In this document: positions 1-46,126 of the stretch, in pieces | Position numbering within the stretch: the stretch's first letter is position 1 | How the letters are laid out: each line of letters begins with the position of its first letter | NCBI GenBank assembly: GCA_007096045.1 | Contig: SFAU01000220.1 | Span: forward strand, 1-46,126 | Reading direction: 5' to 3' | Source of the DNA: Microcystis novacekii Mn_MB_F_20050700_S1 | Lineage (GTDB): Bacteria > Cyanobacteriota > Cyanobacteriia > Cyanobacteriales > Microcystaceae | DNA length: 46,126 nucleotides | Translations under genes and position numbers: made by a program | Notes under the pieces: generated by a model | The model's input: only the letters and a program-made list of their open reading frames with translations | Told to the model about the DNA's origin: nothing | Database searches by the model: none

Positions 1-2
1 TT

Positions 3-104
3 AGACTTTTGGGGCTGAGTGTAATCCAGTCCGGAAATCCGAATTTATTGGCTTGTCCGATAGATTCAGGGTTACAGAAAGCTCCCGTTAAAGCGTCAGC
101 TTAA
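3..104 (+). CDS. tnpB: C-terminal end of a TnpB-like protein (cut by window edge)
   Basis: An open frame runs in from the left edge and ends at TAA 102-104. Its last residues, LQKAPVKASA, align with the end of the second TnpB remnant in this window (NQESPVKLTL, 4981), and in both cases the stop codon lies inside the same type of GC-rich hairpin. TnpB proteins are RNA-guided nucleases of IS200/IS605-type elements whose 3' end overlaps the guide RNA. Only the extreme C-terminus is visible, so whether the gene is intact to the left cannot be judged. The frame was chosen from this similarity; other frames also stop nearby. Confidence 0.45.
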   Translation, partial: RLLGLSVIQSGNPNLLACPIDSGLQKAPVKASA

Positions 105-110
105 CGGGAG
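82..110 (+). repeat. Hairpin at TnpB 3' end (element right end / guide RNA scaffold)
   Basis: A perfect 10-bp stem, CTCCCGTTAA (82-91) with TTAACGGGAG (101-110), closes the loop AGCGTCAGC. A hairpin with the same core loop sequence (AGCGTCAGC) occurs at 4975-5003 on the end of another TnpB remnant. In IS200/IS605 elements the right end forms such structures and serves as scaffold of the omega/re RNA; assignment here is by analogy. Confidence 0.55.
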
Positions 111-236
111 TAGATTACTTTGATTGTCTCAGGCCTCTGGCTTGAGACTTTGAGAGATACCCCCTCTTAAGGAAAATCTCTTAAAGTCCATTGTTAGGAT
201 GTGTTAGGAAAAAAGTATCGGTCAATTGGTGTGTAT

Positions 237-1817
237 ATGACCTACTGCGTTAATCCCGCCTGTTTTCAACCGAAAAACGCTCCGACAGCCTCAATCTGCG
301 AGAATTGCGGTTCAAAACTTATTCTGCACGAGCGCTATCAAATCCTAAAGATTTTAGGGAAGGGAGGGTTTGGGGCAACTTTTGCTGCATCGGATCTGTC
401 CCTACTGGGTAAACCAATATGTGTGGTCAAACAACTACGACCTTCCACTGACAATCCTAAGGTTTTTCGCATGGCCAAAGAACTGTTCGAGCGAGAAGCG
501 GAAACCTTGGCTAAATTGGAGATTCATCCGCAGGTTCCCCGATTATTAGACTATTTTGAAGATAATCAACAGTTTTATCTAGTTCAAGAATACGTTAAAG
601 GTCATAACCTGCACCAAGAGGTAAAAAAACGCGGTCCGTTTAGCGAAGCGGGAGTCAAACAGTTTTTAAGCGAACTTTTGCCGATTTTGAAATATATCCA
701 CGCACAAAAGGTAATTCATCGGGATATCAAGCCCGCTAACCTAATTCGTCGGCAAACAGACCGAAAATTGGTTCTAATTGACTTTGGGGCGGTTACAAAT
801 CAAGTTAACACTATGATTGCTAGTACCGACTCTCAAACCTCTTTCACTAATTTTGCCTTGGGAACCCAAGGTTTTGCCCCTCCTGAACAGATGGCCATGC
901 GTCCCGTCTACGCTAGTGATATCTATGCGGTGGGAGTTACCTGTCTCTATCTACTCACGGGCAGCTCTCCTAAAGATATCGAAGTTGATGCCAATACAGG
1001 TGAATTACTCTGGGAAAAATTAGTCGAGGTGAGTCCCCAGTTTGCCCAAGTCCTGAAAACAACGCTGGAAGTCTCTGTCCGTCACCGCTACAAATCCGCC
1101 CAAGAGGTAATGGATGCCTTGGACATGACAGCTTATTCCGATAGTCTAGCCCAAAGTTTAATCACCGCTCCAGTGGTTACTTCCCCGAAACCCCAACAAG
1201 ATTCAAACCTGATAGCCAATTCCTCCGTTTCTGCCCCGTCAAGTTCCAAATTTCGCCCCAAAAATCCCGGGGCTTCTCCAGATAAGATGCCGGGGGAACA
1301 GATGGCTTGTTCAACAATCAATACAATTGTATTGTCTAGAGATCAAGCCCGCAGTACCACAGGTCTAACCTTACTGAAGAAAAAACCCCGCTTAGATGAA
1401 AAAGCGATTCTCGATGCTTACAATAAAGGCCAGCGCAATTTTGCCCAAGAGGAATTACCGAATCTCAATCTGGCCAAAGCAAAACTTTTGGGGGTAAATT
1501 TCTATCAATGCAAATTAACAGGAACTAATTTACAAGGGGCAGCTCTGTCCAATGCCGATCTGGGCCGGGCTGATCTCAGTCAAGCTATTCTCAAAAATAC
1601 CAATTTAAATAATGCCTATCTCGGTTATACAAACCTCGAAAGTGCCGATTTACGCGGGGCTAATCTCACCCAGGCCTATCTTCGCCACGCTAATCTCAAA
1701 GGTGCTAATCTTTGCGGGGCTAATCTCTGTGATGCCCAAGTAACTCAAGAACAAATCGCCTTAGCAAAAACCAATTGGTTAACAGTTATGCCTAGTGGCA
1801 AACGCGGTTCCTGGTAA
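237..1817 (+). CDS. Ser/Thr protein kinase with N-terminal zinc ribbon and C-terminal pentapeptide repeats
   Basis: Predicted cytosolic eukaryotic-type (Hanks) kinase of 526 residues. The ATG at 237 is preferred over the upstream GTG at 201 because it puts the zinc-ribbon cysteines (C4, C9, C21, C24) at the usual N-terminus. The kinase domain (about residues 33-298) has the glycine loop GKGGFGATF, the VVK lysine, HRDIKPAN (161-168) and DFG (182-184), so all key catalytic residues are present. A linker rich in Ser and Pro leads to pentapeptide repeats (about 393-513, A(D/N)LxxANL pattern), expected to fold as a right-handed beta helix for protein contacts. The architecture is like SpkB-type cyanobacterial kinases. 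Substrate unknown. No obvious Shine-Dalgarno site precedes the start. Confidence 0.88.
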   Translation: MTYCVNPACFQPKNAPTASICENCGSKLILHERYQILKILGKGGFGATFAASDLSLLGKPICVVKQLRPSTDNPKVFRMAKELFEREAETLAKLEIHPQVPRLLDYFEDNQQFYLVQEYVKGHNLHQEVKKRGPFSEAGVKQFLSELLPILKYIHAQKVIHRDIKPANLIRRQTDRKLVLIDFGAVTNQVNTMIASTDSQTSFTNFALGTQGFAPPEQMAMRPVYASDIYAVGVTCLYLLTGSSPKDIEVDANTGELLWEKLVEVSPQFAQVLKTTLEVSVRHRYKSAQEVMDALDMTAYSDSLAQSLITAPVVTSPKPQQDSNLIANSSVSAPSSSKFRPKNPGASPDKMPGEQMACSTINTIVLSRDQARSTTGLTLLKKKPRLDEKAILDAYNKGQRNFAQEELPNLNLAKAKLLGVNFYQCKLTGTNLQGAALSNADLGRADLSQAILKNTNLNNAYLGYTNLESADLRGANLTQAYLRHANLKGANLCGANLCDAQVTQEQIALAKTNWLTVMPSGKRGSW

Positions 1818-1999
1818 GGGACTTGCGCTTTGATCATGTACCTTTTGGGCGAACGCAGTTCGCCCCTACATTGTGGACAAAATCCGTTACTGTCGGGGCG
1901 CAAGGCTTGCGCCCTCCGCGCTGCGGGGGTTTGCTGATCACCCTAAGTAGGGAGAGAGCCTTCGAGAACCCCCTTCCAATAAGGGACTTGCGCTTTGAT
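1815..1999. repeat. Repeat-rich spacer: direct repeat and two perfect hairpins
   Basis: The 20-mer TAAGGGACTTGCGCTTTGAT occurs at 1815-1834 and again at 1980-1999. Between the copies are two perfect short palindromes: GGGCGAAC-GCA-GTTCGCCC (1847-1865) and GGGCGCAAG-G-CTTGCGCCC (1896-1914). The first could terminate the kinase transcript but has no T-run. An open frame across this spacer (1823-2098) has no protein-like composition and is not called. Confidence 0.6.
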
Positions 2000-2136
2000 A
2001 ATATGCCATCTGGCTGGTCTGATTCTTCTACAGAGCGATTTTCAAAGCTGGGATATTATTCCCACGCCAGTCCCTCATCTTTTTTCAGTGATCAGTAAAC
2101 AGTAATCAGTAAACAGTGATCAGCAGACCCTAATTA

Positions 2137-2351
2137 GGGTTTGCGGCAAAAAGCTTTTCCTGGGGGCAGGGTGTGGGGTGTGGGGTGTGGGGTGTGGTTT
2201 TTTACCGATTTTGAGGTAGTCAGTTACCTAATTTTCAGGGAAAAAGTACCTCAATTTTCCCCCTGATCCCTCCCATGCCTGGTACTTTTTGATTGACAAA
2301 AAGTCTAAAAGTCTTACCCAAAAAGGTTTTTAGATTTTTTGCCGCAAACCC
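2137..2351. mobile_element. MITE-like element with 16-bp terminal inverted repeats
   Basis: GGGTTTGCGGCAAAAA at 2137-2152 is exactly inverted as TTTTTGCCGCAAACCC at 2336-2351, enclosing 183 bp with no coding potential. The interior holds a short tandem array of GTGTGGG (about 2170-2197). No clear target-site duplication is seen at the flanks. The size and structure fit a non-autonomous miniature inverted-repeat element; the parent transposase family is not known to me. Confidence 0.6.
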
Positions 2352-2382
2352 CACTTAAAACTCAAATCTGATAACTTACCCA

Positions 2383-2421
2383 CTGATAACTGATAACTGA
2401 TAACTGATAACTGATAACTGA
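2383..2421. repeat. (TGATAAC)n short tandem repeat
   Basis: About five head-to-tail copies of the heptamer TGATAAC lie directly at the 3' end of desA. The same heptamer recurs at 6401-6436 and 25552-25583 and in single copies elsewhere, making it a dispersed short tandem repeat of intergenic DNA in this genome. Confidence 0.75.
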
Positions 2422-2422
2422 T

Positions 2423-3463
2423 TTAACCGCGGCTTTCCTTAAAGGTTTTGTAGGCGGTTTCGGAGTCGAAAATATGGCAATAATCAACAATTCGCTGCAT
2501 TAATGCCCAAGAAAACTTGGTTTCTTTCAGGTGACTACCCCAATTTTCTTTGAGACTAGCGTGAACTTTGCGGAGGTTATAGGAAGGAATCGCCGTCGAG
2601 ATATGATGGGGGATATGGACATTAATATCGTGACAGAGAATCTCTACCCAACGGGGATAGCTACAGTGAACCGTTCCTTCTAGTTGCGCTAAAGCTTGAT
2701 TCCACTCTTCGGGATAGGAAAATTGAATATCGGGGTCTGTGTGATGGACAAGGGTAAAGGTACTCATCCAAAAATGATAGACAAACCAAGGTACCACCCA
2801 AAATTTGACCAATCCCCAGACACCAGTGTAGAAAATTAGGGTTGGGAAAAAAATAGCGGCAAAAACTAGGACGACAATCATCGAAAAGCGGGCTTTGTCC
2901 CGTTCGTTCTCTTTGAATTGTTCGATATTGAAGTGTAGAATAGCCCAGTGGGCGATCGAACCGAGCCACCAGAAACGTCCGCGGATGCCACGATAAAAGA
3001 GACGCACTAGGGGATTAGCTGAGTTAAAAGCTTCTAATTCCCACGGATCCCAAGCATTATCTATAGTTACCATGTTAGTTTTCGCATGATGGCGATCGTG
3101 CAGGAAACGCCAGCAGTGGAAGGGATAGATCAGCGGTAAGAGGAAAATATGACCGACAAGATCATTAACCCAGGGTCGATTAGAAAAAGACCGATGACCG
3201 CCATCATGGGCGATCACAAAGAATCCCGTTAAAGCTGTACCAGTGAAAATCCAAGCTAAAGGCAGTAAATACCAGGGAGAATAAACTAGCATCGCATAAC
3301 CGGCAATGACCGCCAAAATATTCGTAATCACACCAAACCAAGCTTTAACTGGGTCTTTCTGGAAATATTCTTTGGGAATGGTTTTAATAATATCTTTCAG
3401 TTTAAAGTCTGGCTCGATCGAGGTGATCAACTCCCCATGCAATTTATCCGTCGTTGCCGTCAT
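2423..3463 (-). CDS. desA: Acyl-lipid delta-12 (omega-6) fatty acid desaturase
   Basis: Membrane-bound di-iron desaturase of 346 residues, inserting the delta-12 double bond into oleoyl chains of membrane glycerolipids with ferredoxin as electron donor. The three histidine boxes are complete: HDGGH (86-90), HDRHH (122-126) and HIPHH (283-287). Hydrophobic segments flank them (about 47-82, 105-115, 195-245). The start at 3463 is preferred to the frame's upstream start at 3499 because GGAG lies 6 nt before this ATG and the protein then begins MTATTDK with normal family length. It is monocistronic, reading away from a MITE-rich spacer. DesA rather than a delta-15 enzyme (DesB) is judged from overall sequence feel, so positional specificity is less certain than the family. 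Confidence 0.85.
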
Positions 3464-3660
3464 GAAATCTCCAATTACACTTAGGTGAACCCTTGACAAG
3501 AAATCAGCTAGGAGGTGTGGCTAAATTCTGCCTACTACCACAAGCCATCTTTTTTGTCAATATATTCTTAACTTTAATTAATAAACTTCCGCGAAGCTTA
3601 ATAATCCTTTACTTTATATACCATAAGAGGAGATTTTCTGTTTTGGCAAAATTTGACGGC

Positions 3661-3937
3661 GGGTGCATCTCATTTTTGTAAATCTACCAATTGGGATTTT
3701 TACGGGGAAACTCTCGGCTAAAATCGGGCATTACTTCCGATTTTATCACTCAATCCAAGCCTTTGGGGGGTTCTACCCCCCAAACCCCCCGTTGGGGTCG
3801 TGGCGCCGCCCCCAAACCCCGGAGCGCATTAGTTTTTCGGTGGGATGCTTATAGACAGCTGCTGATACATTTGTCATCATCTAAGAGTCACTGATAATTG
3901 CTGATTGTCGGTATTCCTGCAAATCTGAGATGCACCC
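3661..3937. mobile_element. MITE-like element with 12-bp inverted repeats and 8-bp target duplication
   Basis: GGGTGCATCTCA (3661-3672) is exactly inverted as TGAGATGCACCC (3926-3937). The element is flanked by the direct repeat TTGACGGC at 3653-3660 and 3938-3945, a clear target-site duplication. The 277-bp interior has no transposase; it carries a C/G-rich palindrome (GGGGGG...CCCCCC near 3764-3784). It sits in the spacer between desA and the TPR gene. An 8-bp duplication is shared by several IS families (for example ISL3, IS256, IS66), so the parent cannot be assigned from this alone. Confidence 0.8.
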
Positions 3938-4011
3938 TTGACGGCTGCCTTTTGCCTTCAGAAGCTGATAACTGATAAAAAAAGGAAATATTGACTATTT
4001 TTAGGCGTTTT

Positions 4012-4926
4012 TTAACGATTAGCGGTGCTTTCTAGGGATTTAATCTCCTCCTGTACCTTACGGTGTTCGCGATTTAACTGTTTTTTGACTGATTCGGGGA
4101 GTTGTTCCTGTTTTTTCAGGGCATTATTAAAGTAATCTAATGCCAGTTTCAAAGAGCCGGTATTTTTATCCGTATTGCCTTGAATTCTTAGGATTTGACC
4201 CTTCAGATACATTAATTCTGGATTATCGGGGGTCGCTTTCAGAGCGTTATCGATAAACTGCAAAGCCTGATCGTACTGCTTTAAATCCCGGTAAGCTAGA
4301 GCTATACCTCGATCAACCAAGTAATCTGGACTTCCGTAGGTTTCTAGCCGTTCAATTGCCTCTTGGGGACTAGAAAAGGGCAGATTAACCGCTAAAATCA
4401 AATCCATATAACCCTTTAACAGGTTCAATTCCGGATCCGTAGGATTAGCCTTTTCCGCAGTTTCCAAATACTGAAACACCTGTTGTAATCTGGGGATAGC
4501 CGATACTGCTCCTTCGGTTTGAAAAACGTAGGTTCCCTCTAAAAAACTCCCCACCGCTAGATACAAATTTCCCCTTAAAGGGTCGCTGTCCTGCATTTGT
4601 TTGGCCGCTGCCTTAGTTTTCTCGGAGTAGGTTTTGAGGGTGTTCCAATCCTGGTCGGTAAAAGCAAGAGAGGCACGCATAGCATGGGACAAAGGTTCTT
4701 GGGGTTCCTTTTCTGTGGCCTCAACAATTAATTTTTTTGCCTCTAGATAATTACCTTGTTTAAAAATAGCGTTAAAAGCGGCCTCGGTCTTATCGCCAAT
4801 CGGTCGGGGATTAGTTTTGCGGAAAGGATCTCCGGCCAACCCGGGACTAATCCAGTTAACCACTACCATAACAGCCAGCGAAGCACCGATCGCCATTTTT
4901 TTCGTTAAACCTAACCTCAGCACCAT
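4012..4926 (-). CDS. Exported or membrane-anchored TPR-repeat protein
   Basis: A 304-residue protein with an N-terminal hydrophobic stretch (about residues 11-30, ending PGLAG) that looks like a signal peptide or anchor. It is followed by tetratricopeptide-like helical repeats, clearest around LVDRGIALAYRDLKQYDQALQ and PELMYLKGQILRIQGN. TPRs mediate protein-protein contacts; partners are unknown. The start at 4926 is preferred over 4965 because GGAG lies 10 nt upstream and the extra residues of the longer frame run towards the adjacent TnpB hairpin. The C-terminus is strongly charged (KKQLNREHRKVQEE). The TnpB remnant ends only about 50 bp upstream, so that insertion may have replaced the native promoter region. 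Confidence 0.7.
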   Translation of the reverse strand: MVLRLGLTKKMAIGASLAVMVVVNWISPGLAGDPFRKTNPRPIGDKTEAAFNAIFKQGNYLEAKKLIVEATEKEPQEPLSHAMRASLAFTDQDWNTLKTYSEKTKAAAKQMQDSDPLRGNLYLAVGSFLEGTYVFQTEGAVSAIPRLQQVFQYLETAEKANPTDPELNLLKGYMDLILAVNLPFSSPQEAIERLETYGSPDYLVDRGIALAYRDLKQYDQALQFIDNALKATPDNPELMYLKGQILRIQGNTDKNTGSLKLALDYFNNALKKQEQLPESVKKQLNREHRKVQEEIKSLESTANR

Positions 4927-4974
4927 GGTCAAAAGTCTCCTTGAGCGAATGAAAAAATCTGTCACATTGACACT

Positions 4975-5003
4975 CCCCCGTCACAGCGTCAGCTTGACGG
5001 GGG
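4975..5003 (-). repeat. Hairpin at TnpB remnant right end
   Basis: Read on the minus strand, a CCCCCGTCA / TGACGGGGG stem closes a loop with core GCTGACGCT. It is the same loop, reverse-complemented, as the hairpin at 82-110. The stop codon of the TnpB remnant (4981-4983) lies inside it. It marks the right end and probable guide-RNA scaffold of a dead IS200/IS605-like element. Confidence 0.6.
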
Positions 5004-5447
5004 ATTCTTGATTCACAGAAACCCGCTTTTCGGTACAAGTACCAACGAGTCTTACAGTTTCTCCCCAAGCTTGAAATTCCGACTGTCCATCGGTATTTGT
5101 TGACAGTATTCTCATACCTTCTTCCCTTAAATTCTTGACGGCGTTTTCATCTCTATCGTGATGACTCTTACATTCTGGACAAATCCATTCACGAATATTG
5201 AGAGTCAACAAATCATTTTTAAATCCACAGTAGCCTCAGCTAACCATTCAAAATCTGGTTGTTTCTTGAGTTGAGTAAGGTCTTTTGCCATGGCACAGTA
5301 GGTCATTCCTTTACCCGTCTCTAGGTACTGATTGTTAGTTTTATTTAAGTAGTAATTCCAGACAAAACGAACGCAACCAAAGTTTTTACTTAAGGCCAAT
5401 TCTTGTTCTTTGTTTGGGTATATTCTCACTTTCAAAACATTTAACAT
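4981..5447 (-). pseudogene. tnpB: TnpB-like gene with internal deletion
   Basis: Two minus-strand frames give the two ends of one TnpB protein. The first (5205-5447) begins MLNVLKVRIYPNKEQELALS and continues through NFGCVRFVWNYYL, the typical N-terminal wedge/helix-turn-helix region. The second (4981-5211) holds the zinc-finger region WICPECKSHHDRDENAVKNL and the C-terminal tail. The RuvC core that should lie between, roughly two hundred or more residues, is missing and the pieces are in different frames, so the protein cannot work as a nuclease. No TnpA transposase accompanies it. The final hairpin is kept. Confidence 0.8.
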
Positions 5448-5588
5448 CAGCCTGAACCCATCTGTGCTATCTTTTTACTATAACACTTACCGCTTAAATA
5501 TGTCAAGCTCATACATACCTTGAGAATCAAGCCTTTACCAATAAGGAAACGCTGTTGCGTTAGTTTAGATTTTGGCGGCAATTCATCT

Positions 5589-5634
5589 CCCGTTAATTTC
5601 TGGTATATTTTTGATTAAGGAGAAATTTAACGGG
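5589..5634. repeat. Imperfect inverted repeat upstream of ABC ATPase gene
   Basis: CCCGTTAATTTC (5589-5600) pairs with GAAATTTAACGGG (5622-5634), one base bulged, across a 21-nt loop. The CCCGTTAA core resembles the stem of the TnpB hairpin at 82-110, so it may be the other end of a related element, or a transcription terminator-like structure. The 246-bp spacer 5448-5693 shows nothing else I can support. Confidence 0.4.
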
Positions 5635-5699
5635 ATTCCTCTTGCTCCATTTAGATAGAAACGAGTTTCTAGACTTAATTTCCAGTTATTTTCTTGTCA

Positions 5700-6347
5700 A
5701 TGCTTTATCTCAAAGATGTGGTTTATCATCCTCCCGCTGCCGTCAATCCCATTTTACAGCGGATTAATCTCGAATTAGCTCCCCAAGAATTAGGTCTGAT
5801 TGTCGGCCCCAGTGGTTCCGGAAAAACGACTCTTTTGGAAATTCTAGCAGGCTTTGCCGATAAAACAGGAGGGACGATTCACTGGCGCGACCAAGAATTA
5901 ACGGTGCTGCACCTGCAACAATTAGGAGGAATCGTTTTTCAGTTTCCTGAACGTCATTTTTGCGGTAAAACCATCCTTGAGGAGTTGCGTCTCGGTCATC
6001 CAGAAATTAAAAGCGATCGCCTAACAGCGGCCCTAAAGGAGGTAGGATTAGAAAATATTCCTCTGGATACTTCTCCCCACAATCTTAGTGGAGGTCAACA
6101 GCGTCGTTTATCCCTCGCTGTCCAGTTAATCCGGCAGCCTAATCTGTTACTTCTCGATGAACCTACGGCCGGTTTAGATTGGTCGATGCGTCGTCAATTG
6201 GCTAAACTTCTCGCTAGTCTCAAACAACACTGGACTTTATTAGTAGTTAGTCACGATGCTCAGGAATTACTGCCTATTGCTGACCGTCACTGGAAAATTG
6301 AACAAGGACATTTGAGGGAATTAACAAGTGAAAAAACAGATAGTTGA
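5700..6347 (+). CDS. ABC transporter ATP-binding protein, homologue of plastid ABCI11/NAP14
   Basis: A single ATPase domain of 215 residues with Walker A GPSGSGKTT, Q-loop region IVFQFPERHF, signature LSGGQQRR, Walker B LLLLDEPTAGLD and switch histidine VVSHD. The run FQFPER..., IPLDTSPHNLSGG and AGLDW is what I recall from chloroplast ABCI11 (NAP14) and its cyanobacterial relatives, a CbiO/EcfA-like group linked to metal homeostasis in plants. The ATG at 5700 is chosen over the TTG at 5694. No permease gene adjoins, so the partner membrane subunit must lie elsewhere. The substrate is not shown by the sequence. Confidence 0.8.
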   Translation: MLYLKDVVYHPPAAVNPILQRINLELAPQELGLIVGPSGSGKTTLLEILAGFADKTGGTIHWRDQELTVLHLQQLGGIVFQFPERHFCGKTILEELRLGHPEIKSDRLTAALKEVGLENIPLDTSPHNLSGGQQRRLSLAVQLIRQPNLLLLDEPTAGLDWSMRRQLAKLLASLKQHWTLLVVSHDAQELLPIADRHWKIEQGHLRELTSEKTDS

Positions 6348-6400
6348 GGTTTTAGGGTTTTGGGGTATTAGTTGAAATTTCCCCACTCCCCTCATACCCG

Positions 6401-6436
6401 ATAACTGATGACTGATAACTGATAACTGATAACTGA
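6401..6436. repeat. (TGATAAC)n short tandem repeat
   Basis: Four or five copies of the TGATAAC heptamer, one with a base change, fill the end of the 93-bp spacer before rsmG. Same unit as at 2383-2421 and 25552-25583. Confidence 0.75.
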
Positions 6437-6440
6437 ATTA

Positions 6441-7118
6441 ATGATCCTTCCTGAATTATTTGACCTTTGGCAAGAAACGCTAGAATGGCAACCCGATGGA
6501 GCCATACAAGCGCGATTTCAACAACTTTATGACTTGATTTTAGAGGGTAATCAACGTTTTAATCTCACCCGAATTACCCAACCAGAGGAGTTTTGGGAAA
6601 AACATCTTTGGGACTCTTTATCGGGTTTAGCTTGGTTAGAAAAATCCCAGCCAGATCTATTGACAAAATCCCTATCAGTCATTGATTTGGGGACAGGGGC
6701 CGGGTTTCCGGGGCTGCCAATTGCGATCGCATATCCCCATTGGTCGGTGACTCTCTTGGATTCCACCCAAAAAAAAATTAATTTTCTTGAAGAAGTTATT
6801 GACAAATTAGAGTTAAATAACACGAAAACTCGTTTAGGTCGAGCGGAAATCGTCGGGAAAAACCTTAAACATAACTCTGCTTACGATATCGTCTGTTTGC
6901 GAGCGGTAGGTAATGTGGATATCTGTGTTAACTATGCTTTGCCTTTCCTGAAAAAAACCGGAATCGCTATTCTCTATCGTGGTCAGTGGTCGTCGGAGGA
7001 TAGTTTAAGTTTAGAGAAGAATCTAGAGAAAGCCGGCGGTAAAATCCTCGAAATTGCCAGTTTTACCACTCCCTTAAGCCAAAGTGTCCGTCATTGTCTA
7101 TATATCGGCAAGGGATAA
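6441..7118 (+). CDS. rsmG: 16S rRNA (guanine527-N7)-methyltransferase
   Basis: RsmG (GidB) methylates N7 of G527 of 16S rRNA using S-adenosylmethionine; its loss commonly gives low-level streptomycin resistance. The protein has 225 residues, normal for the family. The SAM-binding glycine motif IDLGTGAGFPGLP is at residues 81-93, followed by TLLDSTQKKINFL and the acidic/catalytic region YDIVCLRAV. The N-terminal NLTRI motif is also present. Its stop is 2 nt from the stop of the convergent antiporter gene, leaving no room for a separate terminator. Confidence 0.95.
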   Translation: MILPELFDLWQETLEWQPDGAIQARFQQLYDLILEGNQRFNLTRITQPEEFWEKHLWDSLSGLAWLEKSQPDLLTKSLSVIDLGTGAGFPGLPIAIAYPHWSVTLLDSTQKKINFLEEVIDKLELNNTKTRLGRAEIVGKNLKHNSAYDIVCLRAVGNVDICVNYALPFLKKTGIAILYRGQWSSEDSLSLEKNLEKAGGKILEIASFTTPLSQSVRHCLYIGKG

Positions 7119-7120
7119 CT

Positions 7121-8209
7121 CTAAGCGGTGAGAGGATGAAAAAAGAAAGCCAAGGCGAGGATAGCATAGGTAGCTAAGAGTAACATTCCTTCCAACCAAT
7201 TCGATCGTCCATCACTACTAATCGAATTAGCTAACCATACCGCCACAGCCACTGCCACCAACTCAAAGGGATTAAAATTTAGATCCATGGGCTGACCAAT
7301 AATATAACCCATGATAACCAAAACCGGAGCCACAAACAGGGCGATCTGCATACTGGAACCGACAGCCACAGATACCGATAGATCCATTTTATTCTTAAGG
7401 GCGACGGTGACGGCCGTAGCGTGTTCGGCCGCATTACCGATAATAGGCAAAAGAATCACCCCGGTAAACAGTGCCGTTAAACCTAGCTCTTCCGTAGCCT
7501 CCTCTAGGGATGCCACTAATAACTCCGATTCTACGGCCACAGCGACAGTAACGATCAATAAAATCAAAGCCCAAAACCAGATTTTCGGCTTTTCGGGGTT
7601 GTCTGTGGTGCTTTCCTCCTCGATACCAGCAACCCCGACATCGTAGAGATAGGTGTGGGTTTTCATGGAAAACAAGAGACTTAAACCATAGACAAAAATT
7701 AACACCGCTGCCACGGCCACGGATAGACGCTGTAGGACTACTTCCCCGACTCCCGTGGAGGTAAATTGCACGGCAGTGGGTAAAAGAATCGCCACCACCG
7801 CTAAATTCATCGCCGAAGCATTTAAACGGGCAGTTATTGGTTGAAATTCCTGTTCTTTGAAGCGTAAACCGCCTAAAAACATCGATAATCCCATAACCAA
7901 GAGTAAATTACCGATAATTGAGCCAGTAATCGTCGCTTTGACCACATCGATGAACCCTTCCCGCAAAGCGACATAGGCGAGAATTAATTCTGTGGCATTG
8001 CCAAAAGTGGCATTCATCAAACCGCCAATATTTGGCCCAACCACCACCGCAATCGCTTCGGTGGCTTCCCCCATGTAGGCCGCTAGGGGGATAATGGCTA
8101 GACAAGCGGTGATAAAAACTACCGTTCCGCCCCAGTGTAACAGCGAACCGGCGATCGATAGCGGCACAAAAATTAATAAGATGGCGAAAAGGGTGTTTTT
8201 GCTTAACAT
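7121..8209 (-). CDS. Ca2+/H+ antiporter (CAX family)
   Basis: A polytopic membrane protein of 362 residues, mostly hydrophobic, with the two inverted alpha-repeat signatures of the CaCA superfamily: GNATELI in the first half and GNAAEHATA in the second. CAX proteins use the proton gradient to remove Ca2+ (sometimes Mn2+) from the cytosol; cyanobacterial members aid salt and calcium tolerance. An acidic patch between the halves (TELYD-like loop, then EEESTTDNPEKP) corresponds to the usual central acidic region. It lies 27 bp downstream of the DUF218 gene on the same strand, and the two may be cotranscribed. Confidence 0.92.
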   Translation of the reverse strand: MLSKNTLFAILLIFVPLSIAGSLLHWGGTVVFITACLAIIPLAAYMGEATEAIAVVVGPNIGGLMNATFGNATELILAYVALREGFIDVVKATITGSIIGNLLLVMGLSMFLGGLRFKEQEFQPITARLNASAMNLAVVAILLPTAVQFTSTGVGEVVLQRLSVAVAAVLIFVYGLSLLFSMKTHTYLYDVGVAGIEEESTTDNPEKPKIWFWALILLIVTVAVAVESELLVASLEEATEELGLTALFTGVILLPIIGNAAEHATAVTVALKNKMDLSVSVAVGSSMQIALFVAPVLVIMGYIIGQPMDLNFNPFELVAVAVAVWLANSISSDGRSNWLEGMLLLATYAILALAFFFHPLTA

Positions 8210-8236
8210 AAAGTGGGTAATTTTGTCAAGATAATT

Positions 8237-8860
8237 TTATTTCGATCGGAGACGGGAACTAGAATCGGATTTTAGCCAAAATTCCCCAGTAGAACCAGTT
8301 ATTATCCATAATATTGCCCTAAAACCATCTCTGAGCGACTTTTCTAAGGGTTCGGGGGGTGATTGGGAGGGAACAGTCACCGGTTTAATCATAATTCCGC
8401 GACTACCAAAAACAATTTCTCCCACTAATCGCGCTCTTCTCATGTGATTATCGGAAGTGACTAGATAGACGCTATCAATACCTTGGGCTTTCAGTTGATC
8501 CGCTAGGCTAGTAAAGTTAGTGACAGTATCTCGCGCATTGTAATCGAGATGGAGACGTTCTAGGGGAATTCCCGCTTTTTTAAAAATCTTTCTCACATAT
8601 CGTCGCGGACTACCGGAAGATACCCAAATCGGTAGATCGGGATATTCCTTAGCTAATTTTGCCGCAAAACGTTCTCGATCGGCATGACCTCCTAAAACAA
8701 AAATCGCTTCTGGTTTTGCCCACTGGTAACGTAAATCGTGGTATAACCAGCCTAAACTCGCCAAAATTAGCGGAATAGCCAGCAGTTTTAACCTAGATTT
8801 GCCTAACTTCCCTTTCAGAGAAACTCGCTTTTTTCTCTGAGAATTAGCCTTGAGAACCAT
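8237..8860 (-). CDS. YdcF/ElyC-like DUF218 membrane protein
   Basis: A 207-residue protein with a basic N-terminus and one transmembrane helix (about 24-43), then a DUF218 domain. The domain shows the AIFVLGGHADRER start, WVSSGSP, the NARDTVTNF segment and LVTSDNHMRRARL, a pattern typical of YdcF/SanA/ElyC proteins. Family members act at the envelope in vancomycin sensitivity and lipid-carrier metabolism in Escherichia coli; the cyanobacterial role is not established. It is upstream of the antiporter gene on the same strand. Confidence 0.8.
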   Translation of the reverse strand: MVLKANSQRKKRVSLKGKLGKSRLKLLAIPLILASLGWLYHDLRYQWAKPEAIFVLGGHADRERFAAKLAKEYPDLPIWVSSGSPRRYVRKIFKKAGIPLERLHLDYNARDTVTNFTSLADQLKAQGIDSVYLVTSDNHMRRARLVGEIVFGSRGIMIKPVTVPSQSPPEPLEKSLRDGFRAILWIITGSTGEFWLKSDSSSRLRSK

Positions 8861-9014
8861 ATATCAGTGATCGGTGAGCGGTTGTCAACCTTCAGCTTTG
8901 TGGATTAAAGTGATCGAGGGTGAGCATCGAACTCACATTGACGTAGGAGATGGGGATTTTATTCCCTAACTGACCGATAATTTTCCTGGAACTCAGGTTG
9001 ATTGATGCAGTCGC

Positions 9015-10499
9015 TTACATCCCCCACCAACGGGCCACCGCTTCAGGAAGGGGTAGCAAAATACTTAATAACAAAGCCAGGGAAAATAGACCTAATAAAT
9101 CTCGTTTATTATCCAATTCGGTGACATCATTTAAAGCAGGTTGATCGCTGACTGGCATTAATAAGAGAATAATCGCCCAGAGTAAAAAATCTGGTTGCAC
9201 TAGGGCTAAAATAAACATGAATAATCGAGTTAATTGACCGATAATTATGGCGGTTTTCTGCCCATACATGGCGTGAACAATATGACCACCATCCAATTGA
9301 CCCACGGGCATTAAATTTAGGGCTGTAACGATAATTCCCAAATAACCAGCCACCCCTAAAGGATGTAAATGGATGGCTTTTCCTGCGATTAAATTACTGC
9401 CGAGAGCTAGTTTAGCTACGATAGACAAGAAAAAAGAAAACTGCGGATTTAAGGCCTGAAAATTTAATAAACTGCTTTGATTAGTTAGGGGAACTATTTC
9501 CGAGAGGGACAATCCCCAAAACAGTAGAGGAATAGCGATAATTATACCCCCCAAAGGACCAGCCACCGCCACATCAAATAAAGCTTTACGCGTGGGAACC
9601 GGGGATCGCATTTGAATAAAAGCCCCGAAGGTGCCTAGGAAGAAAGGAATGGGGATAAAATAGGGCAAAGTAGTTTTAATTTTATATTTAACGGCGGTAA
9701 AATAATGACTGAATTCGTGCAGTCCTAAAATAGCAATTAAGCCCAAACTGTAGGGTAAACCTTGCAATAATAAACTAGAATTATTTTCTAATTGTTGGGT
9801 GGTAATGCCACTTAATCCCGCACCGATAACCGTGGTAGTTAAGAGAGTTAATAACAATAAACCCAGGGCAAAAATGGGGCGAGTAATTTTTTCAGTTTCT
9901 ATAGTTTCTGTTTTTTGCTGCCAGGGATTAGACACAAGAGCGAAAAAAGGTTGTCCCTGAAAACTTTCTTGGAAAAGCAATAAAAAGCGATCACCAAAAA
10001 CCTTCTCCACATTGTTTTTAATCACTTGATAAGCTTCTTCGGGAACCGCTCGCAATTTCCCCCGACAGAGAATTGCTTGGGGACGATAATCGATATTTTG
10101 CAGATAATAAACACCCCAAGGAAAACAATCTCGTAGGAATTTTTCCTCTTCGGCAGTGATCGGTTTTAAATTATTTTTAGCCGCAGGATTATCAAGATTT
10201 TCTAGGACTAAATTCGCTTTTTTCGGTGGTGATGGGGAGCTTTCTTGGGGAGTAACCCGTCCCTTCTGTACTAGCCACCAATACAAAAAAGGGCAGATCA
10301 CAAAAGGGCCGATGAGCAAAAATGCCGGCATGGGGGTATCCTCTCCATAGATTAACATCCAGCCAGTCCAAATTAGAGCCGGAGTCATCAGGACTAACCA
10401 AATTAACCAAACTGGTGTTGTCGTGACTTTGGCCACGCTACGCTTGACGATAAAATAAGTGAAACCGCCAAGAATCCCTAATAACAACCACATTTCCAT
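9015..10499 (-). CDS. Site-2 protease family (M50) membrane metalloprotease, EGY-like
   Basis: A 494-residue intramembrane zinc protease. The zinc motif HEFSH is at 261-265 and the second motif NLMPVGQLDGGH at 395-406, giving both histidines, the glutamate and the aspartate needed for catalysis. It has two N-terminal transmembrane segments (3-18, 31-50), a soluble domain (about 80-200) of the type seen in plastid EGY1/EGY2, and six or more C-terminal helices. Plant EGY proteins are needed for thylakoid development; cyanobacterial homologues release membrane-bound regulators under stress. It is divergent from the next gene. Confidence 0.9.
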   Translation of the reverse strand: MEMWLLLGILGGFTYFIVKRSVAKVTTTPVWLIWLVLMTPALIWTGWMLIYGEDTPMPAFLLIGPFVICPFLYWWLVQKGRVTPQESSPSPPKKANLVLENLDNPAAKNNLKPITAEEEKFLRDCFPWGVYYLQNIDYRPQAILCRGKLRAVPEEAYQVIKNNVEKVFGDRFLLLFQESFQGQPFFALVSNPWQQKTETIETEKITRPIFALGLLLLTLLTTTVIGAGLSGITTQQLENNSSLLLQGLPYSLGLIAILGLHEFSHYFTAVKYKIKTTLPYFIPIPFFLGTFGAFIQMRSPVPTRKALFDVAVAGPLGGIIIAIPLLFWGLSLSEIVPLTNQSSLLNFQALNPQFSFFLSIVAKLALGSNLIAGKAIHLHPLGVAGYLGIIVTALNLMPVGQLDGGHIVHAMYGQKTAIIIGQLTRLFMFILALVQPDFLLWAIILLLMPVSDQPALNDVTELDNKRDLLGLFSLALLLSILLPLPEAVARWWGM

Positions 10500-10603
10500 A
10501 TCGGCTCTTTTCTCTTGAATAAAAAGCGGCTAATTTCAGCCAGCCTGGTCATCGATCGTGCTAAGTTATAAACCGCATTGATTGTGATTTGGATAGGCAA
10601 ACC

Positions 10604-11260
10604 ATGCGATCGGAAACCGAATCATCCCCTTTAGAGGTTAGCAAAACCACAAAACCCCCTCGATTAATTTTAGAAGGTTTATACGCTTTCTCGCCTAATC
10701 GGGAAACCCTAGGGGGAACCTCTTATCTTATTGTAGAAAATACTGGTAATATTCTGGTGGATTGTCCTAGTTGTGACGAGAGCGAGCGGGATTTTCTCCG
10801 AGAAAAGGGAGTCCGTTACTTATTTTTTACCCATCGCGGGGGTCAGGGTAAACAGAGCGATTCTCTGCAAAGTTGGCTTGATTGTGAGATTATTCTCCAG
10901 GAACAGGAAGCTTATCTGCTTCCTCACCGTCAAATTACCGTTTTTTCCCAAGAAATCCAGTTATCTCCCACTTGTAGCGGTTTTTGGACTCCCGGCCATT
11001 CTCCCGGTTCCTCCTGTCTCTACTGGCAAAGTCACGGGGGGGTTTTATTTACTGGTCGTCATCTTCTCCCCGACAGCAAGGGTCAACCGCGACCCCTACA
11101 GACAGCGAAAACTTTCCACTGGCTGCGGCAATTGCGATCGCAAGAGGCTATTTTAGACCGTTTTAGTCCGGAAACCCTCTCCTATCTTTGTCCGGGAGCT
11201 AATACCGGCTTTTTGCGGGGTCGGGGAATTGTTGATCGCGCCTACGAAAAAATCATCTGA
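10604..11260 (+). CDS. Metallo-beta-lactamase-fold protein lacking the metal motif
   Basis: A 218-residue protein with the outline of a metallo-beta-lactamase fold: GGTSYLIVENTGNILVDCP near the start (strands plus Asp), FFTHRGGQGK where HxHxDH should be, and a later GHSPGSS that matches the third ligand region. Because the HxHxDH motif is reduced to one histidine, metal binding and hydrolase activity are doubtful. ATG 10604 is used; a TTG at 10589 is in frame. It is 37 bp before the thiL start and probably in one operon with it. Its job is unknown. Confidence 0.7.
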   Translation: MRSETESSPLEVSKTTKPPRLILEGLYAFSPNRETLGGTSYLIVENTGNILVDCPSCDESERDFLREKGVRYLFFTHRGGQGKQSDSLQSWLDCEIILQEQEAYLLPHRQITVFSQEIQLSPTCSGFWTPGHSPGSSCLYWQSHGGVLFTGRHLLPDSKGQPRPLQTAKTFHWLRQLRSQEAILDRFSPETLSYLCPGANTGFLRGRGIVDRAYEKII

Positions 11261-11297
11261 CCTCTTGCAAGAGTGCATCGTTCAATTCCCAGAAATT

Positions 11298-12266
11298 ATG
11301 AATTTAACCGTTAAAGACTTGGGTGAACAGGGATTGCTACCGATTCTGCAAAAATATTGTCCTGCGGAGATTATCGGTGATGATGGGGCGATTTTATCCC
11401 TCAAGGATGGTTACTCTCTCGTTGTCACCACCGATGTTTTAGTTAATAACGTCCACTTTAGCGATCTTACCACCTCTCCCGAAGATGTGGGCTGGCGAGC
11501 GGCGGCGGCAAATTTATCCGATTTAGCGGCTATGGGAGCAGAACCCCTAGGAATTACGGTAGGATTGGCTTTAACTCCCAATCTAGCCATCGATTGGCTA
11601 GAAGGACTCTATCGGGGTCTTAGCTCTTGTCTGCAAGTATATCAGACGGCGATCGTTGGTGGCGATGTCTGTCGGGCCACGGAGATTAACATCAGCATCA
11701 CTGCCCTGGGACAAGTGGCAAAAAATGAAGAAATTAGACGTTTTAACGCAAAAGTTGGCGATAGTATCGTTATTACTGGTTATCACGGTTTATCGCGGGC
11801 TGGATTAGAGTTACTCTTGCACCCTGAAACCGGGAGGAATTTAAATTCCTCCCAAAAAAAGCGATTAATCCAAGCTCATCAACGCCCGCGACCGAGACTT
11901 GATTGCATACCACATTTACAAAAAATTGTCAAGCAATTTCCCATCGCGGGCATGGATAGCAGTGACGGGTTAGCAGATGCCATCAGGCAAATTTGTCGCT
12001 GTAGTGGGGTTGGTGCCGAAATCGAGAGGATTCCCCTGCATCCAAGCCTGAAAGAATATGTAGGAGCCGAAAAAGCTCTAGAATGGGCTTTATACGGCGG
12101 TGAAGACTTTGAGTTAGTTTTGTGTTTGCCCCCGGACAGTGCCAAAGAATTGCTCGAGAAAGTGGGGGAAGATGGGGCAATAATCGGTCAAATTGTCCGG
12201 GGGAAAGAGATAAAATTAGCCGACGGTAGAAACCTCAGTTTAAGCTCTGGATTTCAACATTTTTAA
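11298..12266 (+). CDS. thiL: Thiamine-monophosphate kinase
   Basis: ThiL phosphorylates thiamine monophosphate to thiamine diphosphate, the last step of cofactor synthesis. The protein has 322 residues and the AIR synthase-like fold of the family: GDDGAIL near the N-terminus (Mg-ATP binding aspartates), VVTTDVLVNNVHF, AANLSDLAAMGAEP, then GMDSSDGLADA and LYGGEDFELVL in the second half. All are standard ThiL motifs. The ATG at 11298 is chosen over an upstream start at 11229 that would overlap the previous gene and add non-family residues. Confidence 0.93.
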   Translation: MNLTVKDLGEQGLLPILQKYCPAEIIGDDGAILSLKDGYSLVVTTDVLVNNVHFSDLTTSPEDVGWRAAAANLSDLAAMGAEPLGITVGLALTPNLAIDWLEGLYRGLSSCLQVYQTAIVGGDVCRATEINISITALGQVAKNEEIRRFNAKVGDSIVITGYHGLSRAGLELLLHPETGRNLNSSQKKRLIQAHQRPRPRLDCIPHLQKIVKQFPIAGMDSSDGLADAIRQICRCSGVGAEIERIPLHPSLKEYVGAEKALEWALYGGEDFELVLCLPPDSAKELLEKVGEDGAIIGQIVRGKEIKLADGRNLSLSSGFQHF

Positions 12267-12337
12267 GGGTAAGAGCGGCGGTCTTCAGCCCGACATTGAG
12301 ATAAAATCGATCTAGTTAAAAATTTAATTCCGAAACT

Positions 12338-13777
12338 ATGTTCGACGCACTGGCCGACCGCTTAGAAGACGCATGGAAAAAGTTACGAGGTCAAGATAAA
12401 ATCTCCTCGGCCAACATACAAGATACCCTAAAAGAAGTCCGGCGGGCTTTATTAGAAGCAGATGTCAACCTACAGGTGGTCAAGGGATTTATTGCTGAGG
12501 TCGAGAAACAAGCCCTCGGCGCTGAAGTTATTTCTGGAGTCAATCCCGGTCAGCAATTTATCAAAATTGTCTACGATGAATTAGTCAAAATCATGGGGGA
12601 AAGCAACGTCCCCCTAGCGCAGGCCGATAAACCCCCCACCGTAATTTTAATGGCTGGGTTGCAAGGGACAGGAAAAACCACCGCCACCGCCAAATTAGCC
12701 CTATATCTCCGCAAACAGTCGAAAAGCTGCCTGATGGTGGCTACCGATGTCTACCGTCCGGCGGCCATTGACCAATTAATCACCCTCGGTAAACAGATTA
12801 ACGTTCCCGTTTTTGAGATGGGTTCTCAGGCTAATCCCGTCGATATCGCCCGTCAAGGTGTGGAAAAAGCCAAAGAATTAGGCTTAGATACGGTTATCAT
12901 CGACACAGCCGGTCGTTTGCAGATAGACACCCAGATGATGGGCCAACTAGCACAAATCAAGAAAATTGTCAAGCCTGACGACACTTTATTAGTGGTGGAT
13001 GCGATGACCGGTCAGGAAGCGGCCAATCTCACCCACACTTTTCACCAACAAATCGGCATCACGGGGGCAATTCTCACCAAACTTGACGGTGATACTCGCG
13101 GTGGGGCTGCCTTATCAGTGCGGCAAATATCGGGACAACCGATTAAATTTGTTGGGGTTGGGGAAAAAGTCGAGGCTTTAGAGCCATTTTATCCCGATCG
13201 CCTTGCTAGTCGCATCCTCAATATGGGTGATGTCCTCACCCTAGTGGAAAAAGCTCAGGAACAGTTAGACCTGGAAGACGCAGCCAAAATGCAGTCCAAG
13301 ATTTTAGAGGCTAAGTTTGATTTTAATGACTTCCTCAAACAGATGCGGCTGTTAAAAAATATGGGTTCCTTGGGGGGAGTCTTAAAATTAATCCCCGGTC
13401 TGGGCAAACTGAGCGGGACGGACATCGAAAAGGGCGAAAAAGAGTTAAAACGCACGGAAGCGATGATTAATTCCATGACCGCGGAGGAACGCACTAACCC
13501 CGATTTGTTGGCTAAGTCTCCTAATCGTCGTCGTCGCATTGCCAAGGGTTCAGGACATCCAGAAACGGAAGTTACCAAACTAATTTCTAATTTCACCAGA
13601 ATGCGATCGATGATGCAACAGATGGGGCGGGGACAAATGCCCAGTCTGCCCGGGATGCCGGGGATGGGGGGCGGAATGTTTGGGGGTGGTCAACCGGCAC
13701 CGGGATTTCGTGGTCAAGGTGGCAGCCCGAAAAAACCGAAGAAAACCAAGAAAAAGAAAGGTTTTGGCGATTTATAG
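12338..13777 (+). CDS. ffh: Signal recognition particle protein Ffh (SRP54)
   Basis: Ffh is the GTPase of the signal recognition particle, binding signal peptides and SRP RNA and docking to FtsY for membrane targeting. The 479-residue protein has the N domain (1-90), G domain with P-loop GLQGTGKTT (107-115), DTAGR and TKLDGD, and a Met-rich M domain that includes the RNA-binding RRRRIAKGSG. The C-terminus has a Gly/Met-rich tail and a final lysine cluster (KKPKKTKKKKG). It starts 71 bp after thiL. The SRP RNA gene was not found in the window. Confidence 0.97.
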   Translation: MFDALADRLEDAWKKLRGQDKISSANIQDTLKEVRRALLEADVNLQVVKGFIAEVEKQALGAEVISGVNPGQQFIKIVYDELVKIMGESNVPLAQADKPPTVILMAGLQGTGKTTATAKLALYLRKQSKSCLMVATDVYRPAAIDQLITLGKQINVPVFEMGSQANPVDIARQGVEKAKELGLDTVIIDTAGRLQIDTQMMGQLAQIKKIVKPDDTLLVVDAMTGQEAANLTHTFHQQIGITGAILTKLDGDTRGGAALSVRQISGQPIKFVGVGEKVEALEPFYPDRLASRILNMGDVLTLVEKAQEQLDLEDAAKMQSKILEAKFDFNDFLKQMRLLKNMGSLGGVLKLIPGLGKLSGTDIEKGEKELKRTEAMINSMTAEERTNPDLLAKSPNRRRRIAKGSGHPETEVTKLISNFTRMRSMMQQMGRGQMPSLPGMPGMGGGMFGGGQPAPGFRGQGGSPKKPKKTKKKKGFGDL

Positions 13778-13869
13778 AGGAAATTACCAGTTAAGACTCC
13801 ATGGGAGAGGGTAGAAGAGAGCAGGGAAAGGGTTTGGGACTGAGGGATTTGGTGATGGTTTGCCGTTGA

Positions 13870-14538
13870 CTAATCTCTGATCACTAGGGGCGATTGCAGG
13901 GTAATATTTAAATCTCGATCGGGGTTAACAGAGTATAACTGCACGGAACTACCACCGACAATTCCCGCCGCCGGTAAGCCCCATCCTGCAAGGGTTCCCA
14001 CGGCTGCCCCCGCTAAGACATCGAGAAATTCGATCTTGCGATCGCCAGTGAGGGCGGCGATCGCTGTGGCTGCCCCCGCACCGGCGACGGTTCCCCCTAA
14101 GATATCTTGAGTTTTTGCCCCTTTACGCAGGGTTTCAGTGGTAGTAATTAATCGCGAAGTGGCATTGAGGGGAATAGTGCGATTGCCCCCATCGAGGCGA
14201 ATTTCATCGGCAATAAACCGCACACCTCGGCCGGCCGCTTCTAAAGTACCCTTGACTTCACTTCCCGCTGCAATCACCACAATCCCATTCCGGTTACGAA
14301 TATCTCTGGCTACGGTTAAAGTCAGAGGAATAACATCACTTTTAGAAACTAAAATTTTATCGGCTTTCTCGTAATTCAAAGGGATAACTGTTCCCGCTGG
14401 AATCGAGATTTGTTGAGCGATGAGACTTTGCCGATTAATATTACTTTGAGCGAGGACGGGAAAAGTACCGGACATGGAACCCATGAGTAGGGTAATCAGT
14501 AAGGCTGTGCTGGCTCTAGCAACAGGATTGATAGACAT
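13870..14538 (-). CDS. Secreted protein of unknown function with glycine-rich segments
   Basis: The 222-residue product begins with a signal peptide (SINPVARAS, hydrophobic 11-25, likely cleavage after VLA at 30). The mature part has beta-rich sequence ISIPAGTVIPLNYEKADKILVSKSDVIPLTL, IVVIAAGSEVKGTLEAAGRG, and a Gly/Ala-rich stretch (ILGGTVAGAGAATAIAAL ... VLAGAAVGTLAGWG) like a glycine zipper. Similar cyanobacterial proteins are sometimes labelled TrbI-like, which I would not assert here. The start at 14538 is preferred to 14562 because AGAGGA lies about 9 nt upstream and the signal peptide starts cleanly. It is divergent from the kinase-TPR gene. Confidence 0.65.
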   Translation of the reverse strand: MSINPVARASTALLITLLMGSMSGTFPVLAQSNINRQSLIAQQISIPAGTVIPLNYEKADKILVSKSDVIPLTLTVARDIRNRNGIVVIAAGSEVKGTLEAAGRGVRFIADEIRLDGGNRTIPLNATSRLITTTETLRKGAKTQDILGGTVAGAGAATAIAALTGDRKIEFLDVLAGAAVGTLAGWGLPAAGIVGGSSVQLYSVNPDRDLNITLQSPLVIRD

Positions 14539-14746
14539 AGCGGTTATCCTCTCAAAAAACAACAGTGAACTTTCTCTATTTCTAGATTATTTTTTTCTGT
14601 CTGTCATGTCAGTCCCCTCCACAGGGAATTTTTTCCCTCTCTATAGGGAAAAAAGTGGAATGGGAGAATTTCTGTATTTTGTCTATCCACCACAAAAAAG
14701 AGCCGAAAAGCCTAGAATGGTAAAAAACCTCGGATTGCCATCGTCT

Positions 14747-16861
14747 ATGGAACTCGCTGCCGGAAACATCCTTAGTCATCGCTACCAAATTATCCGTCAA
14801 TTGGGGAAAGGGGGATTCGGACAGACTTTCTTGGCCTGCGATCGCCAGTTGCCCAATCAAAATCGCTGTGTGATCAAACAATTTCAACCCCAGTGCAAGG
14901 ATGCCGAAACTGTAGCCACCGCTAGACGACTCTTTGAAACCGAGGCGAAAATCCTGCAAGAATTGGGCATTCATCAGCATATTCCCCGTTTATTTGCCTA
15001 TTTTGAGGAAAATGGGCAATTTTTCCTCGTGCAAGAATACATTGAAGGGGAAGATTTAGCCACAGAAATTACTGCCGGTGTCTATAGGCAAGATGAAGGG
15101 AAAGTGGTGGCTTTATTGACAGAAATTCTCTCAATTCTCGAATTTGTCCATCACAAACAGGTGATCCATCGCGATGTTAATCCCTTCAATCTTATTCGTC
15201 GCAGCCAAGATGATCAATTGGTTTTAATTGATTTTGGTGCTGTCAAACAAATTAGCACTCAAGTAGTTAAAAAAGGTAAAACCGTTTCTACCATCGCTAT
15301 CGGTACCCCGGGTTATTTCCCCAGTGAACAGGCCCAAGGTTATCCCCGTTTTAGTAGCGATATCTATGCCACCGGTATTATTGGATTACAAGCTTTAACC
15401 GGTAAAAATCCCGAAGATATTCCACTGGATGCTCGCACGGGAGAAATTCTCTGGCAACATTTGGCTATGACTAGCGCCGAGTTTAGTTGTATTATCGATC
15501 GCATGATCCGCTATGATTTTCGTCAGCGTTATACCAGTGCCAGTGAAGTATTAATCGATCTGAGAAAATTAGGGAAAATTCATCATCTCGCTCCGAAAAC
15601 TACCCAGGGGGTGAACCCTCAAGGTCAGGTTGCTCCTCAAGGGAAATCTTGGCTAACAAAAATCTTGTTTGTCTCTGGGACAATTGGTTTAATAGCTGGT
15701 GCTTATCTGGGTTTTGACTATTGGCAAAATTCTCGTAATTCTCTTGGTTACTATCAACAAGGTCAGACTTTTTATCAACTTAAACGCTATACTGATGCCC
15801 TTAGTTCCTATGGTCAAGCCTTAAAAATTAATCCCGATTATCTTGAGGCCTTGCAAGGAAAAGCCGATGCTTTATTAGCTTTAAAAAGATACTCGGAAGC
15901 TTTAAATACCTACGAAAAAGCTATTCAAATTAACCCAGATTCCGCTTGGGCAGCTTGGCTCGGTCGCGGACAAGCTTTGGATAAATTAGGCAAAAATCAA
16001 GAGGCTTTGGAAAGTTTTGAGCGGGTCTTATCTCTTAATTCTAACGCTAGTCAAGCTTGGCAAGGTAAAGCCGATATCTATCTAGAACTGCAACAATATT
16101 CCGCCGCCCAAAAAGCTCTTGACAAATTGTTAACTTTTCAGCCAAATGATGCCAAAATATGGTATAAAAAAGGCTGGTCATTACAAAATCTTGAGGACTA
16201 TGAAGGGGCAGTTAAAGCCTACGATCAGGCTCTAGCGATCGAATCGGATAATGCCTTAATTTGGTATCAAAAAGGTAATAGTTTGTATCAATTAAATAAA
16301 ATTAATGAGGCTTTAGAAAGTTATAGCAAAGCTGGACAATTTAATCCCCAATTTTCCCAAGCTCACTATAGTCAAGGGATTATTCTGCAAAAATTGGGCC
16401 GCAAACCAGAAGCTTTGGAGGCATTTACTCAAGCAACTAAAGCCAATTCTAATTATTATCAAGCATGGTTAAATCAAGGGGCATTACTTCATCAAATGGA
16501 AAGATTTCAAGAAGCGATCGCATCCTACGAAAAAGCTCGCCGCATTTCTTCCCAAAAAGCGGAAGTTTTTCTCGGTATCGGTAACGCTTGGTATCGTTTA
16601 GGCGACAATTATCAAGCCATAAATTCCTATCAACAGGCGATTCAAAGACAAAAAGATAACCCCGAAACCTGGAAAAGTTTAGGCAATAGTTTGTTTAAAC
16701 TCGGCCAATACGAGCGAGCGATTCAAGCTTATCAAGAATCACTTCGTTATCGTGCCAATGACCGAGAAGTGCAGGCACAAAAACAACTGGCAGAAACTCG
16801 CTGGCAAGAACTTCAGCAATCTCTCCAAAACCAAAGTCCCCAAGAGGAACCAGTTCCCTAA
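14747..16861 (+). CDS. Ser/Thr protein kinase with transmembrane helix and TPR repeats
   Basis: A 704-residue Hanks-type kinase. The kinase domain (about 11-275) has GKGGFGQTF, the VIK lysine, HRDVNPFN (141-148) and DFG (162-164). The catalytic-loop lysine of HRDxKxxN is replaced by Asn, a change also common as Ser in cyanobacterial TPR kinases. A single membrane helix (303-323) follows, then about ten tetratricopeptide repeats to the C-terminus, probably on the far side of the membrane as a sensor or scaffold. ATG 14747 is the family-like start (MELAAGNILSHRYQ); ATG 14717 is in frame and possible. A longer frame back to 14474 would overlap the divergent gene and is rejected. Confidence 0.88.
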   Translation: MELAAGNILSHRYQIIRQLGKGGFGQTFLACDRQLPNQNRCVIKQFQPQCKDAETVATARRLFETEAKILQELGIHQHIPRLFAYFEENGQFFLVQEYIEGEDLATEITAGVYRQDEGKVVALLTEILSILEFVHHKQVIHRDVNPFNLIRRSQDDQLVLIDFGAVKQISTQVVKKGKTVSTIAIGTPGYFPSEQAQGYPRFSSDIYATGIIGLQALTGKNPEDIPLDARTGEILWQHLAMTSAEFSCIIDRMIRYDFRQRYTSASEVLIDLRKLGKIHHLAPKTTQGVNPQGQVAPQGKSWLTKILFVSGTIGLIAGAYLGFDYWQNSRNSLGYYQQGQTFYQLKRYTDALSSYGQALKINPDYLEALQGKADALLALKRYSEALNTYEKAIQINPDSAWAAWLGRGQALDKLGKNQEALESFERVLSLNSNASQAWQGKADIYLELQQYSAAQKALDKLLTFQPNDAKIWYKKGWSLQNLEDYEGAVKAYDQALAIESDNALIWYQKGNSLYQLNKINEALESYSKAGQFNPQFSQAHYSQGIILQKLGRKPEALEAFTQATKANSNYYQAWLNQGALLHQMERFQEAIASYEKARRISSQKAEVFLGIGNAWYRLGDNYQAINSYQQAIQRQKDNPETWKSLGNSLFKLGQYERAIQAYQESLRYRANDREVQAQKQLAETRWQELQQSLQNQSPQEEPVP

Positions 16862-16883
16862 CTTCCGCTCTTTTTCTGGAACT

Positions 16884-18266
16884 TTATCCCTTTTTACCGG
16901 TATTTCTCGGCAATAATTCCCGTCCTTGATAAAACTGTTTTTTCAGTTCTCCCAAGCGCCAATAAGCTGCCACCATAATTGCAGTTAATGCTGTCAGCAC
17001 TGTCACGGCAATGAGGGCCGATTGACCGAAAATTAGGGCTAAAAGTGGTGAAGATAGACCAAGAATAATAGCGATCGCTAATGTTAACCCCCGCAGACGA
17101 TTAATATTTTTTAAAGCCCCTTGACAAACAGCACAATTTTTGGTATGGGATTGATAGCGTTCGAGGAGAATCTCTTTTGATTCTAGGGGGGGGAAAGGTT
17201 GACCGGCGAAAGGATCAGCTTGGTATTGATTAACCCAATTGCGATACTCAAACACCAATAAATCCGCTTTGGTGGGGAGATAACAAGCTTGACTAAAATT
17301 CTGACTACCTCCCTGAGCTTGCAGATAACGCTCTTGATAGTAGAGAAAAATCTGATCATCCTCTAGAATAGCGTTTTGATTGATGTGGGAATACCAAGTG
17401 GGGGTAAGCTTAATGAATAATTTCGGCAGCTGAGAGTTAAATTTAAAGGGAAAACGAGCAAAGAGACGACATTCTCCCTGACGGATTGGAGTTGCATAGA
17501 CCGCGGTTAAAGTCCGTCCGAACTTTTCCGAGGTGAGATCGTGGTAAATGAATCCGGGGGCGATAAAATTGCTGTATTGCTGACCTAATTGACCTTTACG
17601 CGGTCCTTCGGGCCAAATTCCCTTAAATCCCTGACGATTAGACTCGATAATTTCTAATTCCAGAGGAGCGGCATTAGCCCGATTACCGATAGTGAGATGA
17701 TGGGTATAGGGAATATGACTAGAATCAATAATATTTTCCATTAAAGTGACGGCCGAGTAGGGTAGATCTCGGAAGGTATCCAAACAAATCCAAGCATCAG
17801 CATCCTCCTCCATGGGTTCAATAATCGGAATCGCAGTCAGGGGAGCATTTTCGGGATTACCCGCATAAACGAATAATAATCCCTGACGGATAGCCGTGGG
17901 TAAAGACCGCACACAAGCGCGTCGAGAGGTGTTAGCTTGACTGTTTTCCGGTTGTTGGGGAATAAATTCACAGTTTCCCCCTCCGGAAAAAGACCAACCG
18001 TGATAGGGACATTCTAGATGTCCGCTTTCGTTCAGACGACCTTCTGAGAGAGGAGCCAAGCGATGGGGACATTTATCCTCGAAAACTCGCCATTCTTGCT
18101 GATTTTTGTCCCACCAAATCACTAAATCCTCTTCTAGTAGAGTAAAGCGTTGGGGCTGCTTTTTGTCCAAATCTTTGACGTAGTAGATAGGATACCAAAC
18201 TTGACGACAATCAAAGCGATCGATATCTGTTCCCCCGACGGGATGGGTAGCAGTGCTGCTCAACAT
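16884..18266 (-). CDS. Rieske non-haem iron oxygenase, PAO/TIC55/Lls1-like
   Basis: A 460-residue oxygenase. The Rieske 2Fe-2S ligands are CPHR and CPYHGW (near residues 60-85), the mononuclear iron site is NIIDSSHIPYTHH, and a CAVC motif lies before two C-terminal membrane helices. This layout is that of pheophorbide a oxygenase, TIC55 and PTC52 from plastids and their cyanobacterial homologues. Such enzymes act on chlorophyll-derived or other large substrates at the membrane; the substrate here is not known. ATG 18266 is chosen because the longer frame from 18488 adds residues that translate an intergenic repeat. Confidence 0.88.
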   Translation of the reverse strand: MLSSTATHPVGGTDIDRFDCRQVWYPIYYVKDLDKKQPQRFTLLEEDLVIWWDKNQQEWRVFEDKCPHRLAPLSEGRLNESGHLECPYHGWSFSGGGNCEFIPQQPENSQANTSRRACVRSLPTAIRQGLLFVYAGNPENAPLTAIPIIEPMEEDADAWICLDTFRDLPYSAVTLMENIIDSSHIPYTHHLTIGNRANAAPLELEIIESNRQGFKGIWPEGPRKGQLGQQYSNFIAPGFIYHDLTSEKFGRTLTAVYATPIRQGECRLFARFPFKFNSQLPKLFIKLTPTWYSHINQNAILEDDQIFLYYQERYLQAQGGSQNFSQACYLPTKADLLVFEYRNWVNQYQADPFAGQPFPPLESKEILLERYQSHTKNCAVCQGALKNINRLRGLTLAIAIILGLSSPLLALIFGQSALIAVTVLTALTAIMVAAYWRLGELKKQFYQGRELLPRNTGKKG

Positions 18267-18280
18267 AAATTTTAAAATAA

Positions 18281-18378
18281 GTGGGTGAGTGGAATTAAAT
18301 ATAAGATGAACGTAGGTTGGGTTGAAGCATGAAACCCAACGCCAGATTATGTTACGAAGTGCGCTAACCCATCCTACA
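18281..18378. repeat. Dispersed intergenic palindromic repeat, copy A
   Basis: Holds GGAATTAAATATAAGATGAA followed by GTAGGTTGGGTTGAAGCATG and AACCCAACGCC, with the hairpin GTTGGGTT/AACCCAAC. A longer inverted pairing joins GTAGGTTGGGTT with AACCCATCCTAC at the far end. The first 63 bases reappear at 46021-46084, and a part in reverse at 24747-24776. No coding role is seen. Confidence 0.7.
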
Positions 18379-18580
18379 AATAATTGTGTCTCCCTACTTA
18401 AGTTAACATTTCTCTTACAAAATCTAACAAATTTAATCGACAAAAGGGGACAGATACCGGTATCTGCTGGGGAAACAACCACCGGCACTATATTTTGGGA
18501 TGATAATTAAAGGATAGTCTCCCATGGATCAAGCGAGAATGGGAGAAGGATCAAGATAAAACTAAGGGGAGTTTACCAGA

Positions 18581-19045
18581 ATGTCCGGAGAAACCGTCAC
18601 TTATTCCCTAGAAACTGTCTTAAAGGATATCAAAGACAGCGTTAAGGATGTTAGTCAAAAAATAGACAATCTACAAAGGGACGTTAATCAAAAATTTGAC
18701 AAGATTGATGAGCGCTTTGACAGAACCGATGAAAGATTAAATAAAGTAGAGATAGGATTAGCTACTTTAACCGAGAAAGTCGTAGGTATGGATAAACGAC
18801 TGGAAAAAGTGGAAAATGAACAAGTTAAATCGATAGGATTGGTTGCTTTAACCGAGAAAGTCGGAGGGATGGATAAACGACTCGAAAAGGTGGAAAATGA
18901 ACAGGCTACCATGATTAAAGCTATTTCCGACCTACAGGGATTCCGCGGTCTAATTTTGCCGATCATCGTCGGTGCGCTCAGTGCTACTATTGGTGCGGTG
19001 ATTACCGTAGCAGCAAAAATGTTATTGATCGGCAATAGTCCCTGA
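18581..19045 (+). CDS. Coiled-coil protein with C-terminal membrane helix
   Basis: A 154-residue protein. Residues about 10-115 form heptad-rich coiled coil ([37 protein letters not shown]), and 124-150 is a hydrophobic helix that would anchor it. It contains a 27-residue direct repeat: [20 protein letters not shown] (from residue 58) and [20 protein letters not shown] (from 85), kept at DNA level too, so it arose by recent duplication. Such small coiled-coil anchors are common in cyanobacteria with no known function. It lies 41 bp before aroQ. Confidence 0.7.
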
Positions 19046-19086
19046 TCGAGATAAGATTAATTCTCGTGGTAATAGGGAGGAAAGTG

Positions 19087-19539
19087 ATGAATAAACTAAG
19101 CATTCTGGTTCTGCACGGGCCGAATTTAAACCTATTGGGGAAAAGAGAGCCGAATCTCTACGGTAACGTCAATTTAGAGACAATTAACCAGTTTTTAAGC
19201 GAAGAAGCTACCCGTTTAGGGGTGAATTTAACCGCGCACCAGTCCAATCAGGAAGGGCAATTAGTGGACTGGATTCAGCAAGCATGGGGTCAGCAGCACG
19301 GTATTTTGATTAATGCGGGAGCTTATACTCATACCAGTATCGCCATCCGCGACGCACTCTTAGGCACAAAAATGGCCTGTGTGGAAGTACACTTAAGCAA
19401 TATTTACAAACGCGAGTCTTTTCGTCATCATTCCTACATTGCCGATATAGCTATTGGACAGATTAGCGGTTTTGGGTCCGAAAGTTATCGTCTAGGATTA
19501 TGGGCATTAGTCGATTATTTGCAAAAGAATAGAGAATGA
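19087..19539 (+). CDS. aroQ: 3-dehydroquinate dehydratase, type II
   Basis: Type II dehydroquinase converts 3-dehydroquinate to 3-dehydroshikimate in the shikimate pathway. The 150-residue length is typical of the dodecameric enzyme. Seen motifs: [19 protein letters not shown] with the catalytic tyrosine at the end and arginine in [24 protein letters not shown], and [17 protein letters not shown] with the catalytic histidine region. The start at 19087 is fixed by GGGAGG just upstream; the earlier start at 19066 would not have such a site. Confidence 0.95.
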
Positions 19540-19542
19540 TGA

Positions 19543-20124
19543 TTAGGCAAGGGATTCTCCCACTTCTAAGAGGGGACAACAGGGAAAATAGGGGGAAACC
19601 GTCCACCGATAGAATTTTTTGCTGCTGGTGGACTGGAGATTAAAACGCAGGGAAACAAAAGGGAAAAAGGGAGATACGGAACAATTCCAACTGAAAGCCG
19701 GCTTAGAAGTGCTATGAGCGCCCTGCAAAGACCAAGCCGGGTATTGAAAAACCTCCCGGACGAGGGATTTTCCTTCATCGCTAACTTGGGCGCAGCTGCG
19801 ACTAATGCCCGAAACCAAACAGAGACTATTACCGACACAATTATCATTAGAAGCCACGATCAGGATATCTTCCCCGGTGGTGGTTAGTTCAAAAGCGATA
19901 AAGTCTCCAGCTTGCCAACGACTAAGGACTTGTCCCCGGGCATTCTGGTAGATAGCGCTGCAGTTTTCGGGATCGAGAAGACGATTACTATCGGCATCTA
20001 AGTAACCGCAAACCTTGCCCATCAGACGGGTTCCATCCTGAAACCCATACACCCAATCAAAGGTATCGATGTTAGCGGCCCTTTGATTGTTTTTGTTGAC
20101 CAATAGTAATCGATCGCTGACCAC
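19543..20124 (-). CDS. Hypothetical protein, unrecognised
   Basis: A 193-residue frame starting at GTG, convergent with aroQ (3 bp between stop codons). The N-terminal half (DWVYGFQDGTRLMGKVCGYLDADSNRLL ... NDNCVGNSLCLVSGISRSCAQ) looks like a real folded protein with several cysteines. The C-terminal half is Phe/Ser/Pro-rich (SPFFPFVSLRF, VSPYFPCCPLLEVGESLA) and could come from a frameshift. No signal peptide is seen and no Shine-Dalgarno site supports the GTG. I do not recognise a family. Confidence 0.5.
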   Translation of the reverse strand: MVSDRLLLVNKNNQRAANIDTFDWVYGFQDGTRLMGKVCGYLDADSNRLLDPENCSAIYQNARGQVLSRWQAGDFIAFELTTTGEDILIVASNDNCVGNSLCLVSGISRSCAQVSDEGKSLVREVFQYPAWSLQGAHSTSKPAFSWNCSVSPFFPFVSLRFNLQSTSSKKFYRWTVSPYFPCCPLLEVGESLA

Positions 20125-20239
20125 GGTTATTAATTCTCAATAAAACTAAGCTCCCTTTAATAACAAAGGTATCACTAAATACCAATTTCCCAACGAAAAG
20201 ATTTATTAAGTTTAACTTCTCGTCCTTCTGGGAGAGTGA

Positions 20240-21587
<1,348 letters not shown>

Positions 21588-21604
21588 GTTTTTTATCCTA
21601 ATTG

Positions 21605-21640
21605 ATAGAACAGGCTTTTTGTCTGTTCTATTGTTCTATT
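21605..21640 (+). terminator. Hairpin terminator after frr
   Basis: ATAGAACAG (21605-21613) pairs perfectly with CTGTTCTAT (21623-21631) across a 9-nt loop, starting 18 bp after the frr stop. The T content after the stem is moderate (TGTTCTATTTGGCTTTTT) rather than a clean U-run. Confidence 0.6.
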
Positions 21641-21738
21641 TGGCTTTTTATCCTGGTAATGATTTGGTAGTAGTGGTGAGCTATGTTGCTTATCCGGTAT
21701 GAAGTGTGTAAAATATTTCTCAAGGGGTGACAGAACAG

Positions 21739-22790
21739 TTAAAGAGCTTGCTTGATCAGGCTCATAGCCGTTAAATCCTTGCAGAAATAAGAGGTTTTCT
21801 GGGGTTTGAGGCCTATCAAAGAAAAGGCAAGTTCCGAGTGTCCATCGACTCAACCCCAAAAGTACCATAAGTCCCTATCCAAAATATGTCTTTCAGGAGA
21901 ACGATTAGATTCTTTCAGCCGACAAATATAAATAGGATGGGATAAAGTATTAAGTTGTTGACCTTTAATAGTATTTAAAGAATAGGCGATATCAATCAAT
22001 AAAACAAGAGCTAAAAAGCGAGGTTCGCTAACTTTTGTCTTTTCGATATTATAACCACCCGTCTTACAATCTTTGAACATAGCTTCAATCCCAAAACGTG
22101 ATTCGTATAACTTCAAAGTTTTCTCTAAAGAGTCAATATTAGTAAGAAGATACCAAGGGGCTTCTGCTTGTTTACCTCCATAGCTTCCCTTCCAGCGAAT
22201 TGCCAAATTAAAAAGTCCAAGTTTATAAGAATCTGTATAATAAATTCCTTAAAGATAAGATTTTAATAGTTTTAACACAGGCTTCAAAAATTTCTTTTGT
22301 TACTCCAGATTACTACTTCCTTGTTTATCTAGTAAGCTAAGACGCATTTAAACCGCTTATTCTTAGATTAGCCGAACCTCCCCCAATCCCTTTACTGTTG
22401 CCTCTTGCCTCTTGCCTCGTCTCAACAAGCAATTTAAATTACGAACAGCTTAATATCCAGTACACAGGTAAGGCTCTTTTCCCACAAATAACACTGGCTA
22501 CAAATAAATTTCTTCCTTTCAATCTGTTCCGTCGATTACTAATAACAGATGTCCTAGATGTCTAAGTTTTTTTCAGCTTTCTTCTTTGATGTCGATTTTT
22601 ATTTTTTCGCTAGACTCTTGCTTAATAATGTGTTTAATTAGCGGAAACCATAACAACTTCACACTTAATTGTGGTAACTTGAGAAACCTCTGTAAATTTC
22701 TTCTTCTGCTTTCAAAGGTAATTGGTTGAGGAAATAGGGCAGCTAATCTCTCTAATTGTACTGTTCTGTGACGAGAGTAAGAGTAGCATG
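21739..22790 (-). pseudogene. Decayed IS4-family transposase
   Basis: The minus strand carries scattered pieces of one DDE transposase. N-terminal: LERLAALFPQPITFESRRR ... FLKLPQLSVKLLWFPLIKH (about 22610-22780). Next, past a frameshift, a tryptophan-to-TGA change in VIDGTDW, then RNLFVASVICGKRALPVYWIL (to about 22440). After an insertion of about 85 bp comes SLLDKQGSSNLE (near 22320). The middle with the second catalytic Asp is deleted. The C-terminal piece (22206 downwards) has the YREK-type motif YESRFGIEAMFKDCK, and after another frameshift ends TAMSLIKQAL with a stop at 21739-21741. Order and motifs fit IS4 transposases. Multiple lesions mean it is dead. Terminal repeats were not located. 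Confidence 0.8.
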
Positions 22791-23017
22791 AGGATTTGCC
22801 TGGTAAGATATCTTGCTTGTGTGAAGCTGGCTTGTAAACAGGTCTGATAGAATGATGGTAGCATTTTAAAATAGCAATTTTCTGGCTTTAACTGGCATCT
22901 TGCTCGTTTTTGTCGATAATTGTCCCTGCCTATTGCCCTAATCCCCTATAAGTGCATAGACAAAATTAATTACACCTATCGAACCACCTCTGGCCTGTTG
23001 TTTATCCTAACCAAGAA
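22791..23017. other. Spacer before TPR-protease gene
   Basis: About 227 bp between the IS4 remnant and the next gene. No gene, hairpin or convincing promoter is seen; it probably includes the degraded end of the insertion sequence. Confidence 0.4.
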
Positions 23018-24715
23018 ATGAAAAGAAAAGATATTAAAATCGGTCGCCGCTATTCTAGCAAACCCCTGCAAATATTTTTAATTATTGCCTTCACCGTCGC
23101 TGCTCCCTTTGCTATTTTTTATCTTATTGCCTTGGCTTATCTCTGGCAAGGCGATCGACTTTTGGCGGAGGGGGAGAAGGAATCGGCTCTGTCTGCTTAC
23201 CGAACAGTTTTATCTTTTGACGAAAATTCAGTCCAAGCCCATATAAAAATCGCTCAGGTCTTGCAAAGTCAAAAACGCTATTCTGAAGCCTTACAAGCCT
23301 ATGATCGTGGCTTTATCGTTAATGATAAACCACCGATGAAACCCTCCCAAAGTAATTATTTAGTGGCTTTGGGGGATATCTTCGCGCAGGAGGAAAAATG
23401 GTCAGAGGCGATCGATGCTTACCAAAAAGCAATTATCATTAAACCAACTTTTAAAGGGCAATTTCAGCTAGGAAAAGCTCTCTATAGTTTACAACGTTGG
23501 GATGAGGCGGCGAAAGCTCTGCAAGCAGCGGTTTTTCTCGATCCTACTCAGGGAAAAGCCTATTTTTATCTGGGAAAGGCCTACAGTGAACAGCAACTCT
23601 GGCCAGAGGCCAGTTATGCCTATCAGCAAGCTCTAGAATTGATACCTAGTCAGGGTGAAACCTACAAAAAATTAGGAGAAACCCTAGCAAAACAGGGAAA
23701 ATGGCAGGAAGCAGAGCAAATATATCGACAGGCTTTAATTTACGCCCCTAAAGATGGGGATATTTATAATTATTTAGGTAAAGCTTTAGCGGAACAGGGA
23801 AAACTAGGGGAAGCCATGGCAGTTTTTCAACAGGCGCGCCAAATTAGTCCCAAGAATGCTAATATTTACGAAAATCTCTGTTATACCTATATCAATAGCG
23901 GTCAGATCGATGAGGGTCTAAATTGGTGTCGGCAGGCCGTAGAAATCGATCCCAATTTATCAGAAGTTAGATTTATTTTAGAGGAAATCCAACGGGGGCG
24001 ATTAATTCACGACCATCCCGAATTATTAAAAATGCCAGAGATAATTCCCAGTGTTAAGAGTGATCCTCTGGTGAATTTAAAACGCTCAATTGTTAAAATT
24101 GTCATTCGCGGCCAAAATAAAAATGGCATCGGCACTGGTTGGTTATTAAAACGAGATCAAGATACAGCTTGGATCGTGACTAACCGCCATGTGGTGACGA
24201 ATTCCCGTCAAGAAATCGATGCAGAGGCGCGCATTTTTGTCGAGTATTATAGCCAACCACCCCAGGGAAAAATCCGCAAGCGTTCAAAAGCTAAAATTCT
24301 CCATACTACCCCCGCTGACGACTGGCTCGATTTAGCAGTCTTAGAGGTAAAAAATCCCCCCCCAGATTTAAAACCTTTAGCTTTAGCACCCCTACCAATT
24401 GCCCCTAATCAACCGGTAATCTCGATCGGTAATCCTTTTAATCAAAAAGATTGGACTGTCAGCAAAGGCACTGTTAATGATAATAATGCAAAATCCTTAA
24501 GTTTATCCATGTTTGTCGTTTCTGGACAGTCGGGAAGTCCAGTTTTAAACGAGAAAAATCAAGTGGTGGGAGTGATTTCCCAAGCGAGTTTATTTTGTGA
24601 CAATCCCTCCACTCCTAAACCCCTAGAAAATGCCGTTAGATTGGGCTGCGGTTTCGCAATTCCCATTGATAGAGTGCGAGAAAGGTTAATCGAATGGCAA
24701 GTTATTGTCAAGTAA
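23018..24715 (+). CDS. Membrane-anchored TPR protein fused to a trypsin-like serine protease
   Basis: A 565-residue protein. A membrane helix (about 19-42) is followed by seven or so tetratricopeptide repeats (45-320) and a C-terminal trypsin-like (S1/Deg-type) domain (352-565). The triad is complete: H391 in TNRHVV, D438 in DWLDLAVL and S505 in GQSGSPV. GTGWLLKR at the domain start and VVGVISQAS after the serine are also typical. With the helix as anchor, the protease should face the periplasm or lumen, and the TPRs could recruit substrates. No PDZ domain is present, unlike DegP/HtrA. Confidence 0.88.
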   Translation: MKRKDIKIGRRYSSKPLQIFLIIAFTVAAPFAIFYLIALAYLWQGDRLLAEGEKESALSAYRTVLSFDENSVQAHIKIAQVLQSQKRYSEALQAYDRGFIVNDKPPMKPSQSNYLVALGDIFAQEEKWSEAIDAYQKAIIIKPTFKGQFQLGKALYSLQRWDEAAKALQAAVFLDPTQGKAYFYLGKAYSEQQLWPEASYAYQQALELIPSQGETYKKLGETLAKQGKWQEAEQIYRQALIYAPKDGDIYNYLGKALAEQGKLGEAMAVFQQARQISPKNANIYENLCYTYINSGQIDEGLNWCRQAVEIDPNLSEVRFILEEIQRGRLIHDHPELLKMPEIIPSVKSDPLVNLKRSIVKIVIRGQNKNGIGTGWLLKRDQDTAWIVTNRHVVTNSRQEIDAEARIFVEYYSQPPQGKIRKRSKAKILHTTPADDWLDLAVLEVKNPPPDLKPLALAPLPIAPNQPVISIGNPFNQKDWTVSKGTVNDNNAKSLSLSMFVVSGQSGSPVLNEKNQVVGVISQASLFCDNPSTPKPLENAVRLGCGFAIPIDRVRERLIEWQVIVK

Positions 24716-24746
24716 AAATATGACAAATTTAATGATTAAGTAGGGA

Positions 24747-24776
24747 TCATCTTATATTTAATTTCACCTACCTACT
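24747..24776 (-). repeat. Dispersed intergenic repeat, copy C (partial, inverted)
   Basis: On the minus strand this reads AGTAGGTAGGTGAAATTAAA then TATAAGATGA, matching the first part of the copy at 46021 with one base change. It lacks the hairpin half seen in copies A and B. Confidence 0.6.
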
Positions 24777-24796
24777 GACTAATTCTTCCAAAAAGC

Positions 24797-24825
24797 TTGA
24801 CAAAAATCTAGACTTGCAGGATACT
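24797..24825 (+). promoter_or_regulatory. Possible sigma-70-type promoter for the secreted protein gene
   Basis: TTGACA (24797-24802) is followed after 17 bp by GATACT (24820-24825), four of six matches to the -10 consensus. A consensus TATAAT at 24832-24837 lies too far (29 bp) to pair with this -35 box but could serve alone. Start codon is at 24998, so the leader would be about 160 nt. Confidence 0.35.
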
Positions 24826-24997
24826 TATATTTATAATGGAAATCCGTGTGCGCCTGTAGAACCCTTATTTTCAAGTTAGATAAACTAGGCGCAAAAAACT
24901 TTGATCGCTTTCTGGTTTTTCCGTAATCCTGAGCAGAAAAGATGTGTGTAGCTTTAAGAGACTAACAAGAATTAGCGAACACCGCTCAAGGAATAAT

Positions 24998-25510
24998 ATG
25001 AAAAACCTGCGATCCTGCCTAGGAATTAGTTTTTTGGCTGTTGGTATCCTATCTTCTCCCGCTTTAGCAATTCCCAACAATGTACACACACAAGGAGCAT
25101 CTTTTGCACAATTATCTAGCAAAGTGGTGCAGCAACCGGGGGGATTCGTACAGTTTGAGTCGAAAGATAGTCTAGTCAGAATGACAGCCACCAAAAACAG
25201 TGTCACCGTCACCCAAGATGGCAGTTATCTAATCATTGCTTCACCGCAGGTAACTGCCACTAAGGACGGGGGTTGTCTAGACGCATGGATAACCGTTAAT
25301 AGTAAAGATGTCCAGAATAGCGGAGTGCGAATCTGTCAAGCCAAAACTGGTAATACTAATGTGGTAGTGAGTCAAGTAATTATGTATCTCAAAAGAGGGG
25401 ATACTATCCAAGTCAAAACTAGCGGAAAAGATAGCAAACTAGACGCAATTTTAAGCGCAAAAGGTCCCAATATTCCCTCAATTATACTGACAATAACAGC
25501 TTTGTATTAA
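24998..25510 (+). CDS. Secreted protein of unknown function
   Basis: A 170-residue protein with a clear signal peptide (KNLRSCLGISFLAVGILSS, cleavage likely after PALA at 24). The mature part is a predicted beta-rich single domain (VRMTATKNSVTVTQDGSYLIIASPQV, GGCLDAWITVNSKDVQNSGVRIC, MYLKRGDTIQVKTSG), with two cysteines that could pair. The pattern resembles a small TNF/C1q-like or jelly-roll surface domain, but I cannot name a family. The start at 24998 is set by AAGGA 8 nt upstream and by the signal peptide; the longer frame from 24944 adds an unsuitable N-terminus. Confidence 0.65.
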   Translation: MKNLRSCLGISFLAVGILSSPALAIPNNVHTQGASFAQLSSKVVQQPGGFVQFESKDSLVRMTATKNSVTVTQDGSYLIIASPQVTATKDGGCLDAWITVNSKDVQNSGVRICQAKTGNTNVVVSQVIMYLKRGDTIQVKTSGKDSKLDAILSAKGPNIPSIILTITALY

Positions 25511-25551
25511 CCGCGAAAACGAGAGATGGTTTTGACCTGTTCTGGTGTTGC

Positions 25552-25583
25552 CTGATAACTGATAACTGGTTACTGATAACTGC
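25552..25583. repeat. (TGATAAC)n short tandem repeat
   Basis: CTGATAACTGATAACTGG followed by TTACTGATAACTG. Third array of this heptamer in the window, 41 bp before gcvT. Confidence 0.65.
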
Positions 25584-25623
25584 TATGCTACTCTAGGCAG
25601 AAAATCATTCCCTCGAGAACACC

Positions 25624-26730
25624 GTGGCTAACCAAGAAGCAACTTCCCCCGCTATTCGTACCCCCTTATACAATTTAATTGCCCAACAAACCAGCAAATT
25701 TACCCCTTTTGCGGGTTGGGAGATGCCAATACAGTTTAGCGGCCTAAAAATCGAACATAATGCTGTCCGCAATGATGTCGGTATGTTTGACATTTCCCAC
25801 ATGGGTAAATTTATCTTAACTGGAGATAATCTGGTTCAATCGCTCCAAACCCTAGTTCCCTCTAATTTAGCCCGTTTAAGGGCAGGAAAGGCACAATATA
25901 GCGTTTTACTTAACCCGGACGGTGGCATAATCGATGATATTATCTTTTACTACCAAAGCGAAAGCCAAGGCCTATTAATTGTTAATGCCTCAACTACCGA
26001 TAAAGATCGAGAATGGATTTTAGGCAATTTAGAGGGTTCGGGGGTCAAATTAAAGGATTTATCCCGAGAAAGGGTCTTAATTGCCCTGCAAGGACCCAAG
26101 GCAGCTACAATTTTACAGCCCTTGATCGGGGAAAAATTAAGCGATTTTGGACTATTTAATCACTGGGAAAGCCAGCTTTTCGGGGAAAAAGTTTTTATCG
26201 CTAGGACCGGTTACACGGGAGAAGATGGCTTTGAAATTATGGCCCCTCCTGAAATCGGACAGCAACTTTGGACAGAATTTTTAAATTTAGGGGTGACTCC
26301 CTGCGGTTTAGGGGCCCGGGATACCCTGCGTTTAGAGGCAGCTTTAGCCCTTTATGGACAGGATATCGACGATAGCACGAGTCCCCTAGAGGCTGGCTTA
26401 AATTGGTTGGTTCATCTGCCAGAAAAAGGCGATTTTGTCGGTCGTGATGTCCTTGAAGACCAAAAACTTAATGGTGTCAATCGGCTCTTGGTGGGATTGC
26501 AGATGTCCGGCAAACATATCGCCCGTCACGATTATCCGGTAGTATTCGCCGGGGAAGTGGTGGGTAAAGTCACCAGTGGCACTTTATCACCAACTTTAAA
26601 CACAGCGATCGCTTTAGCCTATCTTCCCACACCTTTCGCCTCGATCGGACAGGCGATCGAGATAGAAATCCGTGGCTCCACCTACCCCGCTACCGTCGTT
26701 AAAAAACCTTTTTATAAAAGTAAAAAGTAA
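25624..26730 (+). CDS. gcvT: Glycine cleavage system T-protein (aminomethyltransferase)
   Basis: GcvT transfers the aminomethyl carbon from lipoyl-H-protein to tetrahydrofolate, giving methylene-THF and ammonia; in cyanobacteria it serves photorespiratory glycine breakdown. The 368-residue length is normal. Motifs: FAGWEMPIQF near the N-terminus, VGMFDISHMGKF, QYSVLLNPDGGIIDD with the catalytic Asp region, ARTGYTGEDGFEI and the C-terminal VGKVTSGTLSPTL. It starts with GTG at 25624. Genes for P- and H-proteins are not adjacent, as is usual in cyanobacteria. Confidence 0.95.
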   Translation: MANQEATSPAIRTPLYNLIAQQTSKFTPFAGWEMPIQFSGLKIEHNAVRNDVGMFDISHMGKFILTGDNLVQSLQTLVPSNLARLRAGKAQYSVLLNPDGGIIDDIIFYYQSESQGLLIVNASTTDKDREWILGNLEGSGVKLKDLSRERVLIALQGPKAATILQPLIGEKLSDFGLFNHWESQLFGEKVFIARTGYTGEDGFEIMAPPEIGQQLWTEFLNLGVTPCGLGARDTLRLEAALALYGQDIDDSTSPLEAGLNWLVHLPEKGDFVGRDVLEDQKLNGVNRLLVGLQMSGKHIARHDYPVVFAGEVVGKVTSGTLSPTLNTAIALAYLPTPFASIGQAIEIEIRGSTYPATVVKKPFYKSKK

Positions 26731-27037
26731 AAAGGTGATCGGGGTTAGGGAGTCGGTTCACTGCGTATTGGTAATTTTAGTACAAATGCCCAAACTCCCA
26801 ACTCCTGGCCTCCCTGGTCCCTGCCTTCAGACAGTCTTAACGAGTAATTTAGATGGTCAACAGCTGATCAGTTACTCCCGACCTGAAAATGATAACGCAA
26901 CTAAAAACCCATGCAAAACAGTTAGCTCCTCGTTTCTGTGTGGAAGGAAGAAGAATAGAGATAATTTTCCAGAAATATAGTCTTTATACCATTTTTCATA
27001 AGTAATGGCAGAGATGGTTAATCGCCCTAACCCCCCA

Positions 27038-27076
27038 CCCCCCCAACCCCCCCGACGTCGGGGGGGCAAGGGGGGG
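27038..27076. repeat. G/C-tract palindrome
   Basis: Runs of seven C, AA, seven C, the palindrome core GACGTC, seven G, CAA and seven G form a near-perfect hairpin (core 27047-27066). Adjacent G-tracts on either strand also meet the pattern for G-quadruplexes. Confidence 0.65.
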
Positions 27077-27122
27077 TAAGATACCTGCCAAGAATAAAGA
27101 AAAAGATGATCACACAAAGTCG

Positions 27123-27204
27123 AGAAGAGCCGCTTATCTTCTCCCTTAACATCCTAAACTTCCAGAAGAGCCTCTTATCTTCTCGCCTAACATCCTAAAC
27201 TTCG
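27123..27204. repeat. 41-bp tandem duplication upstream of PKS genes
   Basis: Two units, 27123-27163 and 27164-27204, differ at only a few bases. Each begins AGAAGAGCC and contains TCTTCT, so each can form a small AGAAGA/TCTTCT hairpin, and each ends CATCCTAAACTTC. It lies about 300 bp before the first PKS start codon and could be a regulatory repeat, though no known operator matches. Confidence 0.6.
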
Positions 27205-27503
27205 ATTGTCACTGCTGAAACTTCCCCATATACTTGTGAATAAGTTACAACTATAGAGTAAATGCTAAAGTTTTCCCTTTAACATTTCTCTGGAAAATTC
27301 TTTGAATAATTGAATAACTTGGCTTATAAACCGTGATTTTATCAAGGTTATTTTCAGTGCAAATGAGATAGTTGTAATTGCTAAACGACAATAAATCATA
27401 AGCTTTCGGGCAATACCGAAAAAAGACCTGGCTGGGTTCCCTCGCTCCTAGGATAACCAGATAGTTATCAAACACAATTATTGTCCTCAAAACAAGGAAA
27501 AAA

Positions 27504-30500
27504 ATGCCGAAAACTCGAAGCGATAAAATCGCCCATCCTATAGCCGTTGTCGGAATGGGTTGCCATTACCCTGGTGCCAACCAATTAAGCCAACTTTGGG
27601 AGAATATTTTGGCGCGTCGTTGTCAATTTCGCCAGTTTCCCGACCAACGTTTACCACTCTCGGAATATTATGATCCCGATCCCGCCACTCCCGATAAAAC
27701 CTACGGAACACGCGGGGCCTTCATTGATGGCTTTCAATTCGACTGGATTAATCGTCGAGTTCCGAAAAAAACGGTCGATGGAACCGACATCGTGCATTGG
27801 TTAGCCTTAGAAGTAGCCGACAAAGCGATCGAAGATGCTGGGTATCGTCGAGATACCATTCCCACCCAGAAAACCGGGGTCATTCTCGGCAATTCCTTAA
27901 CTGGAGAACATACTCGCTCGAATGTGATGCGGTTACGTTGGCCCTACGTACAAAGAGCCTTGCGAGCTGCTGCCGAAGTCAAAGGACTGTCTGGAACAAT
28001 TGTGGAAGAACTTCTCGAAACAATGGAGAAATTCTATAAATCCGTTTTCCCACCCATTACCGAAGATACCCTTGCCGGAGGACTGTCCAACACCATAGCC
28101 GGACGAATCTGTAACTTTTTTAATTTTGACGGTGGTGGTTATACCGTGGATGGCGCTTGTTCCTCCTCCCTCATCGCCGTTGTCACTGCCGCCAACGCTT
28201 TAAGTAATGGCGATTTAGACATGGCCTTAGCCGGTGGTATTGATATCAGTCTCGATACCTTTGAATTAATTGGTTTCGCCAAAACCGGCGCACTGACGGC
28301 TCAGGATATGAAAGTGTATGATCGCCGAGCCAGTGGTTTTGTTCCTGGAGAAGGATGTGGTTTTGTTGTCCTCAAACGCTTAGAAGATGCCAGAAAAGCG
28401 GGGGATTTTGTTTACGCCATCCTCAAAGGATGGGGAATTTCTTCTGATGGCAAAGGAGGGATTACTGCTCCTTCCAAATTTGGTCAGTCAAAAGCCTTGC
28501 TTCGCGCCTACCAAAAAGCTGGCTATAGCCCTCATACTTTGCATTTTATTGAGGGACATGGAACAGGAACTCCCGTTGGCGATCGCACTGAACTGGAAGG
28601 AATTGCCCTGGCAATGGCAGCAGAGGGAGAAATCGCTCCTCGCTCCTGCGGAGTCACTTCTTTTAAGTCCCTAGTTGGCCATACTAAAGCGGCTGCTGGA
28701 ATCGGAGGTTTGATTAAAGCCGTAATGGCAGTTAATCAACGCATAGTTCCTCCCACTGTCGGTTGTCAAGAGCCTAATTCCATCTTTGAAACTCATGCAC
28801 TCCCTCTCTATCCCATCTTACAAGGGGAAATTCATCAACCAACAACAATTCTCAAAGCTGGTGTATCGGCGATGGGATTTGGCGGCATTAACACCCATGT
28901 AACCCTAATATCTGGTGATGCAGCTTCCCCCCGGTTAAAACCCAGTTTAGACCAGCGTTCGCTTTTAGTCTCCAACCAAGATAGCGAAATCTTTGTCTTC
29001 GGTGCTAATTCTCTTGCCCAACTGCTGGAATCTCTGCAAATTTTCTCAGAACAAGCCAAAGGGATGAGTTTAGCAGACATGGTGGATTTAGCAGCGCAGA
29101 ATGCTCAAAAATTAGCCCCTCAGACTCCAATTCGCGCCGCCATTGTGGCAGAAAACCCCAGAGAATTACTGGAGCGCTTGGAGCATTTAATCAACATTCT
29201 TCACTCTCAACCCCCAGCCACGGGAGAAACATATATATCCCAGCGAAAAGACATCTGGCTCGCCCATCAAGTGCAGCGTTCTCGAGTAGCTTTTCTCTTT
29301 CCAGGACAAGGTTCACAAAAATTGAACATGGCCCGAACTTTAGTGGAGCGATATGCTTGGGCAAGAGAGTTAGTGCAACAGGCCGATTTATGGCTGATTG
29401 AATCTGGTTTTGAACCGATTAGTTCATTAATTTACCGTCCTCTTGACCGCGCTGTCAATCAAAAACAGGTAGAGGAATGGTTTAGTTCTCTTACTTATGT
29501 GGCTCCTCAAGCAATTTGTTTGACTTCTCTATTATGGAAGCATTATCTAATGCGACTTGGGGTAAAACCAGTGGCTTTAGGTGGTCATAGTTTAGGAGAA
29601 TTAACTGCTTTTGAATCGGCTGGTGCTTATGATGAAAAAACCCTCCTTTGCTTTGCCGCAATGCGGGGAAAAGCAATGACAGTTAAGGGCGATTCTATCG
29701 GGACAATGGCCAGTTTAGCTTGTTCATACGCCACAGCACAAAAACTCTTACAAGGGATTTCAGGATATGTAACTGTTGCCAATATTAACAGTCCTAAACA
29801 GACAGTTATTTCTGGAGAAAAGGCTAGTGTTGCTGCTGTTTGTGACCTGGCATTAGCTCAAGAAATTCAAGTCCGTCAACTTCCGGTAGCGAACGCCTTT
29901 CACTCCCAGATGGTGGCGACAGCGGCTGAATATTTGCGACAAGAAGCTCCCATTCCTGAGATTTTAGCACAGGTTTCTCTGCCTCTATTCACCAGCGTTA
30001 ACGGGCAGATAGTTAATTCAGGACTCAACTTAAAAGAACACTTTGCTGATCAGATTGTTGCTCAGGTAAATTTTGTTTCTCTTGTCGAAAATCTGAAGAA
30101 TAAATGTGACTTGATAGTTGAAGTCGGACCGGGTAAAGTGCTTTCTGGTTTAGTGGAAGCAACAGATACTTCTGTCCTCTGTTTTCCCCTAGAGTCAAAA
30201 CCGGGTATCGCTTGCGATTTGAATACTTTTTTAGCCGCATACTTTGTCCAAGGAGGCGAAGTTAACTGGCCAGCTTTGTATGAACAACGACTGGTTCGTC
30301 CTTTTGTTCCTGCTGCTGAACGTCTATTTGTTGATAATCCCTGCGAACGATCTTTTTCAGTATCTCTTGAAGAAATTGAGTCGAGTTCCTCCTTTTCTTG
30401 GGGAGAAATACAACAGTCATCACCAAATCTGGCTCTCGCTCATTCCTCGAATTTTTCCCAACCAGAAAGTTTTGTTGCAGATGATGAACTAACGACAGTC

Positions 30501-30596
30501 TTGGCAAATTACCTGCTGGAACGTGGTTCTTTTCTCTCTGAGTTAATCAGTGCCGATATCCAAAGCTTACCCTTTGTAAACACTCACAATCCCTAG
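27504..30596 (+). CDS. Iterative type I PKS, enediyne-type: ketosynthase-acyltransferase subunit
   Basis: A 1030-residue protein that is the first half of a PksE/PfaA-like synthase. The ketosynthase (about 10-470) has active-site Cys219 in DGACSSS, His352 in EGHGTGT and His393 in GHTKAAAG. The stretches RLRWPYV and TLAGGLSNTIAGRICN are what I remember from enediyne synthase KS domains. The acyltransferase (about 593-900) has FPGQGSQ, catalytic Ser696 in GHSLGE and NAFHS at 798-801, close to the HAFH of malonyl-specific enzymes. The last 40 residues (LTTVLANYLLERGSFLSELI) form a helix repeated at the N-terminus of the next protein. The ATG is preceded by AAGGA. Only 8 nt separate it from the second PKS gene. 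It should extend and hold the growing chain on the partner's ACPs. Confidence 0.9.
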   Translation: MPKTRSDKIAHPIAVVGMGCHYPGANQLSQLWENILARRCQFRQFPDQRLPLSEYYDPDPATPDKTYGTRGAFIDGFQFDWINRRVPKKTVDGTDIVHWLALEVADKAIEDAGYRRDTIPTQKTGVILGNSLTGEHTRSNVMRLRWPYVQRALRAAAEVKGLSGTIVEELLETMEKFYKSVFPPITEDTLAGGLSNTIAGRICNFFNFDGGGYTVDGACSSSLIAVVTAANALSNGDLDMALAGGIDISLDTFELIGFAKTGALTAQDMKVYDRRASGFVPGEGCGFVVLKRLEDARKAGDFVYAILKGWGISSDGKGGITAPSKFGQSKALLRAYQKAGYSPHTLHFIEGHGTGTPVGDRTELEGIALAMAAEGEIAPRSCGVTSFKSLVGHTKAAAGIGGLIKAVMAVNQRIVPPTVGCQEPNSIFETHALPLYPILQGEIHQPTTILKAGVSAMGFGGINTHVTLISGDAASPRLKPSLDQRSLLVSNQDSEIFVFGANSLAQLLESLQIFSEQAKGMSLADMVDLAAQNAQKLAPQTPIRAAIVAENPRELLERLEHLINILHSQPPATGETYISQRKDIWLAHQVQRSRVAFLFPGQGSQKLNMARTLVERYAWARELVQQADLWLIESGFEPISSLIYRPLDRAVNQKQVEEWFSSLTYVAPQAICLTSLLWKHYLMRLGVKPVALGGHSLGELTAFESAGAYDEKTLLCFAAMRGKAMTVKGDSIGTMASLACSYATAQKLLQGISGYVTVANINSPKQTVISGEKASVAAVCDLALAQEIQVRQLPVANAFHSQMVATAAEYLRQEAPIPEILAQVSLPLFTSVNGQIVNSGLNLKEHFADQIVAQVNFVSLVENLKNKCDLIVEVGPGKVLSGLVEATDTSVLCFPLESKPGIACDLNTFLAAYFVQGGEVNWPALYEQRLVRPFVPAAERLFVDNPCERSFSVSLEEIESSSSFSWGEIQQSSPNLALAHSSNFSQPESFVADDELTTVLANYLLERGSFLSELISADIQSLPFVNTHNP

Positions 30597-30604
30597 AGGA
30601 CATT

Positions 30605-33600
30605 ATGACTTATTCTTCTGACTCCAAACCAGTCATTGGCAATCAAGAGATTGTCAAACTTCTCTCCCATTACTTCTCTAACCGAAGCCAGTTTTTGTCC
30701 CAAGTTATCAAAGCAGACCTTCAGTCTTATATTTTGCTTAAAAGTCCAGCAACTAATCTGATTCCCTTTCAAAGCAGTGTTCAGGTAAATAAACCTGTTA
30801 ATAGTAATGGTCATAGCACTGTTAATAGTAATGGTCATAACACTGTTAATAGTAATGGTCATAGCACTGTTAATAGTAATGGTCATAACACTGTTAATAG
30901 CAATGGTCATAACACTGTTAATAGTAATGGTCATAGCACTGTTAATAGTAATGGTCATAGCACTGTTAATAGCAATGGTCATAGCAATGGCAATAGCAAG
31001 GGAATCCCAGAAACAACAGTAATCCAAACCAATTTAACTGTTGAAAAACGTTTAATTGAGTTAGTTGCAGAAAAAACTGGCTATCCAGTAGCCAGCATCA
31101 ATCTTGATGCCAAACTACTAGATGATTTGAATTTAGATTCCATCAAAGCTGGCGAGTTAGTAGCGACAGCCGCCAAAACCTTTGGTGTGAGCGGAAAAAT
31201 TGATCCTTCTGCTTTAGCTAATGCTACTTTACAAGAAGTGAAACAGGCTATTGATGCCATTGTTGCGGTGGGAATGCCGACTGAGATTCCTCAGCAAACA
31301 GAAATTGCGCCGGTGGCTTCCCCGCCTTCAGATTCCCTTGATGTTACCCAAAAATTACTGGAATTAGTCGAAGAAATGACTGGGTTTCCTAAAGATACCC
31401 TCAGCCTCGATCTTCGTCTTCTTGATGATTTAAACCTTGACTCTATTAAAGCAGCCGAGCTAATTGCTACAGCAGTCAAACAAGTGGGAGCAACTGGAAA
31501 ACTAGATCCCTCAGCTTTAGCGAATGGAACTTTGGCGGATGTCATTGCGGCACTGGAGAAGGTATCAAACCAACTCTCTGTCAAAACTGCTACTTCAGAG
31601 AAAACACCAATCCCGCAAGCAAGCCAAAACAATTCTCCCCCGTTTGTCAACTGGGTTCGTAACTACGCCATTGAATACGTCTCTCAACCTCTGACTCCAT
31701 CAACAATTGCCACTGATTGGTCACAAGCTCAAGTCTTAATTGTCTCTGATGTTTTAGACCTGGGGAATCTATCTAATGCTGGTACATCGATTGCTCAAAC
31801 TCTTACCAAGCAATTAGAGCAATTGGGCGCTCAAGTCCAACAAAAGACCTACGCCGAAATTGCAGCGGCAGAACCCGCCAGTATCGGTTCATTCTCCCAC
31901 TATCTAGGGATTTTACCCGATATTTCCCCCTTGCCATCGGAATTACCCCTCGCCGCCATGGTAACTCGCCTCAGCAGCGTTGCTACCATTAGCCACACCA
32001 ATCCCTCGGCAACTTTAGCTTATATTCAATTTGGTGGGGGGCGTTTTGGCACTGGTGAGGGGGAATACCATCCCGAAGTCGCTTCAGCCGCGGCCTTTGC
32101 CCGCAGTGTTCATCTAGAGCGCCAAGAAGCACGAGTCCGGGTAATAGATTTGGCGGCAGAAATTGAACCAACTCAGGCCAGTAAGTTAGTAATTGAGGAA
32201 CTAGCCGGCTCTGAGGCGATTACAACCGTTGGCTATGATGCGACGCAAGTAAGACTAATCCCCCAAGCCCAGTTACAGCAGCCGATTGATTATACGCCCC
32301 GTTCCCTCACCTGGTCAGCCTCAGACGTAATTCTGGTGACAGGTGGAGCCAAGGGAATTACCGCCGAATGCGCTCTGGCCTTAGGACAAAAAACGGGAGT
32401 GAAAATGGCTTTGGTGGGGCGAGCGCCAGCCCCAGAAACCGGAGACAGCAACAGCGAAATTGCCCAAACTCTCAAGCGCTTAGCGGACCTAGGACTCACC
32501 GGTGCTTACTATCGCTGCAATATTGCCAATCCTACCGAGGTCGAGCAGTTAGTTAACCAAGTGACCCAGGAATTAGGACCGATTACAGGGGTAGTTCACG
32601 GAGCCGGACTCAATCAACCCCGTCGCGTCGAACAAGTTAGCCCCCAAGATGCTCAAACAGAAGTCTCACCCAAACTTTTGGGAGCTTACAACTTATTGCA
32701 GGCCTTAGCCTCTAACCCACCCAAGCTCTTTATCGCTTTTAGTTCGATTATCGGCGTTACCGGAATGCCTGGTAATGCTTGGTATGCCTTTGCCAATGAA
32801 TCCCTGTCCTTGCTGTTACAACAGTACCAACGGCAACACCCCCAAACTCAGGTACTTGCGCTTGCTTATAGCGTTTGGGATGAAATCGGTATGGGAGCGC
32901 GTCTTGGCAGTGTCAAGCATCTAGAGCGCATGGGGATCAAGGCGATTGCTCCGAGTGAAGGAGTCAGCCGCTTTCTCAAGCTTTTCCAAAACGCACCCAG
33001 CACTTCACAGGTAGTAATCACTGCTCGCTTGGGTGGCTTAGATACCTGGTTACCAACTCCCTTACCCTCTCCCGCCGGACTGCGCTTTATCGAAAATGTC
33101 CAATATGTGGAACCACAGGTAGCCTTGACCGTGCGGACTCATCTGAGTTTAGGGAAGGATCTCTATGTCAAAGACCACCTTTGGCGCGGTTCTTATTTAT
33201 TCCCCACCGTGTTTGGGTTATGTGCCATGGCCCAAGCTGTAGCTTACCTGACAGGAACCTCAAACCCTCCAATTGTTCGCCTGGAAGATATTTCTCTGCG
33301 ACGACCAATAGTCGTTAATCCAGAGACTGGGGTTGACATTCAAATTGAAGCAGAAATTGCCGAAGCTACCAGCAATGGGGAACGTCGAGTTAAAGTTGGC
33401 ATTTATACCGAGCAAACCGGCTTTTCTCTGGCTCATTTTTCTGCCAATCTCATTCTCGGAGAGTTGACTTCTGCTTCTCAGGAAAAACCCGAATTAGGCC
33501 AACCTCTCCCAATCGCTCCCAAAACTGATCTCTATGGGGATTTACTCTTCCAGGGAGAACGTTTTCAACGCCTGGGTGAAATTTACATCCTTAGTGAAAA

Positions 33601-35770
33601 ACAGAGTGTTTTCCGTTCCCACGCTCAACTTTCTGGAGAAGATTTATCCAATCAAAGCTTTAGCCAGGGATTGAATCACTCCTTAATCCTCGGCGATCCC
33701 TATTTTCGCGATGTCTTGCTCCAATCGGTACAATTGACCATTCCCCAAGATATCTGTTTACCCGTAGAAATTGCCAAGATTGAGCGATTTAAACCAGCCA
33801 GCAGCGATCAAGGTCGCCGCCTTGTCACCGTTAACCTATTGGCGCGGGAAGAGCGGGAGTATATTAGTGAAGTGATTGCTACCGATGAGCAGGGGAACTT
33901 AATTGAACGCTTGAGCGGTTATCGCCTACGGATTCTCGAAGAACACCCAGAAAATCCTACGGCTGCTGAGTTAGGCAATCCCGAAACCCGTGATCGCCAA
34001 CACTTGCGACAAGTGTTACAGACAACTTGTCAGGGATTCGAGATTCCACCGCCTACCGTTGCGCTTGGTTATGCGCCTAACCTGCAAGGGAAATCCTTAG
34101 AACAGCGCCGCCAACAGGAAAAACCCATTGTAGAACGGGCGCTGAAAACTAAGCTAGGACTCAAACCCGAGCAAAAACTTGTTTTCGAGCTTGAGTCTCT
34201 CCCCTCCGGTAAGCCTCAATTGAGCGGGACACAAGTGTCTGGGTTAAATGTTTCTTTATCTCACTGCGATCGCTATTGTCTCTGCACCGTCGCTGAAACC
34301 CCCCAAGGTTGTGATATCGAAGCAATTACCCCTCGGACGGCGGAAGACTGGGTCGCCCTCTTAAGCGATCGCCGTAGTCAACTGATGGAGCAATTAGTGC
34401 GCCAAGGAGACACTCAAGAGCAGGCCGGTATGAGGATTTGGTCAGCCACAGAAGCAGTTCGCAAAGCTTTTAATGGTAGCGACCCGCAGTTTTCTCTAGT
34501 GGCGAAACAAGGGGATGGGGTCTTGTTATCCACCTCAACCCCGGAGGGTGAGTCTCAAGTGCTGACTGTCCCTGTCAAGTTAACCCGCCCACCAGAACGG
34601 ATGGTGGCGATTGTGGTTTCCCACACCCCAGGGTCTGTCCCCACAGAAGCTAATTTCCAGTCTCCTCAAGCAACGGAAGCGGCGATTATCCCAGCGACAC
34701 CGGGGAAAATTGACAGCCATAGCTCTCGCTACACCCATGATGGCCCGCAAGGACAATTAGTCTATGAGCAACGCTATCAAGTCAGTTTCAAAGATAGTGG
34801 TAGCATTAGCCGTCACGTTTACTTTGCCCAATATTTTCGCTGGATTGGCAAAATTCGGGAATTGCCGATGGAAAGCATTGCTCAGCAAATGTTAACGGAC
34901 TTTCTCACCGGAGATTGGGGCATGGTTACCAATTCCGTTAGTTTGCGGGTTGTGGGAGAAGCTACCTCCTATGACGTGATTCAAGCACGAGCCTGGGTGG
35001 GCAATATTGTCGGCTCCTCCTTTGAGACTTACATCGAGTTTTGTAAGGTATTACCCGATAATTCCCTAGAGCGTCTGGCGATTGCCGAAGTTAAAGCCAC
35101 TTGGGTGCGGTTAGTCAGCTATGGAGTTCCTGCTCCCATGCCTTTCCCGCCCTATCTCCAAGACTATTTGGCTCGCTTTGCCGCTGACAAACCCGCCAGC
35201 CTCGATTTAAAACACCCTGAAACCCTGCCGCTGCCTCCTCTACCTGCTAGTTTAGCCTCCTTAGATACTGGTGCCATCATTGATAAAACCCCAGTGCAAG
35301 AAAGTCGTTATGGAAGGCTATTGCGCTCTGAAGTTTTCCAAACCACTCTGGAAGAATCGAATTTAGTTGGTAATGTCTATTACGGCAATTATTTCATCTG
35401 GCAAGGGCGAGTTCTCGACCTATTCCTTTACTCGGTTGCTCCTGAATACCTGCGAGTATCTAACCCTCTCGGTGAAATGGTTTGTTTGTACACCCGTATG
35501 GACTATCTACGGGAAGCGATGCCTTTTGATCGCATTCGCACCCTTCTCTATGTGCGTTCAGTATCCGAGTGTGGCGCATCTTTCAACTTTGAGTTCTTCC
35601 GGGAACAGCCTGATGGCACTTTGGAAAAACTCCATGTCGGTCAACAAGATGTGGCTTGGGTGGAGCGTCAAGAAGATGGAACGGCTGTGGCCGCACCTTG
35701 GCCCGAGGCGGTGAAGCAGTCTTTAGTCGCAAGGGCGACCACCAGGGAAGCGGCTCTGTTAATGGTCTAG
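30605..35770 (+). CDS. Iterative type I PKS, second subunit: ACP-ACP-KR-DH-PPTase-TE-TE
   Basis: A 1721-residue multidomain protein. An N-terminal helix (13-45) copies the end of the KS-AT subunit; a repetitive NSNGHSTV linker follows (66-130). Two ACPs have phosphopantetheine serines at 179 and 280, both in LLDDLNLDSIKA. The ketoreductase (about 570-815) has the NADPH motif VTGGAKGI and active-site AFSS and Y727. The dehydratase (about 840-1115) has its histidine in VKDHLWRGSYLFPTV. A built-in phosphopantetheinyl transferase (about 1170-1340) shows GCDIE and WSATEAVRKAF. Two hotdog thioesterase domains end it: 1385-1510 (RHVYFAQYFRW) and 1568-1690 (NLVGNVYYGNYFIWQGR, very like enediyne E10 thioesterases). 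From ACP to PPTase the order is that of PksE; the tandem ACPs and fused TEs are not usual. Confidence 0.9.
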   Translation: MTYSSDSKPVIGNQEIVKLLSHYFSNRSQFLSQVIKADLQSYILLKSPATNLIPFQSSVQVNKPVNSNGHSTVNSNGHNTVNSNGHSTVNSNGHNTVNSNGHNTVNSNGHSTVNSNGHSTVNSNGHSNGNSKGIPETTVIQTNLTVEKRLIELVAEKTGYPVASINLDAKLLDDLNLDSIKAGELVATAAKTFGVSGKIDPSALANATLQEVKQAIDAIVAVGMPTEIPQQTEIAPVASPPSDSLDVTQKLLELVEEMTGFPKDTLSLDLRLLDDLNLDSIKAAELIATAVKQVGATGKLDPSALANGTLADVIAALEKVSNQLSVKTATSEKTPIPQASQNNSPPFVNWVRNYAIEYVSQPLTPSTIATDWSQAQVLIVSDVLDLGNLSNAGTSIAQTLTKQLEQLGAQVQQKTYAEIAAAEPASIGSFSHYLGILPDISPLPSELPLAAMVTRLSSVATISHTNPSATLAYIQFGGGRFGTGEGEYHPEVASAAAFARSVHLERQEARVRVIDLAAEIEPTQASKLVIEELAGSEAITTVGYDATQVRLIPQAQLQQPIDYTPRSLTWSASDVILVTGGAKGITAECALALGQKTGVKMALVGRAPAPETGDSNSEIAQTLKRLADLGLTGAYYRCNIANPTEVEQLVNQVTQELGPITGVVHGAGLNQPRRVEQVSPQDAQTEVSPKLLGAYNLLQALASNPPKLFIAFSSIIGVTGMPGNAWYAFANESLSLLLQQYQRQHPQTQVLALAYSVWDEIGMGARLGSVKHLERMGIKAIAPSEGVSRFLKLFQNAPSTSQVVITARLGGLDTWLPTPLPSPAGLRFIENVQYVEPQVALTVRTHLSLGKDLYVKDHLWRGSYLFPTVFGLCAMAQAVAYLTGTSNPPIVRLEDISLRRPIVVNPETGVDIQIEAEIAEATSNGERRVKVGIYTEQTGFSLAHFSANLILGELTSASQEKPELGQPLPIAPKTDLYGDLLFQGERFQRLGEIYILSEKQSVFRSHAQLSGEDLSNQSFSQGLNHSLILGDPYFRDVLLQSVQLTIPQDICLPVEIAKIERFKPASSDQGRRLVTVNLLAREEREYISEVIATDEQGNLIERLSGYRLRILEEHPENPTAAELGNPETRDRQHLRQVLQTTCQGFEIPPPTVALGYAPNLQGKSLEQRRQQEKPIVERALKTKLGLKPEQKLVFELESLPSGKPQLSGTQVSGLNVSLSHCDRYCLCTVAETPQGCDIEAITPRTAEDWVALLSDRRSQLMEQLVRQGDTQEQAGMRIWSATEAVRKAFNGSDPQFSLVAKQGDGVLLSTSTPEGESQVLTVPVKLTRPPERMVAIVVSHTPGSVPTEANFQSPQATEAAIIPATPGKIDSHSSRYTHDGPQGQLVYEQRYQVSFKDSGSISRHVYFAQYFRWIGKIRELPMESIAQQMLTDFLTGDWGMVTNSVSLRVVGEATSYDVIQARAWVGNIVGSSFETYIEFCKVLPDNSLERLAIAEVKATWVRLVSYGVPAPMPFPPYLQDYLARFAADKPASLDLKHPETLPLPPLPASLASLDTGAIIDKTPVQESRYGRLLRSEVFQTTLEESNLVGNVYYGNYFIWQGRVLDLFLYSVAPEYLRVSNPLGEMVCLYTRMDYLREAMPFDRIRTLLYVRSVSECGASFNFEFFREQPDGTLEKLHVGQQDVAWVERQEDGTAVAAPWPEAVKQSLVARATTREAALLMV
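30797..30988 (+). repeat. 24-bp minisatellite inside the PKS gene (8 units)
   Basis: Eight contiguous 24-nt units of the form GTTAATAGTAATGGTCATAG plus CACT or AACACT variants encode VNSNGHST or VNSNGHNT. They form a flexible hydrophilic linker before the first ACP. The unit length is a multiple of three, so copy-number changes keep the frame. The opposite strand is also open through the repeat, which is a by-product. Confidence 0.95.
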
Positions 35771-35785
35771 GAAAACCCAATCTGT

Positions 35786-35807
35786 AGGATGGGGGGGAAC
35801 CCATCCT
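35786..35807. repeat. Short hairpin after the PKS genes
   Basis: AGGATGGG (35786-35793) pairs with CCCATCCT (35800-35807), 16 bp after the PKS stop. There is no T-run, so it is more likely an mRNA processing/stability hairpin or a repeat relic than a terminator. Confidence 0.45.
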
Positions 35808-35871
35808 CAGACCAACCTACTGACTAGATTCTGCTTTCTCACTTTTCTCTATCTACCCAGGAAAATTTGTC

Positions 35872-36114
35872 ATGTACAAGCCGAATAAATCATTGAGAAA
35901 CCAACTCCGACTGATCCACATTTTGGCATCACTTCTCTTAGGTATTTTTATCTATTCCCCCTGGCGCAATCATCCAGGAATGCTGATAGCCGTCGGGATT
36001 GTCGTCTTTCCCCTCTTAAGCTTCACTGGACTTTGGATGTGGCAAGGGCGACGCATCGAAAAATGGTTAATGGAGAGCCGAACCATACTTTCCTCAGAGG
36101 ATTCTCCCTCTTAA
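35872..36114 (+). CDS. Small two-helix membrane protein
   Basis: An 80-residue protein with two predicted membrane helices (about 13-29 and 37-57) joined by a short YSPWRNHPG turn, then a basic QGRRIEKW and a polar tail. AGGA lies about 11 nt before the ATG. The spacing and helix pattern recall the last part of PepSY-associated membrane proteins (LLSFTGLWMWQGRR is reminiscent), but this is only a resemblance. Its position between PKS and tailoring genes suggests a part in the same pathway, perhaps holding enzymes at the membrane. Function unknown. Confidence 0.65.
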   Translation: MYKPNKSLRNQLRLIHILASLLLGIFIYSPWRNHPGMLIAVGIVVFPLLSFTGLWMWQGRRIEKWLMESRTILSSEDSPS

Positions 36115-36180
36115 TTGAACTAACTTAACGTAATTCTGGTTCTTCGGTTTGTGTTATGTAATAGACGGGGATTATACGCG

Positions 36181-36324
36181 ATGAAAACCTTTGTGGTTGA
36201 TCTAGAACCAACTAATCAATTAAGTCTCTTGCCAGATCAGGATTTAGTCGATTTATGCCCCCCGATCAAACCAGACCTAGTAACGAAGAACCGTAATTCT
36301 CATCCCTTTATCAGGAGAAATTGA
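36181..36324 (+). CDS. Possible 47-residue peptide gene coupled to the flavoprotein gene
   Basis: An ATG-started frame of 47 codons (MKTFVVDLEPTNQLSLLPDQ at its N-terminus, ending HPFIRRN). Its TGA ends 3 nt before the ATG of the first flavoprotein, whose AGGAG ribosome site lies inside the end of this frame, a layout typical of translational coupling. GGGGA stands 11 nt upstream of its own ATG. The peptide is polar, Asp- and Pro-rich in its middle, with one Cys. It could be a real small protein, a leader peptide controlling the next gene, or chance. I do not recognise it. Confidence 0.4.
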   Translation: MKTFVVDLEPTNQLSLLPDQDLVDLCPPIKPDLVTKNRNSHPFIRRN

Positions 36325-36327
36325 TCA

Positions 36328-38097
36328 ATGAACACGACTCAAGCTTTGCACTACGATGTTGTAATTATGGGGGCTGGCTTTGCCGGTTTATGTCAGGCAC
36401 GACACCTCATGCTCAAGATTCCTAATATTCGGGTAGCCCTAGTAGATCCTCGCCCCGAACAAAGGACAGATAAAGACTTAAAAATTGGCGAATCTACCAT
36501 CGAAATTGCCGCCCTCTTCCTCGCTAAAGAATTAGGTCTGCACGATTACTTAATTGAAAATCACGCCCCCAAACAAGGGCTTAACTTTCACTGGCCCAAA
36601 AATCCAGCAAAAACTGAAACAATCGACGACTACTATCATGCTGGTTCCAACCGACAAGTTCCCATTCCCTCTTTTCAAATCAACCGTGCCAAGTTTGAAC
36701 AAGACTTGCTAAAAATGGATAAAGCTATGGGAATCACTTTCTATAACGGGCAAGTTGTCGATGTTGATTTAACTCCTGGCGATGCCATTAAAACAGTTAA
36801 AATCAAGGTAGGCGATGAAAGAATGGAACTGCAAGCCAAGCACGTTATCGATGCAGCAGGACGCAAATTCATCATCGGGCGTAAGACTGACAACCTCCTA
36901 TTTGGTCCAGAAAACTTAATGGGATTAAACACGGGATCTGCCTGGGTGCGAGTCAAAAATGTAGATCGGACTATTTTCCACAGTGGCTACGATCCTCTTA
37001 ATGCCTCAACTAGCCATTATTACTCAACTAATCACTATTTTGGCGAAGGACATTGGCTGTGGATGATTCCGATTGACACCCAAACAATGGAATTATCTAT
37101 TGGCGTGATTCATCACCATGATGTGATTAATTCTACTCAGGTAAACAGCCGGGAAAAATTCCATGATTTCCTGCGAAATAACCACCAAATTCTTGCCAAT
37201 ATTATTGACAGTGGAGAAGCAGTAGATTTCCACTATTGGCCGAGGATTTCTCACACAAGCAAAACCCTATTTTCTCCCGACAATTGGTATGTCCTTGGCG
37301 ACGCGGCTTACATCTTCGATGCTTTCTATTCCTACGGAACCACCACGATTGCTTTAGCCATTGAAGGGATAACGGAGATTGTGCGGGCCAAACTGGCAGG
37401 GGAAGAATCGGCGGAACAAAAACGGGCTGCTTACAATGAGTTTAACTTAGCCTACTCCCGTAGTGTCAACTGTCTCTATCGGGGACACGCCAAACAGTTA
37501 GGACAAGCCAGTGTGATGAGTTGGCGCATTTACTTTGAGTATATGTGGTGGTTTGGGGTACAAGTTCCCATGTATGTAGGTAAATGGCATTTAGATCTCA
37601 CCTATATTCCCATCTTTCTCAAAACTCTGAATAGCAATATTGATGGACTTTTTGCTGATTTAAATGAACAATTTACCGAACTAGCAGACAAGGATGTCAA
37701 TATTGGACTAATGGATTGTTACCGAGGCGACCAACTTTTCAATGGCTATCACACCCTAAAACACTTTGATGACTTCTTAGAAAATACTAAGTTGGAACCC
37801 CGCCGTTGTAATGTCTTTGCTGGCTTAAAAGCTACCTGTTTCTATGCGGCTCTTTGGTATGCTCTCTTCCAATGGAAAGGATTTGGTATCCAAGGTTGTC
37901 TCCATCCCCACCATATTTACCATTTCTTGCGCCTGTTAGGGTTGTCAGGACAAGCAACTATCGGCGAGTTAATTTATAAGTTCAAAACCAAAGGACTGCC
38001 CGCCAACAGCGAAATTGAAGCGATGCGTCAAGAGTTTAAAACTTATCAATATCAACCAAAACTCCAGCCTTGGCTAACAGAAGCAACCAATTCCTAA
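36328..38097 (+). CDS. FAD-dependent halogenase-like flavoprotein, copy 1
   Basis: A 589-residue flavoprotein of the tryptophan-halogenase/FAD-dependent monooxygenase superfamily. The dinucleotide motif GAGFAG is at 15-20, KIGES at 52-56 and the second FAD motif VLGDAA at 322-327. WLWMIP at 243-248 matches the WxWxIP motif that marks flavin halogenases. The other halogenase signature, FxxPxxSxG, reads IFDAFYSYG here, so its Phe and Pro are changed. It could halogenate or oxidise a carrier-bound polyketide. The next gene is a clear paralogue. Start ATG has AGGAG 10 nt upstream. Confidence 0.78.
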   Translation: MNTTQALHYDVVIMGAGFAGLCQARHLMLKIPNIRVALVDPRPEQRTDKDLKIGESTIEIAALFLAKELGLHDYLIENHAPKQGLNFHWPKNPAKTETIDDYYHAGSNRQVPIPSFQINRAKFEQDLLKMDKAMGITFYNGQVVDVDLTPGDAIKTVKIKVGDERMELQAKHVIDAAGRKFIIGRKTDNLLFGPENLMGLNTGSAWVRVKNVDRTIFHSGYDPLNASTSHYYSTNHYFGEGHWLWMIPIDTQTMELSIGVIHHHDVINSTQVNSREKFHDFLRNNHQILANIIDSGEAVDFHYWPRISHTSKTLFSPDNWYVLGDAAYIFDAFYSYGTTTIALAIEGITEIVRAKLAGEESAEQKRAAYNEFNLAYSRSVNCLYRGHAKQLGQASVMSWRIYFEYMWWFGVQVPMYVGKWHLDLTYIPIFLKTLNSNIDGLFADLNEQFTELADKDVNIGLMDCYRGDQLFNGYHTLKHFDDFLENTKLEPRRCNVFAGLKATCFYAALWYALFQWKGFGIQGCLHPHHIYHFLRLLGLSGQATIGELIYKFKTKGLPANSEIEAMRQEFKTYQYQPKLQPWLTEATNS

Positions 38098-38122
38098 CGA
38101 TTTCATTCTGGCAATTAAAAAT

Positions 38123-38176
38123 GTAAAATTAAAAATTAGAAATTGTTAGCTTTTCAATTTTTAATTTTTAATTTAC
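38123..38176. repeat. AT-rich inverted repeat between the two flavoprotein genes
   Basis: The arm at 38123-38145 (GTAAAATTAAAAATTAG...) is complementary to 38155-38176 (CAATTTTTAATTTTTAATTT...), with one indel and one mismatch and a 9-nt loop. It may be an attenuating or mRNA-stabilising hairpin between paralogues. Confidence 0.55.
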
Positions 38177-38221
38177 GATCTTCTTTCTTCCATCATTCTC
38201 TCAATTATTAAGGAGTTAACC

Positions 38222-40030
38222 ATGAATTCTACCATTACTCAATCCCGAGAATACGATGTTGTCATTATGGGAGCAGGCTTTGCTGGACTGTGCCAAGCAC
38301 GACATCTCATGCTCAACATCCCTAATATTCGGGTGGCGCTAATCGATCCCCGTCCCGTTGAACGCACAGACAAAGATTTAAAAATCGGTGAGTCTTTAAT
38401 CGAAGTTGCCGCTTTATTTCTCTGCAAAGAATTAGGACTCCACGACTATCTAATCGAAAACCACACTCCCAAATCTGGTCTCAATTTTCACTGGCCTAAA
38501 GATACCTCAAAAACAGCCAGCCTTGACGATTATTATCATGTCTGGGCAAACCGTCAAACTCCAGTGGGATCTTTTCACCTACAACGGGCTAAATTTGAGC
38601 AAGATTTACTGGTGATGAATTGTCAAATGGGAGCCGATTTTTACGAGGGACGGGTCAAAGATGTCGCTCTTACTTCAGGGGATGAGCTAAAAACAGTTTA
38701 CGCTAAAGTTGGCGAGGAAAATATTACCCTTCAAGCCAAGCACGTTATCGATGCCGCAGGACGGAATTTTATTATTGGACGCAAAACTGATAATGTGCTT
38801 TCTGGTCCAGAGAATCTCCTGGGACTTAATAATGGTTCAGCGTGGCTGCGGGTGAAAAATATCGACCGCACGATTTTCCACAGTGGCTATCATCCCGAAG
38901 GTGCATCTACGAGCCATTATTATGCCACCAATCACTATTTTGGCCAGGGTCATTGGTTGTGGATGATTCCGATTGATAAGCACTCGATGGAACTATCTAT
39001 TGGCATTATTCACCATCACGAGGTTATTCCTGCTCATAGCATAAATAACCTTGACAAATTTGCCAATTTTCTCAAGAGCAATCATACTATTCTCTCTCAA
39101 TTGATTGAAAGTGGGGAAGTAGTTGATTTTCATTACTGGCCGAAAATTGCCCACAAAAGCAAAGTTCTTTTTTCTCCTGATAACTGGTACGTTATTGGGG
39201 ATGCTGCCCATATTTTTGATGCTTTTTATTCCTATGGAACGACCATGATCGCTTTTGAGGTAGAAAGTGTTACAGAAATTATCCGGGCTAAATTGGCTGA
39301 GGAAGCAGCAGCAGAACAAAAACGATCCGCTTACAATGATTTCAACCTAGCTTATGCTCGTACTGTTAACTGTCTCTACCGAGATCATGCCTATCAACTC
39401 GGTCATGCTAGTGTTATGAGTTGGCGGATTTATTTCGAGTATATGTGGTGGTTTGGTGTCCATGTTCCCACCTATATTGGTAAATGGCATCTGGACTTAA
39501 ATTTTATCCCCCGCTACGTCAAGATTGCTAATGGAAATGTAGATGGCATTTTCGCTGACTTATGTAAAGAGTTTCATCAATTAGTTGAAGAAGGAGCTAA
39601 TATCGGCTTAATGGATGCCTATCGTGCTGACCAATTATGGGGCAATTATGGGACATTAAAGCACTTTGATGACTTCTTAGAAAATACTAAATTCGAGCCT
39701 CGGCGGTGTAATGTTTTTGCCAGCATGAAAGCTGTTTATTTCTACATCGCTATTTGGTACGCTCTCTTTCAATGGAAAGCTTTTGGCATCGCCGGTTGGT
39801 TAAATCCGAAACATTGGTATTACTTTGGTCGGATGTTGAAGCTATCGATTCAAGCCACAATCGCCGAAGTAATTTATAAGCGCAAAACTCGAGGAATACC
39901 TGACAACACCCAAATTGAAAAAATGCGTGAGGAATTCAAAAACTATCACTATCAACCGCAGAAGAAATCGCCTTCTGTTGTTCAAAATGTGATCAGTGAA
40001 AGAGTAAAAATTGAGTCTTTTCCTGCTTAG
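38222..40030 (+). CDS. FAD-dependent halogenase-like flavoprotein, copy 2
   Basis: A 602-residue paralogue of the preceding protein, alike along its whole length, including GAGFAG, KIGES, GHWLWMIPID, VIGDAA and the altered IFDAFYSYG. AAGGAG precedes the ATG. It has a slightly longer, more divergent C-terminal tail. Tandem duplication followed by divergence is the simplest origin. The pair may act at two positions of one product or form a heteromer. Whether either is a true halogenase or an oxygenase/dehydrogenase cannot be told from sequence alone. Confidence 0.78.
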   Translation: MNSTITQSREYDVVIMGAGFAGLCQARHLMLNIPNIRVALIDPRPVERTDKDLKIGESLIEVAALFLCKELGLHDYLIENHTPKSGLNFHWPKDTSKTASLDDYYHVWANRQTPVGSFHLQRAKFEQDLLVMNCQMGADFYEGRVKDVALTSGDELKTVYAKVGEENITLQAKHVIDAAGRNFIIGRKTDNVLSGPENLLGLNNGSAWLRVKNIDRTIFHSGYHPEGASTSHYYATNHYFGQGHWLWMIPIDKHSMELSIGIIHHHEVIPAHSINNLDKFANFLKSNHTILSQLIESGEVVDFHYWPKIAHKSKVLFSPDNWYVIGDAAHIFDAFYSYGTTMIAFEVESVTEIIRAKLAEEAAAEQKRSAYNDFNLAYARTVNCLYRDHAYQLGHASVMSWRIYFEYMWWFGVHVPTYIGKWHLDLNFIPRYVKIANGNVDGIFADLCKEFHQLVEEGANIGLMDAYRADQLWGNYGTLKHFDDFLENTKFEPRRCNVFASMKAVYFYIAIWYALFQWKAFGIAGWLNPKHWYYFGRMLKLSIQATIAEVIYKRKTRGIPDNTQIEKMREEFKNYHYQPQKKSPSVVQNVISERVKIESFPA

Positions 40031-40217
40031 TAGGAGCGAATAGCTGTCACTGGCGTCAACTTAAGCAAAGCCAAACTATAATCTGTCATGGCGAGACGGC
40101 GTTTTTGTCAATCCCTCCCCTCGCTATGACAATCAAAAAATCATCATTTTTCCTTAATTTGAGACTAATGATGGCTGTTCACCCGTAAAAGTCCTGCTCT
40201 TAGTTGAGGTAATTATC

Positions 40218-40604
40218 ATGGAATTAGCCACCTTTGTCTCATCCCAATTCATCTTAGAGCCTAATGAATTGCGCCGGGGAATTAACCGCATTGGCTTAAA
40301 TCTTTCCGAATCAGAATTCAATGCACTCGTGCAGGGGAACTCAGTTGACTTGGAAGGTAGAGGACTGAGTGAAATTGGCTCAATATTTATCATGGCAGCC
40401 GCTGTTGCTCCACTTAATTTGGGGAAGCCGAGAACCCTGCTCAAGTTTTCTGATTTACCGACTCTTGTTGAGCCAGACATTCCGCCTGAAAATGCTAGTT
40501 GTCCTGGAATTCCAATTTACTGTTGGCTCTCTGACTTAGACAAAAAATGTTGTGTCTATCTTACCTTAACCGATAGTAAACCAGTTCTACAGATCGGCGC
40601 TTAG
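40218..40604 (+). CDS. Hypothetical protein in the PKS locus
   Basis: A 128-residue protein with no signal peptide or membrane helix. The N-terminal part is helical (SSQFILEPNELRRGINRIGL, SESEFNALVQG), followed by a hydrophobic AAAVAPLNLGKP stretch and a C-terminal region with four cysteines (ASCPG, IYCW, KKCCVYLTL). TTGAGG stands 11 nt before the ATG. I do not recognise a family. Its place between flavoproteins and a hydrolase suggests a pathway-specific role. Confidence 0.6.
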   Translation: MELATFVSSQFILEPNELRRGINRIGLNLSESEFNALVQGNSVDLEGRGLSEIGSIFIMAAAVAPLNLGKPRTLLKFSDLPTLVEPDIPPENASCPGIPIYCWLSDLDKKCCVYLTLTDSKPVLQIGA

Positions 40605-40678
40605 TAATCGGTCAGAAAACTGTATTCCAGCAAAGGTGACATCACTAACCTACAATCAGTAATACGGGAGCGAAATCC

Positions 40679-41689
40679 GTGCAATATATATTAAGCGGAC
40701 TACTCGGGTTGACATTCCTTTCAGTGTTCCTTGGCATCATCTATCAAGCGATTGGCACGAAAAGGGATAAGACTAAACACTTGCCGCCAGGTAAGCTCGT
40801 AGAGGTAAAAGGTCGTCAGTTCCACCTTCATTGTACTGGAGAAGGAAGTATCACTGTTGTGATGGACTATGGCATTGGCGGATTGTCTTTAATCTGGAGT
40901 CTAGTTCAGCCAGAAGTCGCCAAATTTGCGAGAGTATGTAGTTATGATCGCGCTGGTTATGGTTGGAGTGAGTCGAGTCAAAGCCCTCGCACTAGCCAGC
41001 AGATGGTGGAGGAACTAAGCGCTTTGCTTGATGAGGCTGGAATAGAGGGGCCGTATATCCTAGTCGGTCATTCCTTGGGGGGACTCAATGCTCGCTTATT
41101 CGCTAGTCAATATCCAGAGAAGGTGGTAGGAATGGTTTTGGTCGATGCTGTTCCAGCGGAGGTTTATTCTCGTCTAAGTCCTGCTTGGCAAGAGGGGATG
41201 AACGGATTGAGAAAGAAATTTACTTCTTTAATCTGGGTTGCTCGACTAGGATTATTACGGCTGTCGCTCCAGCTAAAGGGAGCAGCAGCAGCACCAGATT
41301 TTATCGAAAAGTTACCATTGGAGGTTCAACCGAAAATACTCTCCCAGTTTCTCCCTAAAACCTTTGCTACCGCCATAGCTGAAAATCAATTGATGCAAAG
41401 TAGTGCCGAGCAAGTTTGTCAAGTAGAATTAGTTAAAGATTTACCTTTGGCAGTGCTTTCCCACGGGGTCAATATGTTTGTTGATCTGTCTGTTCGAGAA
41501 CCAGAGCAGGCTGAGTTGATCTGGCAAGAACTGCAAAAATCTACGGCCAACCTCTCTTCTGATAGCACCTTTGAAATCGTTAAATCCAGTGGACACAACA
41601 TTCATATTAATCAGCCCCAAGTGGTAGTCAAAGCGATCCATCAAATCGTCGAAAAATGCCGTTCGAGAGAGCATAAATCTGGAAGCTGA
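40679..41689 (+). CDS. Alpha/beta hydrolase with N-terminal membrane helix
   Basis: A 336-residue protein starting at GTG, with GGGAG 8 nt upstream. An N-terminal helix (4-24) anchors or exports it. The alpha/beta hydrolase fold shows the nucleophile Ser132 in GHSLGG, the CSYDRAGYGWS segment, and the catalytic His in SSGHNIHINQP near the C-terminus. Such enzymes are esterases, lipases or thioesterases. In this locus it could process or release the polyketide, or act on it after export. A general housekeeping esterase is the alternative. Confidence 0.85.
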   Translation: MQYILSGLLGLTFLSVFLGIIYQAIGTKRDKTKHLPPGKLVEVKGRQFHLHCTGEGSITVVMDYGIGGLSLIWSLVQPEVAKFARVCSYDRAGYGWSESSQSPRTSQQMVEELSALLDEAGIEGPYILVGHSLGGLNARLFASQYPEKVVGMVLVDAVPAEVYSRLSPAWQEGMNGLRKKFTSLIWVARLGLLRLSLQLKGAAAAPDFIEKLPLEVQPKILSQFLPKTFATAIAENQLMQSSAEQVCQVELVKDLPLAVLSHGVNMFVDLSVREPEQAELIWQELQKSTANLSSDSTFEIVKSSGHNIHINQPQVVVKAIHQIVEKCRSREHKSGS

Positions 41690-41754
41690 ATAGTCAGTTA
41701 CTCTTGGTTTTGCTCAAAAGTCAAATTATCACCTATGTTCCCAGAAATATTCAG

Positions 41755-42621
41755 ATGAACAACAAATTTTTGCCTCGCCAAAAAGTAACATCCTTCCTTG
41801 GGTTAACAACTCTTTCCCTTCTCAACCTAGCTGTCCCAGTTAAAGCGGCATCACTGCAATGTGATCTAGCCCAAGGAATTTGCCAGAGTGGGATCTATCA
41901 TTTTCAGACTACCGCCAATATTAACGGCGATTTCAATAACCTCAATTTCAGTCCGACACCGATTAATTTTCAAGCGCAACTTGAGGGATTTTCCCGCCTC
42001 ATGGTCGGTACTCCAGTCGATGCTATCGTTGGCGATCCCCTATTAGGAAATGTTGGCAGTGTTGATGGCCAACTTGATGTCATTCCCACTGAATTTTTTG
42101 CCAAATTGAGTGCAGTAAATCCCATTAATTCGTCTCTAAAACTTAATGGCTTAGTGGGTGATAATATTCCTGACTTAGCTCCTAGCCTACCGGAATCTAT
42201 GCTTCCTTATAAATCTTTATACTCAGGGGGAGCGATTATTAAACAATCAACTAATCCTGTTTTAGCTGATAGTTTTTTAACAGTGTTTCTTCAAATCGAC
42301 GGAACCTTATTCGGAGTAGAGCGTGCTTCAATACCAATCACCCTACAACCAGTGTCAACCTTTATTGGGATAATTCCTGGACAATCCATTCAGTATTATA
42401 CCGATCAAGAAATTCCTTTCTTGACCCCTGGGGCTGATGGCATTTTCTGGACCGGTGACGAGCAATTTGAAGGAGCTAGATTGATCCCTCAAGGCGCGAC
42501 GACTCACTCGTTATTACTGACCCTTACACCGATCACTGTCCCAGAGTCTTCTACTGGTTTTGCGTCTACATTAGTTGGCGTTGCCATAATTTTGCTGCTC
42601 TCGAAAAAATCAGGATCATAA
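41755..42621 (+). CDS. Secreted protein with PEP-CTERM-like C-terminus
   Basis: A 288-residue protein. The signal peptide (hydrophobic 12-27, cleavage near PVKA/ASL) is followed by a beta-rich body (GIYHFQTTANINGDF, INFQAQLEGFSRLMVG, LDVIPTEFFAKLS). The end reads VPESS, a hydrophobic helix (TLVGVAIILLL), then SKKSGS, a weakened form of the VPEP-helix-basic PEP-CTERM sorting signal processed by exosortase. ATG 41755 is chosen for the signal peptide; the TTG at 41704 adds 17 unlikely residues. It probably ends up at the cell surface. Its link with the PKS is positional only. Confidence 0.65.
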   Translation: MNNKFLPRQKVTSFLGLTTLSLLNLAVPVKAASLQCDLAQGICQSGIYHFQTTANINGDFNNLNFSPTPINFQAQLEGFSRLMVGTPVDAIVGDPLLGNVGSVDGQLDVIPTEFFAKLSAVNPINSSLKLNGLVGDNIPDLAPSLPESMLPYKSLYSGGAIIKQSTNPVLADSFLTVFLQIDGTLFGVERASIPITLQPVSTFIGIIPGQSIQYYTDQEIPFLTPGADGIFWTGDEQFEGARLIPQGATTHSLLLTLTPITVPESSTGFASTLVGVAIILLLSKKSGS

Positions 42622-42690
42622 GTCAGTAAATAACGTCTTGGCTACTGGACGGAACAGTATTACTTTTAGACAACCCTCACAAAGTATGTC

Positions 42691-44007
42691 ATGAAATCTC
42701 CACTTTTTGTGAAACCAACTAATTGGCTTCTTATTACCTGTCTCACCATCGGGACTATGGCAACTGGCGCTGTAGCGACCTATTCAATTTGGCACTATCA
42801 ATCTTCAAAAATAACATCCCCGGCTGCGGCCTCAACTACTCCGAGACAACTGCAAGCCGTGGCTGCTTTGGGCTATGTAGAACCCGCTGGAGAAGTGATC
42901 AAAATTTCGGCTCCTGCTGTTGTGGAAGGGGCACGCATTGATAAACTTTTAGTCAAACAGGGTGATCGGGTTGAAGTTGGACAAGTATTGGCTGTACTCG
43001 ACAGTCGAGACAGACTTCAAGCAGCACTTGAACAAGCAGAAAATCAAGTTCGCATTGCCAAATCCCGTTTAGCTCAGGTCAAAGCAGGGGCCAAACAAGG
43101 GGATATTATTGCCCAAAACGCTAGATTTGAAGGTGTCAGGGCCGAACTAGAAGGACAAATTACCACCCAAAAAGCCACCATTGCCAGTTTGACGGCTCAA
43201 TTACAAGGGGAAAAAACGGCTCAATACGCTACTATTGAACGCCTGAAAGCTGAGTTTAACAATGCCCAAAAAGATTGTCAGCGCTATCACTATCTATCCC
43301 AACAAGGTGCGGTTTCAGACCAAGACCGAGATCGCTTCTGCTTGATAGCTCAAACCAGCAAGGAAAGCCTACGAGAAGCCAACGCTAATTTGAATCTTAT
43401 TGTCACTACTCTAGCCGCAAAAATTGATGAAGCTAGAGCTAATCTTGAGCGGACGGTGGCAACTTTAGATAAAAAAATCAAGGAAAACCAGGCCACTTTT
43501 GATTCAGTCGCTGAAGTGCGTCCTGTAGATGTTCAAGTGGCTCAATCAGAATTAATGGCGGCTCAAAGTGCTGTGAAAAAAGCTAAAGCTGATTTGGATT
43601 TAGCTTCAGTCAAAGCTCCTCAAGCAGGACAAATTCTTAAAATTCATACTTGGACTGGGGAATTGATTGGTGATCAAGGAATACTCGACCTAGGACAGAC
43701 TAGCCAAATGTACGTCAACAGCGAAGTTTACGAAACAGATGTCAGTCGGGTTAAACTAGGACAACGGGCAAAAATTACTACCGATGGAATGATTGGAGAA
43801 TTAAGGGGAACTGTCGCTGAAATTGGCTTACAAATTGGCAAAAAAGATGTCTTGGGTACTGACCCAGTTGCTGATGCAGATGCGCGAGTTGTCGAAGTTA
43901 AAATTCGTCTCGATCCCTCTTCTAGCAAACGAGTGGCTGGCTTGACTAATTTACAAGTTAATGTAGTGATTGATACTACTAAAACTCTTCTGAAAAAGGA
44001 CGGATGA
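42691..44007 (+). CDS. devB: DevB-like membrane fusion protein of an ABC exporter
   Basis: A 438-residue HlyD-type periplasmic adaptor. It has one N-terminal membrane helix (12-32), the lipoyl/barrel-sandwich halves ALGYVEPAGEVIKISAPAVV ... GDRVEVGQVLAVLDSRD and ASVKAPQAGQILKIHTWTGE, a long alpha-hairpin coiled coil between (about 108-300), and a beta-barrel C-terminus. It joins the DevC/DevA inner-membrane pump to a TolC-like channel. Its stop is 6 nt before devC. DevBCA systems export heterocyst glycolipids in Anabaena; non-heterocystous cyanobacteria use relatives for other lipids or metabolites. Confidence 0.88.
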   Translation: MKSPLFVKPTNWLLITCLTIGTMATGAVATYSIWHYQSSKITSPAAASTTPRQLQAVAALGYVEPAGEVIKISAPAVVEGARIDKLLVKQGDRVEVGQVLAVLDSRDRLQAALEQAENQVRIAKSRLAQVKAGAKQGDIIAQNARFEGVRAELEGQITTQKATIASLTAQLQGEKTAQYATIERLKAEFNNAQKDCQRYHYLSQQGAVSDQDRDRFCLIAQTSKESLREANANLNLIVTTLAAKIDEARANLERTVATLDKKIKENQATFDSVAEVRPVDVQVAQSELMAAQSAVKKAKADLDLASVKAPQAGQILKIHTWTGELIGDQGILDLGQTSQMYVNSEVYETDVSRVKLGQRAKITTDGMIGELRGTVAEIGLQIGKKDVLGTDPVADADARVVEVKIRLDPSSSKRVAGLTNLQVNVVIDTTKTLLKKDG

Positions 44008-44013
44008 TCTGTC

Positions 44014-45192
44014 ATGAAACTATCTAGATGGAAATTGCCAACAGCTTGGTTACAACTACGCCACCAAAAAACTCGGTTGCTGGTTGCTCTCTCAGGTGTT
44101 ATTTTTGCAGTTGTCATTGTCTTCATGCAGTTGGGGATTCGCGATGCTTTATTTGATAGTGCCGTTCGTTTCCATCAAAGTTTACAAGGAGATATTTTTT
44201 TAATTAGTCCTCGATCGACTGCCTTAATTGCGATGGAAAGTTTCCCAGAACGACGACTTTTACAATCACTTGCTTTTGATGAAGTCGATTACGTTAGCCC
44301 GATTTATCTCGATTTCGCTCAATGGAAAAATCCTAATACTCGTAATTATTGGCGTAATATTTTTGTCCTTGGTATTAATCTGAGATATCCCGTACTCAAC
44401 TTATCTGGAATTAACGAAAATATCGAGAGATTAAAAATGCCTAATACAGTATTATTTGATGAGGGGTCTCGTACTGAATTCGGGACAATTGCCGAAGATT
44501 TTCGCAGGGATGGACGGGTAAGCACAGAGTTAGGAAATCCCAACGGGAATCGAAAGGTTAATGTGGTGGGTTTATTTCAGTTGGGTACTTCCTTTGGAGC
44601 CGATGGAAATTTAGTGACTAGCTATACAAATTTTTTACGAATTTTTGACAATCGCAAAAAAGGCTTCATTGATGTGGGTTTGATTAAACTAAAACCAAAT
44701 CAAGATACTCAAAGAACCCTAGAAAAACTCAGAAAATACTTGCCAAAAGATGTTCGAGTGTTGTCGAAAAGCGAATTGATTAACTTTGAAAAAAAATATT
44801 GGCAAACTAGCACGGCGATCGGGTTTATTTTTAACCTAGGAGTTGCTCTAGGAATTATTGTTGGTGTGGTGGTGGTTTATCAAATTCTCTATACCAATGT
44901 TTCGGAACATCTTTCAGAATACGCCACCCTAAAAGCGATGGGCTATCGTCATAGCTATCTCTTATCAATGGTTTTACAACAGGCTTTTTTAATTGCTATT
45001 CTCGGATATATTCCTGGTTTTTTGATCGCTAATATTCAATATGAGTTGACTAAAAATGCCACCTTATTACCTGTCAATATGTCGCTTGATCGAGCGGTTT
45101 TTGTCTTTATCTTAACCTTAGTCATGGCCTTCGTTTCAGGAGCCACTGCTGTTAAAAAATTGCAAGATGCCGATCCAGCCGATATTTTTTAG
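44014..45192 (+). CDS. devC: DevC-like ABC exporter permease
   Basis: A 392-residue MacB/FtsX-type permease. One helix near the N-terminus (about 23-43) is followed by a large periplasmic domain (45-265) and three C-terminal helices (about 268-290, 315-340, 355-378), the family topology. The ending AVKKLQDADPADIF is typical of DevC proteins. It lies between devB and devA, all on one strand, so the transporter is complete. Confidence 0.88.
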   Translation: MKLSRWKLPTAWLQLRHQKTRLLVALSGVIFAVVIVFMQLGIRDALFDSAVRFHQSLQGDIFLISPRSTALIAMESFPERRLLQSLAFDEVDYVSPIYLDFAQWKNPNTRNYWRNIFVLGINLRYPVLNLSGINENIERLKMPNTVLFDEGSRTEFGTIAEDFRRDGRVSTELGNPNGNRKVNVVGLFQLGTSFGADGNLVTSYTNFLRIFDNRKKGFIDVGLIKLKPNQDTQRTLEKLRKYLPKDVRVLSKSELINFEKKYWQTSTAIGFIFNLGVALGIIVGVVVVYQILYTNVSEHLSEYATLKAMGYRHSYLLSMVLQQAFLIAILGYIPGFLIANIQYELTKNATLLPVNMSLDRAVFVFILTLVMAFVSGATAVKKLQDADPADIF

Positions 45193-45240
45193 AAGAAAGA
45201 AACAGATATCCATCCCTCATCTCAATGAACGAGGCTGTCT

Positions 45241-45915
45241 ATGGACGTTATTGATATTCAAAACCTCAATCACTATTTCGGCCAAGGAACGCTGAAAAAA
45301 CAAGTTCTTTTTCAGATAAACTTAAAAATTACAGCCGGAGAGATCGTTATTTTAACTGGCCCTTCTGGTTCCGGAAAAACAACCTTACTATCCTTAATCG
45401 GTGGCCTACGCTCTGTTCAAGAAGGAAGCTTACAGCATTTTGAAAAAGAATTACAGGGGGCTAGTGAAGAACAATTAGTCCAAACCCGCCGTCAAATTGG
45501 TTATATTTTTCAAGCCCATAATTTGTTACCCTTTCTAACCGCAAGACAGAATGTACAAATGTCGATCGAGCTTCAGGAAAATCTCGGCGGGCGGGAAGCG
45601 GAAGAACGGGCCGCTTTGATATTAGAAGAAGTCGGCTTAGGACATCGGATCGACTATTATCCAGATAGCCTATCTGGGGGACAAAAACAAAGGGTAGCGA
45701 TCGCGCGAGCTTTGGCCAGTAATCCTCCATTAGTTTTAGCCGATGAACCAACGGCCGCCCTCGATAGTAAAACGGGACGAGACGTGGTGAATTTGATGCA
45801 ACGTTTAGCCAAAGAACATAGACGTACTATTGTACTCGTCACCCACGATAATCGGATTTTAGATATTGCTGATCGCATTGTTCACATGGAAGATGGACGC
45901 TTGTGCGGTTGCTAA
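45241..45915 (+). CDS. devA: DevA-like ABC exporter ATPase
   Basis: A 224-residue ATPase with Walker A GPSGSGKTT, Q-loop YIFQAHNLLP, signature LSGGQKQR, Walker B LVLADEPTAALD and H-loop VTHD. The sequence is of the MacB/LolD/DevA group that powers FtsX-like permeases. It is the last gene of the + strand locus and is followed by a probable terminator. Confidence 0.9.
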   Translation: MDVIDIQNLNHYFGQGTLKKQVLFQINLKITAGEIVILTGPSGSGKTTLLSLIGGLRSVQEGSLQHFEKELQGASEEQLVQTRRQIGYIFQAHNLLPFLTARQNVQMSIELQENLGGREAEERAALILEEVGLGHRIDYYPDSLSGGQKQRVAIARALASNPPLVLADEPTAALDSKTGRDVVNLMQRLAKEHRRTIVLVTHDNRILDIADRIVHMEDGRLCGC

Positions 45916-45943
45916 TCCCATCTAGAGAAAACTCAGAAAAGGC

Positions 45944-46006
45944 ACTATGGCCAGTTTTGTCCGTTAGACAGGCACCATTCTCATAGACTACTGCCATAGT
46001 TTTTTC
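45944..46006 (+). terminator. Probable intrinsic terminator after devA
   Basis: ACTATGGCCAGT (45944-45955) pairs with ACTGCCATAGT (45990-46000), one C bulged, and is followed at once by a run of T. The loop is long (34 nt), which lowers confidence, but the position just after the last gene of the locus fits. Confidence 0.5.
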
Positions 46007-46020
46007 TTCCTCAAGTTTTA

Positions 46021-46084
46021 AGTAGGTAGGTGGAATTAAATATAAGATGAACTTAGGTTGGGTTGAAGTATGAAACCCAACGCC
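46021..46084. repeat. Dispersed intergenic repeat, copy B
   Basis: Nearly identical to 18281-18343: GGAATTAAATATAAGATGAA, then TTAGGTTGGGTTGAAGTATG and AACCCAACGCC with the GTTGGGTT/AACCCAAC hairpin. The window then ends in AAAACTCAAATCTGAT, also found at 2357-2372. Confidence 0.7.
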
Positions 46085-46126
46085 TTAGATAACACTGTCC
46101 ACTTAAAACTCAAATCTGATGACTGA

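Follow-up and report, generated by a model that had tools for sequence, protein, structure and literature searches.

A PksE-type polyketide locus in Microcystis novacekii with a split synthase, paired linker elements, halogenase-like flavoproteins and a DevBCA exporter

What would a cyanobacterium make with an enediyne-type polyketide synthase (PKS) that stands beside halogenase-like flavoproteins and a DevBCA exporter? The question is raised by a contig of the bloom-forming Microcystis novacekii (SFAU01000220.1; "the window", 46,126 nucleotides, is the entire contig and ends shortly after the cluster). The whole is best explained, with slightly better than even confidence, as a conserved and probably functional cluster for a secreted lipid-like polyketide, and the likely product would be an exported polyene, possibly halogenated. 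In hand are homology, domain order, intact active-site motifs, synteny, selection, and the duplication and charge asymmetry of a linker; the polyene, the docking, the halogenation, the order of steps and the export cargo are what we infer.

The cluster forms an intact accessory island of 18.4 kb at 27504-45915, with eleven genes transcribed in one direction (the + strand, on which all genes and domains given below lie) between gcvT (25624-26730), which flanks the island on the left and lies outside it, and an NFACT gene. These two genes adjoin each other in cluster-free genomes, and the final 41 bp of the window (46086-46126) match the stretch that immediately precedes the NFACT gene in four such genomes. 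Within Microcystis the distribution is accessory. A sequence-only reading had described a complete-looking path here, and its named genes were all located within these borders; its list had, however, missed three conserved genes (35872-36114, 40218-40604 and 41704-42621). The path is supported. Active-site motifs are intact in the KS (Cys/His/His), the AT (Ser), both ACPs (Ser), the KR (Tyr) and the DH (His). For each of the 11 genes, dN/dS stayed under 0.45 in every comparison that allowed its computation. Counts of operon promoters and terminators equalled those in shuffled sequence.

The cluster is a distant relation of the machinery for enediyne antibiotics, and its core, judged by its sequence, belongs to the PksE (enediyne-type) family of iterative type I PKSs. 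The KS-AT half (27504-30596; 1030 aa), assigned from Pfam/NCBIfam, SgcE alignment and a KS tree, is 40% identical over 1017 aa to SgcE of the C-1027 cassette (Streptomyces globisporus plasmid NZ_CP013739). The second half (30605-35770; 1721 aa), assigned from Pfam/NCBIfam, motifs and SgcE alignment, is read as ACP-ACP-KR-DH-PPTase-TE-TE. Pfam/NCBIfam matches cover two ACPs, the KR, the DH and two hotdog (4HBT_2) stretches, and the PDB sequence nearest to the ACP is CalE8; the PPTase region has no Pfam match and is assigned from 34% identity over 89 aa to the end of SgcE together with the motifs CDIE and WSATEAVRKAF. The domains are collinear with SgcE, with a split after the AT and an extra second ACP. 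An in-frame 24-bp tandem repeat of eight units (30795-30986; Tandem Repeats Finder) encodes an NSNGH-type linker preceding the first ACP.

A KS phylogeny with PksE and PUFA/Hgl references had been proposed with the sequence-only reading. In the resulting tree (62 rows, excluding same-genome duplicate loci, L006 and the truncated L043), which was built by a quick method without bootstrap and carried long-branch warnings, the window falls within a PksE group of 50 rows supported at SH-aLRT 100, and PUFA/Hgl and modular KSs fall outside it. The group holds 32 rows of clade A, to which the window belongs, 13 of clade B, four actinobacterial rows and one from Sinorhizobium, and clade A is separate from actinobacterial PksE. 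Together with the SgcE homology, this placement favors the earlier description of a split enediyne-type synthase. A PUFA/Hgl synthase was rejected on the same placement and on the score against TIGR02813 (PUFA synthase PfaA), which at 434.8 bits is below the cut-off of 1010.1.

The C-1027 cassette shares with the window the order KS-AT-ACP-KR-DH-PPTase and a CalE7-type hotdog TE. The window differs from it in its split protein, two ACPs, two fused TEs, halogenase-like enzymes and DevBCA, and in what accompanies the synthase: the whole own genome (G000) gave no match to DUF1702 at E 0.01 and none to UnbV (PF07593), which was matched in two of seven genomes searched (G557 and G600). A relative of UnbU (RnfD-like) was found beside 9 of 13 clade-B loci, and neither in the window nor in any clade-A locus. 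Since UnbV and DUF1702 are absent from the genome, the locus falls outside the definition of an enediyne locus, and an enediyne locus proper was rejected on these two absences and on that of an UnbU relative nearby. It could be argued that a true nine- or ten-membered enediyne pathway has its missing warhead genes elsewhere in the genome, as the PksE homology would allow, and DUF1702 (UnbL-type) genes do adjoin clade-A PKSs in at least 11 of 33 loci (counts over these loci are lower bounds, as several are cut short by a contig end or by the range fetched). We consider such a pathway very improbable, given that DUF1702 and UnbV were not found in an assembly that is 99.8% complete, that no UnbU relative was seen in the window or any other clade-A locus, and that clade A stands apart from actinobacterial PksE.

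How, then, would a synthase in two pieces work as one? A 32-residue linker element lies at both ends of the split, as a C-terminal copy on the KS-AT protein (30477-30572), proposed to be an acidic docking tail, and as an N-terminal copy on the second half (30638-30733), proposed to be a neutral docking head. In 21 of the 21 split loci that could be read, both ends carry the element; this count omits L043 (truncated) and L044 (element on the second piece only). Among ten loci whose AT and ACP share one chain (L016, with a stop upstream in frame, L017, L020, L034-L039 and L045), eight have a single copy and L020 and L039 none. It was found nowhere else among 15,129 segments, and four whole genomes gave no further site at E <0.1. 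Net charge ranges from -8 to -4 in the C-terminal copies and from -2 to +2 in the N-terminal ones (the duplicates L094 and L101 omitted; L016 separated from the seven other single copies). These copies at both split ends, the KS-AT one acidic and the ACP one neutral, are new here. To judge from their sequences, they look like a matched docking pair that arose from one linker by duplication, and they would hold the synthase halves together.

The second half ends in two hotdog thioesterases, which the sequence-only reading had rightly counted and wrongly taken for separate genes; both are fused to the PKS. TE1 (34814-35314, limits approximate) keeps the equivalent of Arg37 and has no Asn at the Asn19 position, which is covered in two of five rows and is Ser in both (L026 and L027 lie outside coverage), and which in the window is Gly, as read from a separate alignment. 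TE2 (35342-35767) keeps the equivalent of Asn19 and has Leu for Arg37; its nearest PDB sequences are CalE7/DynE7-type thioesterases and an ACP-polyene thioesterase. Of two CalE7-type residues, each domain here is missing one. According to our model the two proteins act as one iterative PksE-type synthase making a conjugated polyene, because KR and DH are present and no ER domain was found in the synthase, and the fused TE pair would release the chain.

The claim of a DevBCA exporter is borne out by all three subunits, which exceed curated cut-offs: DevB, the membrane fusion protein (42691-44007; TIGR02971, 350.8 against 129 bits), DevC, the permease (44014-45192; TIGR01185, 524.6 against 290.35 bits) and DevA, the ATPase (45241-45915; TIGR02982, 369.1 against 295.8 bits). 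DevBCA is the exporter family of heterocyst glycolipids, and it is here predicted to export the product. By this likeness the product could be a lipid with a structural role, glycolipid-like and comparable to those of the heterocyst envelope. The Hgl/DevBCA loci differ from the window, however, in KS clade, TEs and flavoproteins; the KS lies outside the Hgl/PfaA clade, the TIGR02813 score is less than half its cut-off, no glycosyltransferase was matched among the 11 genes, and the distribution within Microcystis is accessory. We therefore find a structural lipid of this kind quite unlikely.

Under the preferred reading of a secreted polyketide, the two flavoproteins FAD1 (36328-38097; 589 aa) and FAD2 (38222-40030; 602 aa) would oxidise the chain, probably by halogenating it while it is bound to the carrier protein. 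Both match Trp_halogenase-like families in Pfam, and FAD1 was also assigned from PDB matches and a structural model. All 14 of its PDB sequence matches are flavin-dependent halogenases, several of them mutants of one enzyme; comparison of FAD1 with a library of viral folds added nothing. GxGxxG reads GAGFAG and WxWxIP reads WLWMIP in both proteins, and the conserved tunnel lysine is K82, kept in 35 of 35 rows; its aligned counterpart in the CmlS chain of 3I3L is K91, which we take to be the catalytic lysine of that enzyme. The term "halogenase-like" is justified to this extent; activity is not secure, because the motif Fx.Px.Sx.G is changed. This motif is given for halogenases in the portion of PMC8407142 available, and both window proteins have IFDAFYSYG in its place, with Phe displaced and Ala for Pro, the latter in 18 of 35 rows including these two. 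It is possible, if less probable than not, that the flavoproteins are polyene oxygenases, epoxidases or reductases on a halogenase scaffold, and the product an oxidised, non-halogenated polyene lipid. The altered motif points that way, as do similarities to the LodB/GoxB/QhpG and geranylgeranyl-reductase families (with E at 1e-10 or lower, but far under cut-offs) and the close fold scores of the FAD1 model with PHBH-type hydroxylases; against this reading, WxWxIP and the lysine are retained, and all significant PDB sequence matches are halogenases. Nor are the two a simple pair, as "twin" had implied: two are present, but they are separate members of three old paralogous lines, the third having been lost here. 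A remnant of it in a 213-bp gap was rejected, as the gap is 99% identical to its leader in G578, and the gene is therefore cleanly absent.

The remaining genes are an alpha/beta hydrolase (40679-41689; Pfam), which may trim or transfer the chain, and the three that had been missed. The 80-aa protein (35872-36114), hydrophobic by eye, has relatives 50-61% identical in the corresponding position of Gloeothece, contig L113 and Phormidium. The 128-aa protein (40218-40604) has relatives in at least 10 of 33 clade-A loci, the window included, and no convincing fold match (the model had a pLDDT of 73, and the best Foldseek hit an E of 1.1). The 305-aa protein (41704-42621), with relatives 36-78% identical, has no Pfam match and by eye a C-terminus like a PEP-CTERM-type sorting tag.

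Clusters that match this one are found in Gloeothece PCC 7822 and on a contig that is probably from Prochloron. The plasmid locus of Gloeothece verrucosa PCC 7822 (L084) has the split PKS, small ORF, flavoproteins, 128-aa protein, hydrolase and DevBCA, with KS-AT 65% identical; it differs in three flavoproteins, an added carotenoid oxygenase and swapped hydrolase and 305-aa-type genes. Contig L113 keeps the window's gene order, with three flavoproteins. A literature search for Prochloron kps was without result. Across 388 genomes of the order, the clade-A KS is found in 25, FAD in 25 and both in 17 (Fisher p 5e-18, relatedness ignored). Carotenoid-oxygenase-type genes are present in relatives, in at least 7 of 33 loci, which fits a polyene.

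A cluster of this kind had already been described. In M. aeruginosa PCC 7806, according to the parts available of Frangeul et al. 2008 (PMC2442094), an orphan iterative PKS resembling PksE is accompanied by tailoring enzymes, three halogenases among them; Humbert et al. 2013 (PMC3741299), likewise in the parts available, list it as an orphan "PKSI iterat" cluster, complete in 2 of 12 strains. As far as these excerpts go, that productless cluster resembles the window in its PksE-like iterative PKS and halogenase genes and differs in size (15.2-16.1 kb against 18.4 kb) and in halogenase number (three against two); the two are presumably the same cluster. The view that it has no known product holds in so far as no paper tying it to one was found in open-licence literature. 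A 2026 Microcystis review (PMC12838216), in the sections available, lists cyanopeptides as the MIBiG entries of the genus, calls PKS products largely uncharacterised and notes that some Microcystis PKS clusters are transcribed in blooms. The same flavoprotein family also stands beside modular-type PKSs in six genomes, presumably the Type G or hybrid PKS-NRPS-PUFA clusters of Microcystis that PMC3098273 and PMC13291983 (JACS Au 2026) describe in the passages available. These differ in having PfaA-like and modular KSs, not PksE, and membership in Type G (Shulse & Allen 2011, PMC3098273) was rejected, because the presumed Type G clusters have modular KSs and, in three cases out of six, also PfaA-like ones.

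A bolder and rather doubtful extension would make this a separate cyanobacterial branch of the enediyne-synthase family, one that operates as several proteins. Its fission would have been repaired by linker duplication (acidic tail, neutral head), and the tandem TE would be a pseudo-heterodimer with one shared active site. Halogenase-type flavoproteins, replacing UnbL/V/U, would install, and perhaps eliminate, a halogen on the polyene while it is held by the ACP, so that halo-polyenes or alkynes would be exported.

In conclusion, the locus now has exact borders, a family tree and a conserved part list, and it offers two testable mechanistic features, the paired linker elements and the complementary TE residues. 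For the engineering of iterative PKSs, a docking pair that is natural and conserved widely would be a useful part.

Eleven genes, all on the + strand, lie between 27504 and 45915 of the window, which is a complete contig (G000:C136) in a genome of the Microcystis group. Domain searches bore out the sequence-only reading of a KS-AT protein (27504..30596), then ACP-ACP-KR-DH, two halogenase-like flavoproteins (the FAD family), an alpha/beta hydrolase, DevB, DevC and DevA. The two hotdog thioesterases (TEs) that it proposed were found as well, placed within the second PKS protein (PKS2, 30605..35770), and its PPTase is visible solely through motifs and alignment to SgcE, the C-1027 PksE; three conserved genes, with products of 80, 128 and 305 aa, had gone unlisted. 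KS, AT, ACPs, KR and DH all have intact active-site motifs, dN/dS was below 0.45 in all comparisons where it was computable, and the nearest named relative locus, from M. aeruginosa (L009), shows 97% KS-AT identity. We judge the cluster to be genuine, intact and conserved. A linker in PKS2 contains an in-frame tandem repeat of eight 24-bp units (30795-30986), and the length of PKS2 differs between strains (1721, 1697, 1720 and 1673 aa), consistent with a change in repeat number.

SgcE is 40% identical to the KS-AT protein over 1017 aa, and the aligned parts of KR, DH and PPTase are 34%, 32% and 34% identical. In a 62-row KS-AT tree, built by a quick method and carrying long-branch warnings, the window falls in cyanobacterial clade A (32 rows, SH-aLRT 99). 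A 50-row PksE group with support 100 joins this clade to another from cyanobacteria (clade B, 13 rows), to four PksEs of actinobacteria and to a single Sinorhizobium row, and leaves PfaA/HglE and modular KSs outside. Previous reports describe an enediyne KS clade from cyanobacteria (Calteau 2014, PMC4247773), a lake-metagenome PKS with an enediyne-typed KS and 64% identity to M. aeruginosa (PMC5826242), and an orphan cluster with three halogenases in PCC 7806 (Frangeul 2008, PMC2442094). The cluster, described earlier as uncharacterised-looking, belongs to a known orphan kind and not to one unseen before. The sole non-cyanobacterial clade-A member found, a PKS at 50% identity in a Candidatus Omnitrophica MAG (L020), may reflect transfer or a mis-binned contig.

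The C-terminal 30-odd residues of KS-AT are similar to those that open PKS2, with a score of 66 against 37 for the best among 500 shuffles. A profile of this 32-residue element hit 56 sites in 15,129 segments from six-frame translation of the loci and window, every one in clade-A PKS proteins; it was derived from 30 of these copies, so their scores are not independent, and the loci are related by descent. Both cut ends carry the element in 21/21 readable split loci. Where AT and ACP share one chain, a single copy lies within the AT-ACP linker in eight of ten loci, and none was found in the other two (L039 and L020). A third copy is present in two Dolichospermum-type loci with further cuts (L024, L048), L033 breaks before a free PPTase without one, and four whole genomes held no further site with E < 0.1. 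Copies at the KS-AT end are acidic (n=21; charge -4 to -8, mean -5.0) and those at the PKS2 start neutral (n=24; -2 to +2, mean +0.2), with single copies intermediate (n=7; 0 to -4); at position 22 the former have Glu/Asp in 20/21 cases and the latter Gln/Lys in 23/24. We infer that the two copies dock the synthase halves.

Asn19 and Arg37 of CalE7, a reference hotdog TE, are residues that we take to be catalytic. Stand-alone TEs retain both equivalents in clade B (11/11) and in four loci from actinobacteria. In fused pairs of the window type, TE2 retains the Asn and Leu replaces the Arg (12/12 rows at ≥59% to the window), and TE1 keeps the Arg in 5/5 aligned rows, its Asn position being Ser in two, Gly in the window (HMMER alignment) and uncovered in two. 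Other clade-A pairs differ: both residues are present in the first TE of L019 and L042, and Asp replaces Asn in their second. The fused TEs of the window may have a single, shared active site, or may be inactive.

The cluster forms a single accessory island, contained entirely in the window contig. In carriers, gcvT adjoins it on the left (window, L009, L010) and NFACT on the right (G355, G578, G235); in seven of eight Microcystis genomes without it at this site, matches to the two flanks are spaced 86-161 bp apart (the contig ends in the eighth), and the final 41 bp of the window match sequence that lies directly upstream of NFACT in four genomes lacking the cluster. KS-AT orthologues (91-97%) occurred in 3/11 other genomes of the genus examined, each with the cluster around it. 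Compared with other Microcystis copies, the hydrolase (54-91% identity), 305-aa gene, devB and devC (40679-45192) are more diverged than the PKS genes or devA (dS, for example, 0.8-1.0 for devC, 0.08-0.32 for PKS genes and 0.09-0.14 for devA). Such uneven divergence points to a mosaic cluster.

With a threshold of E 1e-150, PKSs of clade A or B were found in 35/388 genomes of the order (A 25, B 13, both 3) and in 9/386 of a phylum sample. The FAD family (E 1e-100) occurs in 25/388 genomes of the order, 17 of them with clade A. Among the remaining eight, its neighbours are modular-type PKSs in six (L105-L110), and a PfaA-like KS is visible in three of these; in L112 a PKS2-like TE adjoins it at a contig end, and in L111 it lies on a short contig without a PKS. 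The family thus appears to work with two types of synthase. Over 33 clade-A loci, FADs are present in at least 22, complete DevBCA in at least 17, DUF1702 (UnbL-type) in at least 11, the 128-aa protein in at least 10 and a carotenoid oxygenase in at least seven. Contig L113 (G405) matches the window in gene order between the second PKS and devA, and carries three flavoproteins; Gloeothece PCC 7822 (L084) has the same parts plus a carotenoid oxygenase, with the hydrolase and 305-aa-type genes swapped. Further relatives (L033-L037, L040, L042, L114 and others) pair a PksE-like PKS with FAD-type flavoproteins and between one and three DUF1702 genes; genes for aldehyde dehydrogenase and for carotenoid oxygenase (RPE65 family) are also present in some. 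At a poly-G tract, the reading frame of the KS gene is lost in Dolichospermum-type loci, with the remainder conserved; tract lengths, which vary between genomes, are 7, 11, 7 and 10 at L023 10714, L024 10714, L047 1015 and L048 1091 (the last two reverse-complemented; L023 and L047 are apparently one record), and phase variation, slippage or assembly error are possible causes. In another Microcystis (G557 contig C15, about 7-24 kb; L061/L115/L116), a clade-B PksE of 1979 aa lies with UnbU-like, CalE7-type TE, DUF1702 and UnbV genes, all in the same direction, which gives a cyanobacterium with all five genes of the enediyne-type set; in Gloeothece G600 a clade-B PKS is accompanied by UnbV, a UnbU-like gene and a TE.

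New in this analysis are the architecture of the split, the residue pattern of the TEs, the island borders and the broader family. The predicted product is most likely an exported polyene, possibly halogenated.
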